This document shows positions 1 to 64,000 of a DNA stretch of 64,000 bases, in pieces (position 1 is the first letter of the stretch; every line of letters begins with the position of its first letter). The stretch lies in NCBI GenBank assembly GCA_027491155.1, contig JAIXWR010000037.1:1-64000 (forward strand), given 5' to 3'. The stretch comes from Verrucomicrobiaceae bacterium (GTDB taxonomy: Bacteria > Verrucomicrobiota > Verrucomicrobiia > Verrucomicrobiales > Akkermansiaceae). The position numbers were made by a program, and so were the translations under genes. The notes beneath the pieces are model-generated. The model worked only from the letters and a program-made list of their open reading frames with translations, made no database searches and had not been told where the DNA came from.

Positions 1-1046
1 AGGCGGAAGCGGCCAACTACCCCTTCTGCACCATCGACCCGAACGTCGGCATGGGCGTCGTCCCCGATCCCCGGCTCGCCGTCCTCTCCAAGATCTCCGG
101 CTCCCAGAAGCTCGTCCCCACCGCCATCGAGTTCGTCGACATCGCCGGCCTCGTGAAAGGCGCCTCCGAAGGGGCCGGCCTCGGCAACCAGTTCCTCGCC
201 AACATCCGCGAGACCGATGCCATCGTGCAGGTCGTCCGCTGCTTCGAAAACGACGACATCATCCACGAACTCGGCACCGTCGACCCGATCCGCGACATCG
301 AGATCATCAACGCCGAGCTGATCCTCGCCGACATCGCCGCGATGGAAAAGCGCCGCGTCTCCCGCGAGAAGAAGGCCAAGAGCGGCGACAAGGAATCGAA
401 GGCCGAGGTCGAGCTGATCGACAAGTTGATGCCTCACCTCAACGACGGCAAGCCGGCGCTCACCCTGTCTCTAACCGATGCCGAGCGTGAGCTGATCAAG
501 GACTTCTTCCTGCTCTCCGACAAGCGCACCATCTTCGCCTGCAACGTTTCCGAAGACGAGCTCGCCGGGGCGATGGCGGATCCCGATTCGCACCCGATGG
601 TTGCCCGAGTCCGCAAGTATGCCGCCGAAGCGCACGGGGCCGAAGCGGTCGTCATCTCCGCGAAGATCGAGGAGGAGCTCGTCGATCTCACCCCCGAGGA
701 AGCCGCCGAGATGCTCGGCGAAATGGGCATCCCCGACTCCGGCGTGTCCGCGCTGATCCGCGCCGTCTATCACCTGCTCGGCCTGCGCACCTACCTGACC
801 ACCGGCGTGCAGGAAACCCGCGCGTGGACCATTCACGAAGGCGACAAGGCGCCCGCCGCCGCCGGGGTGATCCACACCGATTTCGAACGCGGCTTCATCG
901 CCGCGGAAGTGGTGCACTACGACGACCTCGTCGCCCTCGGCTCCAAGCACGCCGCCAAGGAGGCCGGCAAGCTGCGGATCGAAGGTAAGGAATACGTCGT
1001 GAAGGACGGCGACGTGATCGAGTTCCGCTTCAACGTGAGCAAGTGA
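1..1046 (+). CDS. ychF: Redox-responsive ATPase YchF (Obg-like), 5' partial
   Basis: The gene enters from the left edge, with the first full codon at base 3. The 347 visible residues begin [14 protein letters not shown], the segment just after the P-loop, so roughly 25 N-terminal residues including the P-loop lie outside. The G3 region [19 protein letters not shown] and the YchF-type NxxE specificity motif (ACNVSE instead of NKxD) are visible, and a TGS domain forms the C terminus (about the last 85 residues, ending [10 protein letters not shown]). YchF proteins are cytosolic ATPases that bind ribosomes and are linked to stress and translation control. The gene converges on the RES toxin gene, with 33 bp between stop codons. 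Identification is firm; only the N terminus is missing. Confidence 0.95.
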
Positions 1047-1066
1047 TCCCGGTGCCGTGGCGGGAT
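1046..1066. terminator. Possible bidirectional terminator hairpin
   Basis: ATCCCG (1046-1051) pairs with CGGGAT (1061-1066) around a 9-nt loop, between the convergent stops of ychF and the RES toxin gene. There is no clear T tract, so this rests on position and dyad symmetry. Confidence 0.3.
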
Positions 1067-1079
1067 ACCACCCCGGGTC

Positions 1080-1535
1080 TCAAAGCCGCGGATCGAACAC
1101 GAAGCGCTCCGCTTTTGCCGGCTTCAGCCGTGCCGCCGCCGAATGACGGGGATTGAGCAGCAAGGCCCGTTCCTGCGGCACGATCACGCTCGGCAATTCC
1201 ATTGCCAGTCCATCCCCCGTCGCCAACCAGGCCCCGCCGAAACGCCGGGCCGCCGGCGACGAGGGCTGCTCTTGCCAACCCGCCGGCAGACGCTTCACGG
1301 CCACGGGCTGGATCATGGAGTCCGGCACCTCGACCGCGATCACCCGCCACTCCATCCGCAAGGCTTCCCGCGGCGCGTGAACGAGTATCTCCAAGGCGGC
1401 CAGTGCCCTTGACTGGGCCAGATACACCGCCGGCATCCCCGGTGGATTCCAGCGGCCTCCGTGGAGACGCGCGCCTTCGCCGTCCAGCGCCGCGGCGGCC
1501 CAGCGCTCCTGCACGATCCGGTACCACAATGCCAT
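1080..1535 (-). CDS. RES-domain toxin
   Basis: This 151-residue protein has the RES-family signature: an N-terminal YRI segment, the central GGRWNPPGMPAVYLA block and the ALAALEILVH helix with its conserved Glu. Characterised RES toxins (ParT, MbcT) modify or degrade metabolic targets, for example by phosphorolysis of NAD+ or ADP-ribosylation; which reaction applies here cannot be told. The ATG at 1535 lies one base after the antitoxin stop (1537-1539) with no clear Shine-Dalgarno of its own, so translational coupling to the antitoxin is likely. Antitoxin first and toxin second is the usual order for these pairs. Whether it is an active toxin is inferred from family only. Confidence 0.9.
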   Translation of the reverse strand: MALWYRIVQERWAAAALDGEGARLHGGRWNPPGMPAVYLAQSRALAALEILVHAPREALRMEWRVIAVEVPDSMIQPVAVKRLPAGWQEQPSSPAARRFGGAWLATGDGLAMELPSVIVPQERALLLNPRHSAAARLKPAKAERFVFDPRL

Positions 1536-1536
1536 C

Positions 1537-2049
1537 TCAGGAGAAAACCCCGTGTTCGATCCGCCCTAACAGCGCTTCCACTTCCCGCGCCCCGATCTCC
1601 GTGTCGGCGAAGTCCAGCGGGCACTCACCGCGGAACGCGACCGCCGGAGCCGCCAGCCAGGACCGCGCCGCCTTTTCGCTACCGAGGACATCCGATGCCC
1701 GCGCGAGCAGCCTGGCAAAGCGCACCAACCGGTCGGATGCCGCACGATCCAGCGTGCCGTGCGCCTTGCGCCGGTGGAGCGTGGCCCGCGACATGCCCAG
1801 AAGCCCGGCCATCCGCTCTTCGGTCAGCCCGAGCAGATCCCGCAGCGCGTGGAACTCCGCCAGAGGCAAGCCGTCCCGGACCCTGCCGATCATGTAGGGT
1901 GCCTCCGGCTCCCTCAGCACCGACCCGGCCGGCAAGCCCCGGTCTCCCGTCGCGGGATCCTCTTCCGGACTCCCGCCCGCTTCCGGGGGAGCCGCCGGCC
2001 GCTTCTTTCCAGCCCCACGATAAGTGACCTTATGTTTCACATGCGACAT
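1537..2049 (-). CDS. Xre/MbcA/ParS-type antitoxin
   Basis: This 170-residue protein pairs with the RES toxin. After a basic, low-complexity N terminus (about 55 residues) comes a helix-turn-helix-like region (LLGLTEERMAGLLGMS, RATLHRRK) and then the C-terminal toxin-binding domain (RFARLLARASDVLGS, AARSWL) that ends in GRIEHGVFS. In this family the C-terminal domain covers the toxin active site and the N-terminal HTH represses the operon. The start at 2049 (MSHVKHK) is chosen because GGAGGG lies five bases upstream; an in-frame ATG ten codons earlier lacks such a site. It is divergent from the HtrA-like gene across 103 bp. Confidence 0.88.
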   Translation of the reverse strand: MSHVKHKVTYRGAGKKRPAAPPEAGGSPEEDPATGDRGLPAGSVLREPEAPYMIGRVRDGLPLAEFHALRDLLGLTEERMAGLLGMSRATLHRRKAHGTLDRAASDRLVRFARLLARASDVLGSEKAARSWLAAPAVAFRGECPLDFADTEIGAREVEALLGRIEHGVFS

Positions 2050-2054
2050 TCTAT

Positions 2055-2060
2055 CCCTCC
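2055..2060 (-). promoter_or_regulatory. Shine-Dalgarno that fixes the antitoxin start
   Basis: On the minus strand GGAGGG sits five bases before the ATG at 2049. It supports this start over the in-frame ATG at 2079. Confidence 0.6.
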
Positions 2061-2152
2061 ATCCGATCCCCTCAAGCATTTTTTACCGGCCGCGCATCCC
2101 TCGCTCCGCCATTCACCTTGCACCGCGTCGGTTCCCTCCTAGCCTCGCGGAA

Positions 2153-3640
2153 ATGCTCGCGCGTTCCCTTCTCGCCCTCACCCTCCTGACCGCCGGCCCC
2201 GTGGCCGCCCAATCGGCCGCCCCGGCGCGCTCCGGAGGATTCGCCGCCGCGGTGTCGGACGTCTACCGCTCGGTGGTCCGCATCGAGGCCGCGGTGCAGA
2301 CCCCCGACTACTCGACGCCTTGGAACAGCGGCCGCTTCGGCGGCGGGATCGGCACCGGTTTCCTCATCGGGAAGAACCAGTTCCTGACCAATGCCCACGT
2401 CGTTTCCAACGCCAGCCGCCTGCTGATCACCGTCCACGGCAGCCCGCGCAAATACCCGGCCGCGGTGAAATTCATCGCCCACGACTGCGACCTCGCCCTG
2501 CTGGAGGTCGAGGACTTCGCGGACTTCGAGAAGTTCCCGGTCTTCTCCTTCGGCGAGGTACCGAGCCTCGAAAGCCAGGTCCGCGTGATCGGCTATCCGA
2601 TCGGCGGCGAACGGCTGTCCGTCACCCGCGGCGTCGTCTCGCGGATCGACTTCTCTTCCTACTCCCACTCCCGCGCGGACTCCCACCTGATCATCCAGAT
2701 CGACGCCGCCATCAACCCCGGCAACTCCGGCGGCCCGGTGGTGCAGGACGGCAAGGTCGTCGGCGTCGCCTTCCAGGGCCTGCGCCAGGCGGACAACACC
2801 GGCTACATCATCCCCACCCCGGTCGTCCGCCGCTTCCTCAAGGACATCGAGGACGGCCGCTACGACCACTACGTCGACCTCGGCGCTTCCACCTTCCCGC
2901 TCTTCAACCCCGCCATGCGACGGGCCTTGAACCTCCCCGACGACGGCGTGGGCGTCCTCGTCACCAACGTCACCCCGACCGGCGCCTGCGACGGCATCCT
3001 CAAGGCGGGCGACGTGCTGGTCTCCATCGACGGCCACCCCGTGGACAGCGCCGGGCAGATCCTCCTCGACGGCGAGAACGTTGACCTCAACGAGGTCGTC
3101 GAGCGCAAGTTCGCCGGCGACACCGTGGCGCTGCGCTGGCTCAGCAACGGCACATGGAACGATCGCGACGTGGCCCTGAAGACCATCCCGCCGGCCCGGA
3201 TGTATGCGATCCAGTATGAGAAGAAGCCGCGCTACACCGTCTTTGCCGGCCTCGTCTTCCAACCGCTCGACACCAACCTCTTCGCCACCATCAAACTCGA
3301 CGACGTGAACGTGCGGCGGCTCTACTCCGACTTCGTGCCGAAGGGAATCTTCACCGAGCGCGAGGACATCGTGCTGCTGACCCGCGTCGAGAGCGATCCC
3401 GTCAACAGCCAGCTCTCCGGCTTCACCGGGCTGGCCGTCGACAAGATCAACGGCACCGTCGTTAAGAGCCTCAAGCACGCCCACGAGTTGCTCAACCCCG
3501 CCACGCCGCCCGCCTTCTTCGTGATCGAACTGTTCGGCGCGGCCCGCCCGGTGGTGATCGCCGGCGACGCGGTGGCCGCCGCCAACAAGCGGATCAGCGA
3601 GACCTACCAGATCCCCCGTCTCTCCAACCTCGAAGACTGA
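2153..3640 (+). CDS. HtrA/Deg-like S1C serine protease with PDZ
   Basis: This 495-residue secreted protein has a Sec signal peptide (MLARSLLALTLLTAGPVAAQ) that fixes the start at 2153. The trypsin-like domain (about residues 30-250) keeps the full triad: His82 in TNAHVV, Asp113 in DCDLALLEV and Ser192 in NPGNSGGPV. A PDZ domain follows (about 270-370, with GILKAGDVLVSIDG), then a C-terminal region that may be a second, degenerate PDZ. Such proteases do quality control in the periplasm. The next gene, 23 bp downstream, encodes a related but apparently inactive protein, so the two probably form an operon and may form a complex. The exact family name (DegP, DegQ or other) cannot be assigned by eye. 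Confidence 0.9.
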   Translation: MLARSLLALTLLTAGPVAAQSAAPARSGGFAAAVSDVYRSVVRIEAAVQTPDYSTPWNSGRFGGGIGTGFLIGKNQFLTNAHVVSNASRLLITVHGSPRKYPAAVKFIAHDCDLALLEVEDFADFEKFPVFSFGEVPSLESQVRVIGYPIGGERLSVTRGVVSRIDFSSYSHSRADSHLIIQIDAAINPGNSGGPVVQDGKVVGVAFQGLRQADNTGYIIPTPVVRRFLKDIEDGRYDHYVDLGASTFPLFNPAMRRALNLPDDGVGVLVTNVTPTGACDGILKAGDVLVSIDGHPVDSAGQILLDGENVDLNEVVERKFAGDTVALRWLSNGTWNDRDVALKTIPPARMYAIQYEKKPRYTVFAGLVFQPLDTNLFATIKLDDVNVRRLYSDFVPKGIFTEREDIVLLTRVESDPVNSQLSGFTGLAVDKINGTVVKSLKHAHELLNPATPPAFFVIELFGAARPVVIAGDAVAAANKRISETYQIPRLSNLED

Positions 3641-3663
3641 ATCCCTTTCCCTCCGCCGCTTCC

Positions 3664-5217
3664 ATGCGCCCTTTCCTGCTCCTGCTTCCCTTCGCCTTCC
3701 TCACCGCCTGCGAGCGCCACGAGGCCCAGGCAGCCCCCGCGGCACCTGCGCCGGCCCCCGAACCGGCACCCGCCGCGGAGGCCGCTCCGCCTGCCCCGGA
3801 GCCCACCGCCATCCTCGCCTCGGTGGTCCGCATCAGCACCACCCAGCAGGCCTGGAACCAGGGCCAGCCGTGGGAAAAACTCCCGCCGGGCCGCAGGCGC
3901 TCGCTCGGTGCCATCGTCGCTCCCGGACAGGTCCTCACCACCGCGGAAATGGCGGCCGATGCGACCTACATCGAGCTGGAGTCGCCCGACGGCAAGAAGC
4001 TCGCCCCCGCCAAGGTGGTCGCCGTGGATTTCGAAGCGAACCTCGCGCTGCTCGGCCTCGGCTCGGAGAACGACGTGGCCTTCTTCGAAGGCACCAAGCC
4101 GCTCGACATCGCCACCCCGCCGAAGCCCGGCGAAGGTCTGGAGATCGTCCAGGTCGAGGAGAACGGCACGCCGCTCGTCACTCCCGGCAGCCTGCTGAGC
4201 GTCGATGTCGTTTCGAACTTCCTGCCCGGCCAATTCTTCCTGACCTACGAACTGAAGGCCTCGATGCAGAGCGCCGCGAACAGCTTCTCGCTGCCCGTCT
4301 TGCACGATGGCAAGCTGGCGGGCCTCCTCACCAGCTACGATTCCAAGGACCAGATCTGCGACGTCACCGCCACCGACATCGTCGCGCGCTTCGTCCGCGA
4401 GGCGGCGGACGGCGACTACGCGGGCTTCCCCTCGCTGGGCATCAGCATCAGCCGCACCGACGACGCCCATTTCCGGGCCTGGCTCAAGCTGCCGGCCGAC
4501 GACGGCGGGCTCTACGTCTCCAACGTCAAGGCGGGTGCCGCCGCGGAGAAGGCCGGACTGAAGAAGGGCGACGTGATCGTTGCCATCGACGGCCAGCCCA
4601 TCGACCGGCTGGGATACTACGAACATCCCCACTACGGACGGCTCTACTGGAGCCACCTCGTCCGCGGGGCCAAGAGCGCGGGAGACACCGTGAAGCTGGA
4701 CCTCCTGCGCGACGGCCAGGCGACCCAGATCGAAGCCGTGCTCGACCGCCGCAACGAGCAGGACCAGCTCGTTCCCGCCTACACCTTCGGCATGGCCCCG
4801 TCCTACCTCGTGAAGGGCGGCCTGGTCTTCCAGGAACTCACCCGGCCGCTGCTCGAGGCCTTCGGCGACGAATGGCAATCGCGCGCCCCGCTCAACCTGC
4901 TCGACGTTTACGAGAACCCCCACAAATACGAATCGCGCGGCCGCCGCATCGTCTTCCTCGCCGGGGTCATCGCCACCCCCGCCACCGTCGGCTACGAACC
5001 GCTGCGCAACCTCATCGTGACCAAGGTCAACGGCCGCGAAATCAAGGACATGAAGTCGCTGATCGAAGCCTTCGAACAAGCCGGTGCCGGCGGCATGGAC
5101 CGGATCGAATTCGACGAGGAGGAGTTCTCCGTTTACCTCGACGAGAAGGTCTCCGACGCCGTCGATGCGCAACTGCTCGAACGGGGCCTTAGCCGGCTTT
5201 CGAAGGCGGAAAACTAA
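3664..5217 (+). CDS. Lipoprotein pseudoprotease of the HtrA fold with PDZ
   Basis: This 517-residue protein has a lipoprotein signal with lipobox LTAC (Cys16), followed by an Ala/Pro-rich linker to about residue 47. The rest follows the upstream protease: a trypsin-like domain, a PDZ domain (VKAGAAAEKAGLKKGDVIVAIDG) and a similar C terminus. The catalytic positions are changed. The His motif TNAHVV reads TTAEMA (Glu95), the Asp in CDLALL is Asn126 in EANLALL, and GNSGGPV has become NSFSLPV. It is therefore probably not a protease and may act as a membrane-anchored adaptor, inhibitor or substrate-recruiting partner of the active enzyme. That role is inferred from pairing and residue loss. Confidence 0.82.
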   Translation: MRPFLLLLPFAFLTACERHEAQAAPAAPAPAPEPAPAAEAAPPAPEPTAILASVVRISTTQQAWNQGQPWEKLPPGRRRSLGAIVAPGQVLTTAEMAADATYIELESPDGKKLAPAKVVAVDFEANLALLGLGSENDVAFFEGTKPLDIATPPKPGEGLEIVQVEENGTPLVTPGSLLSVDVVSNFLPGQFFLTYELKASMQSAANSFSLPVLHDGKLAGLLTSYDSKDQICDVTATDIVARFVREAADGDYAGFPSLGISISRTDDAHFRAWLKLPADDGGLYVSNVKAGAAAEKAGLKKGDVIVAIDGQPIDRLGYYEHPHYGRLYWSHLVRGAKSAGDTVKLDLLRDGQATQIEAVLDRRNEQDQLVPAYTFGMAPSYLVKGGLVFQELTRPLLEAFGDEWQSRAPLNLLDVYENPHKYESRGRRIVFLAGVIATPATVGYEPLRNLIVTKVNGREIKDMKSLIEAFEQAGAGGMDRIEFDEEEFSVYLDEKVSDAVDAQLLERGLSRLSKAEN

Positions 5218-5306
5218 CAGGAATCGGCGGCCCGATTTTCGTCCAACTTTTCGGTTGTCAAAACCCGGGACCGCCCCCTAAATCCCCGCCCACCCGCAGG
5301 GGTAAA

Positions 5307-5379
5307 GGCTCGGTAGCTCAGTCGGTAGAGCAGCGGATTGAAAATCCGCGTGTCGGCGGTTCGATTCCGTCCCGAGCCA
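5307..5379 (+). tRNA. tRNA-Phe (GAA)
   Basis: The 73-nt cloverleaf is complete. The acceptor stem GGCTCGG (5307-5313) pairs with CCGAGCC (5372-5378), discriminator A5379. The D arm is GCTC/GAGC. The anticodon stem GCGGA/TCCGC holds loop TTGAAAA with anticodon GAA. The T arm is GGCGG-TTCGATT-CCGTC. The 3' CCA is not encoded, so it must be added post-transcriptionally. Confidence 0.97.
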
Positions 5380-5694
5380 CTTCTCCCGCTCCATCTTCAC
5401 CGGAGATGTGGTAGCAGGCCGAGGGTGCTTTGAAGCGGGCCGCGAGACGTCTCCGCTGCCTTCACGCAATTCCAGAGGACGACCTGTGCCCGCTCGAGGC
5501 GCGGAAAGCCAGGCGGGATCGTTCGCGACTCGGAATCGCCGGCCGCGAGAACCGGACAGCCCCGGGAACAGGGCCCCGATGGACCCTTGCCCGGGCCGGA
5601 ACATCACGCGCGCCGTCTACGCAAATGCACGCTCCTTTGACGCAATTGGACGACTCAAATCGATTGAAGCGGCCCGCCCGGTGCTCATTGTTCC
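5380..5694. other. Gene-free stretch after tRNA-Phe
   Basis: No convincing gene is seen in these 315 bases. The only candidate promoter is a weak TTGACG (5637-5642), 17-bp spacer, TCGATT (5660-5665) reading towards the Verru_Chthon gene. No attachment-site duplication of the tRNA 3' end was noticed here. Confidence 0.4.
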
Positions 5695-5715
5695 ATGGAA
5701 CTTTACCTTGTAATC

Positions 5716-8700
5716 ATGGAGTCCATCAAACATCCGGTGAACAAGGGCGTGAAAGGCCGCGGGGGCTTCGCGCTGGTGATCACGCTTTCCCTGATGGTGT
5801 TGCTCACGGTGATCGCCGTGGGCCTGCTCGGCCTGTCGGCCATCTCGTTGAGAAGCAGTTCGCAGGAAGACGCGAAAGCCGTCGCCCGCGCCAATGCCCG
5901 GATGGCCCTGATGCTCGCGCTGGGCGAACTCCAGAAGGAAATGGGACCCGACATGCGGGTCAGCGCGCAGTCCGCCCTGTTCGACAGCAACCTCGAGACC
6001 GAGTCCGTCGAGGGCGTCGGCCAGTCCCAATGGCTCGCCAGCTACGATGCCTGGGGAGACTGGCTTACCTCCACCTACTCGAGGCCGGGCGGCGGCGGCA
6101 CGCTCAGGATTTCCGACACCTACGGCCCCCGCCGCGAGAAGATGTTCCGCCGCTGGCTAATCTCCCTGCCCGAGGGAAGCGAATCCGACATCAAGGCTCC
6201 CGATTCGCCCGATTCTTGGGACGAAAGCGAGTCGGTCGAACTGGTCGGCGAGGGCACCCTCGGCGATGTCGCGAACCGCAACCCGGAGCGCGTCACCAGG
6301 GCCTACCTCGTTCCGGTCGGCGACTCCGGCAAGCACGCCTGGTGGATCGGGCCCGAGAATCACAAGGCCCGGGTCGACCTCGCCTCCCGGCCGCGGGACC
6401 TGAGCGAGGACGCTTGGGAGAGCGCGCACGGGGGCACCGCCGAAGTGGGCGTCGGGGCGCTGGACGGATTCGAGGCTCTGGACGACGACAACAGCGTCTC
6501 CGCCCGCCTCATCACCCAGGATACCCTGCGCCCGGCCGCGATCGAGGACGAGAAGGTGAAAGGCGCCTTCTTCGACATCACCGCCACCAGCAAGGGAGTC
6601 CTGGCCAGCGTGCGTGGCGGCCACCTCAAGAAGGACCTCAGCCTGCTGTTCGAGCAATCGAGCCTTCCCGCCCCCTACCGCTTTGCTGCCGGCCGCGACA
6701 TCCGCGAGCCGTCGATCCGGCCGATGAGCGCCGAACTGCAAGGCAAGAAGCCGAGCATTCCCAACCGCCACTTCGCCTCGTGGACCAACATGCGGCACTT
6801 CTACCGGATGTACCGCAGCCGCAGCGACGCGACGGTGGGCGGGACCGGCGGCAGCGGAGCCTTGGAATGGACGGGCGGAAAGGCCAGCTCCAGCATGGTG
6901 GCCTCGACCAACCTCGGCTCCGTCGGAGCCGGCACCGGCGGCCAGGACTGGGACGGATCCAACAACTACTGGCGGATCCCGATCCTGGCCAAGATCACTT
7001 TCATCTACAGCCTGCTGGCCGAACCGAGCGCCTCGCAACCCGGCAAGTTCGATTGCTACCACGTCTACAGTCCGGTCTTCACCTTCTGGAATCCCTACAA
7101 CGTCGAACTCCGCGTCCCGGACAACAAGATCGACTACCTCACCTCGGCCTACAAGGTCTGGCCGAACTCCGGCACCTTCTGGCTGGGCAAGACGCTGGTG
7201 AAGGACGCCGACCAGATGGGTGCCTTCGGGCAGATGGGCTACAGCCAGGGCGTGGTCACCCGTTCCTACCTGCGGTCGGGAGGCCGGGGCGACATCCTCT
7301 TCAAGCCGGGCGAGCTGCGGGTCTTCTCGCTGGCCTCGACCATCTCGAACGGCAACGAGGCCAGCGCCGCGGACCTGATGCCCGGCTTCAACCCGCAGGC
7401 CATCGGCGGCGAGAAGAAACTCTACGGCACCTACTCCCCGACGGAAAACCCGGGCATCTCGGTCGAGTTCTCCCACAACTACTGGGGCGGCAATATCAAC
7501 TATGGCAACACCTGCGGCTCGCTCTGCATGATCTCGTGGTGGGACCGCAAGAACAACTCCAACGCCGGAACCATCCCGGTCAACTACGCCATCGACTGGC
7601 TCAACAAGGCGCAGCGGCGGACCCCGATCACCCCGCCCGGCGGGAACAACATCGCCCGCTGGATCTTCGACGGCCGCCCCAACCCCGTGGCCTTCACCCA
7701 GCTCGTGGTCAAGGGACTGTCCGAATTCAACTACGAGAGCATCGACTGGGAAAAGGACTGGCGCTGCCGCAACTGGATCCAGGCCCCGCCCTACTACTTC
7801 GGCAGCGGGATGTACTGCTCGGAGAACGACGTCACCGCCCACACGCAGAGGCTCGACTCTCCCTACGTGGTCTTCTTCGGACCCACATCGATGGCGGAGA
7901 TGCCCAAGGTCGTCGCCCAGATCGGCAACTCGGCCTTCCTCGGCTCGGGATCCAATCCCTACGAGAAGGTGACCAGCGCGCCGATGCTCGAGCTCCCGAC
8001 GGCCCCGGTCGGCAGCCTGGCCGGCTTCTCCGGCATGCGGATCAACCCCGGATGGCTGCGGCCGGACCAGATGGGCACCCAGATCAAGGTTGCCACCTAC
8101 GGCGGCTCGGGAGTGACCAGCACCGGCGAGGAATCCCTGCACGCGGCCGACACCAAGCGGGTCTCCTACCAGAGCGGCATCACCGGACCAGGCATCGGCA
8201 ATTCCTTCATGCACCCGATGCTGCCGCGCGACGACGTTTACCGCTACGCCGACAATTCCAAGAGCGAGGACATCCCGGACCGCAACCAGCCGGACAACAC
8301 CAACCGGAACGACAGCAAGGCCTTCAACGATTACTGGGACCACGTCTTCCTGTTGAACGACGCCCTCTGGGACGACTACTTCGTGTCCTCCCTGGCCGAC
8401 CAGCGGCGTCCCGGCGCGAGCGCTGCGCGCAGCCTGGACGAAAACCTGGACCGCCTGCTTGCCGGCGAAAGCCTATCCAACACCCGCTACCACTACCGCG
8501 AGGCCGGGATTCCGGTGGCCGACGCCCGGGCGGAACTCAAGGCGGCCGACGGCTACCTGAAAGCCGCCAAGCACCTGATGGTCGACGGCATGTTCAACGT
8601 CAACAGCACCTCAGTCGCCGCCTGGCAGGCGCTGTTCGCGGGAATCCGGGAACGCAAGCTCGTCGCCCGCGTCAACGGCAGCCTCAAGGAGATAGAGGTC

Positions 8701-9432
8701 CCCTCCGGCAAGCGAATCGCCGTCTCCCGCTTCAACACCGAGGCATCCGACGAGGAGATGGACGACGCGGAATTCGGCGTGGCCATGTCCGACGGCGCCG
8801 CCGGCTGGAGCGGCGTGCGCTTCCTCGACGACGACCAGTTGCGCCGCCTGGCCGAGGAGTGCGTGAAGCAGGTCAAACAGCGCGGGCCCTTCCTCAACTT
8901 CTCCGAGTTCATCAACCGACGGCTTTCCAACGACGACCTCGGCACCATGGGAGCGCTGCAGAGCGCGATCGACTACGACGACGACACCCCCGACCCGCAG
9001 TCGATCAACTACCGCTACAAGCAGGGCTCCGGCTACATGGTCAAGGCGAGCTCTTTCGGCCGGACCGAATTCCGAACGCCCGAGGCCGCGGAGGGCTCGC
9101 GCTTCGCCGGCATCCCCGGCTACGTGATCCAGTCCGACCTTCTCAAGCCGCTGGGCAACACGCTGTCGGTGCGCGACGACACGTTCCGGATCCGGACCTA
9201 TGGCGACGCCCGTGACCCGGAAGGCAAGGTCATCGCCCGCGCCTGGTGCGAGGCGATCGTCCAGCGGACCCCGAACTACCTCGATCCGGCCAATGCCGCG
9301 GATGTGCCCGCGCGGGAGTTGGACGGTGCCGGCCGCTTCAGCGACAGCACCCGGCTCAGTCCGCTGAACCAGCGTTTCGGCCGCAAGTTCGAAATCGAGA
9401 GCTTCCGCTGGCTGCATGCCGACGAGGTGTAA
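5716..9432 (+). CDS. Verru_Chthon cassette protein A-type prepilin-like protein
   Basis: This protein of about 1238 residues starts with a basic leader and a type-IV-prepilin-like segment: GGF followed by ALVITLSLMVLLTVIAVGLL, then a long helix with ANARMALMLALGELQKEMGPD. This N terminus is characteristic of the Verru_Chthon cassette A family (TIGR02600), large exported proteins normally found with small prepilin-like partners (B, C, D). No B, C or D partner is visible here. The remainder has no recognisable enzyme domain; it is rich in Trp, Asn and Gly and looks extracellular. The start is uncertain: ATG at 5695 adds seven residues and neither site has a strong Shine-Dalgarno. A secreted protein gene follows after 19 bp and is probably co-transcribed. 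Confidence 0.8.
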   Translation: MESIKHPVNKGVKGRGGFALVITLSLMVLLTVIAVGLLGLSAISLRSSSQEDAKAVARANARMALMLALGELQKEMGPDMRVSAQSALFDSNLETESVEGVGQSQWLASYDAWGDWLTSTYSRPGGGGTLRISDTYGPRREKMFRRWLISLPEGSESDIKAPDSPDSWDESESVELVGEGTLGDVANRNPERVTRAYLVPVGDSGKHAWWIGPENHKARVDLASRPRDLSEDAWESAHGGTAEVGVGALDGFEALDDDNSVSARLITQDTLRPAAIEDEKVKGAFFDITATSKGVLASVRGGHLKKDLSLLFEQSSLPAPYRFAAGRDIREPSIRPMSAELQGKKPSIPNRHFASWTNMRHFYRMYRSRSDATVGGTGGSGALEWTGGKASSSMVASTNLGSVGAGTGGQDWDGSNNYWRIPILAKITFIYSLLAEPSASQPGKFDCYHVYSPVFTFWNPYNVELRVPDNKIDYLTSAYKVWPNSGTFWLGKTLVKDADQMGAFGQMGYSQGVVTRSYLRSGGRGDILFKPGELRVFSLASTISNGNEASAADLMPGFNPQAIGGEKKLYGTYSPTENPGISVEFSHNYWGGNINYGNTCGSLCMISWWDRKNNSNAGTIPVNYAIDWLNKAQRRTPITPPGGNNIARWIFDGRPNPVAFTQLVVKGLSEFNYESIDWEKDWRCRNWIQAPPYYFGSGMYCSENDVTAHTQRLDSPYVVFFGPTSMAEMPKVVAQIGNSAFLGSGSNPYEKVTSAPMLELPTAPVGSLAGFSGMRINPGWLRPDQMGTQIKVATYGGSGVTSTGEESLHAADTKRVSYQSGITGPGIGNSFMHPMLPRDDVYRYADNSKSEDIPDRNQPDNTNRNDSKAFNDYWDHVFLLNDALWDDYFVSSLADQRRPGASAARSLDENLDRLLAGESLSNTRYHYREAGIPVADARAELKAADGYLKAAKHLMVDGMFNVNSTSVAAWQALFAGIRERKLVARVNGSLKEIEVPSGKRIAVSRFNTEASDEEMDDAEFGVAMSDGAAGWSGVRFLDDDQLRRLAEECVKQVKQRGPFLNFSEFINRRLSNDDLGTMGALQSAIDYDDDTPDPQSINYRYKQGSGYMVKASSFGRTEFRTPEAAEGSRFAGIPGYVIQSDLLKPLGNTLSVRDDTFRIRTYGDARDPEGKVIARAWCEAIVQRTPNYLDPANAADVPARELDGAGRFSDSTRLSPLNQRFGRKFEIESFRWLHADEV

Positions 9433-9451
9433 TCCCCGAATCGCGATCCTG

Positions 9452-10171
9452 ATGAAATCCATCCTCAACGGCATCCTCGCCTGCCTTTTCCCGCTGAACC
9501 TGCTGCCTGCGCAGGACGCGCCCGCCGCCGAGTCCCGTCCACCGCGGGGCCGCCTCGCCCACCTGGTCGCCACCGGCATCCCCGACGGACTGGAAAACCC
9601 GGTGAAGGTCCTTTCCGGCACGGAACTGGTCGAGGTGACCTTGTCGAAAAGGAACACGACCGAGCCGGTGAAGATCCCCGCCGACGGCGTGATCCGGCTC
9701 GTCCGCGAGGCAGGGGTCCCGGCGGCTTCCGGGAAGCCCGCTTACCTCACGCTGGCCCAGGCGACCGTTCCCGAATCCGCCACCCACGCGCTGGTCATCC
9801 TCATCCCCGTGGCGAAAAAGGCCGGCAGCGACCTGGTCTTCCGCAGCGAGATCCACGATCTCGCCGGCTTCAACGGCGGCGACTTCCTCTATCTCAATCT
9901 CACCAACCTCGACATCAAGGTGGAGATGGGGAAGGACACGCTGCCGCTCAAACCGGGCGAAACCCGGATCTACGACAGTCCGAGCCTGGCCCAGCCCGTC
10001 AACATGCCCACCCGCTACAGCTTCCTGCACCCGGTCCAGAAGAAGTGGCGGATGCTCAGCGCATCGACCATCGTGCTGCAGTCGACCCGCCGGGAGATCT
10101 GCATCTTCAGCTGGGACCCCAAGCTGGAACGGGTCGATTACCACGGCCTCACCTTTCCGGTGACCCCGTGA
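9452..10171 (+). CDS. Secreted protein of unknown function, partner of the Verru_Chthon A gene
   Basis: This 239-residue protein opens with a signal peptide (MKSILNGILACLFPLNLLPAQ), which sets the start at 9452 rather than at an upstream in-frame ATG. The body is beta-rich with no catalytic motif that I recognise. It lies 19 bp after the Verru_Chthon A gene on the same strand, so it is likely co-expressed and exported with that protein. It converges on the AraC-type regulator, with stops four bases apart. Function is unknown; a pilus-associated or surface role is only inferred from position. Confidence 0.65.
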   Translation: MKSILNGILACLFPLNLLPAQDAPAAESRPPRGRLAHLVATGIPDGLENPVKVLSGTELVEVTLSKRNTTEPVKIPADGVIRLVREAGVPAASGKPAYLTLAQATVPESATHALVILIPVAKKAGSDLVFRSEIHDLAGFNGGDFLYLNLTNLDIKVEMGKDTLPLKPGETRIYDSPSLAQPVNMPTRYSFLHPVQKKWRMLSASTIVLQSTRREICIFSWDPKLERVDYHGLTFPVTP

Positions 10172-10175
10172 GCGC

Positions 10176-11357
10176 TCACTCCCGCGCCGGGAAGGCCTTC
10201 TGGTGAGCTTCGCGGAACTGAGAGGGCGAGATGCCCTCGATGCGGGTGAAGACCTTGCCGAAATGGTCCGCCGTGCGGAATCCCGCCTCGATCGCCACGC
10301 TCTTCATCGAGGCATCGGTCTCCACCATCCGGCGCTTCGCCCGCTCGATCCGCAGGCGGGTGATCTCCCCGGCGATGCTGCGGCCCATCGATTCGTTGAA
10401 GCGGCGCTCCAGGGTCCGGCGGGTGGTCGCCACCGCGGCCGCGACGTGCTTCACCTGGATGCTGCGGTGGCCGTTCTCCGCGATGAAGCGCAGGGCCCGC
10501 GCCACCAGCGGGTCGTTGGTGGCAAAGACGTCGGTGGATTGCCGCGAGACCAGCTCCGCGGGAGGGACCATCTCCGGTTCCTTCGAAACCGGCAGTCCCG
10601 CCATCAATCGGTCCAGCATGGCCGCCGCCCGGTAGCCGACCTGGCCGAAGCCGAGGTCGATGCTCGTCAGGCTCGGCTCCGGAGCGTTGCAGATCTCCGT
10701 CTCGTTGTGGGTTCCCACGATCGCCACGTCCTGCGACACGTGGAGCCCCTTCGCCCGGCAGATGTCGATAAGGAATCGGCAGAACAGGTCCTGGGTGACC
10801 AACACGCCGATCGGAAGCTCCCAACTGTCGATCCACCTCTCGAGCGCGGTCACGAAAGTCTCCCAACTGCGGGCCTTCCCATCGTCGCAGTTCCTCGACA
10901 CCCGCAGCACGGTGCAGGGATAGCCCGAATCACGCACCTTGTTGCGGAAACCGTTCCCCTGGGCCAGCGAGTCAAGGTCGCGCATGAATCCAAGATAGGC
11001 GAAGCGCCGGAATCCACGTGCCATCAGATGCTCGGCGGCCATCACCCCGCATGCCTCGAAGTCCGCGAACACGCTGGGCAGGCCCTTGGTCGGCGAGTTG
11101 ACCCATACGTTCACCAGCGGCACCCCCGCCTTGCGCGCCGCCGCCGCCATCGGGATGCTGGCGCGGGCGATGATCCCGTCGTAGGGCCTTCCCTTCTCCA
11201 GCATGAACTCCGCCGCGGGATTGATCGAACAATCCCAACCGGCCTCGTCCGCGTATTTCTGGCATCCGGCATACACCTCCATGTGGCGCTTGTAGCCCCA
11301 GTTGAGCTCCAGCGAGATCGCCACCCTCGGCCGCTTGCCGCTCTTCATCCTTTTCAT
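10176..11357 (-). CDS. XylR-type transcriptional regulator (LacI-like sensor + AraC HTH)
   Basis: This 393-residue cytosolic regulator has an N-terminal periplasmic-binding-like sensor (about 10-270), with family features YAGCQKYADE, YDGIIARAS and VAIVGTHNE. An AraC double HTH follows (about 290-390), with VAAAVATTRRTLERRFNES and FRTADHFGKVFTRIEGISPSQF. E. coli XylR has the same layout and binds a sugar through the sensor; PVC genomes carry many such regulators beside carbohydrate genes. A second ATG three codons in (11348) is possible. A dyad at 11448-11475 sits 91 bp upstream and recurs before three other transcription units in the window, suggesting autoregulation and a local regulon. The ligand is unknown. 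Confidence 0.88.
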   Translation of the reverse strand: MKRMKSGKRPRVAISLELNWGYKRHMEVYAGCQKYADEAGWDCSINPAAEFMLEKGRPYDGIIARASIPMAAAARKAGVPLVNVWVNSPTKGLPSVFADFEACGVMAAEHLMARGFRRFAYLGFMRDLDSLAQGNGFRNKVRDSGYPCTVLRVSRNCDDGKARSWETFVTALERWIDSWELPIGVLVTQDLFCRFLIDICRAKGLHVSQDVAIVGTHNETEICNAPEPSLTSIDLGFGQVGYRAAAMLDRLMAGLPVSKEPEMVPPAELVSRQSTDVFATNDPLVARALRFIAENGHRSIQVKHVAAAVATTRRTLERRFNESMGRSIAGEITRLRIERAKRRMVETDASMKSVAIEAGFRTADHFGKVFTRIEGISPSQFREAHQKAFPARE

Positions 11358-11447
11358 GGTCCACGTGGGTTCCAGACGACGAGCCGAAGTCGTGCAAAAC
11401 GGCCCGGGTTTCCCCTATCAGCCGGTGGCCGGCGGCGCAAGCATGGG

Positions 11448-11475
11448 TGGCGCAAATCCCTGATTCTTTGTCGCA
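11448..11475. promoter_or_regulatory. Regulon operator site A
   Basis: TGGCGCAAA (11448-11456), 10-bp spacer, TTTGTCGCA (11467-11475). The GCG/TCG cores are 21 bp apart, a spacing typical of AraC-family direct repeats, and the site also reads as an inverted repeat. It lies 91 bp upstream of the XylR-type regulator and 118 bp upstream of pepC. Its spacer end and right half (TTCTTTGTCGCA) are identical to those of site D. Confidence 0.6.
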
Positions 11476-11479
11476 CAAT

Positions 11480-11518
11480 ACCGTAGACGACAAGGCCTCG
11501 GGCCGCGTAGTCTACGGT
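11480..11518. repeat. Nested symmetrical palindrome in the pepC leader
   Basis: Outer arms ACCGTAGAC (11480-11488) and GTCTACGGT (11510-11518) are perfect 9-bp complements. Inside, GGCC (11494-11497), TCG, GGCC (11501-11504) form a second dyad, separated from the outer arms by 5 nt on each side. It begins five bases after operator A and ends 75 bp before the pepC start. It could be an mRNA hairpin, an early terminator or a protein-binding cruciform. Confidence 0.55.
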
Positions 11519-11593
11519 CCCCCGTCACGACCGGCGCTCCTCCCGCGCCGGCCGGAAGTTGTCATCCGATTATCCGCGCCATCCGGCCAGCCC

Positions 11594-13036
11594 ATGAACC
11601 CGGTCATTCATTTCTCCGAACCCTCCCCCCAAACGACCGCAGCGGCGGCGACCGAAGGGGTTCTCACGCCGAACATCCTCCGCCAGATCCGCGAGAGCTA
11701 CCGGATGAGCGAGGCGGACCGGGCCTGCCAGAACGCGGTGAGCCGGCATTCCGCCAAGCCGCTCTCGCTCAACCTCGGCGTGATGCGCGGCGACGACGGG
11801 CATTTCAGCCACCGGGTCCGCTCGAAGGGCATCCTCAACCAGAAGAAGTCCGGACGCTGCTGGATGTTCGCCGGGCTCAACGTGCTGCGCCCCGAGGTGA
11901 TCCGGGAGCATCACATGGAGTCGTTCGAGTTCTCCGCGGCCTACCTCCAGTTCTGGGACAAGATGGAGAAGTCCAACCTCTATCTCGAGTCGATCATCGA
12001 ACTCCGCGACGCCGATTTCCTCGACCGCGAGTGGACCCAGGTGAACACGGTGACCATCGAGGACGGCGGATGGTGGAACTATCTCACCGGGCTGGTCGCC
12101 AAATACGGCGTCGTTCCGCTTTCCGCCATGCCGGAGACCCACGCGAGTTCGGACACCGCGGCGCTCAACGAGATCCTCGGCCGCCTGCTGAGGTCGCGCG
12201 CGGTCCGCTTGCTCGAACTCCATGAAGGCGGCTCCGGGATCGCCCGCCTCCGGGAAGAGAAGAACGAGGTGCTCAAGGAGGTCTACCGCTTGCTGGTCCT
12301 CCAGCTCGGCGAGCCGCCCGCGGAGTTCGAATGGCGCTACCCCTTGACCAAGCCTGCAGGAACGGAGCTTCAGCCGGACGACGACCTCCGGTCCGCCGAG
12401 AACCGCCGCCTGAGCGCGGTGGAACGCCACACGCCGCTTTCCTTCCACCGCAAGTACGTGGTCCGGCCGCTTTCCGAATACGTCTGCCTCTACAACGACC
12501 CGAAGAACGAGCTGAACCGGCACTACCGCTTCGACCGCGCCCGGAACATCGTCGGCAACGATTGCATGAACTTCGCCAACATCGACACCGCACCGATGAA
12601 GGAGATCGCCAAGGCGTCGATCCTCGCCAACGAGGCGCTCTGGTTCGCCGTGAACATGAACTTCGACCAGTCGACGGAGCTCGGGCTGATGAAGCACCGC
12701 CTCTTCGACTACGAGGCCCTGTTCGGCATCGACCTTTCGATGAGCAAGGCCGACCGCACCCGCTTCCACGCCGGCGCTTCCGGCCATGCGATGGCGCTGG
12801 CGGGGGTGGACCTCGATGCCGACGGCAAGCCGCGCAAATGGCTGGTCGAAAACAGCTGGGGCGACGAGAAGGGCGACAAGGGCCTGTGGACGCTCCACGA
12901 CGATTGGTTCGACGAGCACGTCTACACGATCATCGCGCACCGCAGCCACGTCCCCGCCGCCATCCTGGAGATCTTCAAGCAGGAGCCCGTGGTGCTACCC
13001 GCCTGGTATCCCGGAGCATCCGGCAGCCGGGCATGA
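11594..13036 (+). CDS. pepC: Aminopeptidase C / bleomycin hydrolase-type C1 peptidase
   Basis: This 480-residue papain-like cysteine peptidase is close to the usual PepC length. Active-site features are all present: the oxyanion Gln83 and Cys89 in NQKKSGRCWMF, His398 in SGHAMALAGV, and Asn420 in VENSWG. PepC/Blh enzymes are intracellular hexameric aminopeptidases. No signal peptide is seen, consistent with a cytosolic enzyme. The start at 11594 (MNPVIHF) follows family length; an in-frame ATG at 11447 would add 49 residues and overlap the operator and palindrome, so it is rejected. The gene is divergent from the XylR-type regulator and 88 bp upstream of a cytochrome/propeller gene. Confidence 0.92.
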   Translation: MNPVIHFSEPSPQTTAAAATEGVLTPNILRQIRESYRMSEADRACQNAVSRHSAKPLSLNLGVMRGDDGHFSHRVRSKGILNQKKSGRCWMFAGLNVLRPEVIREHHMESFEFSAAYLQFWDKMEKSNLYLESIIELRDADFLDREWTQVNTVTIEDGGWWNYLTGLVAKYGVVPLSAMPETHASSDTAALNEILGRLLRSRAVRLLELHEGGSGIARLREEKNEVLKEVYRLLVLQLGEPPAEFEWRYPLTKPAGTELQPDDDLRSAENRRLSAVERHTPLSFHRKYVVRPLSEYVCLYNDPKNELNRHYRFDRARNIVGNDCMNFANIDTAPMKEIAKASILANEALWFAVNMNFDQSTELGLMKHRLFDYEALFGIDLSMSKADRTRFHAGASGHAMALAGVDLDADGKPRKWLVENSWGDEKGDKGLWTLHDDWFDEHVYTIIAHRSHVPAAILEIFKQEPVVLPAWYPGASGSRA

Positions 13037-13124
13037 TCGCTTGAACGTTCTCCCGCCGCAGGCACGTTTCCTTTCCGGCGCGGCCGCGCCCGACCTTGTC
13101 ACCCTTTCCCGTCAAAACCCATCC

Positions 13125-15770
13125 ATGAAATCGATTGTCCGCCTGCTCCCCTGCCTCGCCCTCGCGCCTCTCGGCGCGGAACAGGTCAACCTCGTAAAGA
13201 AGGGAGAAGAGGCCTTCCAACTCTGGGGCTGCGCCACCTGCCATGCCGTCGACAAGGACGACGTCTCCATCAAATCGGGCCCGAGCCTCTACGACCTGTT
13301 CCAGACCGAGCCCCGCCAGCGCGAGGTGGCCGATGCCGGCGGCGTGAAGTCGAAGGTGGCGGCCGACAGGAATTACTTCATCGAGTCGGTGCGCCAACCG
13401 GCCGGCCGCCTGGCCGTCGCGGAGAAAGGCCCGACCACCGGCGAAGCCTACCCGCCGGTGATGCCGCAGTTCACCGCGGAGGTGGTTTCCGACGCCAATC
13501 TCGAGGCGATGTGGCACTTCCTCCGCCACGCCGCCGCCGAGGGCAAGAACGGCCCCGCGGTGGTGATGGGCGAGGTGAAGGCGGATGCCGTTCGCTCCGA
13601 CTTCGACAACCCGGCGGCCGTCGTGGTCGACCAGCGCCCGCGGGTGATCCGCGCCCCGCTGCCGAATGCCAGCGGCCGCGCGATCCACGTGGGATTGCCC
13701 AACGGCATGAACTACACCTTCGATCCCCGGCAACTCTCCCTGCGGAGCGTCTGGAGCGGCGGCTTCCTCAACCTGGAAAAGGAGCAGACGGGGCGCAGCA
13801 CCCCAGGTTCCGACCGCGGCCAGGGAGCGCGCGAGGTGCTGGATGCCAAGCCCGCGCTGGTGCCGCTGACCGCCGACGGAAAGCCCGTCGACTTCGAGTT
13901 CAAGGAGCCCGACGTCAACGACGACGCCGCGGTGATCCGCCACCTTGAGAAGGGCGGCGATTTCCTCAAGGAGCTGGCTTCGTGGGATGCCGGTTTCGAC
14001 GGCTACCGGCTCACCGAGACCGGCGCCCCCGAGTTCCTCTTTCACGTCGGCAAGAACCGCCTCGCCCAGCGGATCGGCTTCGCCGAGGACGGATCCCTGG
14101 TCATCGAGATCAGCGGCAAGCTGGCAACGCCCCAGGTGTTCCAGCTCCGCGATTCCGGCTGGAGCAAGCCGAAGGCGGACGGCGGCAAGCTCGAAGGCTC
14201 GCGTTGGACCCTCCCGGCCGGGGAGGGCAAGACCTACCGTCTGCAAGCCTCGACCGGCAGCCCGCTCGGCGCCCGCGCTCCCCTCCCGGTGAAGGAAAAC
14301 CTCGCGCCGCAACCCGCGGACAGCACCCCGGCGCAGGCCGACCTGCCCGCCGGCTACCGCATCGAGAACTGGATCGCCCCGAAGGACAGCTTCGGCCGCG
14401 AGCAACTCTTCGAGCCCACCGCCATGGCCGTCGCCAAGGATGGCACCCTCGTCGTCGGCACCCGCACCGCGGGCATCTGGCGCTGGAAGAACAACACCTG
14501 GCAGATGTTCGCCGAGGGCACCTACGAGTGCCTCGGCCTGGTCATCGAGGACGATGCGGCCAACACCATCGTCATCGCCCAGAAGCCCGAGCTCACGCGG
14601 CTCCGCGACCTGAACTCGGACGGCCGCGCCGATGCCTTTGAAACGGTCTGCGACGACTTCGGCTTCCACGGCAACTACCACGAATACACCCACGGACCGG
14701 TCCGCGACTCGGCGGGCAATTACCACTTCACCCTCAACCTTTGCCACGGCAAGAACGACCAGGCCTCCTATAAGGCGGGCGGGCAGTTCATGGGCAGCAT
14801 GGGCGGCTTCCGCGGATGGGCCTGCCGGGTCACCCCGGACGGCGTGTTCCAGCCCTACGCCAACGGCCTGCGAAGCCCCGCCGGGCTCGCCGCCGCTCCG
14901 GACGGCCGCATCGTTTACACGGAGAACCAGGGCGAATACGTCGGCTCCTCCAAGATCAGCTACCTCGTGGACGGCGGCTTCTACGGCCATCCCTCCGGCC
15001 TGGTCTCGCTGCCCGGCATGAAGCCCGGATCCCCCGAGATCGCCTTCGACCGCTGGAAGCCGAAGACGCACCTTCACGCGCTGTGGTTCCCCCACAACAA
15101 GCTCGCCAACTCGCCCGGCAGCCCGGCCTGGGATCTATCGGAAGGCAAGTTCGGCCCCTTCGCCGGCCAGATGTTCGTCGGCGACCAGACGCTCTCCACG
15201 CTGATGCGCGTGGCCTCGGAGCGGGTCGGCGATGTCGACCAGGGCACCATGATCCTCTTCGCCCGCAATCTCGCGTCCGGGATCATGCGGCCCTGCTTCC
15301 TGCCCGACGGCTCGCTGCTGCTCGGCCAGACCGGCCGCGGGTGGCAGGCCAAGGGCGGCAACAAGTCCGGCCTCCAGCGGATCGTCCACGATCCCGCGGT
15401 GACGCCCGCCGACATCCACTCGATCGCCACCCGCAAGTCCGGGTTCACCGTCCGCTTCACCGCGCCCCTCGCCGCATCGGTGACCGCGGAGTCCCTGCTG
15501 CCGAAGCTCAAGCTCGAGTCCTGGACCTACACCGATGCCGTGACCTACGGCTCCGGCGAGAATGAGAAGCGGAAGAACGAGATCGCCAAGGTCACCATCA
15601 GCGCCGACCGCAAGTCCGTCGATCTCGAGATCCCCGACTTCGCCAACCCGGCCGGGATCACACGGCGCATCCACCGCTTGCAGGTGAACGATGCGGCGCC
15701 GCTCTTCGACAAGGCCGCCAGCCGCCCGCTGCTGGAAGCCTATCAGACGGTCAACGCCCTGCCCGAGTAA
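13125..15770 (+). CDS. Exported cytochrome c fused to a sorbosone-dehydrogenase-like propeller
   Basis: This 881-residue protein starts with a signal peptide (MKSIVRLLPCLALAPLGAEQ). A monohaem cytochrome c domain follows, with CATCH at Cys36-Cys39-His40. Residues about 185-390 form a beta domain with the segment LPNGMNYTFDPRQLSLRSVW, which recurs at the C terminus of the multihaem cytochrome at 42.1-44.4 kb. From about 410 comes a beta-propeller of the glucose/sorbosone dehydrogenase-like type (LNSDGRADAFETV, HGNYHEYTHG, GLRSPAGLAAAPDGR). The likely role is periplasmic oxidation of a sugar or related compound with electron transfer to haem; substrate and cofactor are unknown. It is the first of three same-strand genes of related design. 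Confidence 0.82.
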   Translation: MKSIVRLLPCLALAPLGAEQVNLVKKGEEAFQLWGCATCHAVDKDDVSIKSGPSLYDLFQTEPRQREVADAGGVKSKVAADRNYFIESVRQPAGRLAVAEKGPTTGEAYPPVMPQFTAEVVSDANLEAMWHFLRHAAAEGKNGPAVVMGEVKADAVRSDFDNPAAVVVDQRPRVIRAPLPNASGRAIHVGLPNGMNYTFDPRQLSLRSVWSGGFLNLEKEQTGRSTPGSDRGQGAREVLDAKPALVPLTADGKPVDFEFKEPDVNDDAAVIRHLEKGGDFLKELASWDAGFDGYRLTETGAPEFLFHVGKNRLAQRIGFAEDGSLVIEISGKLATPQVFQLRDSGWSKPKADGGKLEGSRWTLPAGEGKTYRLQASTGSPLGARAPLPVKENLAPQPADSTPAQADLPAGYRIENWIAPKDSFGREQLFEPTAMAVAKDGTLVVGTRTAGIWRWKNNTWQMFAEGTYECLGLVIEDDAANTIVIAQKPELTRLRDLNSDGRADAFETVCDDFGFHGNYHEYTHGPVRDSAGNYHFTLNLCHGKNDQASYKAGGQFMGSMGGFRGWACRVTPDGVFQPYANGLRSPAGLAAAPDGRIVYTENQGEYVGSSKISYLVDGGFYGHPSGLVSLPGMKPGSPEIAFDRWKPKTHLHALWFPHNKLANSPGSPAWDLSEGKFGPFAGQMFVGDQTLSTLMRVASERVGDVDQGTMILFARNLASGIMRPCFLPDGSLLLGQTGRGWQAKGGNKSGLQRIVHDPAVTPADIHSIATRKSGFTVRFTAPLAASVTAESLLPKLKLESWTYTDAVTYGSGENEKRKNEIAKVTISADRKSVDLEIPDFANPAGITRRIHRLQVNDAAPLFDKAASRPLLEAYQTVNALPE

Positions 15771-15870
15771 CCGCCTCCCGTTCCGGCACCGTGACGGACC
15801 GCCGGACCGCGGATGAACCCGGCAGCATCGGGACGGCGGCCGGGCATCCCTTCACCGCCCGCTCGCACCC

Positions 15871-18800
15871 ATGAAACTGCCGCTCCTCCTCGCCTGCTCG
15901 CTCGTCACCACCGTGCTCGCGGAAATCCCGCGCGGCACCTTGCCTCTCGATGCACCCGAGTGGCCCGCCAACTACCGCCTGCACCTGAGCGGAGGCTCCC
16001 GGGTCGACTTCGGCGGCAAGCTGTCGCTGGACCTCAAGGCGGAGGATTCCCCGCACGACATCGCGGTCGAGCATCCGGCGGAAGGAGCTCCCCTGCTCCG
16101 CGTCTGGTCCGCCGGCAAGCTCGTGCGCGGCCCGGAGGCGGTCCCCGCGTTGAAGCATTCCAACGCCCTCGATTTTCCCGACGCCGCTCTCGACTTCGGC
16201 GGCGACTTCACCGCGAGGGTGTCCTTCGAAGCCGCGGGCGACGGCACCTTGTTCTCGATCTGCTCCCCCGATGGCAAGTGGTCGCCCGGATCGAAGGCCC
16301 TCTTCCTCCGCGGCGGCAAGCTGGTTTACGACATCGGCTGGCTCGGAGAGATCGGAGGAGGGCCGAAGGTGAACCATGGCAAGGCGCACACCGCCGTGCT
16401 GGTCGTCCGCAGCGGCACCGCCCGCCTGTTGCTCGATGGCAAGGTGATCGCCGAACAGGAGGGCTTCACCCGGCCCGACGAGAAAACCCATCGTTTCAAG
16501 GTGGGCCGCGCCACCGCCGACTTCGGCGGGGATTTCACCGATGGGAAGATCGGCAGCGTTCGCGTCTGGAAGCGGGCCCTGCCGGACGCGGAGATCGCCC
16601 TGCTGTTCAAGGATGGCGGCGCGGGAGCGAACACGCCGGACCTCAACCACACGCCGTCGGGCGGATCGAAACCGGTGGTGAAAGGCGGCAGCGGCTGGGT
16701 GCAGGCGCTGGAGCGCAGCGATCACGCGGAGATCGTCGGCAACTGGAACAAGGCGACGCTCGCCGAGGGCGAGAAGATCTACAAGACGCTCTGCGTCGTC
16801 TGCCACGGCACGAAGGAGGAACCCGGCTCCCTGCCCACCGCGCTGAGATTCGCGGATGGGCCATTCAAGAACGGCGCGGACCCGCATTCGATGTATCTCA
16901 CCCTGACCCAGGGCTACGGCCAGATGGTGGCGCAGCCGCAGTACACGACGGCCCAGAAATACGCCGTCATCCACTACATCCGCGAGGCCTTCCTCAAGCC
17001 GCACAATCCCTCCCAATACACCAAGCTCGACATCGCCTCGCTGCCACGCGGGCTCGCCAGCGCCGAAGAGGAAAAGGCGGACACCTCGCTCCCGCCCTAC
17101 CAGCGGATGGAACTGGGCAACACCTTGTCGTGGACCCTTCAGGTCGAGCCGGGAAACATCGCGCAGAAGGCGATCACCATCCGCCTCGACGACGGTCCCG
17201 GCGGTGTGACGAAGGGCCGCGCGTGGATGGTTTACGACCACGACACGATGCGCTTGGCCGCCGCGACCACCGGCTCGTTCGTGGATTGGAAAGGCATCGC
17301 CTTCGACGGCAGCCACGGCACGCATACCTCGCTCACCGGCGAGAAGCACCTCGTCCATCCCCCCGGCCCCGGCTGGGCGTCGCCGGAAGGAAAATGGGAG
17401 GATGACCAACGCGTGACCGGCAAGGACGGCAAGCGCTACGGTCCTCTGCCGGGCGAGTGGGCGAAGTTCGAAGGCGTCCATGAAAGCGGGAAGAACGTGG
17501 TGCTCTCCTACACGGTCGGCGGAGCGCGCGTGCTGGAATCGCCCGGCTGGGTCGATTACGGCGCGACGCCGATGTTCGTGCGCACCGTCAACGTCGGCGA
17601 GTCCAAGCAGCCGCTCCTTCTCCGGGTGGCTCCGGCGGCGATGAACGCGCTCGTCGAATCCAGTGCCTCCGCGGGAGGAGAGAGGACCACCTTCGAGCGC
17701 GAGAACGGGTTCTGGGTCGCAAGAATCCCTTCGGGCGTCATGGCGCGGTTCTTCTTCTCCAAAGTGGATGCCGCGTCGCTCGAGAAGCTTGCCCAAACCG
17801 TGGAGGCGCCCCTCGACCTCTCGCCTCTCACCAAGGGCGGCCCGGCGCGCTGGCCGCAGACGGTGACCACGACCTCGGTGGCCGGGGACGCGGACGGTGC
17901 CTTCATCGCGGACGAATTCCCGCTGCCGCTCGACAACCCCTTCCAAAGCTGGCTGCGACCCGGCGGCTTCGATTTCACGCCCGACGGCAAGGCGGCCATC
18001 GTGGCCATGTGGAACGGCGACGTGTGGCGCGTCGACGGCGTGATGCAGCCGGCACCCGCGACGCTCACCTGGCGGCGCATCGCGAGCGGTCTCTTCCAAC
18101 CGCTCGGCGTGAAGTTCCGTGGCAACGAGCTGTTCATCACCTGCCGCGACCAGATCGCGAAGCTTGTGGACCTCAATGGCGACGGCGAAACGGACTTCAC
18201 ACAGTGCTTCAACGGCGACGCGCAGGTCACCGAACACTTCCACGAATTCGCGATGGGCCTGCAGACCGATGCCGCGGGCAACTTCTACTACGCCAAATCC
18301 GCCCGCCATGCGCTGGACAGCGTGGTGCCGCATCACGGGACCCTGCTCAAGGTCAGCGCCGACGGCAGCCGCACCGACATCCTCGCCACCGGCTTCCGCG
18401 CCGCGAACGGCGTCTGCCTGAACGACGACGGCAGCTTCTTCGTCACGGACCAGGAAGGACACTGGACGCCGAAGAACCGCATCAACCGCGTGAAGGCGGG
18501 TGGCTTCTACGGCAACATGTACGGCTACTCGAACGTCACCGACAGCAACGACTCCGCGATGGAGCCGCCGATGGTCTGGATCACCAACGACAAGGACCGC
18601 AGCCCCGCGGAACTGCTGTGGGTGCCGAAGCAGGCATGGGGAAACCTCGGCGGCGCGCTGCTGAACCTCAGCTACGGCACGGGACGCGCCTTCATCGTGC
18701 CGCATGAGGAAATCGACGGCCGCATGCAGGGCGCGGTCTGCGAATTGCCGATGCCCGCCTTCGCCACCGGCATCATGCGCGGGCGCTTCGGTTCCGACGG

Positions 18801-19173
18801 CGCACTCTACACCTGCGGCATGTTCGCCTGGGCCGGCAACGCGACCTCGCCCGGCGGCTTCCACCGCATCCGCCGCGGCAGCGCCCCGGCCCGCGTGCCG
18901 CTGTCGGTCCGGGCCGCGAAAGGAAAACTCACGGTGGCTTTCAGCGACCCGCTCGACGACACCGCCTGCACCCTGAAGGTCTGGTCGCTCCAGCGCAGCG
19001 CGAAGTATGGCTCGCCGCACCACGACGAACGCGAGCTGGAAATCCGCGAGGTGAAGGCGAGCGCCGACCGCCGTAGCTTGACGCTCGAAGTCCCCGACCT
19101 CGCTCCGACCCAGTGCTACGAACTCCGGATCGGCGACCGCGTGCTGCACGGCACGATCCATGCCCTCCGCTGA
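15871..19173 (+). CDS. LamG-like + cytochrome c + DUF6797-like + propeller protein
   Basis: This 1100-residue exported protein has a signal peptide ending near VTTVLA. A concanavalin/LamG-like domain (about 85-245) has the usual features FTDGKIGSVRVWKRALPD. Then comes a cytochrome c domain with CVVCH (Cys308, Cys311, His312). A DUF6797-like domain follows (about 430-600; GRAWMVYDHDTMRLAAATTG), and a beta-propeller fills the C-terminal half (DLNGDGETDFTQCF, TEHFHEFAMGLQTDAAGN). The LamG domain suggests carbohydrate binding, so the protein may bring its haem and catalytic domain to a polymer. It lies 100 bp after a shorter relative and 29 bp before a DUF6288 gene, probably in one operon. The catalytic reaction is inferred, not shown. 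Confidence 0.82.
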   Translation: MKLPLLLACSLVTTVLAEIPRGTLPLDAPEWPANYRLHLSGGSRVDFGGKLSLDLKAEDSPHDIAVEHPAEGAPLLRVWSAGKLVRGPEAVPALKHSNALDFPDAALDFGGDFTARVSFEAAGDGTLFSICSPDGKWSPGSKALFLRGGKLVYDIGWLGEIGGGPKVNHGKAHTAVLVVRSGTARLLLDGKVIAEQEGFTRPDEKTHRFKVGRATADFGGDFTDGKIGSVRVWKRALPDAEIALLFKDGGAGANTPDLNHTPSGGSKPVVKGGSGWVQALERSDHAEIVGNWNKATLAEGEKIYKTLCVVCHGTKEEPGSLPTALRFADGPFKNGADPHSMYLTLTQGYGQMVAQPQYTTAQKYAVIHYIREAFLKPHNPSQYTKLDIASLPRGLASAEEEKADTSLPPYQRMELGNTLSWTLQVEPGNIAQKAITIRLDDGPGGVTKGRAWMVYDHDTMRLAAATTGSFVDWKGIAFDGSHGTHTSLTGEKHLVHPPGPGWASPEGKWEDDQRVTGKDGKRYGPLPGEWAKFEGVHESGKNVVLSYTVGGARVLESPGWVDYGATPMFVRTVNVGESKQPLLLRVAPAAMNALVESSASAGGERTTFERENGFWVARIPSGVMARFFFSKVDAASLEKLAQTVEAPLDLSPLTKGGPARWPQTVTTTSVAGDADGAFIADEFPLPLDNPFQSWLRPGGFDFTPDGKAAIVAMWNGDVWRVDGVMQPAPATLTWRRIASGLFQPLGVKFRGNELFITCRDQIAKLVDLNGDGETDFTQCFNGDAQVTEHFHEFAMGLQTDAAGNFYYAKSARHALDSVVPHHGTLLKVSADGSRTDILATGFRAANGVCLNDDGSFFVTDQEGHWTPKNRINRVKAGGFYGNMYGYSNVTDSNDSAMEPPMVWITNDKDRSPAELLWVPKQAWGNLGGALLNLSYGTGRAFIVPHEEIDGRMQGAVCELPMPAFATGIMRGRFGSDGALYTCGMFAWAGNATSPGGFHRIRRGSAPARVPLSVRAAKGKLTVAFSDPLDDTACTLKVWSLQRSAKYGSPHHDERELEIREVKASADRRSLTLEVPDLAPTQCYELRIGDRVLHGTIHALR

Positions 19174-19202
19174 TCCTCCGCCACTCCTTCACCGCTCTCA
19201 TC

Positions 19203-21605
19203 ATGATCCTTCGCTCCGAAACATCCGCCTTCGTCTGTTCGTTCTCGATCGCGGCACTGCTGGCAATTCCCGCCCCGGTCGACGCCGCGCCGAAGAACAC
19301 GATGGCGCTGCCGGATTTCACCAAGGGCGACGCCATCCCGGCCGAAGCGCGGCACGACTGGACCTTGGGTGCCACCGGTCTCCGCGGTTGGATCTACAGC
19401 AGCAAGCTGACCACCACCGATGCCCGCCAGATCGCTGTCACGCGGGTGGAGAAGGGCTCCCCGGCGGACGGCATCCTTGCGGTCGGCGACGTGATCCTCG
19501 GCGTCGCGGGCAAGCCTTTCTCGCATGACCCTCGGACCGAGTTCGGGAAGGCTCTCACCGCCGCCGAAAGCGATGCGGTGGGAGGCAAGCTCGCCCTCAC
19601 CCGCTGGCGGGCCGGCAAGACCGAGGAAGTCGCCGTCAAGCTGCCGGTGCTCGGAAGCTACGGCGCCACCGCGCCCTACGATTGCCCGAAGTCGAAGCGG
19701 ATCCTCGAACAGGGATGCAAGGCCTTGGCCGCGGCCATCAGCGCCCCGAACTATCGCCCGAACCCGATCTCGCGTTCGATGAACGCCCTCGCCCTGCTTG
19801 CCAGCGGCGACCCCGCCTACCTGCCGGTCATCAAGAAGGAAGTGGAATGGGCCGCGGGATATTCGGCCGACGGCTTCCAGACCTGGTACTACGGTTATGT
19901 GATTTCGCTGATCGCCGAATACAAGATGGCAACCGGCGACGAATCGGTGATGCCCGGCTTGAAACGCCTCGCGCTGGAGGCCGCGCACGGCCAGAGCGCG
20001 GTCGGCTCGTGGGGCCACAAGTTCGCACGGCCCGACGGCCGGCTCAGCGGCTACGGCATGATGAACGCTCCGGGAGTGCCGCTCACCATCTCGCTGGTGC
20101 TGGCCCGCGAGGCCGGCTTGAAGGATCCCGCCGTCGACAAGGCGATCGCCGCCAGCGCGCGCCTGCTGCGCTTCTACATCGGCAAGGGCGCCATCCCCTA
20201 CGGCGACCACCACCCCTGGACCCAGACCCACGAGGACAACGGCAAGTGCGGCATGGCCGCGGTGCTCTTCAACCTGTTAGGCGACAAGCAGGGCGCGGAA
20301 TTCTTCTCCCGCATGAGCGTGGCTTCCCACGGCGCGGAGCGCGACGGCGGCCATACCGGCAATTTCTGGAACATCCTGTGGTCCATGCCCGGAGTCGCCC
20401 AATCCGGACCCCGGGCCACCGGCGCGTGGATGGGCGAGTTCGGCGGCTGGTACTTCGACCTCGCCCGCCGCTGGGACGGCACCTTCCTGCACCAGGGTCC
20501 GCCGGAAATGAACAACGACAAGACCGCCGGCTGGGACGCCAGCGGCGGCTACCTGCTTGCCTACGCGATGCCCCTCAGGAAGCTGCGCCTGACCGGCAAG
20601 CTTCCCGGAGTCGCACCGCAGATCGATGCCGCCACCGCGAAGTCGCTGATCCTCGACGGCCGCGGTTGGAGCAACAAGGACCGCAACAGCGCCTACGACG
20701 CGCTCGGGCCCGAACCGCTGTTCGAAGCGCTCGGAAGCTGGTCGCCCGTCGTCCGCGAGCGCGCCGCGATGGCGATCGCCCGCCGCAAGGGCGAGCCGCC
20801 GGTCGCGGCACTGGTGAAACTGCTCGACTCGCCGACGCTCGACGCCCGCTACGGCGCTTGCGAGGCGCTGATCCAGCTCAAGGCGGCCGCAGCCCCGGCC
20901 GTGCCGGCTCTGGCGAAACTGCTGGATCACCAGGACCTCTGGCTGCGCGTCAAGGCTGCCGAGGCGCTCGCAAGCATCGGCAAGCCCGCCATGTCCACCG
21001 TGCCCGCCTTGCTCCAGCGCATCGCACTGCCGCCTTCGGAATCCGATCCGCGCGGCATGGAGCAGCGCTTCCTCTGCTTCGCCGTGTTCGGGCAAATGCT
21101 CAAGCACTCGCTCGAGGGTGTCGATCCGGACCTCCTCCGCAAGGCGGTGGTCGCCGGGCTGAAGAACGAGGACGGCCGCGCCCGCGGCGAGGTCGGCGCC
21201 GTCTATCAGAAGCTGAGCTACGAGCAGATCAAACCCCTGCTCCCCGCGATCCGCGAAGCCATCGTCACGCCCGCTCCCAGCGGCGAGATGTTCGCCAGCG
21301 GCATCCGCCTGCTCGGCTGCGAACTCCTGGCCAAGCACCGGATCCGCGAGGGGATGGAACTGAGCCTCGACGTGATGGAGATCGACCAATGGGGCAAGGC
21401 CACCCGCATCGACCGCTGCCTGAAGGTCATCGCGATGTACGGCGGCGCGGCCAAGCCGCTGCTGCCGCGGCTGCGCCAGCTCGAGAAGGACCTCACGGCC
21501 CACGGCGAGGCGAAGAACCTGAAACCGAAGATCGACAGCCTGCGCACCATCATTGGCAACATCGAGACCAGCACGGAGAGCCCCGAACTCCGCAGCCTCG
21601 ATTGA
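19203..21605 (+). CDS. Secreted DUF6288 protein with PDZ and HEAT-like repeats
   Basis: This 800-residue protein begins with a signal peptide (start 19203, MILRSETSAFV; cleavage near PVDAA). A PDZ-like domain (about 55-135; VEKGSPADGILAVGDVILGV) precedes an alpha-helical domain rich in Trp, Gly and His (about 150-470; HGQSAVGSWGHKFARPDG, GDHHPWTQTHEDNGKCGMA), resembling an alpha/alpha toroid. HEAT-like repeats make up about 500-650 (DARYGACEALIQLKAAAAPA). I match it to DUF6288 from memory; no activity is known to me. A close full-length paralogue lies at 37031-39442, also last in a cytochrome/propeller block, so a shared role with those proteins is likely. It converges on the giant PATR gene. 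Confidence 0.75.
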   Translation: MILRSETSAFVCSFSIAALLAIPAPVDAAPKNTMALPDFTKGDAIPAEARHDWTLGATGLRGWIYSSKLTTTDARQIAVTRVEKGSPADGILAVGDVILGVAGKPFSHDPRTEFGKALTAAESDAVGGKLALTRWRAGKTEEVAVKLPVLGSYGATAPYDCPKSKRILEQGCKALAAAISAPNYRPNPISRSMNALALLASGDPAYLPVIKKEVEWAAGYSADGFQTWYYGYVISLIAEYKMATGDESVMPGLKRLALEAAHGQSAVGSWGHKFARPDGRLSGYGMMNAPGVPLTISLVLAREAGLKDPAVDKAIAASARLLRFYIGKGAIPYGDHHPWTQTHEDNGKCGMAAVLFNLLGDKQGAEFFSRMSVASHGAERDGGHTGNFWNILWSMPGVAQSGPRATGAWMGEFGGWYFDLARRWDGTFLHQGPPEMNNDKTAGWDASGGYLLAYAMPLRKLRLTGKLPGVAPQIDAATAKSLILDGRGWSNKDRNSAYDALGPEPLFEALGSWSPVVRERAAMAIARRKGEPPVAALVKLLDSPTLDARYGACEALIQLKAAAAPAVPALAKLLDHQDLWLRVKAAEALASIGKPAMSTVPALLQRIALPPSESDPRGMEQRFLCFAVFGQMLKHSLEGVDPDLLRKAVVAGLKNEDGRARGEVGAVYQKLSYEQIKPLLPAIREAIVTPAPSGEMFASGIRLLGCELLAKHRIREGMELSLDVMEIDQWGKATRIDRCLKVIAMYGGAAKPLLPRLRQLEKDLTAHGEAKNLKPKIDSLRTIIGNIETSTESPELRSLD

Positions 21606-21623
21606 CTTACCGGATCAAACGAA

Positions 21624-21662
21624 GCGTCCCGCCGAAGCCCTTGGAGGCCTCGTGCGGGACGC
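21624..21662. terminator. Convergent terminator hairpin
   Basis: GCGTCCCGC (21624-21632) pairs perfectly with GCGGGACGC (21654-21662) around a 21-nt loop, between the convergent stops of the DUF6288 gene (21605) and PATR gene 1 (21692). A second small stem, CCGGC-TGA-GCCGG, follows at 21672-21684. No T tract, but the GC stem and position fit a bidirectional terminator. Confidence 0.55.
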
Positions 21663-21691
21663 GTTGAGGAACCGGCTGAGCCGGCCGGGAA

Positions 21692-24600
21692 TCACGGGCT
21701 GGTCACCGTCGCGCGGAGGAAGCCGGCCGATGGCAGTCCGTCGGATCCATTGAGGATGAAGCTACGGTACTGGTAACCCGATCCAAGCGCCGGCAGTCCG
21801 GCGGTCAGCGGCGCCACCGGGGTGACTCCCTGGGTGAAGCTGCTCAGGTTCAGGCTTCCCTGGATCGCATAGGTGATTCCGTCCACCGTGCTGGAGGGCG
21901 AAGGCGTTCCGGTGAAGGCCGGCGCGGTTTCACGCACCGCCACGGTGATGACCAGGTCGGCACCGGCCGGGACGTCGGACGAATCCCCGGTGAAGACGAA
22001 GACCTTGGCATTGTCCGAACCGCTCAGCGGATCGCCATCGAAGGCGAACTCGACGAGGTTGCTGGCGCCGTCGGCGTCGGGATCGTCGTTCTTGCCGCTT
22101 TCCTTGCCCGGGGTGCCGTCAAGGCCGTTCGCGAGCGCCCAGGCATCGAAGGGATTCGTCAGATCGCCGACCAAGAGCAGTCCCGGACCCGTGATGCGGG
22201 CGGTTTCGCGTTGGGCGCCGGATCCCACCGCACCCCAGACGCCATCGAGTTGCTGGACGCCCTCGATGAACAAGGCATCCACCACGTCGCTGCCTGCGGC
22301 GGCGAGGTTGAGGGTGCCGGCATTGGCGATGCGCACGGCGGAGGCATCGGCGAGGGTCGAAGGCTGCGTCAGCACCAGGGTGCCCGCGGTGACGGTGGTG
22401 TCGCCGTCGTGGGAGGTCGCCCCGCTGATGGTGAGCGTGCCGGCCGCGGTCTTGTTGATCGAACCGCTGCCGCCGAGATTCCCCGCAACCGTGAAGGCAA
22501 AGTCCGCACGGAGCGTGCAAGCACCGGTCACGGTGACCGGGCCGTCGAAGCGGGACTGGCCGCCAGCATCGCTGACCCCGGCGAGGGTGCCGCTGTTCAC
22601 GGCGACCGGGTTGCCCACGGTAGCGATGGTTCCGAACGAACCGATCTGGAACTCAGCTCCGGAATTGACGACCACGCTGCCCGTTCCCGTCATCGGCACC
22701 GCGAGGTGCAGGCCGAAGGTGCCTTGATTGACCTCGAGGGTCCCGTTGTTGACGAGCGGGTTCTGCACGACGGCCACGAGGTTCGCGTCGGTCTTGGTCA
22801 GCTTGATGCCGGTCCCGATGGTCAGGCCGCCGATCCCGCCGCCCCGGACGTCCCAGCGCCGGAGGCCGCCGACCGTGCTGTCCGCGGTCACATCGAGCCG
22901 CTGCATGGTGTTGACCTGGTCCGCAGCGCCGTCGTTCCTGACCGTGCCGCCGGCGAGGGTGAAGCGCTCGGCACCGAAGTTCTGGCCGTTGGTATTGAGC
23001 GTCACGCCGGAGTTGATGATGGTCCCGGAGGTGACACCGGAAGCGCCGAATGCGCTGCCCTTGCCGGCGGTGACAAGGCCGCCGTTGAGGGTGGTCACGC
23101 CGGTGTAGGTGCTGGCCGTCGCGCCGCCGAGCGTCAGGGCGCCGGTGCCGGTCTTGGTCAGGGCCAGCGAACCCCCGATGATGCCGGTGAAGTTGCAGAC
23201 CGCATCGTTGTCCCCGATCGTCAGCAAGGGCGTGCCGGCGGTGCTGGTGACCGTGCCGTTGCCGCTCAAGCCGTTGATCGTCTCGTTGTTGCCGACCAGG
23301 TTCAGCGTGCCGGCGCCGGTGCCGTTGGTATTGATCACCACGTTGCCCTTGCCCGGCCCGTTCGGGATCTGGTTGGGCGCGCCGAGGTTGAGCGCGTAGC
23401 TGCGGCCTACCTGGGCGACGTCGTTGATGGTCGTGTTGCCGGCGTAGTCGTTGTCTCCTGCGGCATTGGCAAGGGTGACGGTCATGGAGGTGCCGCCCAG
23501 GGTGTGGGAGAGCAGCCTCACGCCGTTGGTGATGCCGCTGATCTTGCCGGTGGCGGTCACGGAACCGGTGCCGTTGGTGCTGAAGGTGACGTCGGAAGTG
23601 CCGGCGGTCAGCGGGCCCGAGAACACCATGCCGGTGGCATCGATGCGGAAGGTCCCCACCCGGTCGGTGCCCAGTCCGGTGTTGGCGATGATCGGGTTGG
23701 CGAGCGTCTGGTTGGCGGTGGCGAAGAAGATGCCCGCCTTGTCGGTGGCGCTTTCGCCGACGGTGATCGGACCGGTGCCGTAAGCGCCGGCCGCGATTGC
23801 ACCGGGGGACATCCGGGTTCCCGCGGTGGTGTTGGTAAGCACGATCCCTCCCGAGAAGGTGTTGCCGCCGCTGGTGAGGCTGAAGTTGCCGTTGCTGTTG
23901 GTGATCCGCAGCGCGACGTCCTTGTCGACCCCGTCGAGGATGGCGGCACCGACCGCGCCTGCGGCATTATTGATCGAAAGCAGGGTCGTTCCCGCTCCGG
24001 CACTGTTGTCGGTCACCACCGCCGTGGCGGGTGCGGTGACCGAAGCGACGGTGGGATTGAAGCCGTTCAGGTCCAGCAGGGTCGAGACCCCCATGGTCAC
24101 CGCCCGCCCCGTCCCGATACCCGCGGCGTTGCCGAGGCGGATGGAGCCGCCGCCGATCACCACGCTTCCGGTAAAGATGTTGGCGCCGTTGAGGACCAGC
24201 CTCCCGTGGCCGGTCTTGCCGAGCGAAACCACGTCGGTGCCGTTGTTGGTGATGGTGGAACCGATCGTCAGGTCGTTGCTAATGGAATCGTTGATGATAT
24301 TGAGGGTCGCGGCGGCCGCGTTCACCGTGAGGCCGGTGGTGAGGATGCCGTCATTGGCCGCGGTGCCAATCGAGAGGCTGCCGGAAGTGTCCGCCTGATG
24401 GATCCCGCCGCCCGTTTCACCGCCGACCATCAGCACATCCGCCGGGTTGGCGAACGCGATGGTGGAAGCGCCGTCGGACGCGGCCATCTTCAGGCTGTTG
24501 ACCTGGGTCAGCACACCTCCGTCGAGCGTGACATTACCGAGGGTGCCGCCGTTCACGATGCGGACGTTGGCCGCCGCGTTGTTGGGCACCGAACTGACGC

Positions 24601-27028
24601 CCAGGCGGGTGATGTCGGTGTAGCCGGTGTAGGCGGTGATCGGCCCGTCGGGGGCGTTGGTCGAGTTGGTCGCCCACTCGGTGACACCGCCCACGGTGAC
24701 CGTGGCCCAGGAGCCGAGGATCCCGTTGGTGTTGAGGGTATCGGTGGTGGCGATGCCATCGGCGGTCAGGTTCAGGACCGCCCCCGCGCCGGGAGTGATG
24801 GCGTTGAGATTGATCACCGCGGAGCCCGAGGTGCGGGTGATCGTGCTGCGGGTCCCGGCCGTGAGCGCGGTGGACAGCACGCTCTCGGCGTGGCTGCCGC
24901 CGGACAGGTCGATCGTCCCGCCGCCCAGCGTGAGCGCCGTGGTGTCGGAGAGCTTGCCGGTGTTGTTCACCGAGTAATCGAGCTTCAGCACGCCGCCGTT
25001 CACCTGGGTGGCACCGGTGAAGAGGTTCGTTCCGCCGAGGCTGAGCGTTCCGGCTCCGTCCTTGATCAGTCCGCCGGTGCCGTTGCCCATCGCGGTGGGG
25101 ATCGTGGTGTTGCCCGCGCCGCCGACGACGAGGTTGAAGGCTCCGTTCACCGCGGGCGTGGCGTTCAGGGTCAGGGTTCCGGCATCCGAGTTGATCCGCG
25201 ACTGGGCGGCCATGGTGACGGTGCCGGAGTAGGTGTTGTCGCCCGAGAAGTTGCGGAGGGCGCCTTGGTTCGAGATCCCGCCGCCGTTGATCGTGAGCGG
25301 CTCGGCCGCCGTGACCAGACCGCCGGTCAGGCGGATTTCCGAGGCTCCCGACTGGGTGGTCCCGGTGATGACGCTGCCCAGGGCGTTGGCGTTGCCAAGA
25401 ATGAGAACGCCTCCCGTGACATTCGTTCCCCCGGTGTAGATATTGTTGCCGCTGAGGGTCCAGGTGCCGGTGCCTCCCTTGGCGACCAGGGTGAGGTCCG
25501 CCCCGCTGTTGTCGATGATCTGGCCTGTGAATTCGCCGGTGCCTGCGGTCGATCCGTTGAACGTGAGGGTCTTCGTGCCGACCCCGGTCACGGTCGGATT
25601 GGCGGTGAACACCAGGTTTCCGGAGGCACCGGACTGGGTGATCGTGGCCCCGCCGGTGGTGCCGGAAAGATTGATCACGCGGTCGGTCGTTTCACCGGTT
25701 CCGGTGTAGTTGAGCGCGCCCCCCGACCCGGCGACGCCGAGCGAGATCGTGCCTCCGGTTCCGAGCGGACCGGTGATGCCGGTGTTGTTGATCGCCGGCA
25801 CGGTGAGGGTGCCTGCCAGCACCTGGACCCCGCCGGTGAAGGTGTTGGCACCGGTAACGATGAGATTGCTTGTCCCGCCCTTGGCGAGCGTGCGGGACCC
25901 GCCGCTTTCCGAAATGATGCCGGAGATGGTGCCATTGCCCGCCTGACTGCCGACGTAGGCATCGTTGGTTCCGGTGAGCGGGCCGGCGAGGCTAACCGGC
26001 CCCGCCCAGTTCCCGTTGTTCTCAATCCGGAGTTGGCCGAGCGTCTCGCCGGTATCGCCGCCGTTGAGGATGATCGAGGAGTTCTTGGTGGCCCCCGTGG
26101 AAACATAGACCGTGGCGTTCGGCTGCACATTCACGGTGATGGCCGGATTGTCCAAACCGTTGAACTGGATCTTCCCGCCGCTCAAGCCGGTGGAAGGCCC
26201 GACGTTGAGGATTCCGGTGAAGCCGCTGAAGTTCCCGTTGAGAATGCGGGTGCTGGTGATGTTGGTATCCGCGAGGCCCGCGGAGAGCAGGTCGACATTG
26301 ATGGTGCCGCCGCCGAGCACGGTGCCCATGCCGCCGTAGGTGATGTCCCCGGCGGTGGTGGCTTTGAGGTTCAAGGTGCCGTCCACCGTCAGCGCGCTGC
26401 TGTTGCCCATGGCACCGGCGATGCCGGCGACGAGGGTTCCGCCGGGCTGGATCACGGAGGTTCCGGTGTAGGCGTTGCCGGCGTTGAGCACGAGGGTGCC
26501 GCCGTTGACCAGCACGCCGGTGGTGACCGCGTTCGCCCCGGAGATCGTGAGGGTCCCCGCGTCGACCACCGTGGTTCCGGTGTAGGTGTTGGCGGCGGTG
26601 AGGAACAAGGATCCCGCGCCCGCCTTGGTCAGGCCGCTGGTGCCGGCGATCACGGAGCTGATCGTGACGGACTTGTCCACGCCCAGCGTGCCGACCGTGA
26701 TGGTCGGCGTGGTGCCGGCCAGGGTCAGAACGTTCGCCCCGCTGATCGTCCACGATGCCGGGGTGCCGGTGTCCGCATCCCCGAACACCAGGTTCCCGAT
26801 GGTCCGGGCGCTGTCGAGCGTGATGGTGGCATCGAGCGTCTGGTCGTTGGCGAAGGTGGCGGTGGAGCCGGCGCCGTCGGCGATGTCCGGCGACCATTTG
26901 GCCGCCTCGCTCCAACTGCCGTTGTCATCGACATTCCAGGAGCCGTCGGCGGCGGCAGCCTGCTGCACGTTGAAAAGAAGCAAATTGCTGCCAAGCAGCG
27001 CACCGGCGACGCGGATCTTCGGGTTCAT
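21692..27028 (-). CDS. Giant autotransporter-associated beta-strand repeat (PATR) protein 1
   Basis: This 1778-residue surface or secreted protein has a signal peptide (MNPKIRVAGALLGSNLLLFN, cleavage near AAAA) that fixes the start at 27028; an upstream ATG at 27103 is rejected. The body consists of many PATR repeats of the form LTKAGAGSLFLTAANTYTGT followed by TLVVDAGTLTI-like strands, predicting a long right-handed beta-helix. No C-terminal beta-barrel is seen, so it is not a classical autotransporter. The C terminus carries an acidic, calcium-site-like stretch (KNDDPDADGASNLVEFAFDG) and a beta domain, a common tail on verrucomicrobial PATR proteins. It probably binds or shields cell-surface polymer. 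It is downstream of two esterase genes on the same strand. Confidence 0.85.
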   Translation of the reverse strand: MNPKIRVAGALLGSNLLLFNVQQAAAADGSWNVDDNGSWSEAAKWSPDIADGAGSTATFANDQTLDATITLDSARTIGNLVFGDADTGTPASWTISGANVLTLAGTTPTITVGTLGVDKSVTISSVIAGTSGLTKAGAGSLFLTAANTYTGTTVVDAGTLTISGANAVTTGVLVNGGTLVLNAGNAYTGTSVIQPGGTLVAGIAGAMGNSSALTVDGTLNLKATTAGDITYGGMGTVLGGGTINVDLLSAGLADTNITSTRILNGNFSGFTGILNVGPSTGLSGGKIQFNGLDNPAITVNVQPNATVYVSTGATKNSSIILNGGDTGETLGQLRIENNGNWAGPVSLAGPLTGTNDAYVGSQAGNGTISGIISESGGSRTLAKGGTSNLIVTGANTFTGGVQVLAGTLTVPAINNTGITGPLGTGGTISLGVAGSGGALNYTGTGETTDRVINLSGTTGGATITQSGASGNLVFTANPTVTGVGTKTLTFNGSTAGTGEFTGQIIDNSGADLTLVAKGGTGTWTLSGNNIYTGGTNVTGGVLILGNANALGSVITGTTQSGASEIRLTGGLVTAAEPLTINGGGISNQGALRNFSGDNTYSGTVTMAAQSRINSDAGTLTLNATPAVNGAFNLVVGGAGNTTIPTAMGNGTGGLIKDGAGTLSLGGTNLFTGATQVNGGVLKLDYSVNNTGKLSDTTALTLGGGTIDLSGGSHAESVLSTALTAGTRSTITRTSGSAVINLNAITPGAGAVLNLTADGIATTDTLNTNGILGSWATVTVGGVTEWATNSTNAPDGPITAYTGYTDITRLGVSSVPNNAAANVRIVNGGTLGNVTLDGGVLTQVNSLKMAASDGASTIAFANPADVLMVGGETGGGIHQADTSGSLSIGTAANDGILTTGLTVNAAAATLNIINDSISNDLTIGSTITNNGTDVVSLGKTGHGRLVLNGANIFTGSVVIGGGSIRLGNAAGIGTGRAVTMGVSTLLDLNGFNPTVASVTAPATAVVTDNSAGAGTTLLSINNAAGAVGAAILDGVDKDVALRITNSNGNFSLTSGGNTFSGGIVLTNTTAGTRMSPGAIAAGAYGTGPITVGESATDKAGIFFATANQTLANPIIANTGLGTDRVGTFRIDATGMVFSGPLTAGTSDVTFSTNGTGSVTATGKISGITNGVRLLSHTLGGTSMTVTLANAAGDNDYAGNTTINDVAQVGRSYALNLGAPNQIPNGPGKGNVVINTNGTGAGTLNLVGNNETINGLSGNGTVTSTAGTPLLTIGDNDAVCNFTGIIGGSLALTKTGTGALTLGGATASTYTGVTTLNGGLVTAGKGSAFGASGVTSGTIINSGVTLNTNGQNFGAERFTLAGGTVRNDGAADQVNTMQRLDVTADSTVGGLRRWDVRGGGIGGLTIGTGIKLTKTDANLVAVVQNPLVNNGTLEVNQGTFGLHLAVPMTGTGSVVVNSGAEFQIGSFGTIATVGNPVAVNSGTLAGVSDAGGQSRFDGPVTVTGACTLRADFAFTVAGNLGGSGSINKTAAGTLTISGATSHDGDTTVTAGTLVLTQPSTLADASAVRIANAGTLNLAAAGSDVVDALFIEGVQQLDGVWGAVGSGAQRETARITGPGLLLVGDLTNPFDAWALANGLDGTPGKESGKNDDPDADGASNLVEFAFDGDPLSGSDNAKVFVFTGDSSDVPAGADLVITVAVRETAPAFTGTPSPSSTVDGITYAIQGSLNLSSFTQGVTPVAPLTAGLPALGSGYQYRSFILNGSDGLPSAGFLRATVTSP

Positions 27029-27047
27029 AGGGGTTTTGGGGTTCTGA

Positions 27048-27068
27048 CGGAGTCCGGGCATGACTCCG
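27048..27068. repeat. Inverted repeat in the PATR1 leader
   Basis: CGGAGTC (27048-27054) and GACTCCG (27062-27068) are perfect 7-bp arms with a 7-nt loop, 20-40 bp upstream of the PATR1 ATG on the minus strand. It could form an mRNA leader hairpin or be an operator. Confidence 0.4.
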
Positions 27069-27094
27069 CTACTAGACGAACCAAATGATGCGGG

Positions 27095-27118
27095 AAGTGG
27101 CAAGAGGGAATGCCACTT
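27095..27118. terminator. Hairpin between esterase 1 and PATR1
   Basis: AAGTGGCA (27095-27102) and TGCCACTT (27111-27118) are perfect 8-bp arms with an 8-nt loop. On the minus strand it lies 43 bp past the stop of esterase 1, so it may be its terminator; there is no T tract, and an operator for PATR1 is equally possible. Confidence 0.4.
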
Positions 27119-27160
27119 TCTCGTCCCCTATCTCCAAGCTATCAACCTGCCTGAAGGATC

Positions 27161-28456
27161 TCAGTTCCGCAAAAGCTCCACCATCGCCTTCCCCATCGCC
27201 TCGCCGACGTTCATGTAGGTCTCGGCGTTGCCACCGTAGTGGCTGTTGCCGCTGCCGCCCTTGGACAAGGGGTTGGAATAGACGGTGGCGACGTTGCCCT
27301 TAAACTCCGGATACTTGCCGTCCTTCCCGTCCACGGCGAGCTGGGCTTCGAGGATCTTGCCGCCATTGCCGCCCGAGCCCTTGGTCGCCTCGCCGAGGGT
27401 CGCGAGCACGAACTTGGCCTCCGGCGACTCGAAGTCCTTGCGGAGTTGCTTGATGAAGGCGACGAGGTTCCGCTCGTAGTGCTCGGCATGGGCGGCATTG
27501 CCTCCGTCCTTCTCGCCCTGCCAGAAGAAGAAGCCGGCGACCTCGTGCTTCTTGGCATCGGGATAGTAGGTGCCGAGGTCCGCCAGCACCGACTTGGCGT
27601 TGGCAATGTCGTCGTCGTACTGTTTGCCGGCATACCAGACCCCTTCCGGCTTCTCGCCGTTGCCCTTGGGATTTTCGGGGGTGCCGCGGTAGCCGGGCTC
27701 CGTCTTGCCGTTGAATTCGTAGGGCTCGCTGCCCGGCGGCAGGAGGTCCCAGCCGAGGCTGCGGTTGCCGATGCAGCTCTTGAGGATCATGACCGGAGCC
27801 TCGATCGCATCGCCCAGCGGGTGCCCGATCCCGAACTCGGGCCCCATGGTCTTGGATCCGGGAACGGTCATCCACTGGTTGTTGAAGACATCCATGGGCT
27901 TGCCCTTGCCCACCATCACCCGGACGTTGCGGACGTCCTTCCGCTCCGACCACTCGCCGGCCTCGTTCAGCAGGTAGGGATAGAGCTTCTTGGTCTTCGC
28001 CGCCGTCTCCAGCGAGCCCTCGCCGCCGGTGATCTTGCCAAGGCCGACCATGTTGGACTGGCCGAGCAGGATGAAGACCTGGACCGGCTTCGACATGTCC
28101 GCCGGCTGGGTCATGTCGACCGCCTTTCCTTCCGGCGCGAGAAGTCCGGACGCCTTGGCGGGAGCCTGCCCGGCGGGCGCGACCTTCCCCTGCTCCTTGA
28201 GGAAGTCGATGTCGGCCGCGGAGAGCTTCTCTTGCTTGAAGTTGAGCGTCTTGCCGTTGGCGAGCTTGACCCCCACCGAGCCGGTTTCCGGATCATAGGA
28301 CACGAGATCGCCCTCGAAGGTTTTCGCGCCGTCCGAACTGGTCCAGGTGCGGGCCTGGCCCATGCCGAGCAGGATGACCGCCAGCAAGGAGCCTGCGGCA
28401 AGCGGGAGGGCCCGGCGAAAACGGCAGGCACGGAAGAAGAAAGGGTCGGGTTTCAT
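27161..28456 (-). CDS. SASA-family esterase with N-terminal SHD1-like domain (esterase 1)
   Basis: This 431-residue protein starts at 28456 with a basic N terminus and a hydrophobic signal or anchor (about 16-33). An SHD1-like domain follows (about 36-90; ARTWTSSDGAKTFEGDLVSY), common on PVC exported proteins. The SGNH-type sialate O-acetylesterase-like domain contains GQSNMVG with Ser134 as predicted nucleophile, and a C-terminal His in NSHYGGNAETYMNVGEAMG. The usual Asp three residues before this His is not seen, so a Ser-His dyad or another acid may be used. It probably removes acetyl groups from sugars outside the cytoplasm; the substrate is unknown. Operator site B lies 90 bp upstream. 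An upstream in-frame ATG at 28558 would overlap that site and is rejected. Confidence 0.82.
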   Translation of the reverse strand: MKPDPFFFRACRFRRALPLAAGSLLAVILLGMGQARTWTSSDGAKTFEGDLVSYDPETGSVGVKLANGKTLNFKQEKLSAADIDFLKEQGKVAPAGQAPAKASGLLAPEGKAVDMTQPADMSKPVQVFILLGQSNMVGLGKITGGEGSLETAAKTKKLYPYLLNEAGEWSERKDVRNVRVMVGKGKPMDVFNNQWMTVPGSKTMGPEFGIGHPLGDAIEAPVMILKSCIGNRSLGWDLLPPGSEPYEFNGKTEPGYRGTPENPKGNGEKPEGVWYAGKQYDDDIANAKSVLADLGTYYPDAKKHEVAGFFFWQGEKDGGNAAHAEHYERNLVAFIKQLRKDFESPEAKFVLATLGEATKGSGGNGGKILEAQLAVDGKDGKYPEFKGNVATVYSNPLSKGGSGNSHYGGNAETYMNVGEAMGKAMVELLRN

Positions 28457-28545
28457 GAGCGTGGATTCGATTGCGGCCGCTGCGGGCGCGAGATTTGAAG
28501 GAGCTCGATCGCTACCGGGGCGCCCCGCGGGTTCCTTCACACGGA

Positions 28546-28574
28546 TCGCGCAAAACAACCGTCGATTTGCGCCA
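28546..28574. promoter_or_regulatory. Regulon operator site B
   Basis: TCGCGCAAA (28546-28554), 11-bp spacer, TTTGCGCCA (28566-28574), 90 bp upstream of esterase 1. The direct-repeat cores GCGCAA (28548) and GCGCCA (28569) are 21 bp apart, as in site A. The arms share a perfect GCGCAAA/TTTGCGC dyad. The dyad spacer is one base longer than in sites A, C and D. Confidence 0.6.
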
Positions 28575-28600
28575 CACGGCCGCGGGTGAAGGGGCTTGTT

Positions 28601-30013
28601 TCAGGGCCGGGCTTTCTGCAATTCCACCATGGCGTTGCCCATCGCCTCGCCGATCTGCATGTAGGTGCCGGCGTTCTGGTGGTAGTGGAAACCCTGGTTC
28701 TTCGGGGACTTCGCGACGTCCGGCCAGAACCCGCGGACATCCACGCTTTTGACGTTGCCCTTGAACTCGGGGTACTTGCCCTTGTCGCCGTCCACCGCGA
28801 GCTGCGCCTCGGCGACGGTCAGGCCGGGGCCCTCGCGGCCTTCGTTGCCGCAGCCGGTCGCCACCACGAAGGGCGCTCCGGGCGCGTTGAAGTCCTTGCG
28901 CAAGGAATGGATCAAACGGACGAGGTTCTGCTCGTAGCGTGCCGCGGTGACCTCGCTTCCGGTATCCTTGTGGCCTTGGAACCAGGCGAAGCCGGCGATC
29001 TCGTAGCCGCGTCCTTTCCAGTGGGGAAAAGAGGCATCGAAGTTCGCCAGCACCTCCTTCGCCGCGTGGAAGCAATCGTCGTACTGCTTGCCCGCATACC
29101 AGTTCACCTTCACCGGCTCCTCCCCCTTCTTCCAGGACGGGGCGGTGTCCTTGTAGCCCGCATAAACCGTATCGCCGACCTCGAAGCGCTCGCTTCCCGG
29201 CGGCAGGAAGTCCCAGGCGAGCGAGCGGTTCCCCTGGGATGCCTTCAGCAGCAGGACCGGCTCCTCGTGGTGATTTCCGACCATGTGTCCGAAGCCGAGT
29301 TCCGGCCCGATCTGCGCGTTGCCGGCCCCGCAGCCGATGCCGAGCCACTTGTTGGCCGTGGCGGTGACCACTCCCTTGTACCAGACGTCGTCGCGGGACA
29401 CCCAGTCGCCCTGCTTGTCGACGAGATAAGGAAACTTGCCCTCCTGCTTGACGATCGTGGTGAGGGTGCCGGGCACGTCGAGCCGGGCGGTCCAACCGAG
29501 GCCGTTGGCATTCGCCGAGAGATAGGTGACCTTGAACGGGACCTTCTTCCCCGCTTCCAGCTTAACCGGCTTCTTGACCGCCTTGCCGCCCGGCTCCTGG
29601 CGATGGGCCTCGATGCCATCGACCACCATGATATTCTCCTCCGAGGCCCCGTAGCCGGGCCTGAACTCGAAGATGCCGCTCTCCTTCGGCTGGATGAAGC
29701 CGCGGACGACCTGAACCCCGCCGCCCGGGAAAGGGGTCGGCTCCGTGCCGCCGAAGCTTGGAAGCGGCATCGTCTTGACGGGCTTCATCGCGTCGTAATC
29801 GGCCTTCGGGTCGTAAGTCCCCTCGTAAACGGAGAGCACGGGCTCGACGAACTCGTCGCCCCAGCGCAGGCCGCCGGAGTCGACCTGGCCGATGCCGACC
29901 ATGTTCGACTGGCCGGCGAGGATGTAGACTTTCACGGGTTTGTCCGCCGCCGTGGCGGAGACGATGGCGGCGGCAAGGAAGCAGAGGATGGCGGGTGCAT
30001 TGAGCGGAGTCAT
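28601..30013 (-). CDS. SASA-family esterase with inserted beta domain (esterase 2)
   Basis: This 470-residue exported protein has a signal peptide ending near SATAA. The SGNH/SASA motif GQSNMVG follows directly (Ser36). A beta-sandwich-like insertion then splits the domain (about 70-175; VRGFIQPKESGIFEFRPGYG, MVVDGIEAHRQEPGGK), resembling PA14 or another carbohydrate-binding fold. The hydrolase core resumes with the segment GPELGFGHMVGNHHEEPVLL and ends with the predicted catalytic His in GFHYHQNAGTYM. It likely deacetylates a glycan, with the insert helping to bind it. It lies 144 bp before esterase 1 on the same strand, with operator B between them, so esterase 1 may have its own promoter. 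Confidence 0.82.
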   Translation of the reverse strand: MTPLNAPAILCFLAAAIVSATAADKPVKVYILAGQSNMVGIGQVDSGGLRWGDEFVEPVLSVYEGTYDPKADYDAMKPVKTMPLPSFGGTEPTPFPGGGVQVVRGFIQPKESGIFEFRPGYGASEENIMVVDGIEAHRQEPGGKAVKKPVKLEAGKKVPFKVTYLSANANGLGWTARLDVPGTLTTIVKQEGKFPYLVDKQGDWVSRDDVWYKGVVTATANKWLGIGCGAGNAQIGPELGFGHMVGNHHEEPVLLLKASQGNRSLAWDFLPPGSERFEVGDTVYAGYKDTAPSWKKGEEPVKVNWYAGKQYDDCFHAAKEVLANFDASFPHWKGRGYEIAGFAWFQGHKDTGSEVTAARYEQNLVRLIHSLRKDFNAPGAPFVVATGCGNEGREGPGLTVAEAQLAVDGDKGKYPEFKGNVKSVDVRGFWPDVAKSPKNQGFHYHQNAGTYMQIGEAMGNAMVELQKARP

Positions 30014-30060
30014 GTCGGGGATTGGAAGGAATGGCGGCCGGGGATTCCCGGATGCGGAAG

Positions 30061-30084
30061 CGCCTCTCTCCGGAGAAAGAGGCG
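30061..30084. terminator. Hairpin between PATR2 and esterase 2
   Basis: CGCCTCT (30061-30067) pairs with AGAGGCG (30078-30084) across a 10-nt loop, 38 bp past the PATR2 stop on the minus strand. No T tract follows, so termination is only suggested. Confidence 0.4.
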
Positions 30085-30121
30085 TCCGCGGAAAACAGCA
30101 AGACGGCGGAGAGCGCGGCGC

Positions 30122-32821
30122 TCAGCGGCGGCGGCGGCGCAGGATCATCAGCAGTCCCAGACCGCCGAGCAAGGCGGCACGCGGTTCGGGAATCGCCGTG
30201 TAGGTGAGGTAGATCTGGGAATTGTCGCCGGGAAGAGCCCCACCTCCGAGGGAAACCCCGAAGCTGCCCGTGAAAGGATTCTGGAAGGTGCTGGTGTCGA
30301 TGTTGAAGGCCGCGGCGTCGAAGCCCGTGATCCCGCCGAAGTCGGCCAATAGCCAGGTGTAGCTGAGGGCCTCGTTGAAGTTGGAAGCGAGACCCGCGGC
30401 GTTGCCGAGCGTGAGGGAGGTGAGCTTGATGTTGAACTCCGCGCCGTCGATGGCGGAGATGTCGAGGGTGCCGCTGCCGGAAAGCAGGTCCCAGCCGGGA
30501 TCGGCTCCCGCCGTGCCGGTCGCGTTGTTCATCTCGAAAAGGTAGGTCCCGGACGCGGCCCAGGTCTGGGAACCCGTGGTGGCCGAGCCGGGACTGTTGC
30601 CGGGGGAGATCGTGTCGCCGGCGCCGACGGTCAGCCCGCTGAGGGTGCCTCCCCAGTTCGTGCCGGCCAGAGTGCCGGTGGTGAATGTCACCGCGGCCGA
30701 AAGCGCCGTGGATGAACTGTAGCGAAGGGTGCCGCCGTTGATGTTGACGCCGGAGCTGCCGTTGATCGAACCCGAACCGGTGATGGCGAGCGTGCCGCCG
30801 GTGATGGTGGTGGCACCGGTGTAGGTGTGGGCGTTGGTGAACTCCTGGGTTCCCGAACCGGTGACGGTGAGGGTGGTGCCGGTGGCGAAATTGCCGATGA
30901 CGCCGGTATAGACGTGATGCTTGCCGGCACCGGGATTGAGGGTGAATCCCGTGACCGCGCTGGCGGCCAGGTTGGTTTCATTGTTCCCCGCCGTGGCACT
31001 GAAGACCGTCAGCAGGTTGCGGCTGCCCTTGAGTCCTCCGAAGGTGGGGCTGGCGGAGGCGGTCTCACCGGTGACCCGCCCGGCGTTGGTGCCGGCGGCC
31101 AGCGAGAAATTGCCGCCCGCGGAGCCGACGTTCAGGGCGCTGTTCTGGAGGGCGAGGTTGTTGCCGATCGTCAATCGCGCGCCGGTGCTGATCACCGTGT
31201 CGCCGGTGAAATTCTGCGCCCCGGCGAGGTTCACCCGGATGCCAGTGCCTCCCGTGCCGCCGACGATGAGACCCTGGCTGCCGGTGAGCTTGTTGGTGCC
31301 GACGATCCCCAGGAGCCCGGAGCTCAAGGTGCCGCCGAGACGGTAATTGTCGCTGGCCGGGGTAAGGGTGCCGGAATACTCCGCCTTCGCCCCGTTGCCC
31401 GCCCAGTTGCCGAGGAAGGCATTCGGCAGGTTCGCCCCCGTGCTACTGCTGAAGTCGAGGTTGTTGGACGTCGTGCCCGTCATCACCGTGATCTCGCTCC
31501 CGGTCTCGACGAGGCGGTTGAGGATGGCATTCGACAGGGCGTTGAAGCGGACGGCGCTGCCTGCCGCGACGCTGATGTTGCGCCCGCTTCCCCCGCCGAT
31601 GTTGGCGAGGTTGACTCCGGCGAGATCCAGAATCCCGCCGCTCACGGTGGTGGTGCCGTTCCACGCGCTGCTGTTGTTCGAGAGCGTCAGGACCCCGCCA
31701 CCTTCTTTGATGAAGCCGGCAGTCCCCACCGAGTTGCTGATGGCCCCGGAGATGGTGGTCCGGTTCAGCCCGGTGCTGGTTCCGGCCGGCACGAGGATCG
31801 TCCGGGTCGCACCGTTCAGGTTGATGCCGCTTGAGAAGGTCGTGGCCCCGGAGTTGCCCGTACCGGCGTCGCCCAGCACGAACTTGCTGGGATTGAAGTA
31901 GCCGGTGGCGGTCCCCTCGCCCAAGGCTCCCCAAACGATGGTGGTTCCCAGGTTGATCACGGGGCCGGTTGTTCCCGAGCCGGAAAGACCGCTCTCGCCG
32001 CCGGGGATCTGGATCTGGTTGGTGCCTGTGCCAAGGGTCCGGTTGTAATTGACTCCCCAGTAGAACGAGAGGGTTCCCCCGTTGAGCGTGACATTGCCGG
32101 TGTTCAGGGCATTGGCGTCGTTGTAAACATGGAGGACTCCCCCGTTAACCGTCACCGTGCCGGTGAAGCCCGTGTTGATGCCGCCGATGTTCAGCCGGCC
32201 GGTCCCGTTCTTGACCAGGGCACCGCTGCCGGTGAGGGCGACTGGGGCAAGGCCGACCGAGCCGAAATTGGTGACGCCGCTGCCATCGACCGTCAGTTGG
32301 TAGCCGCCGTTGTTGATCAGGTTGGTCCCGCTTCCCGTGGTCAGGGCGCCCGTCGAGTTGTTGGTCCAAGTCTGGGCCGCGGCGAGGGTGATCGGGCCGC
32401 CGAAAGTCACCCCGCCCGCTCCGGTCTTCTCAAGTCCATCGTTGAAGGTAACCGGCACGTTGACCGTCAGCAGGCGGCCTGCGACGGAATGATTGACCAC
32501 CGACACCCCGGTAGTGACATCGAAGGTCAGGGCATTGGCTCCCGTGATGGTGTAGTTGTGGGTGGCATCGAGCGCGCTGATGCCTCCGAGGGTCCGGGCG
32601 GAATCGAGGGTGACGATGCGGTCGCCGCTGATGAAATCGCCGAAGGTGGCGGTGAAATCCGCGCCATCGGCGACGATGCCGCCGCTCCATTTGGTCGTGT
32701 CGCTCCAGTTGCCGGCGCTATTGGCGTTCCAGGTGCCGCTGGCAGCCTGGGCGGCGCTTGCCGCAAGCAGCGAACCGCCGGAGAGAATCAGCAGTGAATT
32801 CAGCTTCTGAGGGGCCTTCAT
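30122..32821 (-). CDS. PATR protein 2 with PEP-CTERM sorting tail
   Basis: This 899-residue protein has a signal peptide (MKAPQKLNSLLILSGGSLLA, cleavage near AAQAA) and a repetitive beta-helix of PATR units (LVKNGTGRLNIGGINTGFTG). Residues 1 to about 690 are closely similar to PATR3 just upstream, so the pair looks like a tandem duplication. The last 150-200 residues are unrelated to PATR3 and end with a PEP-CTERM signal: IPEPRAAL, a hydrophobic stretch and RRRRR at the extreme C terminus. In this family the signal directs cleavage by an exosortase and surface anchoring or release. The stop lies 38 bp before a hairpin at 30061-30084. Confidence 0.87.
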   Translation of the reverse strand: MKAPQKLNSLLILSGGSLLAASAAQAASGTWNANSAGNWSDTTKWSGGIVADGADFTATFGDFISGDRIVTLDSARTLGGISALDATHNYTITGANALTFDVTTGVSVVNHSVAGRLLTVNVPVTFNDGLEKTGAGGVTFGGPITLAAAQTWTNNSTGALTTGSGTNLINNGGYQLTVDGSGVTNFGSVGLAPVALTGSGALVKNGTGRLNIGGINTGFTGTVTVNGGVLHVYNDANALNTGNVTLNGGTLSFYWGVNYNRTLGTGTNQIQIPGGESGLSGSGTTGPVINLGTTIVWGALGEGTATGYFNPSKFVLGDAGTGNSGATTFSSGINLNGATRTILVPAGTSTGLNRTTISGAISNSVGTAGFIKEGGGVLTLSNNSSAWNGTTTVSGGILDLAGVNLANIGGGSGRNISVAAGSAVRFNALSNAILNRLVETGSEITVMTGTTSNNLDFSSSTGANLPNAFLGNWAGNGAKAEYSGTLTPASDNYRLGGTLSSGLLGIVGTNKLTGSQGLIVGGTGGTGIRVNLAGAQNFTGDTVISTGARLTIGNNLALQNSALNVGSAGGNFSLAAGTNAGRVTGETASASPTFGGLKGSRNLLTVFSATAGNNETNLAASAVTGFTLNPGAGKHHVYTGVIGNFATGTTLTVTGSGTQEFTNAHTYTGATTITGGTLAITGSGSINGSSGVNINGGTLRYSSSTALSAAVTFTTGTLAGTNWGGTLSGLTVGAGDTISPGNSPGSATTGSQTWAASGTYLFEMNNATGTAGADPGWDLLSGSGTLDISAIDGAEFNIKLTSLTLGNAAGLASNFNEALSYTWLLADFGGITGFDAAAFNIDTSTFQNPFTGSFGVSLGGGALPGDNSQIYLTYTAIPEPRAALLGGLGLLMILRRRRR

Positions 32822-32849
32822 GAAATCTCGGGATGGTCTGGGGTCACAC

Positions 32850-32871
32850 GGGAAAAGCCGGGCTTTCCGGA
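32850..32871. terminator. Weak hairpin between PATR3 and PATR2
   Basis: An imperfect dyad, GGAAAA-GCC...GGC-TTTCC, fills the 76-bp gap between the PATR3 stop (32898) and the PATR2 start (32821). It may cause partial termination; no T tract is present. Confidence 0.3.
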
Positions 32872-32897
32872 TCTTGCGGGGAACGGCGGTAGGAGGC

Positions 32898-35684
32898 TCA
32901 GGGCGTCACGATCGACTTGAGCCGTGCGAAAATCCGGCCCGTGGGGGCCAGGGTGGAGCGCTTGAGCTTCACCACCACGGTGTCGTTCGGACTACCGTTG
33001 GTGACCTCGATCTCGACATTGTCGTTGTCGTCGACCGCCGTGGTCCAACCCGCCAGGGTGGTGCCGTATTCCACCGAAATCGCGGTGTTGGGATCCGCCG
33101 CCGCTGCGTCGGAGCGGTTGAAGACGAAGCGCACGTAGGTCGGGTCGCTGGTGTTGTCCAAGGTCGGCAGCAGTCCGATCGCGTTGGCATTCGGATCCGC
33201 CGCACCGAGGACCCAGGCCACGCCGTTGGAGACGCCGTCGCCATTGGTGTCGACTTCGGACGAAGCGCCGCCCGACCAGTTGCCGTAAGGAGTGCCTCCG
33301 GTGGCGACGAGGGCAATCTTGTTGCCCTGATAGGCGTAATCGAGGGTGTAGCCGGACGGGACCACGGGCAACGGTGCCGCGAACGCGGTGCCGGTCAGGG
33401 TGGTGTAGGTGGCCAGCACGTAAACCGGGTCGTCGGGGGTGCCGGAGACGTTGAAGGTCACGACCGCGTCCTCGATGTCGAGGCCGGCGGCAGCGATCTT
33501 CCCGCTGGAACCGGAGCCGGTGGCGTCGATCCCGAAGGCCAGCGGTTGGGCGGCCGGGATCACGTGGGTCGCCTGGCCGCTGGTGTCGAGCGTGCCCGCC
33601 GCGCCGATGCTCACCGAGGCGCTGGCGGCGATCGATCCCGTCGCCCCGAGGCCGAGGGTCCCGCCGCTGACGGTGGTGGCGCCGGTGTAGGTGTTGATGC
33701 CCGAGAGAATCTGGGTGCCGTCGCCGGTCTTGATGATCGTCGTGCCCGCCGCAAAGTTCGCGATGACGCCGGAATAGGTGCAGGTCACGCTGGGTCCCGG
33801 ATTGAGCGTGAAGCCGGTGACGGCGGTGGCGGCGAGGTTGGTCTCGTTGTTTCCCGCCGCGTTGCTGAACACCGACAGCAGGTTGCGGCTGCCCTTGAGG
33901 CCGCCGAAGGTCGGACTGGCGGTCGCGGTCTCGCCGGTGATCCGGCCGGCGTTGGTGCCGGCGGCCAGCGAGAAGTTGCCGCCCGCGGCGCCGACGTTCA
34001 AGGGGCTGTTCTGTAGGGCGAGGTTGTTCCCGAGGGTAAGCCGGGCACCCGTGGAGATCACCGTGTCCCCGGTGTGCGTGTTGGCGGCGACGAGATTCAC
34101 CCGGATACCGCTGCCCCCGGTCCCGCCCACGATGACCCCCTGGGTTCCGGAAAGCACGCTGCGGATGCCGAGCAACCCTGCGCTGCCGCGTCCGCCGAGG
34201 CGGTAGTTGTCGCTGGCCGGCGTCAGCGTGCCGGAATATTCCATCTTCGCCCCGTTGCCCGCCCAGTTGCCGAGGAAGGCATTCGGCAGGTTCGCCCCGG
34301 TGCTGCTGCTGAAATCCAGGTTATTGGCGGTCGTCCCCGACATGACCGTGATCTCGCCGGAGGTCTCCACGATCCGGTTCAGCGCGGCGTTGTTCAGCGC
34401 GTTGAAGCGCACGCCGGCGCCGGCGGCCACGGTGATGTTGCGCCCGGTGCCCCCGCCGATATTGGCGAGGTTGACTCCGGCGAGATCCAGAATGCCGCCG
34501 CTCACGGTGGTGTCGCCATTCCAGGCGCTGCTGTTGTTCGACAGCGTCAGGAGCCCGCCGCCCTCCTTGATGAAGCCGGCGGCGGTGATCTCCGAGTTGC
34601 TGATGGCTCCGGAGATGGTGGTCCGGTTCAGCCCGGCGTTGCTTCCGGCGGGAACCACGATGGTCCGGGTGGCGCCGTTGAAGTTGATGCCGCTCGAGAA
34701 CGTGGTCGCCGCGGCGTTGGCCGTGCCGGCGTCGCCCAGGACGAACTTGCCGGGATTGAAGAAGCCCGTCGCGGCTCCCTCGCCCGCGGCACCCCAGATG
34801 ACGGTGGTTCCCAGGTTGATCGTGGGGCCCGTTGTCCCCGAGCCGGCGAAACCGCTCTCCCCGCCGAGGATCTGGACCTGGCTCGTGCCGGTGCCAAGGG
34901 TCCGGCTGTAGGTGAGCCCCCAGTAGAAGGAAAGGACGCCGCCGTTGAGCGTGACGTTGCCGTTGTTGAGCGCGTTGGCGTCGTTGTAAACGTGGAGGAT
35001 ACCCCCGTTGACCGTCACCGTGCCGGTGAAGCCCGAGTTGACCCCGCCGATGTTCAGTCGGCCGGTCCCGCTCTTGACCAGGGCACCGCTGCCGGTGATC
35101 GCCACCGGCGCGAGGCCGACTGAACCGAAGTTGGTAACCCCGCTGCCGTCGACGGTGATGCTGAAGCCCGCGTTGTCCAAGAGATTGGTCCCGTTCCCCG
35201 TGGTCAAGGCAGCCGCCGAGTTGTTGGTCCAGGTCTGGGCCGCGGCCAGGGTGATCGGGCCCCCGAAGTTCACCGCGCCCGGGCCGGTCTTCTCGAGTCC
35301 GTCGTTCACGATGACCGGCGTGTTGACGAAAAGCGTGCGGCCGGAGGTCGCATTGTTGAGCAAGGAGACGCCGGTGCCGACGTCGAGCGTCAGGGCGTTG
35401 GCTCCGGAAATGGTGAAGTTGTTGGTGGTATCCAGCGCGCTCAGGCTCCCGATGGTGCGGACCGAATCGAGCGTGATGATCCGGTCGCCGTTGATCACGT
35501 TGGCGAAGGTGGCAATCCCGTCGGTCCCGTCCGCCACCGTCCCGCCGCTCCACTTGGTGGTGTCGCTCCAGTTGCCGGCACTGTTGGCGTTCCAGGTGCC
35601 GTCCACGGCCTGGACAGCGGTCGAGGCAAGCAGGGAGCTTCCGGCGATCAGCGGATAGGAAAGGCGGAGGTTGCGGGCTTTCAT
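32898..35684 (-). CDS. PATR protein 3, tandem paralogue with a different C-terminal tail
   Basis: This 928-residue protein has a signal peptide (MKARNLRLSYPLIAGSSLLA) and the same PATR beta-helix as PATR2, with near-identical blocks such as GTWNANSAGNWSDTTKWSGG and NLPNAFLGNWAGNGAK. After about residue 690 it diverges. Instead of PEP-CTERM it carries an acidic repeat (SEVDTNGDGVSNGVAWVLG) and a beta domain ending in GRIFARLKSIVTP, similar in type to the tail of PATR1. Two paralogues with one body and two different tails suggest different surface sorting. It is divergent from the GntR-type regulator across 245 bp that hold two inverted repeats. Confidence 0.87.
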   Translation of the reverse strand: MKARNLRLSYPLIAGSSLLASTAVQAVDGTWNANSAGNWSDTTKWSGGTVADGTDGIATFANVINGDRIITLDSVRTIGSLSALDTTNNFTISGANALTLDVGTGVSLLNNATSGRTLFVNTPVIVNDGLEKTGPGAVNFGGPITLAAAQTWTNNSAAALTTGNGTNLLDNAGFSITVDGSGVTNFGSVGLAPVAITGSGALVKSGTGRLNIGGVNSGFTGTVTVNGGILHVYNDANALNNGNVTLNGGVLSFYWGLTYSRTLGTGTSQVQILGGESGFAGSGTTGPTINLGTTVIWGAAGEGAATGFFNPGKFVLGDAGTANAAATTFSSGINFNGATRTIVVPAGSNAGLNRTTISGAISNSEITAAGFIKEGGGLLTLSNNSSAWNGDTTVSGGILDLAGVNLANIGGGTGRNITVAAGAGVRFNALNNAALNRIVETSGEITVMSGTTANNLDFSSSTGANLPNAFLGNWAGNGAKMEYSGTLTPASDNYRLGGRGSAGLLGIRSVLSGTQGVIVGGTGGSGIRVNLVAANTHTGDTVISTGARLTLGNNLALQNSPLNVGAAGGNFSLAAGTNAGRITGETATASPTFGGLKGSRNLLSVFSNAAGNNETNLAATAVTGFTLNPGPSVTCTYSGVIANFAAGTTIIKTGDGTQILSGINTYTGATTVSGGTLGLGATGSIAASASVSIGAAGTLDTSGQATHVIPAAQPLAFGIDATGSGSSGKIAAAGLDIEDAVVTFNVSGTPDDPVYVLATYTTLTGTAFAAPLPVVPSGYTLDYAYQGNKIALVATGGTPYGNWSGGASSEVDTNGDGVSNGVAWVLGAADPNANAIGLLPTLDNTSDPTYVRFVFNRSDAAAADPNTAISVEYGTTLAGWTTAVDDNDNVEIEVTNGSPNDTVVVKLKRSTLAPTGRIFARLKSIVTP

Positions 35685-35710
35685 CGGTGGACTTGGTGGG
35701 GCTCAATCGA

Positions 35711-35736
35711 ACCAAAGAAGGGTTTCAGGCTTTGGT
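35711..35736. repeat. Inverted repeat upstream of PATR3
   Basis: ACCAAAG (35711-35717) and CTTTGGT (35730-35736) form perfect 7-bp arms with a 12-nt spacer, 27 bp upstream of the PATR3 ATG. The flank CGAACCAAA is also found upstream of PATR1 (27077-27085), so it may be a shared promoter or operator element. Confidence 0.4.
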
Positions 35737-35752
35737 CTGTCCCCGACCTAAA

Positions 35753-35768
35753 TTGCCGGAATTGGCAA
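35753..35768. promoter_or_regulatory. Candidate operator for the GntR/LacI-type regulator
   Basis: TTGCC-GGAATT-GGCAA is a 5-bp-arm dyad in the divergent region between PATR3 and the GntR-type regulator. Short dyads in a divergent promoter are typical sites for such regulators; binding is inferred. Confidence 0.35.
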
Positions 35769-35929
35769 ATGAATGAATTTCACTCCGGCCGACTGTGACC
35801 GATCGGGATACAGATGAATTCCCGCATTCAGCCGTCGGCAGGTCCGCCGAGCCCATCGTCCCCGCTGCCGCTCCAGGCGGAGCTTTCCCTCTGGACACCT
35901 GTAACCCGAAGGAACATAGATCCCACCGA

Positions 35930-37006
35930 ATGAGATCGTTCCGCGCCCTGACCTCGATCGAACAGCTCGCGGCCCACCTCCGGCAGGACATCCAGGGCGG
36001 GACCCTGGGTGGCACGCTTCCCGGGGTGCACCGGCTGGCCAGCCAGCTCGGTGTGAGCCCGAAGACGGTGGTGGCGGCCGTTGCCCAACTCGAGCGCGAG
36101 GGGGTGCTCGCCAGCCAGGGACCGCGCCGGCGCTGCCGGATCGTGCAACAGCCGGAGCGCCCCGCCTCCGGGCTGCGGGTGGCCTTCCTTCTTTACGAGG
36201 CGGCCGACCGCCTGGTGCCATATATCCTCGACGTCGTGCACCGTCTGGAAAACGCCGGACACGTGCCGGTGTTCGCCCGGAAGACCCTCCTCGACCTCGG
36301 CAGGGATCCGAAACGGGTCGCCGCCCTGTTTGGCCAGCAGGAGGCGGACGCCTGGGTGGTGATCGGCGGGTCGAGGGAGATCCTGGAGTGGTTCTCCACC
36401 CAACCGGTGCCGACCTTCGCGTTGTTCGGCAGGCGGCGCGGTCTGCCGCTCGCCGGGGCGGGTCCCGACAAGGTGCCTCCCATGCAGGAAATCGTCCGGC
36501 GGCTGGTCAAGCTCGGCCACCGCAGGATCGTGCGGCTGGCTCGGGAAGAGCGGCGGAAACCCCTGCCGGGTGCCTTGGAACGGGCCTTTCTCGATGAACT
36601 GAGAAACCAGGGCCTCGCCACCGGCCCCTACAACCTCCCGGAATGGGAGGAGACCCCGGAAGGCTTCAAGCAATGCCTCGACGGGCTGTTCCGGGTCACG
36701 CCTCCCACCGCGCTGATTCTCGACGAGGCGATGTTCCTCAGCGTCGCCCAGCAGCACCTCGCGCGGCGGGGCATCCTCGCGCCGAACCATGTCTCCCTGA
36801 TCTGCGCCGATCCCGATCCCTCCTTCGAGTGGTTCCTGCCGCGGGTGGCCCACATCCGCTGGGACGCGGCACCGGTGGTCCGGCGGATCGTGCTGTGGGT
36901 CGGCGACCTGGCGCAGGGAAAGGAGAACCGACGCCAGTACGGGACGAAAGCCGAGTTCGTCGAAGGCGGGACGATCGGGCCGGCGGCGGACGCGACACCG
37001 GCATGA
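35930..37006 (+). CDS. GntR-HTH regulator with LacI/GalR-like sensor domain
   Basis: This 358-residue regulator starts at 35930 (MRSFRALTS), where the conserved HTH begins; an in-frame ATG at 35795 is less likely. The winged HTH (about 5-75) has GntR features (GTLPGVHRLASQLGVSPKT, VVAAVAQLEREGVL). The C-terminal domain (about 80-350) is a periplasmic-binding-like sensor with GHRRIVRLAREERR and SLICADPDPSFEW, as in LacI-type proteins. Such regulators respond to a sugar or related ligand. It is divergent from the PATR genes, which makes them the likeliest targets, and converges on the DUF6288 gene with 24 bp between stops. The ligand is unknown. Confidence 0.87.
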   Translation: MRSFRALTSIEQLAAHLRQDIQGGTLGGTLPGVHRLASQLGVSPKTVVAAVAQLEREGVLASQGPRRRCRIVQQPERPASGLRVAFLLYEAADRLVPYILDVVHRLENAGHVPVFARKTLLDLGRDPKRVAALFGQQEADAWVVIGGSREILEWFSTQPVPTFALFGRRRGLPLAGAGPDKVPPMQEIVRRLVKLGHRRIVRLAREERRKPLPGALERAFLDELRNQGLATGPYNLPEWEETPEGFKQCLDGLFRVTPPTALILDEAMFLSVAQQHLARRGILAPNHVSLICADPDPSFEWFLPRVAHIRWDAAPVVRRIVLWVGDLAQGKENRRQYGTKAEFVEGGTIGPAADATPA

Positions 37007-37030
37007 GATCCCCCGCCCTCTCGTAGGCGG

Positions 37031-39442
37031 TCACTTGAGGGAGATCAGCTCCGGAAGTTCGGTCGAAGCCTCGATGGCCACGATGGTTTCCCGGACGCAC
37101 TGGGCTTTCTTCAGCATCAGGTGCTTCGGAAAGTTCTTTTCGTCCTTCTCGAAGTAATCCGCCAGCTTTCGCAACTCCGGCACCACCGCCTTCGCATGGC
37201 CGCCGTAGGTGAGCAGGATCTTCATCAGTTCGGGCGTCCGGTTCTCGCTCGACCACGGGTTCTGCTCGCGGGTGTATTTCACGCAAGCCGCGATGCCCTC
37301 GCGGATCCGGTGCTGGGCCAGCAGGCGGAGGCCTTCGACGCGGATCTGGTCGGCGAACATCTCGCCGCTCGGTGCGGGCACCTCGACCGCCTCGAGCACC
37401 GCCGGCAGCAGGGGCTCGATGTCCTGGAAGGAAAGGTTCCGGTAAACGGAGCCGATGCTTCCGCGGGCGCGGCCGTCCTGGTTGCGGAGACCGGCGCGCA
37501 CCGCCTTGGCCAGGGCCGCGCGGTCGACGCCCTCCAGCGAGCGGCCGAGCAGTCCCCCGCCCTGCTCGAACAAGGCGAAGCACAGGTAACGCTGCTGCAT
37601 GCCGCGCGGGTCCTTCACGGGATCGCTCGCGACCAGCAATTCCAGCAACTCCGGCACGGCCATCATCGCCGGAGCGCCGATCCGGGAGAGCGCCTCGGCG
37701 GCCTCAACCCGCAGCCAGAGATCCTCGTGGCGCAGGGATTTCCGCAAGGCTTCCACCGCCGGTGCCGCCCGCCCGCGAAGGGCGGCGAGGGCCTGGCAGG
37801 CGCCGTAGCGCGCATGGAGGGACCCGGACTCGAGCATCCGGACCAAAGCCGTCACGGGAACTTCCTTGCGGCGGGACAGGGCGGTGGCGGCGCGGTCGCG
37901 GACCACCGGCGACCAGCTCGCGAGGCATTCGAGGAGTTGGTCGGGCCCCAGCTTGTCATAGGCACTGTGGCGGTCCTTGTTGTCCCACCCGCGGCCGTCC
38001 ATGATCAGGGCGCGGGCCGCCGCGGCATCGAGCTGCGGGGCCTTGCTCTTCCGCTTTCCGGTGAGGTGGATCTTCTGGAGCGGCATGGCCAGCGCGAGCA
38101 GGTAGCCGCCGCTGCAATCCCATCCGTTGTAGCTGTCGGGATTCGGTTCAGGCGGGCCCTGGTGCAGGAAGCTGCCGTCCCAGCGCCGCGTGAGGTCGAA
38201 ATACCAACCGCCGAACTCGCCCATCCACGCACCGGTGGCCTGGGGACCGGAGCGCGCCACGCCGGGCATCGCCCAGAGCATGTTGAAGTAGTTTCCGGTG
38301 TGCCCGCAGTCGCGCTCCGCGCCGTGCGAAGCGACGCTCATCCGGGTAAAGAATTCCACACCCTCCTCCTCGTTCAGCAGGTCGAACAGGACCGCCGCCA
38401 TGCCGCACTTGCCGTTGTCGTCGTGGGTCTCGATCCACGCGTCGTGGTCGCCGTAGGGCACCGCGCCCTTGCCGATGTAGAAGCGCATCAGCTTCGCGCT
38501 GAGATCGATGGCGCGGTCGATCGCCGGATCCTTCACGCCCGCCCCGCGGGCCATCACCAGGGAAATCGTCAGCGGCAGCCCGGGGGAATTCATCATCCCG
38601 TAACCGCCGAGACGGCCGTCGGGCAGGGCGAAGCCGTGGCCCCAGGAGCCCACCGCGCTCTGGCCATGGGCAGCTTCAAGGGCGAGGCGCTTGAGCCCCG
38701 GCATCACCGACTGGTCCCCGGTGGCCATCACGTATTCGGCGACCAGCATCGTGACGTAGCCGTAGTACCAGGTCTCCATCGAGTCCGTCTTGAATGCCGC
38801 CGCCCATTCCGCCTCCTTCTTCACCAGCGGCAGGTGCGCGGGGTCTCCTCCGGCAAGCAGCGCGAGGGCGTTGACCGCGCGGGGAATAGGATTGAGACCG
38901 CGGCCGTAATCGGGAGCCGCCATGCGCGCGGCCAGCGACTTGAGCCCGAGCTCGAGCACGCGGCGCGACTTGGGGCAATCGTAGGGCGCGGTGGCGCTGT
39001 AGCTGCCGAGCACCGGCAGTTTCACCACCGCTTCCTCCGTCTTGCCGGCCCGCCAGCGGGTCAGGGCGAGCTTGCCGGCACCGGCCTCCGACTCGGCGGC
39101 GGTGAGCGCTTTGCCGAACTCGGTCCGCGGGTCCCGCGAGAAGGGCTTGCCGCCGACGCCGAGGATCACGTCGCCGACCTCGAGCACCCCGGCCGCGGGC
39201 GATCCGGGCTCCACCTTGGTGATGCGGATCTGGCGGGCGTCGGTGGTGACCATCTTGTCGGAGAACATCCAGCCGCGCGCGCCGGTGGCCCCGAGGTTCC
39301 AGTCATGGGTCGCCCCGGCGGGTATGGCGTCGCCCTTGGTGAAATCGGGCATGGCGATGGGCCCGCCGCCGCCCGCGGCGAGGGCAAGGCGGGGCGTGCA
39401 GAGCAAGAGGGCCAGGCCCAGAGGAAGAATCGCGGTTTTCAT
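37031..39442 (-). CDS. Secreted DUF6288 protein, paralogue of the one at 19.2-21.6 kb
   Basis: This 803-residue protein has a signal peptide (MKTAILPLGLALLLCTPRLA). It is collinear with the 19.2-kb paralogue: a PDZ-like domain (VEPGSPAAGVLEVGDVILGV), the Trp/Gly/His-rich helical domain (HGQSAVGSWGHGFALPDG, GDHDAWIETHDDNGKCGMA) and HEAT-like repeats (HARYGACQALAALRG). Strong identity over the whole length points to a block duplication, because both copies end a run that contains cytochrome and propeller domains. The start lies four bases after the stop of esterase 3, so it is probably translated in one operon with it. No enzymatic activity can be assigned. Confidence 0.75.
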   Translation of the reverse strand: MKTAILPLGLALLLCTPRLALAAGGGGPIAMPDFTKGDAIPAGATHDWNLGATGARGWMFSDKMVTTDARQIRITKVEPGSPAAGVLEVGDVILGVGGKPFSRDPRTEFGKALTAAESEAGAGKLALTRWRAGKTEEAVVKLPVLGSYSATAPYDCPKSRRVLELGLKSLAARMAAPDYGRGLNPIPRAVNALALLAGGDPAHLPLVKKEAEWAAAFKTDSMETWYYGYVTMLVAEYVMATGDQSVMPGLKRLALEAAHGQSAVGSWGHGFALPDGRLGGYGMMNSPGLPLTISLVMARGAGVKDPAIDRAIDLSAKLMRFYIGKGAVPYGDHDAWIETHDDNGKCGMAAVLFDLLNEEEGVEFFTRMSVASHGAERDCGHTGNYFNMLWAMPGVARSGPQATGAWMGEFGGWYFDLTRRWDGSFLHQGPPEPNPDSYNGWDCSGGYLLALAMPLQKIHLTGKRKSKAPQLDAAAARALIMDGRGWDNKDRHSAYDKLGPDQLLECLASWSPVVRDRAATALSRRKEVPVTALVRMLESGSLHARYGACQALAALRGRAAPAVEALRKSLRHEDLWLRVEAAEALSRIGAPAMMAVPELLELLVASDPVKDPRGMQQRYLCFALFEQGGGLLGRSLEGVDRAALAKAVRAGLRNQDGRARGSIGSVYRNLSFQDIEPLLPAVLEAVEVPAPSGEMFADQIRVEGLRLLAQHRIREGIAACVKYTREQNPWSSENRTPELMKILLTYGGHAKAVVPELRKLADYFEKDEKNFPKHLMLKKAQCVRETIVAIEASTELPELISLK

Positions 39443-39446
39443 AAAT

Positions 39447-40652
39447 TCATGGCTTTGTTTTGCGGAGTCCGGTCATCCCCTCGGCGAGGCCCTTGCCGAT
39501 GCCACCGAGGATCTTCGCCGAGCCGAGGTAGTGGAATTCCATGTTGGAAATGCCCTTTTCGAGGATCACGCGCTCGCGCTCCGTGAGCCGTTCCAGGCGC
39601 AGGTTCTCGAAGGCCGCCTTCTCCTCGGCGGGCTTGAGCTTGGCGGCGGCCGCGGCCTTGCGGGCCTCCTGCTTGAGCGCGTTGTCCTTGGCCTTCGCGG
39701 CGCTGAGCTCGGCGTCCCAGTATTTCTCCGTCAGGACGGCGGCGACGTTGCCTTTGAACTCCGGCAGTTTCGCCGGGGCGGCCATCGCGTTGCGGAAGTT
39801 GTCGTGGGTGGCCTTGTAGCGCTGCTCGGCCGGGCCGTATTCCGAGGTCGGTCCGCCGACGCCCAGCACCCCGATCACGAAGGGAAGCTGCGGGGCCTTC
39901 AGGTCCTTGCGGACGTCGCGGATGAAATGCGCCATGGCCGTACTATAGGCATCGTAGCCGCCGGGCTTGTCGCGCTGCGGATAAGTGCCGCCGTCCACCA
40001 TGTCGTTCCAGCCCTGGAACCAGGCGAAGCCGGCCAGCTCGTAGCCCTGCGCGGCATCGTATTCCGGGACCACCCGCTTGATGTCGCCGAGCACCTTCCG
40101 CACGTGGTCGATCATTTTCCGATAGTAGACCCCGGTCTGCCTCTCCTTCTCCGCCTGGATCGCGGCGACGTCCTTGCCCTGCTTCGCGAACTGGGCAAGC
40201 TGGGCCTCGGAAAACGGGTAGGGTCCGGCGGAGGGCGGGCGGAAGTCGGTGTTGAGACTCTTGCCGCCCCAGGCGGTCTTGATCAGCAGGATGGGCGCGT
40301 CGGTGGACTTCTCCATGTAGATGCCGAAGGTGAATTCCGGTCCGATCTTCGGCCCGCCCTGCCCCGCGCCGAAGCCGGCGGTGAGCTTGCCGGTCTTTTC
40401 CTCCGACTCGTCCGCCCCGCAGCCGAGCGCGGAGATCCAGACCCGATCGCAGACTCTCGGCGTCCCGTCGTCGTTCGTCATTTCGTCGAACATCGGCTTG
40501 GTGGCCGGGTCCATGCCGACGTGCTCGATCGTGCGGACCTGGGCATGGCCCTGCATGTTCGATTGGCCGGCGAGGATGTAGACCTGCAAGGGTTTCGCGG
40601 CGAGCGGCGAAAGCAGCGCCAGCAGCGTGATCAGTTTGAGGAAAGTTTTCAT
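39447..40652 (-). CDS. SASA-family esterase (esterase 3)
   Basis: This 401-residue exported protein has a signal peptide (MKTFLKLITLLALLSPLAA) followed at once by the SGNH/SASA motif GQSNMQG (Ser31). The core includes IGPEFTFGIYMEKSTDAPIL and GFAWFQGWNDMV, typical of PVC sialate O-acetylesterase-like proteins, and the predicted catalytic His in MEFHYLGSAKI. A Lys/Glu/Ala-rich helical insertion (about 310-360; possible coiled coil) sets it apart from esterases 1 and 2. It probably deacetylates an extracytoplasmic glycan. It is 16 bp after the propeller gene and 4 bp before the DUF6288 gene. Confidence 0.82.
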   Translation of the reverse strand: MKTFLKLITLLALLSPLAAKPLQVYILAGQSNMQGHAQVRTIEHVGMDPATKPMFDEMTNDDGTPRVCDRVWISALGCGADESEEKTGKLTAGFGAGQGGPKIGPEFTFGIYMEKSTDAPILLIKTAWGGKSLNTDFRPPSAGPYPFSEAQLAQFAKQGKDVAAIQAEKERQTGVYYRKMIDHVRKVLGDIKRVVPEYDAAQGYELAGFAWFQGWNDMVDGGTYPQRDKPGGYDAYSTAMAHFIRDVRKDLKAPQLPFVIGVLGVGGPTSEYGPAEQRYKATHDNFRNAMAAPAKLPEFKGNVAAVLTEKYWDAELSAAKAKDNALKQEARKAAAAAKLKPAEEKAAFENLRLERLTERERVILEKGISNMEFHYLGSAKILGGIGKGLAEGMTGLRKTKP

Positions 40653-40668
40653 CGGTGGGGTTGGAAGC

Positions 40669-42144
40669 TCACGGCTTGGGGATTTCGTTGAGCGTGTAAT
40701 AGGCGCGGTCGTGGAGAATCATCTCGCCGTCGCGCGATTTGAAGGATGGCAGGTGGAAATCATGGATGTGACCTTGCACCAGCCCCTTCACCCGCAGGCG
40801 CACGCTCAAGCCGTCGGGCGCGAGTTCGGCGGCGGTGACGGACGGCGTCGTGTGATCGACCTCGGGGCTGCCGTAACCCTGTTGATAGATGTGGGTGTAG
40901 GTCTGGAGCTTGTAGCTTTCCGGATTCGCCGCCACCGAGGCATCGGCCGGGCGGGTGAAACGGACGACGAAGCCGTCCGACTGCGCGCGGATGTCGCGGA
41001 TCTCGAAGGGCACGCGTCCGGTCCACTCGAGGCGTTCGAGCAGGTTGTCCTTCATGCCGCGGACCGGCCAGCCGCGGTTGGTGCCGCCGGTGATCAGCTT
41101 GCCGTCGGCCATGAAGTGCAGCGACAGCAAGCCGGTGCCGAGTCCTTCGCGGAAGGGATAACACGCGCCCTGCCAGACGCCGTTGATCTTCTCGGTGGTG
41201 GCGCGCATCAGGATGCTCAGCGTGTAGTCGCCGACGAAGATCTGGCCGTCGAAGGGGCCGAACTTCCCGCCCGCCCGGCAGACCTCGAAGCCGGAGATCG
41301 AGCGGCCCATCTTCTTGTAGGGAAAGACCACCGCGTAGGGCACCAGTTCCTTCACCCGCTTGCGCTCGATCTCCATCCGCGACGGCGAGTTCGGCATCAC
41401 CGGGGCCGGCCCCATGTTCGGGGCGTCGGGATACCAGTTGAAGCTGATGGGATGCCCCATGAAGCCGCCGGGCTTGAGATGCTTGAGCGAACACGAGCCG
41501 TTCCAAGGGCCCTGGCTTTCGACGTAGAACATCTCGCCGTGCTCGTTTGCCCCCACGCCGAGCGGACTGCGCAGGCCGCTGCAGATCGGCACGGTCTCGC
41601 CCTGCGGCGTGATCTTGAGCGCCCAGCCGCGGAACAGCGCCTTGGAGTTGTAGGACTCCGAAAGGCCGAGCGCGACGTAGAGGTTGCCGTCCGCGTCGAA
41701 CTTCGAGCCGAGCGCGTATTCGTGGTAATGGCCGAAGCCCCAGGCATCGCTCACCGTGTCGAAGCGATCCGCACGGCCGTCGCCGTCGCTGTCCGCGATC
41801 CGGGTCACCTCGGTGGCATGCGTGGCATAAAAGGCGCCGTCGCGCCAGGCCAGGCCGAGCACCTCGTCGAGGCCGCTGGCGAAGGTGGTGATGACCGGCT
41901 TGGGACGTTCCTCCCCCAGCCCGCTGAACAGCAGGATCTCGCCGCGGCGGGTGCCGACCGCGAGCCTTCCGTCGGGCAGGGAATCGAAGCTGCCCGCCTC
42001 GACGTAAACGCCTTTCGGCATCGGGATGTCGACGAGGCGGTAGTAGGCGGACTCGCGTTCCGCGGTGCCCCAGGTGTCGCCGAATTCCTCCGCGACCGCG
42101 GACCACGGGAGGAGGCAAAGCAGGATGGAGAAGCGGCGCTTCAT
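40669..42144 (-). CDS. Exported sorbosone-dehydrogenase-like beta-propeller protein
   Basis: This 491-residue protein has a signal peptide (MKRRFSILLCLLPWSAVAEE) and a single propeller domain homologous to the C-terminal halves of the fusion proteins at 13.1 and 15.9 kb. Shared features are DGDGRADRFDTVSDAWGF, HYHEYALGSKFDADGN and GLRSPLGVGANEHGE. It has no haem motif of its own. Its ATG overlaps the stop of the multihaem cytochrome gene by four bases (ATGA), so the two are translationally coupled. This split pair matches the fused arrangement elsewhere in the window and supports direct cooperation of haem and propeller domains. The reaction is probably oxidation of a sugar or aldehyde; cofactor unknown. 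Confidence 0.82.
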   Translation of the reverse strand: MKRRFSILLCLLPWSAVAEEFGDTWGTAERESAYYRLVDIPMPKGVYVEAGSFDSLPDGRLAVGTRRGEILLFSGLGEERPKPVITTFASGLDEVLGLAWRDGAFYATHATEVTRIADSDGDGRADRFDTVSDAWGFGHYHEYALGSKFDADGNLYVALGLSESYNSKALFRGWALKITPQGETVPICSGLRSPLGVGANEHGEMFYVESQGPWNGSCSLKHLKPGGFMGHPISFNWYPDAPNMGPAPVMPNSPSRMEIERKRVKELVPYAVVFPYKKMGRSISGFEVCRAGGKFGPFDGQIFVGDYTLSILMRATTEKINGVWQGACYPFREGLGTGLLSLHFMADGKLITGGTNRGWPVRGMKDNLLERLEWTGRVPFEIRDIRAQSDGFVVRFTRPADASVAANPESYKLQTYTHIYQQGYGSPEVDHTTPSVTAAELAPDGLSVRLRVKGLVQGHIHDFHLPSFKSRDGEMILHDRAYYTLNEIPKP

Positions 42145-44384
42145 GACGGGTTGATGAAATGGTATTCGAGTTTCATTTCCGGGGCGGCCGGAAGGAGGAG
42201 TTCCTTGCCGGCGCCGGTGTCGCGCAGCAGCAGGGGCGGTGCGGCACGGATGAGGAGCTTCTTGCCGACGACGAACTCGTTCGCGCCGCGCGGCTCGATC
42301 GACGGGTCCGCGGCCGCCCGGAAGTGAAGCCCGGCCGGCGGCGATGCGATGCGGAGGGTCCGCTCGAAGTAGAGCTTCCCGGCTTCGTCGCGCTTTTCGA
42401 CGATCGCGTCTTCCACGCTATAGTCACCCGGTGCGTAGCGGAAGACCGGGCGGCGGCGGGCATCGAGGTGGTAGCCTTTGAAGGAAGGCTTGCCGGCTGC
42501 CGCCGCGGGCCATGGATCGGCGGGCGCGGCGAGCACCGCGAAGGCGGGGCCTGGCGGAAGTTGGACGGGAGCCTCGCCCAGCAGGCGCGCCTGGCCGGAG
42601 CCCTGGCCGCGCCAGAGCCCGGAGGCCTCGATGAAGCCGCCGCTCCACAGGGTGGCCAGCCGCATCTGCGTGGCGTCGAAAGCGAGATTGATGCCGCCGG
42701 GATAGCCGACGCCGATGCCCCGCTTGCCGATGCCCGGGAAGGCGCGGCGCACGATCACCGGCTCGTCCTTCACCTCGATGACCAGCGGCTCCAGCACGAG
42801 CCCCGCGGGTTCGCCGGCCTCGGGGCCTCGAGAGAGATACTGCCAGATCGCATCGCGCTGCCGGCCGGGATCGCCGCCGAGGATGTCGGGCTGCGTCGAC
42901 TTTCCATCGGGCCAGAAGCCGGGCATCACGATGAGCGGGACGAAGCGCTGCGGCTGCGCGAGGAAATGGTGGAACCAGTTCTCCTCGAGCCGCTCGGTCA
43001 TGGTGGTGAGCTCCGGCCCGGGAATCGCCGCGCTGCGGCCGCGGAAGGTGTGGCAGGCGATGCAATTCAGTCCTTTAGCCCCCAACATTTCCCGGCCGAC
43101 CTGGTCCGGCTTGTCGGCCTTCGTCACGCGCTCGAAGGGCATCGGCGGCAGCGTGTCGATCTGCTTCAGCCACTCCGCGAGTCCCTGCGTGTTCGCCGCG
43201 CCGAACTTCGGCATCCGGGTGTTCATCGCCGTCCTCACCCCGCCGCCGTTGGCGAGCACCTCGCGCAGCCACTCGGCCTTGAGCTTCGCACCGACGCCGG
43301 TCAGCCCCGGCGGGATCCGGCCTTGTTCGCCGAGGCTCTCATGGCGGCCGGTGAAATACGGATTCCGATCGGCCGCGATGCCACCCAGTTCGCCTCGCTG
43401 GTGGCAGGCGATGCAATTCATGCGGGTCAGCGTGAGGCCGATCTTCTCCTCGGGTTCCCAAGCCCTATCCTGCTCCCCGAGCGCCGCCTTCAACGACGAC
43501 CGCTGCTCCTCCGAAAAGGGATAATGCGGCCACGCGCCGGGCTTGGCCGAAAGGCAGCCCTCGCCGCCGCGCAGCTTATCCAAGGGTGGAAGGTTCAGGG
43601 CGGCGGGCTTCTCGCCGGTCTCGTGGCAGGCGTCGCAGCGGTGCTGCTTGAAGAGCGACTTGCCGCGCTCCGCGAGGGCGGCATCCGGCTTCATGAACTC
43701 CACCGCAACCTGCTGCGCGCGGAGCAGATAGCTCGCGATGTCGTCGGCCTCGAAGGAGTCCAGATGGCTGTCCGGCATGCGGCCGGACGGACGCGCTGCA
43801 AGCGGGTCCTGAAGGAAGGCGCTGAGGCTCGCCACCGAATACTTCGCCTCGAGCGGTCCCAGCGGCACCGATCCGTCGAGGGGCTTCTCCGGCGAGTGGC
43901 AGGCGACACACCCAACCGAATGATACAACTTCTCCCCGCGTTCGACCGCCTCGCTGGCGGGTGGCGCGGACACCGGCGGCGTGCCGAGGCTTGCCAGGTA
44001 GTGCGCGATCGCCTTCGCCGTTTCCTCCCGCTCCACCTCAGGCAGGTGGGCCAGCACGTCGGGCATCGTCGTGCCGGGTTTCACGGTCGAAGGACTCGCG
44101 ATGTAGGCCCTCAGGTGATCACCATTCGCCCGCGACCCGATCGCCGAAAGGTTGGGTCCTGCTTTCGGCGCGAAGGCCTCGCGGGTGGTCGAGTGGCAGG
44201 CCGCGCAGGCCAGTTCACCCGCAAGGACCGCTCCGGCGAAACGGTCGGCTCCCGCGTGATGGAGCCCTCCAATGACGGGAGGTTCCGCCGCCGCAAGGGT
44301 CGGAACAGCGAGCGCGAACAAGAGCAAGCCGCGCAGGGCGGAAAGGAAGCTCGGGGTGAGGGATTTCGTGATCTCTTGAGTCAT
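42141..44384 (-). CDS. Multihaem cytochrome c with C-terminal beta domain
   Basis: This 747-residue exported protein has a hydrophobic signal (about 17-32) and five CxxCH haem motifs in order: CAACH (Cys60), CVACH (about 157), CDACH (about 252), CIACH in CIACHQRGE (about 326) and CIACH in CIACHTFRG (about 443). The C terminus (about 560-747) has YPGGINLAFDATQMRLATLW, which matches the beta domain between cytochrome and propeller in the 13.1-kb protein. It probably carries electrons from the coupled propeller protein (ATGA overlap) to the respiratory chain. It begins a run of four genes: cytochrome, propeller, esterase 3, DUF6288. The haem count is read directly; the electron path is inferred. 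Confidence 0.85.
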   Translation of the reverse strand: MTQEITKSLTPSFLSALRGLLLFALAVPTLAAAEPPVIGGLHHAGADRFAGAVLAGELACAACHSTTREAFAPKAGPNLSAIGSRANGDHLRAYIASPSTVKPGTTMPDVLAHLPEVEREETAKAIAHYLASLGTPPVSAPPASEAVERGEKLYHSVGCVACHSPEKPLDGSVPLGPLEAKYSVASLSAFLQDPLAARPSGRMPDSHLDSFEADDIASYLLRAQQVAVEFMKPDAALAERGKSLFKQHRCDACHETGEKPAALNLPPLDKLRGGEGCLSAKPGAWPHYPFSEEQRSSLKAALGEQDRAWEPEEKIGLTLTRMNCIACHQRGELGGIAADRNPYFTGRHESLGEQGRIPPGLTGVGAKLKAEWLREVLANGGGVRTAMNTRMPKFGAANTQGLAEWLKQIDTLPPMPFERVTKADKPDQVGREMLGAKGLNCIACHTFRGRSAAIPGPELTTMTERLEENWFHHFLAQPQRFVPLIVMPGFWPDGKSTQPDILGGDPGRQRDAIWQYLSRGPEAGEPAGLVLEPLVIEVKDEPVIVRRAFPGIGKRGIGVGYPGGINLAFDATQMRLATLWSGGFIEASGLWRGQGSGQARLLGEAPVQLPPGPAFAVLAAPADPWPAAAAGKPSFKGYHLDARRRPVFRYAPGDYSVEDAIVEKRDEAGKLYFERTLRIASPPAGLHFRAAADPSIEPRGANEFVVGKKLLIRAAPPLLLRDTGAGKELLLPAAPEMKLEYHFINPS

Positions 44385-44460
44385 GAGTAGAGGCCGCGGA
44401 ACCGGCGATTGATCAAAGACCGGGCGGGGACGCCCTTCAAACCATTCGAACCGCCCTCCG

Positions 44461-44481
44461 CGTTCCTGACAACCCGGAACG
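44461..44481. terminator. Hairpin downstream of the DUF1552 operon
   Basis: CGTTCC (44461-44466) and GGAACG (44476-44481) are perfect 6-bp arms with a 9-nt loop, 63 bp past the stop of the last DUF1552 gene on the minus strand. It may separate this operon from the cytochrome operon. Confidence 0.4.
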
Positions 44482-44543
44482 GGGCCGGCTTGCCAGGCAT
44501 CCCGACCGGAATCCGTCGAGGGGCGCTCCTTGTGCGGGACGGT

Positions 44544-45950
44544 TCATCCGATCAAGAACTCCTTGATCGGCCCCGACTGGTCGCCCTTCAGCGCGGGATC
44601 GAAGTCGCCGAAGTGCTTGATCGGATTGCCGTGGGCGTTGAGGAGGGTGGTGTAGAAGTTGCCGAGCGTCTTGTGCCCCTCCGTGCCCCAATAAGGCAGG
44701 CGGATGTAGCGGCGGCCGAGGTTCAGCTTCGCGTTGTCGCCCGCCATGATGAGGAAGGGAAACTCGAAGCCGTGCGAGTGGTGGGTTTCCCCGGACGAAG
44801 GAAAATAGCAGACCATCGTGTTGTCGAACATCGTGCCCTTCCCTTCCGGGATGCTCTTCAAACGGGTCACGATCCGGTTCACCAGCTCCATGTGGTGGGC
44901 CTCGGTGCGCCGCCGGACCTCGTCCGCGGGAACGTCCTTGACCGGCTTGCCGTGGCCGATGTCGTGCATGTTGACCTTCTCTCCCTCGATACCGGTGATG
45001 CCGGTGTAGTCGTGGCCGAGTTCGTCCACGGTGAAGGCGACCACGTTGGTCAAACCCGAGATCAGTGACGACAGCAGCACCTCGGTGTGCCCGACCTGGC
45101 GGGTGAAGGTGTCCATGTCGTTGTTGAGGTACTTGGCATCCAGCTTCGGAACGTGCCGGCGGACGACGTCCGTCATCATGTCGATCTTCCGGTTGCGCTC
45201 GCGGATGTCCTCGATGGACTGCGCGTAGTTGCCGACCTTGCGGTTCTCGATCCCCCGGAGATGGCGGGCCAGCTCGGTCTCGGTGCCGGCCGCGAACTCC
45301 AGGATCTTGCGCTGGAGCTGGTAGCGGACCTGCTCGTTCTTGTCGGTGGACACCGATTTGAAGATCTCGTCCACCGCGATGCCCGGCCCGCCGAACGCGT
45401 AGTTCGGCTGCTGCGGGCCGCGGGCCGAGAAGCCCTTGGCGATGCCGTTGAGCCCGCCGCGCGGATTGCCGCCACCGGTCGGGAAGCACGCGAGTTCGAT
45501 GTGCTCCAGCGGCGACGGGAAGAGCCGGGCGAGTTCGAAGTCCACCGTGGCCCACTTGATCGAGCTGTTGCGCTCGTTGGCCTTGTAAACGCCGAGCGCG
45601 GAGCACCAGCCGTGGTGGCCGGTCGTGCACATCTTGCCCGAAAGTCCCTGCAGGATGGTCAGATGCTCCTTGTGGGCCTCCAGCGGCCCCATCCATTCGG
45701 GCAGGGAGTGCGAGTCCAGATCCACCTGGAACGGGAGCTTCTTGTCGTCCATCGCCTTCTGTTCCGCCGTGAACGAGGGCGGCACCATGACCTTCGGGAA
45801 AAGGCCGTTGCCGCGGTGCATGAAGACGAAGCGCATCGGCGGCGCGCCCGGAGCGGCCGTGGCGGCGGAAAGCCGCGGCACCATGCCTGGCAGGGACAAC
45901 CCGCCCATGGCGAGGAAGGCGTTTCTAAGGAAGTCGCGTCGGTGTTGCAT
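44544..45950 (-). CDS. DUF1552 protein with Tat signal (copy 1)
   Basis: This 468-residue protein begins with a twin-arginine signal (HRRDFLRNAFLAMGGLSLPG). The rest matches the DUF1552 family: MRFVFMHRGNGLFPKVMVPP, LQGLSGKMCTTGHHGW and GETHHSHGFEFPFLIMAG. DUF1552 proteins resemble alkaline-phosphatase/sulfatase-fold enzymes and are nearly always paired with DUF1592 cytochrome-like proteins in planctomycetes and verrucomicrobia, but their activity is not established. Tat export implies folding, perhaps with a cofactor, before export. It lies 14 bp after a DUF1592 gene and is the last gene of a four-gene operon. Confidence 0.87.
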   Translation of the reverse strand: MQHRRDFLRNAFLAMGGLSLPGMVPRLSAATAAPGAPPMRFVFMHRGNGLFPKVMVPPSFTAEQKAMDDKKLPFQVDLDSHSLPEWMGPLEAHKEHLTILQGLSGKMCTTGHHGWCSALGVYKANERNSSIKWATVDFELARLFPSPLEHIELACFPTGGGNPRGGLNGIAKGFSARGPQQPNYAFGGPGIAVDEIFKSVSTDKNEQVRYQLQRKILEFAAGTETELARHLRGIENRKVGNYAQSIEDIRERNRKIDMMTDVVRRHVPKLDAKYLNNDMDTFTRQVGHTEVLLSSLISGLTNVVAFTVDELGHDYTGITGIEGEKVNMHDIGHGKPVKDVPADEVRRRTEAHHMELVNRIVTRLKSIPEGKGTMFDNTMVCYFPSSGETHHSHGFEFPFLIMAGDNAKLNLGRRYIRLPYWGTEGHKTLGNFYTTLLNAHGNPIKHFGDFDPALKGDQSGPIKEFLIG

Positions 45951-45964
45951 GGCAGGCGTGTCGG

Positions 45965-48436
45965 TTACTTGCGGTAGATGAAGGAATCGGAAGTCAGCAG
46001 GGAAAGGATCACGGCTTTGAAGCTGCCGCCGCTTTCCACGTAAGCCTTGTCGGCATCGATGAGGGTCTGCGAATCGGAGAGCATCTCGTTCCGGCCCATG
46101 TAGAAGCGGAAAGCGTGGCGGATGATCGACTGGCGGACACGGTCCGACTTGGCGAGGCGGTCGATCAGGTCCAGCGCGTCCTTCACTTCCCCGTCAAGCG
46201 CCGCGTCCCCGGTCCCGCGCAGCTCGCCGCGGGCGTCGACGGGCAGGGTCTTGTAGAGGTTGAAGTATTTCAGGTGCTTGCCGGTCACGTTCTCCGGATG
46301 CTCGATGGCCTCCTGGAGCCGGAAACGGCCGAAGTCGTCGTAGATCTCGAAGGGCAACCCGAGGGGGTTCATGTACTCGTGGCACTTCCAGCACTCCTGC
46401 TGGTGCAGGGTCACCTTGTCGAGCCGCTGGCGCAGCGACTTCGTGTGATCCTCGGGGACCACCGCGTCGACGGTGATCGGCACGTCCGGCACCCGTCCCG
46501 CCAGCAGTTTCTCCTGCACGAAGCGCCCGCGGCGGACGGGGTCGTTCTCGGTGTTCAGCGAGTGGGCGATCAGCCATGCCGGATGCGTGAGAATCCCCTT
46601 GCGGTTCTCCAGCTTGAAGGGCTGGGCCGGCTCGTAGCTAAAATGCGGCGAGCCTTCCCGGAACCCCCACGTTCCCATCACGGGCGGAAGGTTGTACATC
46701 GGCGCGTAGTTGTGGTGGTAACCGTGCGCCCAGGGGAAGATGACGAAGGGCGTCAGACCCTTGCCGAAGTGCGCCTCGAAGTGGGTCATCACCCTCGTCA
46801 GCGTCGTGCCGTGGCGCTTGCTCTCGTTCTCGAGGGTCATCTGGAACTCCTTCTTGAGCAGCTCCTCGTGCTCCTTGAAAACCTTCTCCGGATTGGTCTT
46901 CCACTCCGTGTCCTTGAGCAGCTCCCAGATCCTGCGCCACTCGGCGACCTTCTCCTCCGCCTCCGGGCGGTCGAAGACGAAGAACTTCTCCGTGGTAAGG
47001 ATGTTCTCGAAGACGTTGCGGTCCTGGTCCACATACCAGGAGACGATCTGGTCCGCCTCGTCCACCAGGCTGCCGGGCGTGCCGAAGGTGCCGCGGTCCG
47101 CGTTCTGATACTGGTTGTAGGCACGGGCGGCATCCTTGAAAACCTTGGTGGCGTTCGGGTAGCCGAAGAACTCGCGGAAGAAGCGGACGATGCGGGGATG
47201 GGAGACCTCGTGGGACTTCACCTTGCCGGTGGTGAGGTAGTTGTCGACGCTCCCGCGGAACAGGACGGGATCCGCGAGCAAACGCGACACCTCGCGCCGG
47301 AAATCCTCGCGGGTCGCCAAGCGTCCCTCCGCGGCGGCGGCCATCAGTTTCGGGTCCGGGGCATCGTCGCCCATCGCGTAGGCGATCGCGAAGGCAGCCT
47401 CGCGCGGTGCGAGCATCCGGCGGCCATGTTCGTCGGCCTCGCCCGCACCGAACTCGAGACGGTAGAGGAACTCGGACTCGAGCAGCACGGCCATCAGCAT
47501 CTGCCGCAAGCCCTCCCCGTTCCCCGCGGCCTGGATCGCCTCCCGCGTCAGGCCGAGGTACTTCGCCATCTCTGCCTCCGTGGGCTCGCGCCGCAAGACG
47601 TTGTGAAACTGCCGGCCGCTCGCGGCCTGCATCTCGTCTTCGGTCGGCTCCGACTTCTTGAAGACGATGGCCTCGAACTCCGCCGGTACCGTCCGCGGCA
47701 AGAACTTGTCCTTGGGGTCGGGAAAATCGTTCGCACCGATCTCGCCGGCCTTGATCCGCGCCGGCCGGATCTGCCGGTCGGAAATGTATTCGGCGTTGGT
47801 CAGCATCACCAGCAGCGAGCCGCCGTCGAGCGAGCCGATGTCGTAGTCGCGCACGCCCGAGGCATCCGGCAGGGAGAAGGGATTGGTGACGCCATTGAGG
47901 CTGACGCCGCGTTCCCTGCCCTGCAGCCCGAACACGTCGCGCACCCGGGAATCGAAGATCTGCGGCCTCACCAGCCAGCGCCGAGCCGGCGTGAAAGCGG
48001 GCGCCTTGACCTCGCCGCTGAACAGCTTCACGTGATCGACGTAATTGCCGTAGGACGGATAGCGCAGCTTGTCCTCCAGCTTGGAAGCATTGTGCGAATG
48101 AAGCACCTCCCAAAGCCAGTCCCCCAGCGCCTCGCGCTCGCTTTCGTTTGGCTGCAGCTTCTTCTTCGGCGGCATCTGTTTCAGGTAAACCTGCTCCAGC
48201 GCGCGGTTCATCAGGTCGAGCCGGGCCTCGAGCTTCAGCTCGCCGAGGTTGTCGAGCCGGATGCCGCCCTTCTCCGTGCCGTCCTCGTGGCAGTCGGTGC
48301 AATACTCGCCGAGAATCCGTGCGGCCTCGGGCTCGATCCGGAAAGCTTCCTCGGCCGCGGTGGCGCAGAGCGCCGGAACGGCGAGCATGGCCGCGTGAAG
48401 AAGGCCTGCGCGAGGATGTCGCTTCGGTCCCCTCAT
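45965..48436 (-). CDS. DUF1592-family haem-motif protein (copy 1)
   Basis: This 823-residue protein has an N-terminal signal (AGLLHAAMLAVPALCATAAE) and the planctomycete cytochrome motif CTDCH, followed by EDGTEKGGIRLDNL. The usual DUF1587/1592/1595/1588/1585 order is visible: EFFGYPNATKVFKD, PRRGRFVQEKLLAGRVPDVP, then CWKCH with EYMNPLGLPFEIYDDFGRF, and FRFYMGRNEMLSDSQTLIDA near the end. The family is thought to act in extracytoplasmic redox or degradation with a DUF1552 partner; the substrate is unknown. Its ATG overlaps the stop of DUF1552 copy 2 by four bases (ATGA). Confidence 0.87.
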   Translation of the reverse strand: MRGPKRHPRAGLLHAAMLAVPALCATAAEEAFRIEPEAARILGEYCTDCHEDGTEKGGIRLDNLGELKLEARLDLMNRALEQVYLKQMPPKKKLQPNESEREALGDWLWEVLHSHNASKLEDKLRYPSYGNYVDHVKLFSGEVKAPAFTPARRWLVRPQIFDSRVRDVFGLQGRERGVSLNGVTNPFSLPDASGVRDYDIGSLDGGSLLVMLTNAEYISDRQIRPARIKAGEIGANDFPDPKDKFLPRTVPAEFEAIVFKKSEPTEDEMQAASGRQFHNVLRREPTEAEMAKYLGLTREAIQAAGNGEGLRQMLMAVLLESEFLYRLEFGAGEADEHGRRMLAPREAAFAIAYAMGDDAPDPKLMAAAAEGRLATREDFRREVSRLLADPVLFRGSVDNYLTTGKVKSHEVSHPRIVRFFREFFGYPNATKVFKDAARAYNQYQNADRGTFGTPGSLVDEADQIVSWYVDQDRNVFENILTTEKFFVFDRPEAEEKVAEWRRIWELLKDTEWKTNPEKVFKEHEELLKKEFQMTLENESKRHGTTLTRVMTHFEAHFGKGLTPFVIFPWAHGYHHNYAPMYNLPPVMGTWGFREGSPHFSYEPAQPFKLENRKGILTHPAWLIAHSLNTENDPVRRGRFVQEKLLAGRVPDVPITVDAVVPEDHTKSLRQRLDKVTLHQQECWKCHEYMNPLGLPFEIYDDFGRFRLQEAIEHPENVTGKHLKYFNLYKTLPVDARGELRGTGDAALDGEVKDALDLIDRLAKSDRVRQSIIRHAFRFYMGRNEMLSDSQTLIDADKAYVESGGSFKAVILSLLTSDSFIYRK

Positions 48437-49821
48437 GCCATGAAGCGGGAGATCGCCCCGGTCTGCTCGAGTTTCCGGCGGGACATCTCGAGATCGAGGT
48501 CGCCGTAGTGCTTGATCGGGTTGCCGTGCGCGTTGAGCAGCGTGGTGTACCAGTTGCCGAGCGTCTTGTGGCCCTCTTTCCCGTGATAAGGCAGGCGGAT
48601 GTAGCGGCCTGCGATGTCGAGGCGGCAGTTCGCGCCGGAGAGGATCACGAAGGGAGCCTCGGTGCCGTGACCGTGGTGGGTCTCCCCGCCTTCCGGGAAA
48701 TAAAGGATCATGGTGTTGTCGAACATCGTGCCCTTGCCTTCAGGCTGCGCCTTGAGGCGCTCGACGATGCGGGCGACCTGCTGCATGTGGCCGATGCGGA
48801 TGTTCTCCCGGATCTTGTCGGCGGACACTCCGCTGTATCCCTCGTTGTGACCGAGGCCGTGGATGGAGATGCGGTCGGTCTCGTTGCCCGGCAAGCCGCG
48901 CACCGGGGTGGACAGCTCGTCGATCGTGTAGGTCACCACGTTGGTCAGACCGGTCACGAGCGCGGCGATGAGAACCTCCGTCATGGCCTCCCACTTCTCC
49001 GGCGTGGAGGCGTTGAGCCCGCCGTCGGCGTGGATCTTGCCGATCGTCGGCAGGTGCTTCGCGATGTCCCCGGAGATCCCCGCGAGCTGCTTGTTGCGGC
49101 GGCGGATCGATTCGAGCGAGTCGACATGGTTGCTGAGCTTGAGCTTCTCGTAGCCCTCGAGGATCCGCGCCTTGAAGTTCTCGTCGCCCTCCAGGAAGGA
49201 AAGCATCGCGTTGTCGGAATCGACCGCTTCGGGGTTGGTGACGCACTTGAACAGCTCGTTGTAAGCCGTCTGGGGATCCGCGTAGCAGTAGTTGCGCTGC
49301 TGGGGGCCGGAGGCGGAGTAGCCGGAAACGATACCGGTGCGGAAAGCGTTGTAGTTTCCGGTGAGGGACAGCTCCACGTGGCCGAAGGGCGACGGGAAGA
49401 GTTTCGCCAGCTCGAAGTCGATCGTGGCGCGCTTGATCCCGCTGAGCGAGTTGCGGTTCGACTTGTAGCAGCCCATCACCGACGAATACGAGAAGTGGCC
49501 GTTCTCGCTCATCATGCAGGACAGCCCTTGCAAGATGGTCATGTCCGCCTTGTGCGCGTCGAGCCCCTTGAGGTAGTCGGGAAGCTCGTGACCGTCCAAG
49601 TCGACCTCCAGCGCCTCCTTGCGGGCATCCATGTCCCGATCGCGGTTGGAGAAGCTCGGCAAGGCCAGCTCGAGAGGGCGCTCGCCATTGGACTTGCGGA
49701 TGAAGACAAAGCGCTTGGGAAAGCCCGCTTCGGGCGAGGCACCTGCGAATGCCTTGAAACAGGGCGTGAGCGCGAGCGCGCCCGCGGCGGTGGTCCTGAG
49801 AAACTGCCTTCTGTTGGTCAT
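48433..49821 (-). CDS. DUF1552 protein with Tat signal (copy 2)
   Basis: This 462-residue protein has a twin-arginine signal (NRRQFLRTTAAGALALTP) and the DUF1552 features FVFIRKSNGERPLELALP, LQGLSCMMSENGHFSYS and GETHHGHGTEAPFVILSG. It is clearly related to copy 1 but quite divergent in the N-terminal half, so the duplication is not recent or the partners have different substrates. It begins four bases after the stop of the 1004-residue DUF1592 protein, its natural partner, and its stop overlaps the start of DUF1592 copy 1. Activity is not established for this family. Confidence 0.87.
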   Translation of the reverse strand: MTNRRQFLRTTAAGALALTPCFKAFAGASPEAGFPKRFVFIRKSNGERPLELALPSFSNRDRDMDARKEALEVDLDGHELPDYLKGLDAHKADMTILQGLSCMMSENGHFSYSSVMGCYKSNRNSLSGIKRATIDFELAKLFPSPFGHVELSLTGNYNAFRTGIVSGYSASGPQQRNYCYADPQTAYNELFKCVTNPEAVDSDNAMLSFLEGDENFKARILEGYEKLKLSNHVDSLESIRRRNKQLAGISGDIAKHLPTIGKIHADGGLNASTPEKWEAMTEVLIAALVTGLTNVVTYTIDELSTPVRGLPGNETDRISIHGLGHNEGYSGVSADKIRENIRIGHMQQVARIVERLKAQPEGKGTMFDNTMILYFPEGGETHHGHGTEAPFVILSGANCRLDIAGRYIRLPYHGKEGHKTLGNWYTTLLNAHGNPIKHYGDLDLEMSRRKLEQTGAISRFMA

Positions 49822-49825
49822 GGCT

Positions 49826-52800
49826 TCAGCGGTCGGTGGCTTTGCGGTAGAGGAACGAATCGGAGGTCAGCAGGGAAACGATCACGGCATCGAAACTGCC
49901 GTCCGTCCGGACGTAGGCCTGATCGGCATCGATGAGGGTCTTCGAGTCGGAAAGCATCTCGTTGCGCCCCATGAAGAAGCGGAACGCATGGCGGATGATC
50001 GATTGACGGACGCGCTCCGATTTCGCGAGGCGGCGGGTCAGGTCGATCGCGTTCTCCACTTCCCCGTCCAGTTGCGGGTCGCCGGTGCCGGCGAGGGTGC
50101 CGGTGGTCAGGACCGGAAGGGTCTTGAAGGTATCGCGCAGGTCGACATGCGGATCTCCCTTGTCGGGTCCCTTCTTCACGATGTTGTCCGGATGCTCCAG
50201 GAATTCCTCGGTGCGGAAGCGGCCGAAGTCGTCGTACATCTCGAAGGCGTAGCCGAGGGGATTCATCCCTTCGTGACACTTCCAGCAGTAGGTCTCGCCG
50301 GTCTTCTCCGCCACCCGCGTGCGGACGGTCTTGGTATGGTCTTCGGGAACCACGGCATCGACGGTGACCGGCACGTCCGGGATAGTTCCCGCAAGCAGCT
50401 TCTCGCGGATCCATTTCCCCCGGTGGATGGGATCGGTCTCGGTGTTCCTCGCAAAGGCGATGAGCCATGCCGGATGGGTCAGGATCCCGGCGCGGTGGGG
50501 CATCGGCGCGGGTTGCTCGACCGGATAGTCCCAGTTGTGAAGGTCGAGGTCGTAGCACTTCACGATCTGCTCGTAGCGCATCTTCTGGCCCGCGCGGTCG
50601 CTGGCCGTCGGGCCCTGGTAATGGTGGAGCACGTAGGGAGGAGCACCCCGCTGGCCCTTGTCGAAGCGGGCGCTGATCCCTTCGATCGTCTTGCGGAAGG
50701 TCTGGAGGTTGGCGCGGCCCACGCGCGTGATGCCGTGCGCCTTCAGGAACTCCGCCCGGGCATCGAAATCCTTCTCGGTCAACTTGCCCGGATCCACCCC
50801 GCGGAACTCCTCGTAAACCTCCCGCAGTTTGGCCGAGTGGGCGGCCATGGCCTCGTTGTCACCACTGTGGAAAACGAAGAACTCGTCGGTGGTGAGCAGC
50901 TCCTCGAACACGTTGCGGTCATTCCTGAGGATATGCTCGACCAGCATGTCCGCCTCGGAAACCAGTCCCGCGGTCACCGTCTTGTAGGCACCGCCGAAGC
51001 GCTTGTCGTCCTTGAAGATGGGCATCAGGTTCGGATAGCCGAAGAACTCGCGGAAGAAGCGGAGCTTGCGGACCGGCAGGTTGGTGAAGCTCTGCACGCC
51101 GAGCTGCTCCACCGCTTCGTCGATGACGTGATACTTGTCGCGCTGTGCCAGGAGGCGCTTCACCTCCCGCTCGTAGTCCGCCCGGGTCGCGAGCCGGCCG
51201 CTTTCCGCCGCTTTCAGGAGTTCAGGATCCGGGCTGCTGTCGGTGAGCGCGTAGGAGATCGAAAATGCCGCGTCGCGCGGTGCCAGCATCCGCCGGCCGT
51301 GCTCGTCGGGCTCGCCCGCGCCGAATTCGGAACGGTAGGCAAAGTCCGAGCTGACCAGAAGGGTCTCGAACATCTTGCGGACGCCGGCCACGTTCCCGAG
51401 CTTCCCGACGTAGCTCTTCGCAAGCTGGAGATTCTCCACGGCCTCCTGGTCACCCGGCTCGCGCTCGAGGATCTCGCGGAAAAGCTCGAGCACGAGCGCC
51501 CCCAGCTGGGCTTCGTTGGCAACGCCGGCCCGTTCGCGCTCCTGCCGGAATTGTTCCTTCCAGTCCGCCATGCACTTGCCGATCACCGCGAGGCGCGTGT
51601 CACCCTTCTGTCGGTGACGCAGAATCGTCGCACGGATGATTTCCATCTCCGACTCCGCGAGGGGCTTGTATCGGGGAAGCGGGTTCTTCTTCGCGTAATT
51701 CTCGGTTTCCCACCGGCCGCGCCATTCATCGAGGTATCCGTCGAGGAAAGTGAGGCGCATCGCGATCTTCCGCGCGTCGTGCCCGTGGTGGAACCAGTCC
51801 CGCTCGCACAGGCGCAGCAGCTCTTCATCATCGCCCGCCGCATCGCGGAACTTCTCCAGCGTGAAATACATGAGCTGCATCTCTTCCCGCGCGAGTTCCG
51901 CGGCGTGGAAAGGTGCCTTCTTGTAGTTGTCCCCGCCGCCCGTGCGCTCGATCGTCACCGGCACGAAGGTCGGCAACAGGGCGGCGTCCTTTTCCTCGCC
52001 GTAAAGATCACGCAGCACGATGCCGATGAAGTCGCCGAGGAACTTCTCCCGTGCGGCCAGCAGGGCCTGGTGCTCCCACTCGGTCTTCAGGATCGCATGG
52101 ATCGCGGGGAAGTCGCGGCCCCTCGAGCGCTCGGCCAGGTAGATCGCGTAAGCCGATGCCTCGCGGGCATTCGTCAGCATGGTGAGAAGATGCCCGCCGT
52201 CGAGGGTCGTGGTGTCGTAGTAGCGCACTCCGCTGTCGGTCGGCAGCAGGAAGGGATTGGTCAGGTTCACGCCGTTGCGACGGCTGTCGCCGCTGACCGG
52301 GACGCGCGCGTTGCGGCCGTTCGCCTGCTTCGGGCCGATGTCCCGGGTCGGGCGGAAGCGCAGCAGGCGGTTGAACTTCTCGTTGAAGATGAACTCGCTG
52401 ATCAGCCAGCGGCGATCGGGAGTGAAGCCCGGGAGACCGGCATGCTCGCCGGAGAAGAGCTTCGCGTGGTCCACGTAGTTGCCGTAGGCGGGCATGCGGA
52501 GCTTGCCTTCGAGCTTCGAGGCCTGGTGAACCCCGAGCTCCCGCGAAAGCCAGGCGACCAGTTGCTTCCGCTCCTCCGCCGTCGGCTGGCTCTTCTTGTC
52601 CTTCGGCGGCATGTGCTCGAGATACACCTGCTCCTGCATCCGGTTCATCAGGTCGAGCCGGACGTCGAGCGGCAGCCCCGCCAGGTTGTCGAGCCTCACG
52701 TCGCCCTTCTCCGTCCCCTCCTCGTGACAGGAGAAGCACTGGTTCTCCAACAAATCCGCGGCCGCGGGATCGACCTGAAACGGCGGCTGAGCTGCCACCG

Positions 52801-52840
52801 CCATCGCGGCAAGCGCGGACAGGATCCCCACCCTGCCCAT
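49826..52840 (-). CDS. Long DUF1592-family haem-motif protein (copy 2)
   Basis: This protein of about 1004 residues is longer than copy 1 mainly in the central region. It starts with a signal peptide (MGRVGILSALAAMAVAAQ); ATGs at 52864 and 52957 would add 8 and 39 residues and the choice is uncertain. CFSCH with EEGTEKGDVRLDNL marks the N-terminal haem motif. The family order follows: EFFGYPNLMPIFKD, HRGKWIREKLLAGTIPDVP, CWKCH with EGMNPLGYAFEMYDDFGRF, and FRFFMGRNEMLSDSKTLIDA. Its extra segment (about 270-420, charged, helical) is not recognised. It is the first gene of the four-gene DUF1592/DUF1552 operon, with operator site C upstream. Confidence 0.85.
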   Translation of the reverse strand: MGRVGILSALAAMAVAAQPPFQVDPAAADLLENQCFSCHEEGTEKGDVRLDNLAGLPLDVRLDLMNRMQEQVYLEHMPPKDKKSQPTAEERKQLVAWLSRELGVHQASKLEGKLRMPAYGNYVDHAKLFSGEHAGLPGFTPDRRWLISEFIFNEKFNRLLRFRPTRDIGPKQANGRNARVPVSGDSRRNGVNLTNPFLLPTDSGVRYYDTTTLDGGHLLTMLTNAREASAYAIYLAERSRGRDFPAIHAILKTEWEHQALLAAREKFLGDFIGIVLRDLYGEEKDAALLPTFVPVTIERTGGGDNYKKAPFHAAELAREEMQLMYFTLEKFRDAAGDDEELLRLCERDWFHHGHDARKIAMRLTFLDGYLDEWRGRWETENYAKKNPLPRYKPLAESEMEIIRATILRHRQKGDTRLAVIGKCMADWKEQFRQERERAGVANEAQLGALVLELFREILEREPGDQEAVENLQLAKSYVGKLGNVAGVRKMFETLLVSSDFAYRSEFGAGEPDEHGRRMLAPRDAAFSISYALTDSSPDPELLKAAESGRLATRADYEREVKRLLAQRDKYHVIDEAVEQLGVQSFTNLPVRKLRFFREFFGYPNLMPIFKDDKRFGGAYKTVTAGLVSEADMLVEHILRNDRNVFEELLTTDEFFVFHSGDNEAMAAHSAKLREVYEEFRGVDPGKLTEKDFDARAEFLKAHGITRVGRANLQTFRKTIEGISARFDKGQRGAPPYVLHHYQGPTASDRAGQKMRYEQIVKCYDLDLHNWDYPVEQPAPMPHRAGILTHPAWLIAFARNTETDPIHRGKWIREKLLAGTIPDVPVTVDAVVPEDHTKTVRTRVAEKTGETYCWKCHEGMNPLGYAFEMYDDFGRFRTEEFLEHPDNIVKKGPDKGDPHVDLRDTFKTLPVLTTGTLAGTGDPQLDGEVENAIDLTRRLAKSERVRQSIIRHAFRFFMGRNEMLSDSKTLIDADQAYVRTDGSFDAVIVSLLTSDSFLYRKATDR

Positions 52841-53051
52841 CGTTGCCCCAGCCCCGCGGACCATCGTGGTCCCGTTGCACCGCGGGACACCCCGCCCGCA
52901 CGGATGTTCCCATCGGAGCGAAATGGAACGACGGATCGGGTGAGGTGAACGAGGCATCGTGATCGGGTTGGAAACAAGCCCGACCTCCGGGGCCGCAGCT
53001 TTCGCATCCTACCCGATTACGCCCGGAGCTGAATGCCAATGTCAATCCGAC

Positions 53052-53079
53052 CGCGTCAAAGCAACGCTTATTTGCGCCA
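53052..53079. promoter_or_regulatory. Regulon operator site C
   Basis: CGCGTCAAA (53052-53060), 10-bp spacer, TTTGCGCCA (53071-53079). The direct-repeat cores GCGTCA (53053) and GCGCCA (53074) are 21 bp apart. It lies between the PhoD gene stop and the DUF1592/DUF1552 operon, 212 bp before the chosen start of the operon. TTTGCGCCAC is identical to site B. Confidence 0.6.
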
Positions 53080-53111
53080 CCCGAACCGGGCTAAGAAGGA
53101 GGCATGCGCCG

Positions 53112-54542
53112 TCAGCGGGCCTCGTGCCGGTAAAGGATCCCGCCCCGGTCTTCGTGATGGGTGAACGCGAGCCGCGCCGGCTTTCCCTCCGCGGCCGGCA
53201 CAAGCTCGACCCTCAGGAAGCCGCCGCTCGCCGGACGATCCGTGTAAGGCTGGACTACCTTGCCCTCGGGGTCCGACGAACCCTTCGTACCGGGAGCGCG
53301 ACCGAGCCGGGCATTCTCCCGGTTGAGCGCCCCGCAGGAGAACTCCTCGAAGCCGGACGGATGCCGCGAGTGGTATTTCCAATGGCGGTCGCCGCAAACG
53401 ATGAAGAAGCGCCCCGGCTCGATGCCCGCCGCCTTCAGTCCTTCAAAGAACGCCTCGCCTTCGCGTCGGAAACCGGAAAGGTTCGCGTGGTTGTCCGACT
53501 TGTAGCCGTCGTCCGGACCGATCATCGGCGTGGGTGAGACGAGGATCTTGTAAGTCGCGTCGCTCTCCCGCAGCGTCTTCTCCAGCCACGCCTTCTGCTC
53601 CTTGCCCCAGATCGACTTCGCGGGACCGTCGGGCGACTTGTTCGGACTGCGGTAGTCCCTGCCTTCCACGAACCAGAGCTGCAAGTCGCGCCCCATCCGG
53701 TGCGTCCGGTAGGTGACCGCATCCTCATCGCCCGGAGGCACCACCGGCACTTGCTCCCGGAAGACACGGATCCCGAGCCGGTGGGACGGTTCGTAGTCGC
53801 CCGTCGTGTCGGAATCGTTCCTGCGGTAGTCGTGGTCGTCCTTCAGCCAGTAGGTCGGCGTGCCCGCGAACAACCGCACGAAGCGGGGCATCGCATACTG
53901 CTCGTGCCACTTCGCACGCATCCCGGCGAGGCTCTTCGCGCGGGTCGCCTCCGGGTGGTCGTAGTACACGCAATCGCCGTTGAGGATCACGAAATCCGGC
54001 TTCAGCCGCAGCACCGCGTCGAGGGCCGGATAACCCTTCGCCCGGTCTTCCGCCTCCGCGGCGGGGACACCCTTGGTGCCGTTCATGAAGAAGGCATGAT
54101 TGAGGCAACTCGTGACGATGAAGTCCACCGGAGCCGCTTGCGACGGATCCGGCAAGGTCTTGAAGGAACACGCGCCGAGCGGCTTGGCAGATTCGGCTTC
54201 TACGCCGCAGATCGCCCGGTAGTGATAGGTGGTGCCCGGCTTCAAGCCGTCGATGCGGGCCTTCAGGATGAAATCGCTTTCCTCCCCGGCCCGGAGCCAC
54301 GCGGTCGCGCGCGCCTCCTTGAAAGCGGCGTTTTCGGAGATCTCGAAACGCCCGGTCCCCGGCGCGCCCGGCAAGCCGCCGCCAGCCGGGGCAGGCACCG
54401 CGGTCAGCCGCGTCTGGAGGATCACCGAGTCCGAGGTGACCTCCCCGGCGAGCAAGCCCTGCGCGAGGTGGATCTCCGCGGCCGGAAGGGCGCCGGTCGC
54501 GAGGCAGAGCGAGAGGAGGAGGCGGATCGCGGGGAGTTTCAT
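53112..54542 (-). CDS. PhoD-like alkaline phosphatase / metallophosphoesterase
   Basis: This 476-residue secreted protein has a signal peptide (MKLPAIRLLLSLCLATGALP). A fibronectin-like N-terminal domain (about 30-130; GLKPGTTYHYRAICG) comes before the PhoD-type catalytic domain, with metal-ligand motifs VTSCLNHAF, LNGDCVYYDHP, WLKDDHDYRRND and CGDRHWKYH. PhoD enzymes are calcium-dependent, extracytoplasmic phosphomonoesterases or phosphodiesterases, but this branch may act on other phosphoesters. It lies 31 bp after the sulfatase gene, so the two probably form an operon controlled from site D. Together they would remove sulfate and phosphate groups outside the cytoplasm. Confidence 0.82.
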   Translation of the reverse strand: MKLPAIRLLLSLCLATGALPAAEIHLAQGLLAGEVTSDSVILQTRLTAVPAPAGGGLPGAPGTGRFEISENAAFKEARATAWLRAGEESDFILKARIDGLKPGTTYHYRAICGVEAESAKPLGACSFKTLPDPSQAAPVDFIVTSCLNHAFFMNGTKGVPAAEAEDRAKGYPALDAVLRLKPDFVILNGDCVYYDHPEATRAKSLAGMRAKWHEQYAMPRFVRLFAGTPTYWLKDDHDYRRNDSDTTGDYEPSHRLGIRVFREQVPVVPPGDEDAVTYRTHRMGRDLQLWFVEGRDYRSPNKSPDGPAKSIWGKEQKAWLEKTLRESDATYKILVSPTPMIGPDDGYKSDNHANLSGFRREGEAFFEGLKAAGIEPGRFFIVCGDRHWKYHSRHPSGFEEFSCGALNRENARLGRAPGTKGSSDPEGKVVQPYTDRPASGGFLRVELVPAAEGKPARLAFTHHEDRGGILYRHEAR

Positions 54543-54573
54543 GGCTCGATGCTCGGCAGCGGAAGCCCGTCCG

Positions 54574-55938
54574 TCAAAGCTGCGGTTTCCCGGGCACGAC
54601 GGACTCCTGATGCGCTTTCACCGCATCGCGGATCTTCGTCACGATCTCCGGATGCCCCGCCGCGACGTCGCGCTTCTCCGACGGGTCATGCCCGAGGTGA
54701 TAGAGCAAGGGGGGATCGTGCCGCTGCAGGTCCTGCATCGCGCCGTAGCCCGCCTGGGTCTGGAAATGGGCTTTCCACTCGCCGAGCCGGCAGGCGAAGA
54801 TCCGGTCGCCCCGGTAATAGAAGAAGGGCCGTTCGGGCAGGGGCTTGCCGTCGAACAGGAGCGGCGAGAGATCGGCGCCGTCGATCGCCACGCCGGCCGG
54901 CAGTGGCAGTCCGGCCATGGCGAGCGCGGTGGGCATCAGGTCCATCGCATGCGCCGTCGAGTTGCTGACCCCGGGCGCGATCCGGCCGGGCATCCAAGCG
55001 ATGCCGGGGACCCGCATCCCGCCTTCCCAGGTGCTCCCCTTGCCGTCGCGCAAGGGCCCCGCGCTGCCCCCCTGCCCTTCCATCACCAGCCATGGACCGT
55101 TGTCGCTGGTAAAGAAGACCAGCGTGTTCCCGGCAATGCCTTCCCGGCGGAGCGCGGCGATCACCTGACCGACGCTCCAGTCGAGTTCCTCGACGGTGTC
55201 GCCGTAAATGCCGGCCCGGCTTTTCCCCTTGAACTCCGGCGAGGCGAACAAGGGGACGTGGGGAAAGGTGTGGGCGAGATAAAGGAAGAATGGACCCGAC
55301 TTCTTCTCCGCGATGAACTTCACCGCGTCCTCCGTGTAGCGACGGGTGAGCGTCGTCTGGTCGGCCGGACGCTCGACGATCTCCCCGTCGCGCATCAACG
55401 GCACGTTCCAACCGTCGCGCGGCGGATCGGCCGAAGCGGTCGCGCCCTTCGGCAAACCGGCGCGGGCGTCCATGTCGTTCGAGTAGGGCAAGCCGAAGAA
55501 CCCTTCGAAGCCCTGCTCCTGCGGGCGCGACCCCGAATGGTGGCCGAGGTGCCATTTGCCGATGTGGCGCGTGGCGTAACCCGCTTCCTTGAGCGCTTCC
55601 GCCAGCGTGATCTCCCCGGCCGGCAGCCCGCCCTTTGACCCCGGGAAAAGCACGCGGCGCTCGTTGCCGCACATCCCGCTGCGCAAAGGATAGCGCCCTG
55701 TTAGAAGCGCGGCCCGGCTGGGGGTGCAGACTTCCGCCGCGGAGTAGAAATCGGTGAATCGCAAACCTTCCGCCGCCATCCGATCGAGGTGCGGTGTACG
55801 GATGACTGGAGACCCGTAGCAACCCAGGTCGCCGTAGCCGAGATCGTCGGCGGTGATGATGACTATGTTCGGCTTGGCCGGCGCAAGCGGCGCGGCGGCA
55901 AGCGTCCACAGGATCAAGAGTCGGGCGGCGGCTTTCAT
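54574..55938 (-). CDS. Secreted family S1 sulfatase
   Basis: This 454-residue protein starts at 55938 with a signal peptide (MKAAARLLILWTLAAAPLAP). The sulfatase signature CTPSR (Cys71) is intact, so Cys71 should be converted to formylglycine by a maturase (not in this window). Metal-binding residues are in IITADDLGYGDLGCYGS, and RHIGKWHLG and FFTSDNGPW are typical of S1 arylsulfatases and polysaccharide sulfatases. The likely role is removal of sulfate from a sulfated glycan; the subfamily cannot be fixed by eye. Operator site D lies 169 bp upstream. An in-frame ATG at 56148 would place this site within the gene and is rejected. Confidence 0.92.
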   Translation of the reverse strand: MKAAARLLILWTLAAAPLAPAKPNIVIITADDLGYGDLGCYGSPVIRTPHLDRMAAEGLRFTDFYSAAEVCTPSRAALLTGRYPLRSGMCGNERRVLFPGSKGGLPAGEITLAEALKEAGYATRHIGKWHLGHHSGSRPQEQGFEGFFGLPYSNDMDARAGLPKGATASADPPRDGWNVPLMRDGEIVERPADQTTLTRRYTEDAVKFIAEKKSGPFFLYLAHTFPHVPLFASPEFKGKSRAGIYGDTVEELDWSVGQVIAALRREGIAGNTLVFFTSDNGPWLVMEGQGGSAGPLRDGKGSTWEGGMRVPGIAWMPGRIAPGVSNSTAHAMDLMPTALAMAGLPLPAGVAIDGADLSPLLFDGKPLPERPFFYYRGDRIFACRLGEWKAHFQTQAGYGAMQDLQRHDPPLLYHLGHDPSEKRDVAAGHPEIVTKIRDAVKAHQESVVPGKPQL

Positions 55939-56600
55939 GGAAGCGGTATCAAGATGGCAGGGCCGCGCTCTTGCGAAGCCCCCGGATGAAGCGGGATCTG
56001 CGGCAAGCAAGCGGGCACGGCCCCGGCAAACAAGGGATTTAGCTTGCCGGCGGTCCTGCATGCCCCGACTCCGGTCGACGGCACCCCAGGACAAACCAGC
56101 ACCACTTGCCGCCAATCCGCGCTTCTTTGTCGCAAATGGATGCGCCAATTCCCTTTACGGACCGGGCGCAGGGTTTACCTCTTGGCTACTGTCTGCCGGG
56201 ATGTTCCGGGAAGCAGGCCAAACCCGGATGCCCCCCCGCCGTATCTGGAAACGATCTCGAGAACGCCAATATGAACGCGAATCCGGATTACGTTTGCGAG
56301 CCACCTTGCGCGTCGACCACCGCCTTCTCCCCGATGGCTCCGGAGGTCGGCTTTCCTCTTCCCCTGCAGGGTCCGGCGGCCCCTCCCGTCGGTTCCTCGC
56401 CCTCACGCAGTTTGATGGATTTTCGGAGTTAATGGGTTTTCTCCGGAATCGGACGGGGCCGCCGGTGCCAGGCATCGGCGGTCCCGTTTCCCTCTCGCAT
56501 TTCTCGACTGCCCGCCACCGGCCGCAACGCTCCTCGTCAAAGCCCGGAGAAGCGCCTCATCTTCCGGAACTCCGCCCTGATTCCCCGTTGGAATAAACCC
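55939..56600. other. 662-bp gene-free divergent intergenic region
   Basis: Between the sulfatase and the amidohydrolase there is no convincing gene. It holds operator site D (56107-56134). Short open frames here have no signal peptide or family features. This is unusually long for so dense a region and may carry both divergent promoters and a long leader. Confidence 0.5.
56107..56134. promoter_or_regulatory. Regulon operator site D
   Basis: TGCCGCCAA (56107-56115), 10-bp spacer, TTTGTCGCA (56126-56134). The cores are 21 bp apart. It is 169 bp upstream of the sulfatase start and 466 bp upstream of the amidohydrolase. The segment TTCTTTGTCGCA is identical to site A, next to the XylR-type regulator. 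Confidence 0.6.
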
Positions 56601-57539
56601 ATGCCAGCACGCCGTCGCCATCCAGGTTCCTTCCGGCTCCGGATCACGGTGTGCCTGGCATGGGTCATCTCCCACGCGGCACACGCCGCGGAGATCATCG
56701 ACTGCCACGTCCACCTCTGGACGCTCGCCCGGCCGGCCGGAATCACCTGGATCAAGAAGGACGACCCGGTCCTTCACCGCGACTTCCTCCCGCGTGACCA
56801 CGAGCCGATCGCCAAGGCCAACGGCGTCACGGGCGTGGTGCTCGTCCAGGCCGGCCAGAGCCTGCCGGACAACCAGTGGAACCTCGACGTCACCGCGCAC
56901 AACCCGAAGCTCTACCGCGGCCTGGTCGGGAACCTCTCCGAGGCGATCGGCACCGATGCCTTCGCACCGCTCTTCACTTCCCTCTGCAAGGATCCCCGCT
57001 ACCTCGGCTACCGCCTCTCCGGCCGCTACCAGGATGAGCTGGGCCCCGCGTTCTACCGGGACCTCGAACTGACCGCGAAGGCCGGCAAGAGCGTCGACTT
57101 CCTGATCGGCGGATACTCGCTCAAGGACGTCGACACGATCGCACGGCGGGTTCCGGGCCTGCGGATCATACTCAACCACTTCGGCAATGTCCGCCTCGAC
57201 GGCAAGCCGCTCGATCCCGCGTGGGTAGCCGACTTCCGGGCCGCGGCAAAGCATCCGAACGTCCACTGCAAGGTCTCCGCGCTCTACGGCCGCGTGGAGA
57301 AACAGCCGGCCCCGAAGGACCTTGATTTCTACCGGCCCATCCTCGACCTCGCCTTCGATGCCTTCGGCGAGGACCGGCTCGTCTTCGGCAGCGACTGGCC
57401 GGTCACCGAAACCACCGGCGACTATGCCTCGGTCCTCGCCCTCACCCGCGCCTACTTCGACGCCAAGGGCCCCACGGTCAGCGGGAAGGTCTTCCACCGC
57501 AACGCGACGGCCTTCTACGTCATCCCGCCGGCCTCTTGA
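56601..57539 (+). CDS. Exported amidohydrolase 2-family hydrolase (lactonase-like)
   Basis: This 312-residue protein has a basic N terminus and signal (about 11-30, ending HAAHA). The TIM-barrel metal motif is IIDCHVHLW at the start of the mature domain, followed by LRIILNHFGNVR and the late FGSDWPVTE. This layout is typical of the amidohydrolase 2 family (PF04909), which includes L-fucono- and L-rhamnono-lactonases. An exported lactonase would fit a sugar oxidation route: the propeller proteins could yield lactones that this enzyme opens. That link is inference. It converges on the Nramp-like gene, with a 6-bp hairpin at the stop codon. Confidence 0.8.
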   Translation: MPARRRHPGSFRLRITVCLAWVISHAAHAAEIIDCHVHLWTLARPAGITWIKKDDPVLHRDFLPRDHEPIAKANGVTGVVLVQAGQSLPDNQWNLDVTAHNPKLYRGLVGNLSEAIGTDAFAPLFTSLCKDPRYLGYRLSGRYQDELGPAFYRDLELTAKAGKSVDFLIGGYSLKDVDTIARRVPGLRIILNHFGNVRLDGKPLDPAWVADFRAAAKHPNVHCKVSALYGRVEKQPAPKDLDFYRPILDLAFDAFGEDRLVFGSDWPVTETTGDYASVLALTRAYFDAKGPTVSGKVFHRNATAFYVIPPAS

Positions 57540-57550
57540 AGGAATTCAAG
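57535..57550. terminator. Convergent hairpin with GNRA-type loop
   Basis: CTTGAA (57535-57540), loop GGAA, TTCAAG (57545-57550), overlapping the amidohydrolase stop codon and facing the Nramp-like gene stop (57553). There is no T tract. Confidence 0.4.
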
Positions 57551-57552
57551 TC

Positions 57553-59103
57553 TCAGCCGCCCTTGCCGGCCAGCTCCACCACCACGTTCGTGTAGAACGC
57601 GTAGGCACCTGCCACCACCAGCCCCGCCACGCTCAGCCACAAGCCGGCGTCCCACAGCCGCCCCGGAACCAGTCCCGCCGGGCAGCGGCGGTAGCGGAAG
57701 TAAAGCGCCGCCGCCCCGAGCAAGGGCAGCATCAGGGCCCCCATGAAACCGCCCGCCAGCACGAGTTGCCGCGGTGCCTTGAAGAACGCGAAGCTGGCCA
57801 GGAACAGCAGCGGCAGCGTGAAGCAGAAGACCCGCACCCAGCGCCGGTAGGACTCCTCGGATCCCGCCGAGATCCCGAATACCCGCAGCGCGTCGGCACA
57901 GACCCGGGCATGGCTGGCCGTCGCCACGAAGTACGTCGAATACAGTACCGCGAACGCGCCGACCAGGAACACCTCCTGCGCCGCCTCGCCGAAAACCGGC
58001 ACGTACATTTGACCCAGGGTCCGGATCATCTCGTCCCCGTCGGGATTCAAGCCGGTCCGCCCGAGGATCGCCGCGCCTAACAGATAGAAGGCGATCGTGG
58101 CGAAGGTGTAGACGACCATCGAGCACCAGGCGTCCCAGCGCAGCACCTTCACCCAGCCGCGCGCCCGTCGCTCCCACTCCGGCGAATCGTCCCGCGGCCC
58201 GGTCCATTTCGCGTAGCCCTTCTCGATGCACCAGTAGGGATACTGGATCAGCTCGGTGGCTCCCACGCCGATGATCCCGAAGGCCGCGAGCGCGACCGCC
58301 AGCCCCTTGCCCTCGGGAATCGAGAAGCTCATGCCCTGCGCCAGTTCCTGCCAGGAGATCCGCCACTCCGGCAGGAGCTGGAGGTAAAGAAGGGTGTAAA
58401 CGGTCACCAGGGTGAAGGTGGCGACCAGCGCGGTGGAGACGTTCTGGATCATGCGGTAGCGCCCGACGATCAGCAGGACCATCGACACCGCCGTCACGAT
58501 GACCGCCCAGATCATCGGATCCGCGGAAGAACCCGACCCGCCATTCATCCCGGCGAGCACCGCCTCGGCTTCCGCCCGCTCCCCGGCCAGGGCCTCGAGC
58601 CGCGGCGCCATCGAAGCGTCACCCTCGAAACGCGCTCCGATGCTTTCCGCCACCTGGATGCGGATCTCCGCGTCCTGCCGCGTGTTCACCGTTTCCCCGG
58701 CCGCCGTCAGCGGCTGCTGGATCGAAAGCGCCTGCCCCACGCCGCCGATGATCCCGCCCAGTTGGACCAGCGCGACCAAGGTGAAAACCAGCCAGCACCA
58801 GCACAGCCAGTTCACCCGCTTGCGCGGCCCGGGCACCTCGTTGAGCCCGTCCAGCGTGCTCTTGCCGCTGGTAATGCTGAAGCGCCCGAACTCGATCTGC
58901 ACGGACACCTTGATCAGGCAGCCGATGATGATCAGCCACATCAGCACGAAGCCCGCCTCCGCGCCGACCGCCGTGGTCGCGATCAATTCGCCCGAACCGA
59001 CGATCGACCCGGCGATGATCAACCCGGGACCAAGCTGGCGCAGGATGCCCCGCAGCGTGGTCGGCGGCTCGACGGTCCCGGCAGCGGCTTGGGTTTCGCT
59101 CAT
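57553..59103 (-). CDS. Nramp-like divalent metal transporter without canonical metal-site motifs
   Basis: This 516-residue membrane protein has about eleven hydrophobic segments in the Nramp (LeuT-like) arrangement. TM1 reads AGSIVGSGELIAT in place of the DPGN motif of true Nramps, and the TM6 region reads GATELIQYPYWCI, without the MPH motif. A hydrophilic loop of about 60 residues (about 133-195; RQDAEIRIQVAESIGAR to GGSGSS) is inserted between two TM segments. Nramp-related proteins lacking these motifs have altered substrates (for example Mg2+ in NRMTs) or are not metal transporters. The start at 59103 (MSETQAAAG) fits family length. It lies 62 bp from the stop of the WYL regulator on the same strand. 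Confidence 0.82.
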   Translation of the reverse strand: MSETQAAAGTVEPPTTLRGILRQLGPGLIIAGSIVGSGELIATTAVGAEAGFVLMWLIIIGCLIKVSVQIEFGRFSITSGKSTLDGLNEVPGPRKRVNWLCWCWLVFTLVALVQLGGIIGGVGQALSIQQPLTAAGETVNTRQDAEIRIQVAESIGARFEGDASMAPRLEALAGERAEAEAVLAGMNGGSGSSADPMIWAVIVTAVSMVLLIVGRYRMIQNVSTALVATFTLVTVYTLLYLQLLPEWRISWQELAQGMSFSIPEGKGLAVALAAFGIIGVGATELIQYPYWCIEKGYAKWTGPRDDSPEWERRARGWVKVLRWDAWCSMVVYTFATIAFYLLGAAILGRTGLNPDGDEMIRTLGQMYVPVFGEAAQEVFLVGAFAVLYSTYFVATASHARVCADALRVFGISAGSEESYRRWVRVFCFTLPLLFLASFAFFKAPRQLVLAGGFMGALMLPLLGAAALYFRYRRCPAGLVPGRLWDAGLWLSVAGLVVAGAYAFYTNVVVELAGKGG

Positions 59104-59165
59104 GAAGGCGATGCTGCGCCAGTCCGGGCATCCCGATCAACCGTCCAGCGCGGCTTCGCGCGGGA

Positions 59166-60194
59166 TCACGCCTTCATCAGCTTCAACTCCTCGCGCACCA
59201 TCTGGCGGAGTTCGGGCGGACCGGTCACCTCGGCCTTGCTGCCGAAGCTCAGGACCCAGCGCACGACTTCTTCCAGCGCGCCGGCCTCGAAGCGGACCTC
59301 GACCTTGTTGCCCTTCGCATCCAGCACCGTCGTCTCCTGCGTCGGATGCCAGCGCCGCTCCTGGGCCAGCCGCGCGGCGTAGTCCTTGAGCACCACCCGG
59401 ACCAGATGGACCCGCCCGCCGGCCGTGTGCCAGATTCCGAAGGAACGCCGCAGGTGATCGCGACCGTCGAAGCCCTCCGGCCGCTCGAAGGTCGCGACGT
59501 GAACCTTGGTCCGGTTCATCCGCGGCAAGGCAAAGGTCCGCAGGGCATCCCGCTCGACATCGTGCCCGATCAGATACCAAGCCCCGTCCACCTCACCGAG
59601 ATGATAGGGCCGCACCCGCCGCGGGGCCGCCTTGTCGGCATCAAGCTTCCGGTAGTGGAAAGAAATCTCCCGGCGCTGGATCACCGCCTCCGCCAGTTGG
59701 CCGAACAAGCTCACGTCGCGCGCCTTCATCTCCGGCATCTTGCGGGTGAAGGCCTCGTCCATTTCCTGCCAGCTCAAATGCACCGTGCCCTCGATCGGCC
59801 GGATGATCTTGGCGAACACCTCGCGCATCGTCTTTTCCAGCGAGGTCCCGCGGATCGACTCCAGGGCGGTGCGCGTGAGGAACAAGGCCGCCAGTTCCTC
59901 CGCCCCCATCACGAAGCCGGGGAAATCGGGCAGGCCGTTCACCGCATGGAAGCCGTGACGCTTGTCGTCGTACTCGATGATCACGCCGAAGTTGTCGCGC
60001 ATGAAATCGATGTCGCGCTGGATGGTCTTCGGCGTCACTTCGAGCTCCCGCGCAAGGGTCGAGCAGTTTGGGTAGCCGCCCTTGCTGATCGCCCGGTGGA
60101 TGGCGAACATCCGCTGGTAGGGACGGCGGGTCACCCCGGCACGTTTCGGTTTCTCCGCCATCAGGTCGGACACGGTATCGCGGAACTTGGCCAT
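59166..60194 (-). CDS. HTH-WYL transcriptional regulator
   Basis: This 342-residue cytosolic protein has an N-terminal HTH (about 20-75; NCSTLARELEVTPKTIQRD), then a helical region and a WYL domain (about 150-235; ISFHYRKLDA, VRPYHLGEVDGAWYLIGHD, RTFALPRM), followed by a WCX-type C-terminal domain. WYL regulators sense nucleic acid or small ligands and often control stress or defence genes. The start at 60194 (MAKFRDT) is set by the HTH; in-frame codons upstream to 60470 would run through the divergent gene. The 88-bp divergent region faces a gene whose product resembles part of a WYL domain. Confidence 0.9.
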   Translation of the reverse strand: MAKFRDTVSDLMAEKPKRAGVTRRPYQRMFAIHRAISKGGYPNCSTLARELEVTPKTIQRDIDFMRDNFGVIIEYDDKRHGFHAVNGLPDFPGFVMGAEELAALFLTRTALESIRGTSLEKTMREVFAKIIRPIEGTVHLSWQEMDEAFTRKMPEMKARDVSLFGQLAEAVIQRREISFHYRKLDADKAAPRRVRPYHLGEVDGAWYLIGHDVERDALRTFALPRMNRTKVHVATFERPEGFDGRDHLRRSFGIWHTAGGRVHLVRVVLKDYAARLAQERRWHPTQETTVLDAKGNKVEVRFEAGALEEVVRWVLSFGSKAEVTGPPELRQMVREELKLMKA

Positions 60195-60282
60195 GGCCGG
60201 ACGACCTATCAGGCCCCGGCCCGCCTGCCAAACCGAAACGTCGCCCCGCGCTTGTCCTACCCCCCGGGCGACTCTGCGCGGC

Positions 60283-60627
60283 ATGGAAGCAAACCTTTCC
60301 CGCCGTTCGCTCGGCCGCTGGCTCGCCGGGCTCGTCGTCTTCAAGTCCCTCCCCTGCCCGGCCGCTGCGGCAGCACCGGCCGATCCGGCCCCGATTCCCT
60401 TGGCGGAGTCCAGCGACCCCGTCGCGAGCGTCTTCCTCCAGGCCATGATGGAAGAACGCGGCGTGGCCATCTACTACCACGGCGGCTCGACGCCGGGCGC
60501 CCTGCGGGTGGTCCGACCGCAAGGCTTGTTCCGTTTCCGCCCCGGCGGCCGGATTTATGTCCGCGGTCTCTGCGAGCTGCGCGGCGACACCCGGACCTTC
60601 CGGCTGGACCGGGCGCGGCTGGCTTGA
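60283..60627 (+). CDS. Small Tat-signal protein with WYL-like C terminus
   Basis: This 114-residue protein starts with a twin-arginine signal (NLSRRSLGRWLAGLVVFKS, cleavage near AAAA). The mature part of about 80 residues ends in the segment RVVRPQGLFRFRPGGRIYV followed by LCELRGDTRTFRLDRARL. This matches the end of a WYL domain (P-L position, G-x-x-Y-x-x-G, R-T-F-x-L-D-R) although no WYL tripeptide is present. WYL domains are cytosolic, so an exported version would be unusual. The gene is divergent from a WYL regulator, 88 bp away, and may be its target. No function can be assigned; the similarity should be tested with profiles. Confidence 0.6.
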   Translation: MEANLSRRSLGRWLAGLVVFKSLPCPAAAAAPADPAPIPLAESSDPVASVFLQAMMEERGVAIYYHGGSTPGALRVVRPQGLFRFRPGGRIYVRGLCELRGDTRTFRLDRARLA

Positions 60628-60641
60628 AAATCCCCACGAAA

Positions 60642-60667
60642 AAGGGCCTCCCGCCGGGGAGACCCTT
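60642..60667. terminator. Rho-independent terminator between convergent genes
   Basis: AAGGG-C-CTCCC (60642-60652) pairs with GGGAG-A-CCCTT (60657-60667) with one mismatch and a 4-nt loop. On the minus strand it is followed by a run of T (from AAAAA at 60639-60643), giving a good intrinsic terminator for the lipoprotein gene, 31 bp past its stop. Confidence 0.75.
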
Positions 60668-60697
60668 CCGTGAAACCGGGCGTCAACGCACCACGGA

Positions 60698-62923
60698 TCA
60701 GCGCAGCTTGAAGTGCAGCGAGGTGCGAAGCTTGCCGCCCTCCTTGAACTCCGAAACGCTCATCGAGTCGAACTCCTCGAGCGCGGCAAGACCCTCGCGG
60801 ATCCGCGGCAGTTCCTCCTTGAATGACGCAAGCTGCTCGGGCCCGCCGAGGGTCGCTTCGCCGTTCTTCTCCAGCAAGGCCACCCACTCTTCCGTGAACT
60901 TGCGCAGGACGTCGAAGTCCACCTCGATCCAGGTGCCCTTGCGGGCCACCGGCTTCGCGACCTCCGCCGCGGCGACCAGATCGAGCGCCTGCAGCTTGGA
61001 GGTGGAGGCGACGAACCACTTGTCACCCACGGTCGCCGACGGCATGAAGTCCTCGGTGAAGAACGGGAAGGAGAAGAAGTAGGTCACCAGGCCGTCCTTC
61101 TCCGAGCTGATCGGCTTTTGCATCGGGATCTCCTCGCCGGACATCTCGCTCACGGTCTTGAAGATGCTGGTCAGCGAGCCGTCGAGCTTGCTCCACGATT
61201 CCTTCAGCTTGGAGCGGTCGGTCACCGGCGAAATCAGCGACGCACGGAAGAACTTGCCGCCATCCACCAGCTCCTGCGCGACCCCGGGAAGCGGCGGCAT
61301 CGCGCCCTTCAGGTCGATCACCAGCGCGGCCTCGCGGCCCAGGCCGGAATCCGCCGTGGCGACCGCATCCCACAGGCCGAGCACGTCGGCGCGGAACTTC
61401 TCGTTGAAAAGCGCGTAGCCCTGCTGGAACTGCGCCAGCTCCTCGGAGTCCTCGATCTCGAGGCCCGCCACCTTGCCGGCGATCGCATAGGCCGACTCGA
61501 CGATCGTCTCGCCGTATTCGCGGGCCCGCTTGGAGTATTCCGGCGTGGCGACCCAGCTTCCGAAGACCAGGGCATCCCTGCCCTCGCCGAGTCCGCCCAG
61601 CTGGTGCACGGCCTCATGATCGACGCCGCCGCGGTCGGTGCCGCCGAAGAGCTCGAACTTCACGCCCTCGTCCAGCACGATCAACCCGCCGAGCGATTCG
61701 GTCTTGGCCAGACCGAGCAGCGCGTCTTCCTTCTCGCCCACCATCTCGAGCAGGCTCGCCAGCTCGCGGGTGTCGCCGAAGCCTTCCGAACCGGCCAGCC
61801 CGTCGCGGATGCCGAGCGCCACCTGCTTGAGCGAGCCGACGACGAACGATTTGGCAAGCCCCTGCTCGCCATAGACGAAGCCGGCCAGCTTCTTGCCCTG
61901 ATAAGCGTCGACGAAGGAAATGGCATCGTTGGCCGCCAGCGAATCCTCGACCTTGTCCACCAGCGGGCAGGACTTCTCGTCGCCGCCGACATAAAGCATC
62001 GCGTAGTCGCCGAGCGTGCCCTGCGCGATGACCAGGTTCTTGGTCTTCATGGTCGCCAGCAAGCGGTCCACGTCGGCCGGTTGCAGCAGTTGCTCGATGT
62101 CCTCGCGGCCCGCCTCCATCGAGGCGGCCAGCGTGGCGCCGGCGAGCTTGTAGCCCTTGAAGGTCGCGCCGCCCTGCACGAACTCGACCGCCTCGACGCC
62201 TTCCTCGCCCATCATCGACGGGATATTCTCGAGGGCGGCGGTGAGGTTTTCCTGGGCCATCCCGAGCGCATCGGCATCGGCCGCCTTCACGCCCAGCAGC
62301 ACGGGCGGCATCACGGCGCTCTCGATCACCGCCATCTCCTTGCCGAGTTCCTTGGCCATTTCCATCATGGCGGCCTGGCTGGCCATTGCCACGCCGGACA
62401 GATCGCCCGCCGCCGCGCCCGCGGTGAAAGCCTGGGTCATCACGCGCATCTGGTAGTAGTTGCTGCGCTCGCTCAGCTTGATGAGATTCTGCGTTTGCAA
62501 GGTGGTTCCCTTGCCGGTCACGAGGAAGATCTCCTGCCCGAGGAACTTGCCGGCTTCCTCGGCGCCGCCGGCGATCTCTTCTTCCGGATCGACGCCACCC
62601 TCCTCGGCCGCGATGTCGCGGATGAAGCCCCAGGTCTTGAGCCCGCGCAGCCGCTTGACGGCTTCCTTGCCGTCCAGGATCGACATCACGCTCTCGGTGT
62701 CCTTCGAAAGATGGCCGACGATGCCCAGCATCGCCGCCCGCTCGCCGGGGGTCAGCGCCTTGACCGCCGGAGCCGCGGGCTCGGCCGGTGCGGCGGGATC
62801 GGCCGGGGCCTGCGCCACCGCTCCGCCTGCCGCCGGGGCGGCCTGCTCCTCCTTTTTGTCACACGAACCCAGAACCAGCGCGGACGCGGGGAGGACCGAC
62901 CACCAAGTGCGAAACGATTTCAT
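60698..62923 (-). CDS. Large lipoprotein of unknown function
   Basis: This 741-residue protein has a lipoprotein signal with lipobox LGSC (Cys21) and an Ala/Pro-rich linker (about 27-55). The mature protein is mostly alpha/beta with repeated helical segments and no catalytic motif I recognise. It looks internally duplicated, with helical blocks such as AMMEMAKELGKEMAVIESAV and AREYGETIVESAYAIAGKVA, and its general appearance recalls DUF3352-like extracytoplasmic proteins. It is probably anchored in the inner or outer membrane facing the periplasm. It stands alone between two convergent or divergent neighbours, with its own terminator. Function unknown. Confidence 0.7.
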   Translation of the reverse strand: MKSFRTWWSVLPASALVLGSCDKKEEQAAPAAGGAVAQAPADPAAPAEPAAPAVKALTPGERAAMLGIVGHLSKDTESVMSILDGKEAVKRLRGLKTWGFIRDIAAEEGGVDPEEEIAGGAEEAGKFLGQEIFLVTGKGTTLQTQNLIKLSERSNYYQMRVMTQAFTAGAAAGDLSGVAMASQAAMMEMAKELGKEMAVIESAVMPPVLLGVKAADADALGMAQENLTAALENIPSMMGEEGVEAVEFVQGGATFKGYKLAGATLAASMEAGREDIEQLLQPADVDRLLATMKTKNLVIAQGTLGDYAMLYVGGDEKSCPLVDKVEDSLAANDAISFVDAYQGKKLAGFVYGEQGLAKSFVVGSLKQVALGIRDGLAGSEGFGDTRELASLLEMVGEKEDALLGLAKTESLGGLIVLDEGVKFELFGGTDRGGVDHEAVHQLGGLGEGRDALVFGSWVATPEYSKRAREYGETIVESAYAIAGKVAGLEIEDSEELAQFQQGYALFNEKFRADVLGLWDAVATADSGLGREAALVIDLKGAMPPLPGVAQELVDGGKFFRASLISPVTDRSKLKESWSKLDGSLTSIFKTVSEMSGEEIPMQKPISSEKDGLVTYFFSFPFFTEDFMPSATVGDKWFVASTSKLQALDLVAAAEVAKPVARKGTWIEVDFDVLRKFTEEWVALLEKNGEATLGGPEQLASFKEELPRIREGLAALEEFDSMSVSEFKEGGKLRTSLHFKLR

Positions 62924-63051
62924 TGCCCGGGGACCCTACGGAAATCCACGAATCAGGGGCAATTCCAAAGCGGTCGCGATTTCAGAAAGCCCCGCGTCCC
63001 TGTAACTCCGCCCGCCTCCGGCGCGTACCCAGCTGCGAATCCTCTCCGCCC

Positions 63052-63630
63052 ATGGACTATCTCACCACCGCCAACGTCCTGCTCTGGCTCTTCCTCACGG
63101 TCGCGTTCTACTTCGTCTTCCTCAGCCACTGGCTGGTCGCCTGCTCGCTGTTCCCGACTTATGTGGTGAATTGCCAGGAGCAATACCGCCGCCCCTTCGT
63201 CACCACCCTGGTCGGCCTGCTCTTCACCGTCATCCCCATCGCCATCGGGCTCGCGATCACGAATGCGACGCCGCCCGCGCTCAAGTGGATCGGCATCCTG
63301 ATCACCGCCGTCCCGATCCTCGCCGGGCTGCTCGGCACCGCCGGACTCGCCCGCCGCGTCGGCTGCGGGATGCCCGCGCCGGTCGATGAGTCCCAACCCT
63401 GGCGCCGCGTGCTGCGCGGCGGCACCGCCCTCGCGCTGACCTTCCTGCTGCCCGTTCTCGGCCAACTCGTCGTCATCCCGCTGGTCCTCGCCAGCGGTGT
63501 CGGCGCCAGCGTGCTGGGGTGGCTGGCACGGAACCGAAAACCGGGGGCACCGGCTGGAGCGGGTTCCCCGGCAAGCTCCTTGAAGTCCGAAGTCACCCCG
63601 CCGCTCCCGCAACCACCCGCCCTCCCGTGA
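63052..63630 (+). CDS. Small integral membrane protein of unknown function
   Basis: This 192-residue protein has about four or five transmembrane segments (about 5-35, 48-68, 75-95, 124-155) and a Pro/Ala-rich cytoplasmic tail. No family motif is recognised. The start at 63052 (MDYLTTANV) is the first ATG after a long untranslated region and opens directly into TM1. Its stop codon overlaps the GTG start of a Tat-exported DUF1800 protein by four bases (GTGA), so the two are translationally coupled and may act together. Confidence 0.65.
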   Translation: MDYLTTANVLLWLFLTVAFYFVFLSHWLVACSLFPTYVVNCQEQYRRPFVTTLVGLLFTVIPIAIGLAITNATPPALKWIGILITAVPILAGLLGTAGLARRVGCGMPAPVDESQPWRRVLRGGTALALTFLLPVLGQLVVIPLVLASGVGASVLGWLARNRKPGAPAGAGSPASSLKSEVTPPLPQPPALP

Positions 63631-64000
63631 ATCCCCTTTCCCGCCGCACGCTGTTGAAGGCCGCCACCGCCGGCGGCGCGGTCGCCGGCATCGGCGGCTT
63701 CAGCGCGCTGTCGCAATGGCTCACGCCGCTGATGGACACCGGGGAGGAAGGGCTCACCGCCTTCCAGCCGCCGTCGGCGGGGGAAATCGACGATGCCGCC
63801 CACGTCCTCAACCGCCTCACCTTCGGCCCGCGCCCGGGACAGCATGCCGAAGTCACCGCCACCGGCGCCCGCGCCTTCATCGCCCGGCAACTGGAGCCGG
63901 AAGGCATCGACGACCGCTGGACGGAATCCCGCGCCGCCCGCTTCGAAGCCCTCCACGCCTGGCCGATGGGCGAGCTGCTCGAATACGACAGCCGCGAGCT
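63627..64000 (+). CDS. DUF1800 family protein with Tat signal, 3' partial
   Basis: A GTG start at 63627 overlaps the previous stop by four bases. The frame stays open to the right edge (124 complete codons). The N terminus carries a twin-arginine signal (MNPLSRRTLLKAATAGGAVA). The sequence then reads AAHVLNRLTFGPRPGQHAEV and ARAFIARQLEPEGIDD, the conserved opening of DUF1800 proteins (HLLNRLTFGPRPG-type). DUF1800 proteins are exported and usually sit beside DUF1501 proteins, so one may follow beyond the window. Activity is not established for this family. Confidence 0.85.
   Translation, partial: MNPLSRRTLLKAATAGGAVAGIGGFSALSQWLTPLMDTGEEGLTAFQPPSAGEIDDAAHVLNRLTFGPRPGQHAEVTATGARAFIARQLEPEGIDDRWTESRAARFEALHAWPMGELLEYDSRE

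Follow-up and report, generated by a model that had tools for sequence, protein, structure and literature searches.

The nearest described systems are the PQQ-dependent soluble sugar dehydrogenases, represented by sGDH and Asd/YliI, and the fungal pyranose dehydrogenase CcPDH, of AA8-AA12(-CBM1) domain plan. According to the description of CcPDH, its Arg430, conserved in sGDH and Asd, contacts PQQ, as does the adjacent Asn431 (PMC6881789). In PVC bacteria, two further groups have to be considered: the PVC-type heme-binding CxxCH proteins (TIGR02604/TIGR02603, DUF7133) and the planctomycete-specific PSCyt/PSD proteins with DUF1552. As to PSCyt, He et al. (2017; PMC5615132) state that nothing is known on its functions. 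Literature searches by family name found no paper on DUF6797, DUF6288 or DUF7133, and none was found for 'PVC-type heme-binding' or for Planctomycetes combined with cytochrome and 'membrane-bound dehydrogenase domain'.

We analysed a window of 64,000 nucleotides from a Verrucomicrobiaceae bacterium (assembly GCA_027491155.1, contig JAIXWR010000037.1). As an earlier note on this DNA had described, domain matches and CXXCH motifs place two single-chain cytochrome c-propeller genes and a DUF6288 neighbour at 13.1-21.6 kb, and at 37.0-44.4 kb a five-haem cytochrome, a propeller overlapping it by 4 bp, an esterase and a DUF6288 protein are encoded by separate genes. The features are the following.

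13125..15770, + strand: F1, a single chain of monohaem cytochrome c, DUF6797, propeller and C-terminal beta domain (881 aa, signal-peptide-like start)
13230..13244, + strand: haem motif CATCH of F1 (residues 36-40 of 881)
13635..14159, + strand: DUF6797-type beta domain of F1
14316..15398, + strand: propeller of F1, nearest to PQQ-type sugar dehydrogenases (residues ~398-758)
15399..15767, + strand: C-terminal beta domain of F1 (YGS motif), common to F1 and PROP
15871..19173, + strand: F2, a single chain of LamG, monohaem cytochrome c, DUF6797, propeller and C-terminal beta domain
16348..16599, + strand: Laminin_G_3 match of F2 (residues 160-243)
16756..16980, + strand: cytochrome c domain of F2 (residues 296-370)
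17155..17643, + strand: DUF6797 domain of F2 (102.5 bits; curated cut-off 24.9)
17848..19170, + strand: propeller and C-terminal domain of F2
19203..21605, + strand: D1, DUF6288 protein (PDZ, DUF6288 and HEAT; an alternative GTG start is possible at 19113)
35795..37006, + strand: GntR-type regulator with a Peripla_BP_3 sensor, divergent from the split operon
37031..39442, - strand: D2, DUF6288 protein (521.5 bits; curated cut-off 26.3)
39447..40652, - strand: SASA-family carbohydrate esterase, signal-peptide-like start
40669..42144, - strand: PROP, a separate propeller with C-terminal beta domain, in ATGA overlap with CYT
42141..44384, - strand: CYT, five-haem cytochrome c ending in DUF6797 (Pfam and CXXCH motifs)
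42243..42764, - strand: DUF6797 domain of CYT (25.7 bits against 24.9; in the model probably a galactose-mutarotase-like sandwich, on moderate evidence)

F1 contains a single CXXCH motif and scores 23.0 bits with Cytochrom_C (Pfam cut-off 21.3), and F2 scores 28.9 bits with Cytochrome_CBB3 (cut-off 27); the propeller-family matches, which in F1 are of the DUF7133/SGL type, are under the Pfam cut-offs in both proteins. D1 matches DUF6288 (PF19805) with 531.7 bits (curated cut-off 26.3). The curated cut-off of DUF6797 (PF20601) is exceeded by F2 and CYT; the F1 domain scores below it (14.5 bits), yet matches that of CYT with 30% identity over 129 residues (E 3e-10), in agreement with the equivalence that the earlier note had drawn between the domain ending the cytochrome and the one in the middle of F1. 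The same domain is also present in F2, where it is more typical than in F1. The AF2 model of F1 (pLDDT 83.5, pTM 0.82) is confident for residues ~160-881 and of low confidence in the cytochrome part (10-residue means mostly 30-70); that of CYT, whose five CXXCH motifs start at residues 60, 159, 250, 324 and 441, gave pLDDT 87.9 and pTM 0.74. PROP begins, as judged by eye, with a signal-peptide-like sequence of its own. Sulfatase, esterase and DUF1552/PSD genes are also plentiful in the window, as are regulators with sugar sensors, and PSCyt/PSD genes adjoin the split block, outside the module.

A propeller profile was positive in 24 of the 288 genomes of the phylum, and a DUF6797 profile in the identical 24 (lists compared by eye). 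Few propeller places were scored per genome (5 in most), so that module counts per genome are to be read as "at least". From 120 modules, 117 were retained for the tree, leaving out the fragments L049 and L204 and the canonical-type protein L025. A carrier lies within the module for 108 of these 117 full-length propellers (58 monohaem, 36 pentahaem, 4 dihaem and 10 copper), and none was detected in the module for the other 9. Carriers were called from a CXXCH in the open frames of the module or from a profile match; some monohaem calls (e.g. L061, L214, L216, L219, L185 and L194) have the motif with no cytochrome profile match, those of L059 and L198 are based on a haem gene adjoining the module, and the copper call of L035 on a contig-edge fragment. 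In the 80 fetched regions, 74 of 79 modules contained a carrier, as compared to one cytochrome match among 535 other genes, which were called with a crude gene caller. As to linkage, all parts form one chain in 15 of the 117 modules, and carrier and propeller share a chain in 1; 88 are split, in four different ways, and 13 are incomplete. Propeller homologues adjoining cytochromes or other carriers are thus the rule, and both the joined and the split arrangement, which the earlier note had proposed to look for elsewhere, are present in other genomes. These data support the view that cytochrome, DUF6797 and propeller form one conserved set, joined or split in many genomes (a Rosetta-stone pattern).

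DUF6288, which adjoins both blocks of the window, did not prove to be a regular part of this set. When run over L020-L109, L140-L219 and the window, a DUF6288 profile matched only the two window genes and L218, and a SASA profile matched window genes only; among the places listed, with no more than 6 scored in any genome, DUF6288 lay within 10 kb of a listed propeller or DUF6797 place in 4 of 57 (counted by eye). Both were therefore rejected as regular module parts, not being co-inherited with the module.

Similarity between the separate and the joined proteins is significant not only in the beta domain: PROP aligned with F1 at 34% identity (E 6e-67) and with F2 at 24% (E 3e-28). The earlier note had seen in the two blocks a mirror image produced by fusion and fission of the same pair. 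A recent local event, in which a block was duplicated and inverted in the window and a fused gene was split or a split pair joined, would suit the opposite orientation of the blocks and the 66% identity between D1 and D2, and we give it hardly any credence. In fact, among the fetched loci the closest relatives are a fused gene for F1 (65% over 882 aa), a fused gene for F2 (73%) and a split five-haem pair for PROP (68%), each in another genome, as against the 34% and 24% found within the window. F1, F2 and PROP fall into three different clades of the propeller tree, which was built with a quick method, and the carriers of the blocks are unlike, with one haem in the fused genes and five in CYT. 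A single clade of all fused rows was rejected (p-AU 3.75e-11), in a test for which the fused group was defined by architecture and which came after inspection of the first tree. Local duplication followed by fission was discarded on these grounds; F1, F2 and the split propeller are separate lineages, and the two blocks do not correspond to each other by descent.

For the counts of changes on the tree, as for the AU test, 109 rows were used, 8 more having been dropped (long branches, near duplicates or unclear cases). Fused and split forms interchanged at least 5 times (100 rows), as compared to 13-16 times in 100 label shuffles, and copper and cytochrome carriers at least 5 times (102 rows), as compared to 7-9 in label shuffles. 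Partner pairing is retained, with a within-genome distance correlation of 0.61 vs. 0.13 after shuffling (0 of 2000 shuffles). These results bear on the possibility that co-regulation is all that links the parts, which would be periplasmic proteins encoded in a locus for polysaccharide use and would owe their adjacency and fusion to shared expression with no contact. The gene content of the window described above would fit such a locus; we consider this explanation distinctly unlikely, given the repeated joined/split changes, the several linkage orders, the restriction to the same 24 genomes, the retained pairing and the lack of co-inheritance for DUF6288 and SASA, which were the other neighbours tested. 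Cooperation of the carrier, DUF6797 and propeller domains, which the earlier note had suggested, is therefore strongly supported by co-occurrence, linkages and carrier exchange, and suggests that the parts act jointly as one electron-moving machine. The physical side of that claim is to be worded more cautiously: the parts may touch one another, and co-inheritance of adjacent genes is in itself no proof of contact.

In 10 of the 117 modules, all in relatives and none in the window, an azurin-like cupredoxin replaces the cytochrome c. The 12 proteins with a Copper-bind (PF00127) match score 28.0-45.1 bits (cut-off 21.2), and matches to the azurin equivalog TIGR02695 are under its cut-off. The cupredoxin sequences inspected have a conserved azurin-type pattern H..C..H..M, whose residues we take to be the type 1 copper ligands. 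Because these 10 modules have copper in place of haem, haem as a catalyst (peroxidase-like) was rejected; haem being replaceable by copper, the haems of the module would therefore transfer electrons and perform no haem chemistry. Electrons might also flow in reverse, so that the carrier would supply the propeller, or an oxygenase that is not part of the module. This is compatible with the sequences, and the title of one report describes reduction of bacterial LPMOs by a c-type cytochrome (PMC8981238); we hold it to be very unlikely, since the closest folds are dehydrogenases and a Met partner is conserved for 4 of the 5 CYT haems, as in ordinary class I cytochromes, of presumably high potential.

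When the model of the F1 propeller was compared by VIA, the 16 top entries, several of which are repeats of one protein, were without exception PQQ-fold sugar dehydrogenases (sGDH, Asd and AA12; Z 27.1-29.2), and the next fold class appeared at Z 23.9. A profile comparison with E. coli YliI, in which the template was a single sequence, gave a probability of 89% (E 2e-6). In fold, the propeller model is closest to the soluble PQQ sugar dehydrogenases. With Pfam GSDH (PF07995, cut-off 25) F1 scores 11.1 bits, PROP and F2 have no match at E<=1, and the related L058 and L180 reach 24.9 and 19.4 bits. Among solved structures, the sequence matches of the propeller profile were short and fell for the most part on designed Pizza propellers and on those of NHL type. 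Lactonases and NHL propellers match the F1 model at Z 22-24, and SGL matches lie below cut-off in F1 (E 0.011) and F2 (E 0.053); together with the lack of pqqE in module genomes, these would fit a lactonase of the SMP-30/gluconolactonase type, or a ligand-binding scaffold, with the carriers forming a separate electron wire to substrate or surface. This seems unlikely, because the best lactonase trails all 16 top entries, each of them a sugar dehydrogenase, by 3 Z units or more, and a hydrolase would have no need of carriers, which 108 of the 117 modules contain and in which haem and copper replace each other.

The arginine aligned with the PQQ-contacting one in the YliI comparison is present in 107 of 108 propellers and, in our own reading of the motif, probably corresponds to Arg430 of CcPDH. 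The position equivalent to Asn431 is not conserved (Ser 77, Ala 19, Met 7 and Asn 1 of 108). A candidate for the catalytic His (His144 in sGDH, His363 in CcPDH) is PROP H141, which is found in 105 of 108 propellers and falls where the YliI profile alignment is gapped. Finally, pqqE was over cut-off in none of the 24 module genomes and in 6 of the 288, all of which have no module. PQQ is thus uncertain as the cofactor: the module would depend on imported PQQ or on a different cofactor.

DUF6797 is probably a galactose-mutarotase-like beta-sandwich, with moderate support from the VIA comparison, in which its model matched the sandwich domains of PL33, heparinase, Man38, GalM and LacZ at Z 9-11 (best Z 11.3, with YidC in the top row). 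The fold assignment relies on VIA because Foldseek on the CYT model gave no match at E<=0.001; a sequence search of CYT against solved structures returned one marginal cytochrome.

We propose, with a probability of roughly 60%, that the set is a periplasmic sugar or glycoside dehydrogenase module handing electrons to an exchangeable carrier. It would consist of three parts: the propeller with its C-terminal beta domain (P), DUF6797 (B) and a one-electron carrier (c). P would most likely oxidise a sugar or glycoside, and electrons would pass from P to the carrier, held against P by B, and from it into respiration. The slot for the carrier could be filled by a cytochrome c with one, two or five haems or by an azurin-like cupredoxin, and, association being all that would matter, the parts could be made as a single chain or as two.

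A 3-keto-disaccharide hydrolase-like domain, detected with a profile built on three module proteins, is part of the chains in 13 of the 117 modules (in the fetched regions, 8 of 79) and is encoded next to a further 10; among the other genes called in the fetched regions, 4 of 537 have it. A wider reading, which we find doubtful, is that these are widespread PQQ-fold glycoside dehydrogenases that do not make their own PQQ and use a scavenged or other cofactor, that glycosides are cleaved via keto sugars by the attached 3-keto-disaccharide hydrolase domains, and that unrelated carriers (mono-, di- and pentahaem cytochrome c, azurin) dock through DUF6797 in a plug-in slot. DUF1080 is presumably the present-day PF06439. 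DUF1080 proteins were proposed in a planctomycete study as glycosidases for xanthan (PMC5673643), which counts against the keto-sugar substrate. For the dehydrogenase module itself, the dehydrogenase fold, the mutarotase-like domain and, in some cases, the keto-sugar hydrolase-like domains point to oxidative sugar breakdown alongside glycoside hydrolases.

Among the known systems, the PSCyt/PSD and DUF1552 proteins are likewise PVC cytochromes encoded near sulfatases, some with carbohydrate-binding domains as described in PMC5615132, and their domains differ from those of the module. PVC bacteria have many cytochrome genes with no known purpose, and the module offers for such genes a role in electron transfer. 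The TIGR02604-type proteins combine a related propeller with a c-type haem domain, and some of them also have azurin replacing the haem; F1, F2 and PROP score 28.8, 31.0 and 39.7 bits with TIGR02604, far under the cut-off of 122.2. Their haem is near the C-terminus, whereas that of F1 and F2 precedes the propeller and PROP has none, and our first DUF6797 profile had no match in the TIGR02604-type proteins examined. The soluble sugar dehydrogenases sGDH and Asd/YliI are alike in propeller fold (VIA Z 27-29), YliI profile match and arginine. In the propellers studied here, however, the Asn is not conserved, their genomes have no pqqE over the cut-off, and they are nearly always found within a carrier/DUF6797 module; F1, F2 and PROP are under the Pfam GSDH cut-off or unmatched. 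As to CcPDH, its cytochrome is a b-type AA8 domain, whereas the module uses c-type cytochromes or copper proteins; DUF6797 does not figure in the domain plan described for CcPDH (PMC6881789), and its propeller is 12-14% identical to that of F1 over the aligned model. F1, being a single chain, lets the module idea be tested on one protein. In outline CcPDH works in a similar way: a cytochrome domain is joined to a PQQ sugar-oxidising propeller, with a carbohydrate-binding extra (PMC6881789).

The window holds the parts of one module, that is a propeller, a DUF6797 beta domain and an electron carrier (here cytochrome c, in some relatives a cupredoxin), both on single chains and as a split pair:

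13125-15770, + strand: F1, a single chain joining one cytochrome c to a DUF6797-type beta domain and a propeller
15871-19173, + strand: F2, the same three domains on a single chain, preceded by an N-terminal LamG region
19203-21605, + strand: D1, DUF6288 gene, next after F2
40669-42144, - strand: PROP, propeller, starting within an ATGA overlap with CYT
42141-44384, - strand: CYT, five CXXCH motifs, with DUF6797 at the end

F1 and F2 have a C-terminal beta domain in common, the LamG region setting F2 apart. PROP is followed on the - strand by a SASA (carbohydrate esterase) gene and by D2, whose product is 66% identical to that of D1. The earlier note had proposed that the same domains occur here fused and split and that they cooperate; in pairwise comparisons, PROP is 34% identical to F1 (E 6e-67) and 24% to F2 (E 3e-28), and CYT is 30% identical to F1 across the beta domain (E 3e-10). 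It is unlikely that the split is a sequencing artefact, because PROP has its own signal-peptide-like start (judged by eye) and many relatives show the same split. Elsewhere in the window, three large autotransporter-like ORFs with PATR (passenger-associated-transport) repeats (21692-27103, 30122-32821 and 32898-35684, all -) are interspersed with two SASA esterase genes (27161-28558 and 28601-30013, both -), two tandem DUF1552 plus PSCyt/PSD pairs (44544-48436 and 48433-52957, both -) lie directly upstream of the split block, and each block has a Peripla_BP_3-bearing regulator near it, AraC-type at 10176-11357 (-) and GntR-type at 35795-37006 (+).

Four further module loci lie elsewhere in the window's genome (5.7 Mb, 46 contigs), which makes seven counting F1, F2 and the split pair, all different in build; the four are cyt1-PA14-DUF6797 / propeller (L020), DUF6797-cyt1 / propeller (L021), cyt1-DUF6797 / propeller with a four-base start/stop overlap as in CYT/PROP (L022), and DUF6797-propeller / PA14-like-cyt5 (L023), where a slash marks a gene boundary and cyt1 and cyt5 are mono- and pentahaem cytochromes c. 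A DUF6797 profile likewise matched 7 places in this genome, and six more loci with weak matches resemble the canonical PVC type, a TIGR02604-like propeller protein with its haem motif near the C-terminus.

A profile built from five propellers matched 24 of the 288 genomes of the phylum, and the DUF6797 profile (25 domains) the identical 24 (compared by eye), which span 15 of 151 genera and are therefore not independent draws. Named records, which added loci from Planctomycetota and Bacteroidota, own-genome loci and 80 fetched regions gave 120 modules, gathered solely by propeller similarity; 117 were kept after two fragments and one canonical-type protein were dropped. A carrier was detected in 108 (monohaem 58, pentahaem 36, cupredoxin 10, dihaem 4) and none in 9. 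Within the fetched regions, 74 of 79 modules had a carrier, as compared to a cytochrome match in 1 of 535 other genes, the latter called by a crude GC-based caller. The prevailing linkage was carrier-DUF6797 / propeller (69/117), followed by all-in-one chains (15; carrier first in 14, last in 1), DUF6797-propeller / cyt5 (7), DUF6797 / propeller-carrier (7), DUF6797-cyt / propeller (5) and a cyt5-propeller chain with no DUF6797 detected (1); 13 were incomplete. One-chain counterparts are known for both five-haem split types (L056 and L058, carrier first; L209, carrier last). PA14-like domains occur in 44 of the 117. In one genome (G234), a propeller from the copper-rich clade (L161) has no adjoining DUF6797; the genome's strongest DUF6797 match lies on a different contig, and the two may form an unlinked pair.

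Where the DUF6797 partner lacks CXXCH, an azurin-like Copper-bind domain precedes DUF6797. Pfam names it in L041, L053, L156, L158, L159 and the one-chain L180; a profile made from the cupredoxins of L041, L156, L158 and L159 finds it in L160 and L162, and in L035 only as a contig-edge fragment; in L052 Pfam places it at the propeller's C-terminus. The PHN...CTFPGH...M pattern is retained with small variations. The same swap was observed in four PVC propeller proteins above the TIGR02604 cut-off (L093:6543-10091, L098:6936-10454, L103:6957-10499, L075:675-4628), whose C-terminal azurin-like domain sits where the haem domain is expected; ThuA is additionally present on the first three, not on L075. 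Since unrelated electron carriers occupy one slot, this slot probably serves electron transfer, and the exchange is the strongest sequence evidence for it.

In the propeller tree, F1 belongs to a fused clade of five rows within a ten-row clade that includes split pairs, F2 to a fused clade of seven, nested with the DUF6797-propeller / cyt5 group in a clade of 18 rows, and PROP is placed among split five-haem pairs. Joined or split state requires at least 5 changes (100 rows; 13-16 in 100 shuffles), and copper or haem at least 5 (102 rows; 7-9 in shuffles). A single clade of all 16 fused rows was rejected (p-AU 3.75e-11) on a quick tree, in a test run after the first tree had been viewed. Within genomes, propeller and DUF6797 distances correlate with r 0.61 (125 pairs from 108 modules in 22 genomes), as expected of pairs inherited together, although linkage alone would give the same; within-genome partner shuffling gave a mean r of 0.13, and 0 of 2000 shuffles reached 0.61.

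AF2 modelled F1 (111 rows; pLDDT 83.5, pTM 0.82) with confidence from around residue 160 onward, though not in the cytochrome part. By Foldseek and VIA its propeller groups with PQQ-type sugar dehydrogenases, which account for 16 of the 16 best VIA entries (Z 27.1-29.2; next class 23.9), several being repeats of the Acinetobacter enzyme. The PQQ arginine, aligned in a profile comparison with E. coli YliI, is conserved in 107 of 108 propellers; the adjoining asparagine is not conserved. As a candidate for the catalytic His, H141 of PROP is kept in 105 of 108 propellers, at a point where the YliI profile alignment has a gap. In the phylum survey, 6 of the 288 genomes scored above the cut-off for pqqE; they belong to a single family, and none of them carries the module. 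In the CYT model (27 rows; pLDDT 87.9, pTM 0.74), VIA matched DUF6797 to sandwich domains of polysaccharide lyase, Man38, GalM and LacZ (Z 9-11), with YidC on top (11.3), moderate evidence for what we would call a galactose-mutarotase-like fold; nothing on DUF6797 was found in the literature searched. Four of the five CYT haems have a conserved Met (26-27 of 27 rows). For the third (residues 250-277) none was noted, and a Cys 23 residues past the haem His, present in 27/27 rows, is a possible unusual ligand or disulfide partner.

A 3-keto-disaccharide hydrolase-like domain, named by Pfam in L159, L045 and L202, is found with a profile derived from three of these module proteins in the chains of 13 of the 117 modules (8 of 79 in fetched regions) and adjoining 10, as compared to 4 of 537 other called genes.

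Most likely, the module is a periplasmic sugar or glycoside dehydrogenase with an exchangeable carrier. It shares the fold and the arginine with the PQQ family but neither the asparagine nor a score above the Pfam cut-off, and for this reason membership is not claimed. In its predicted manner of working, it would resemble the fungal AA8-AA12 enzymes.
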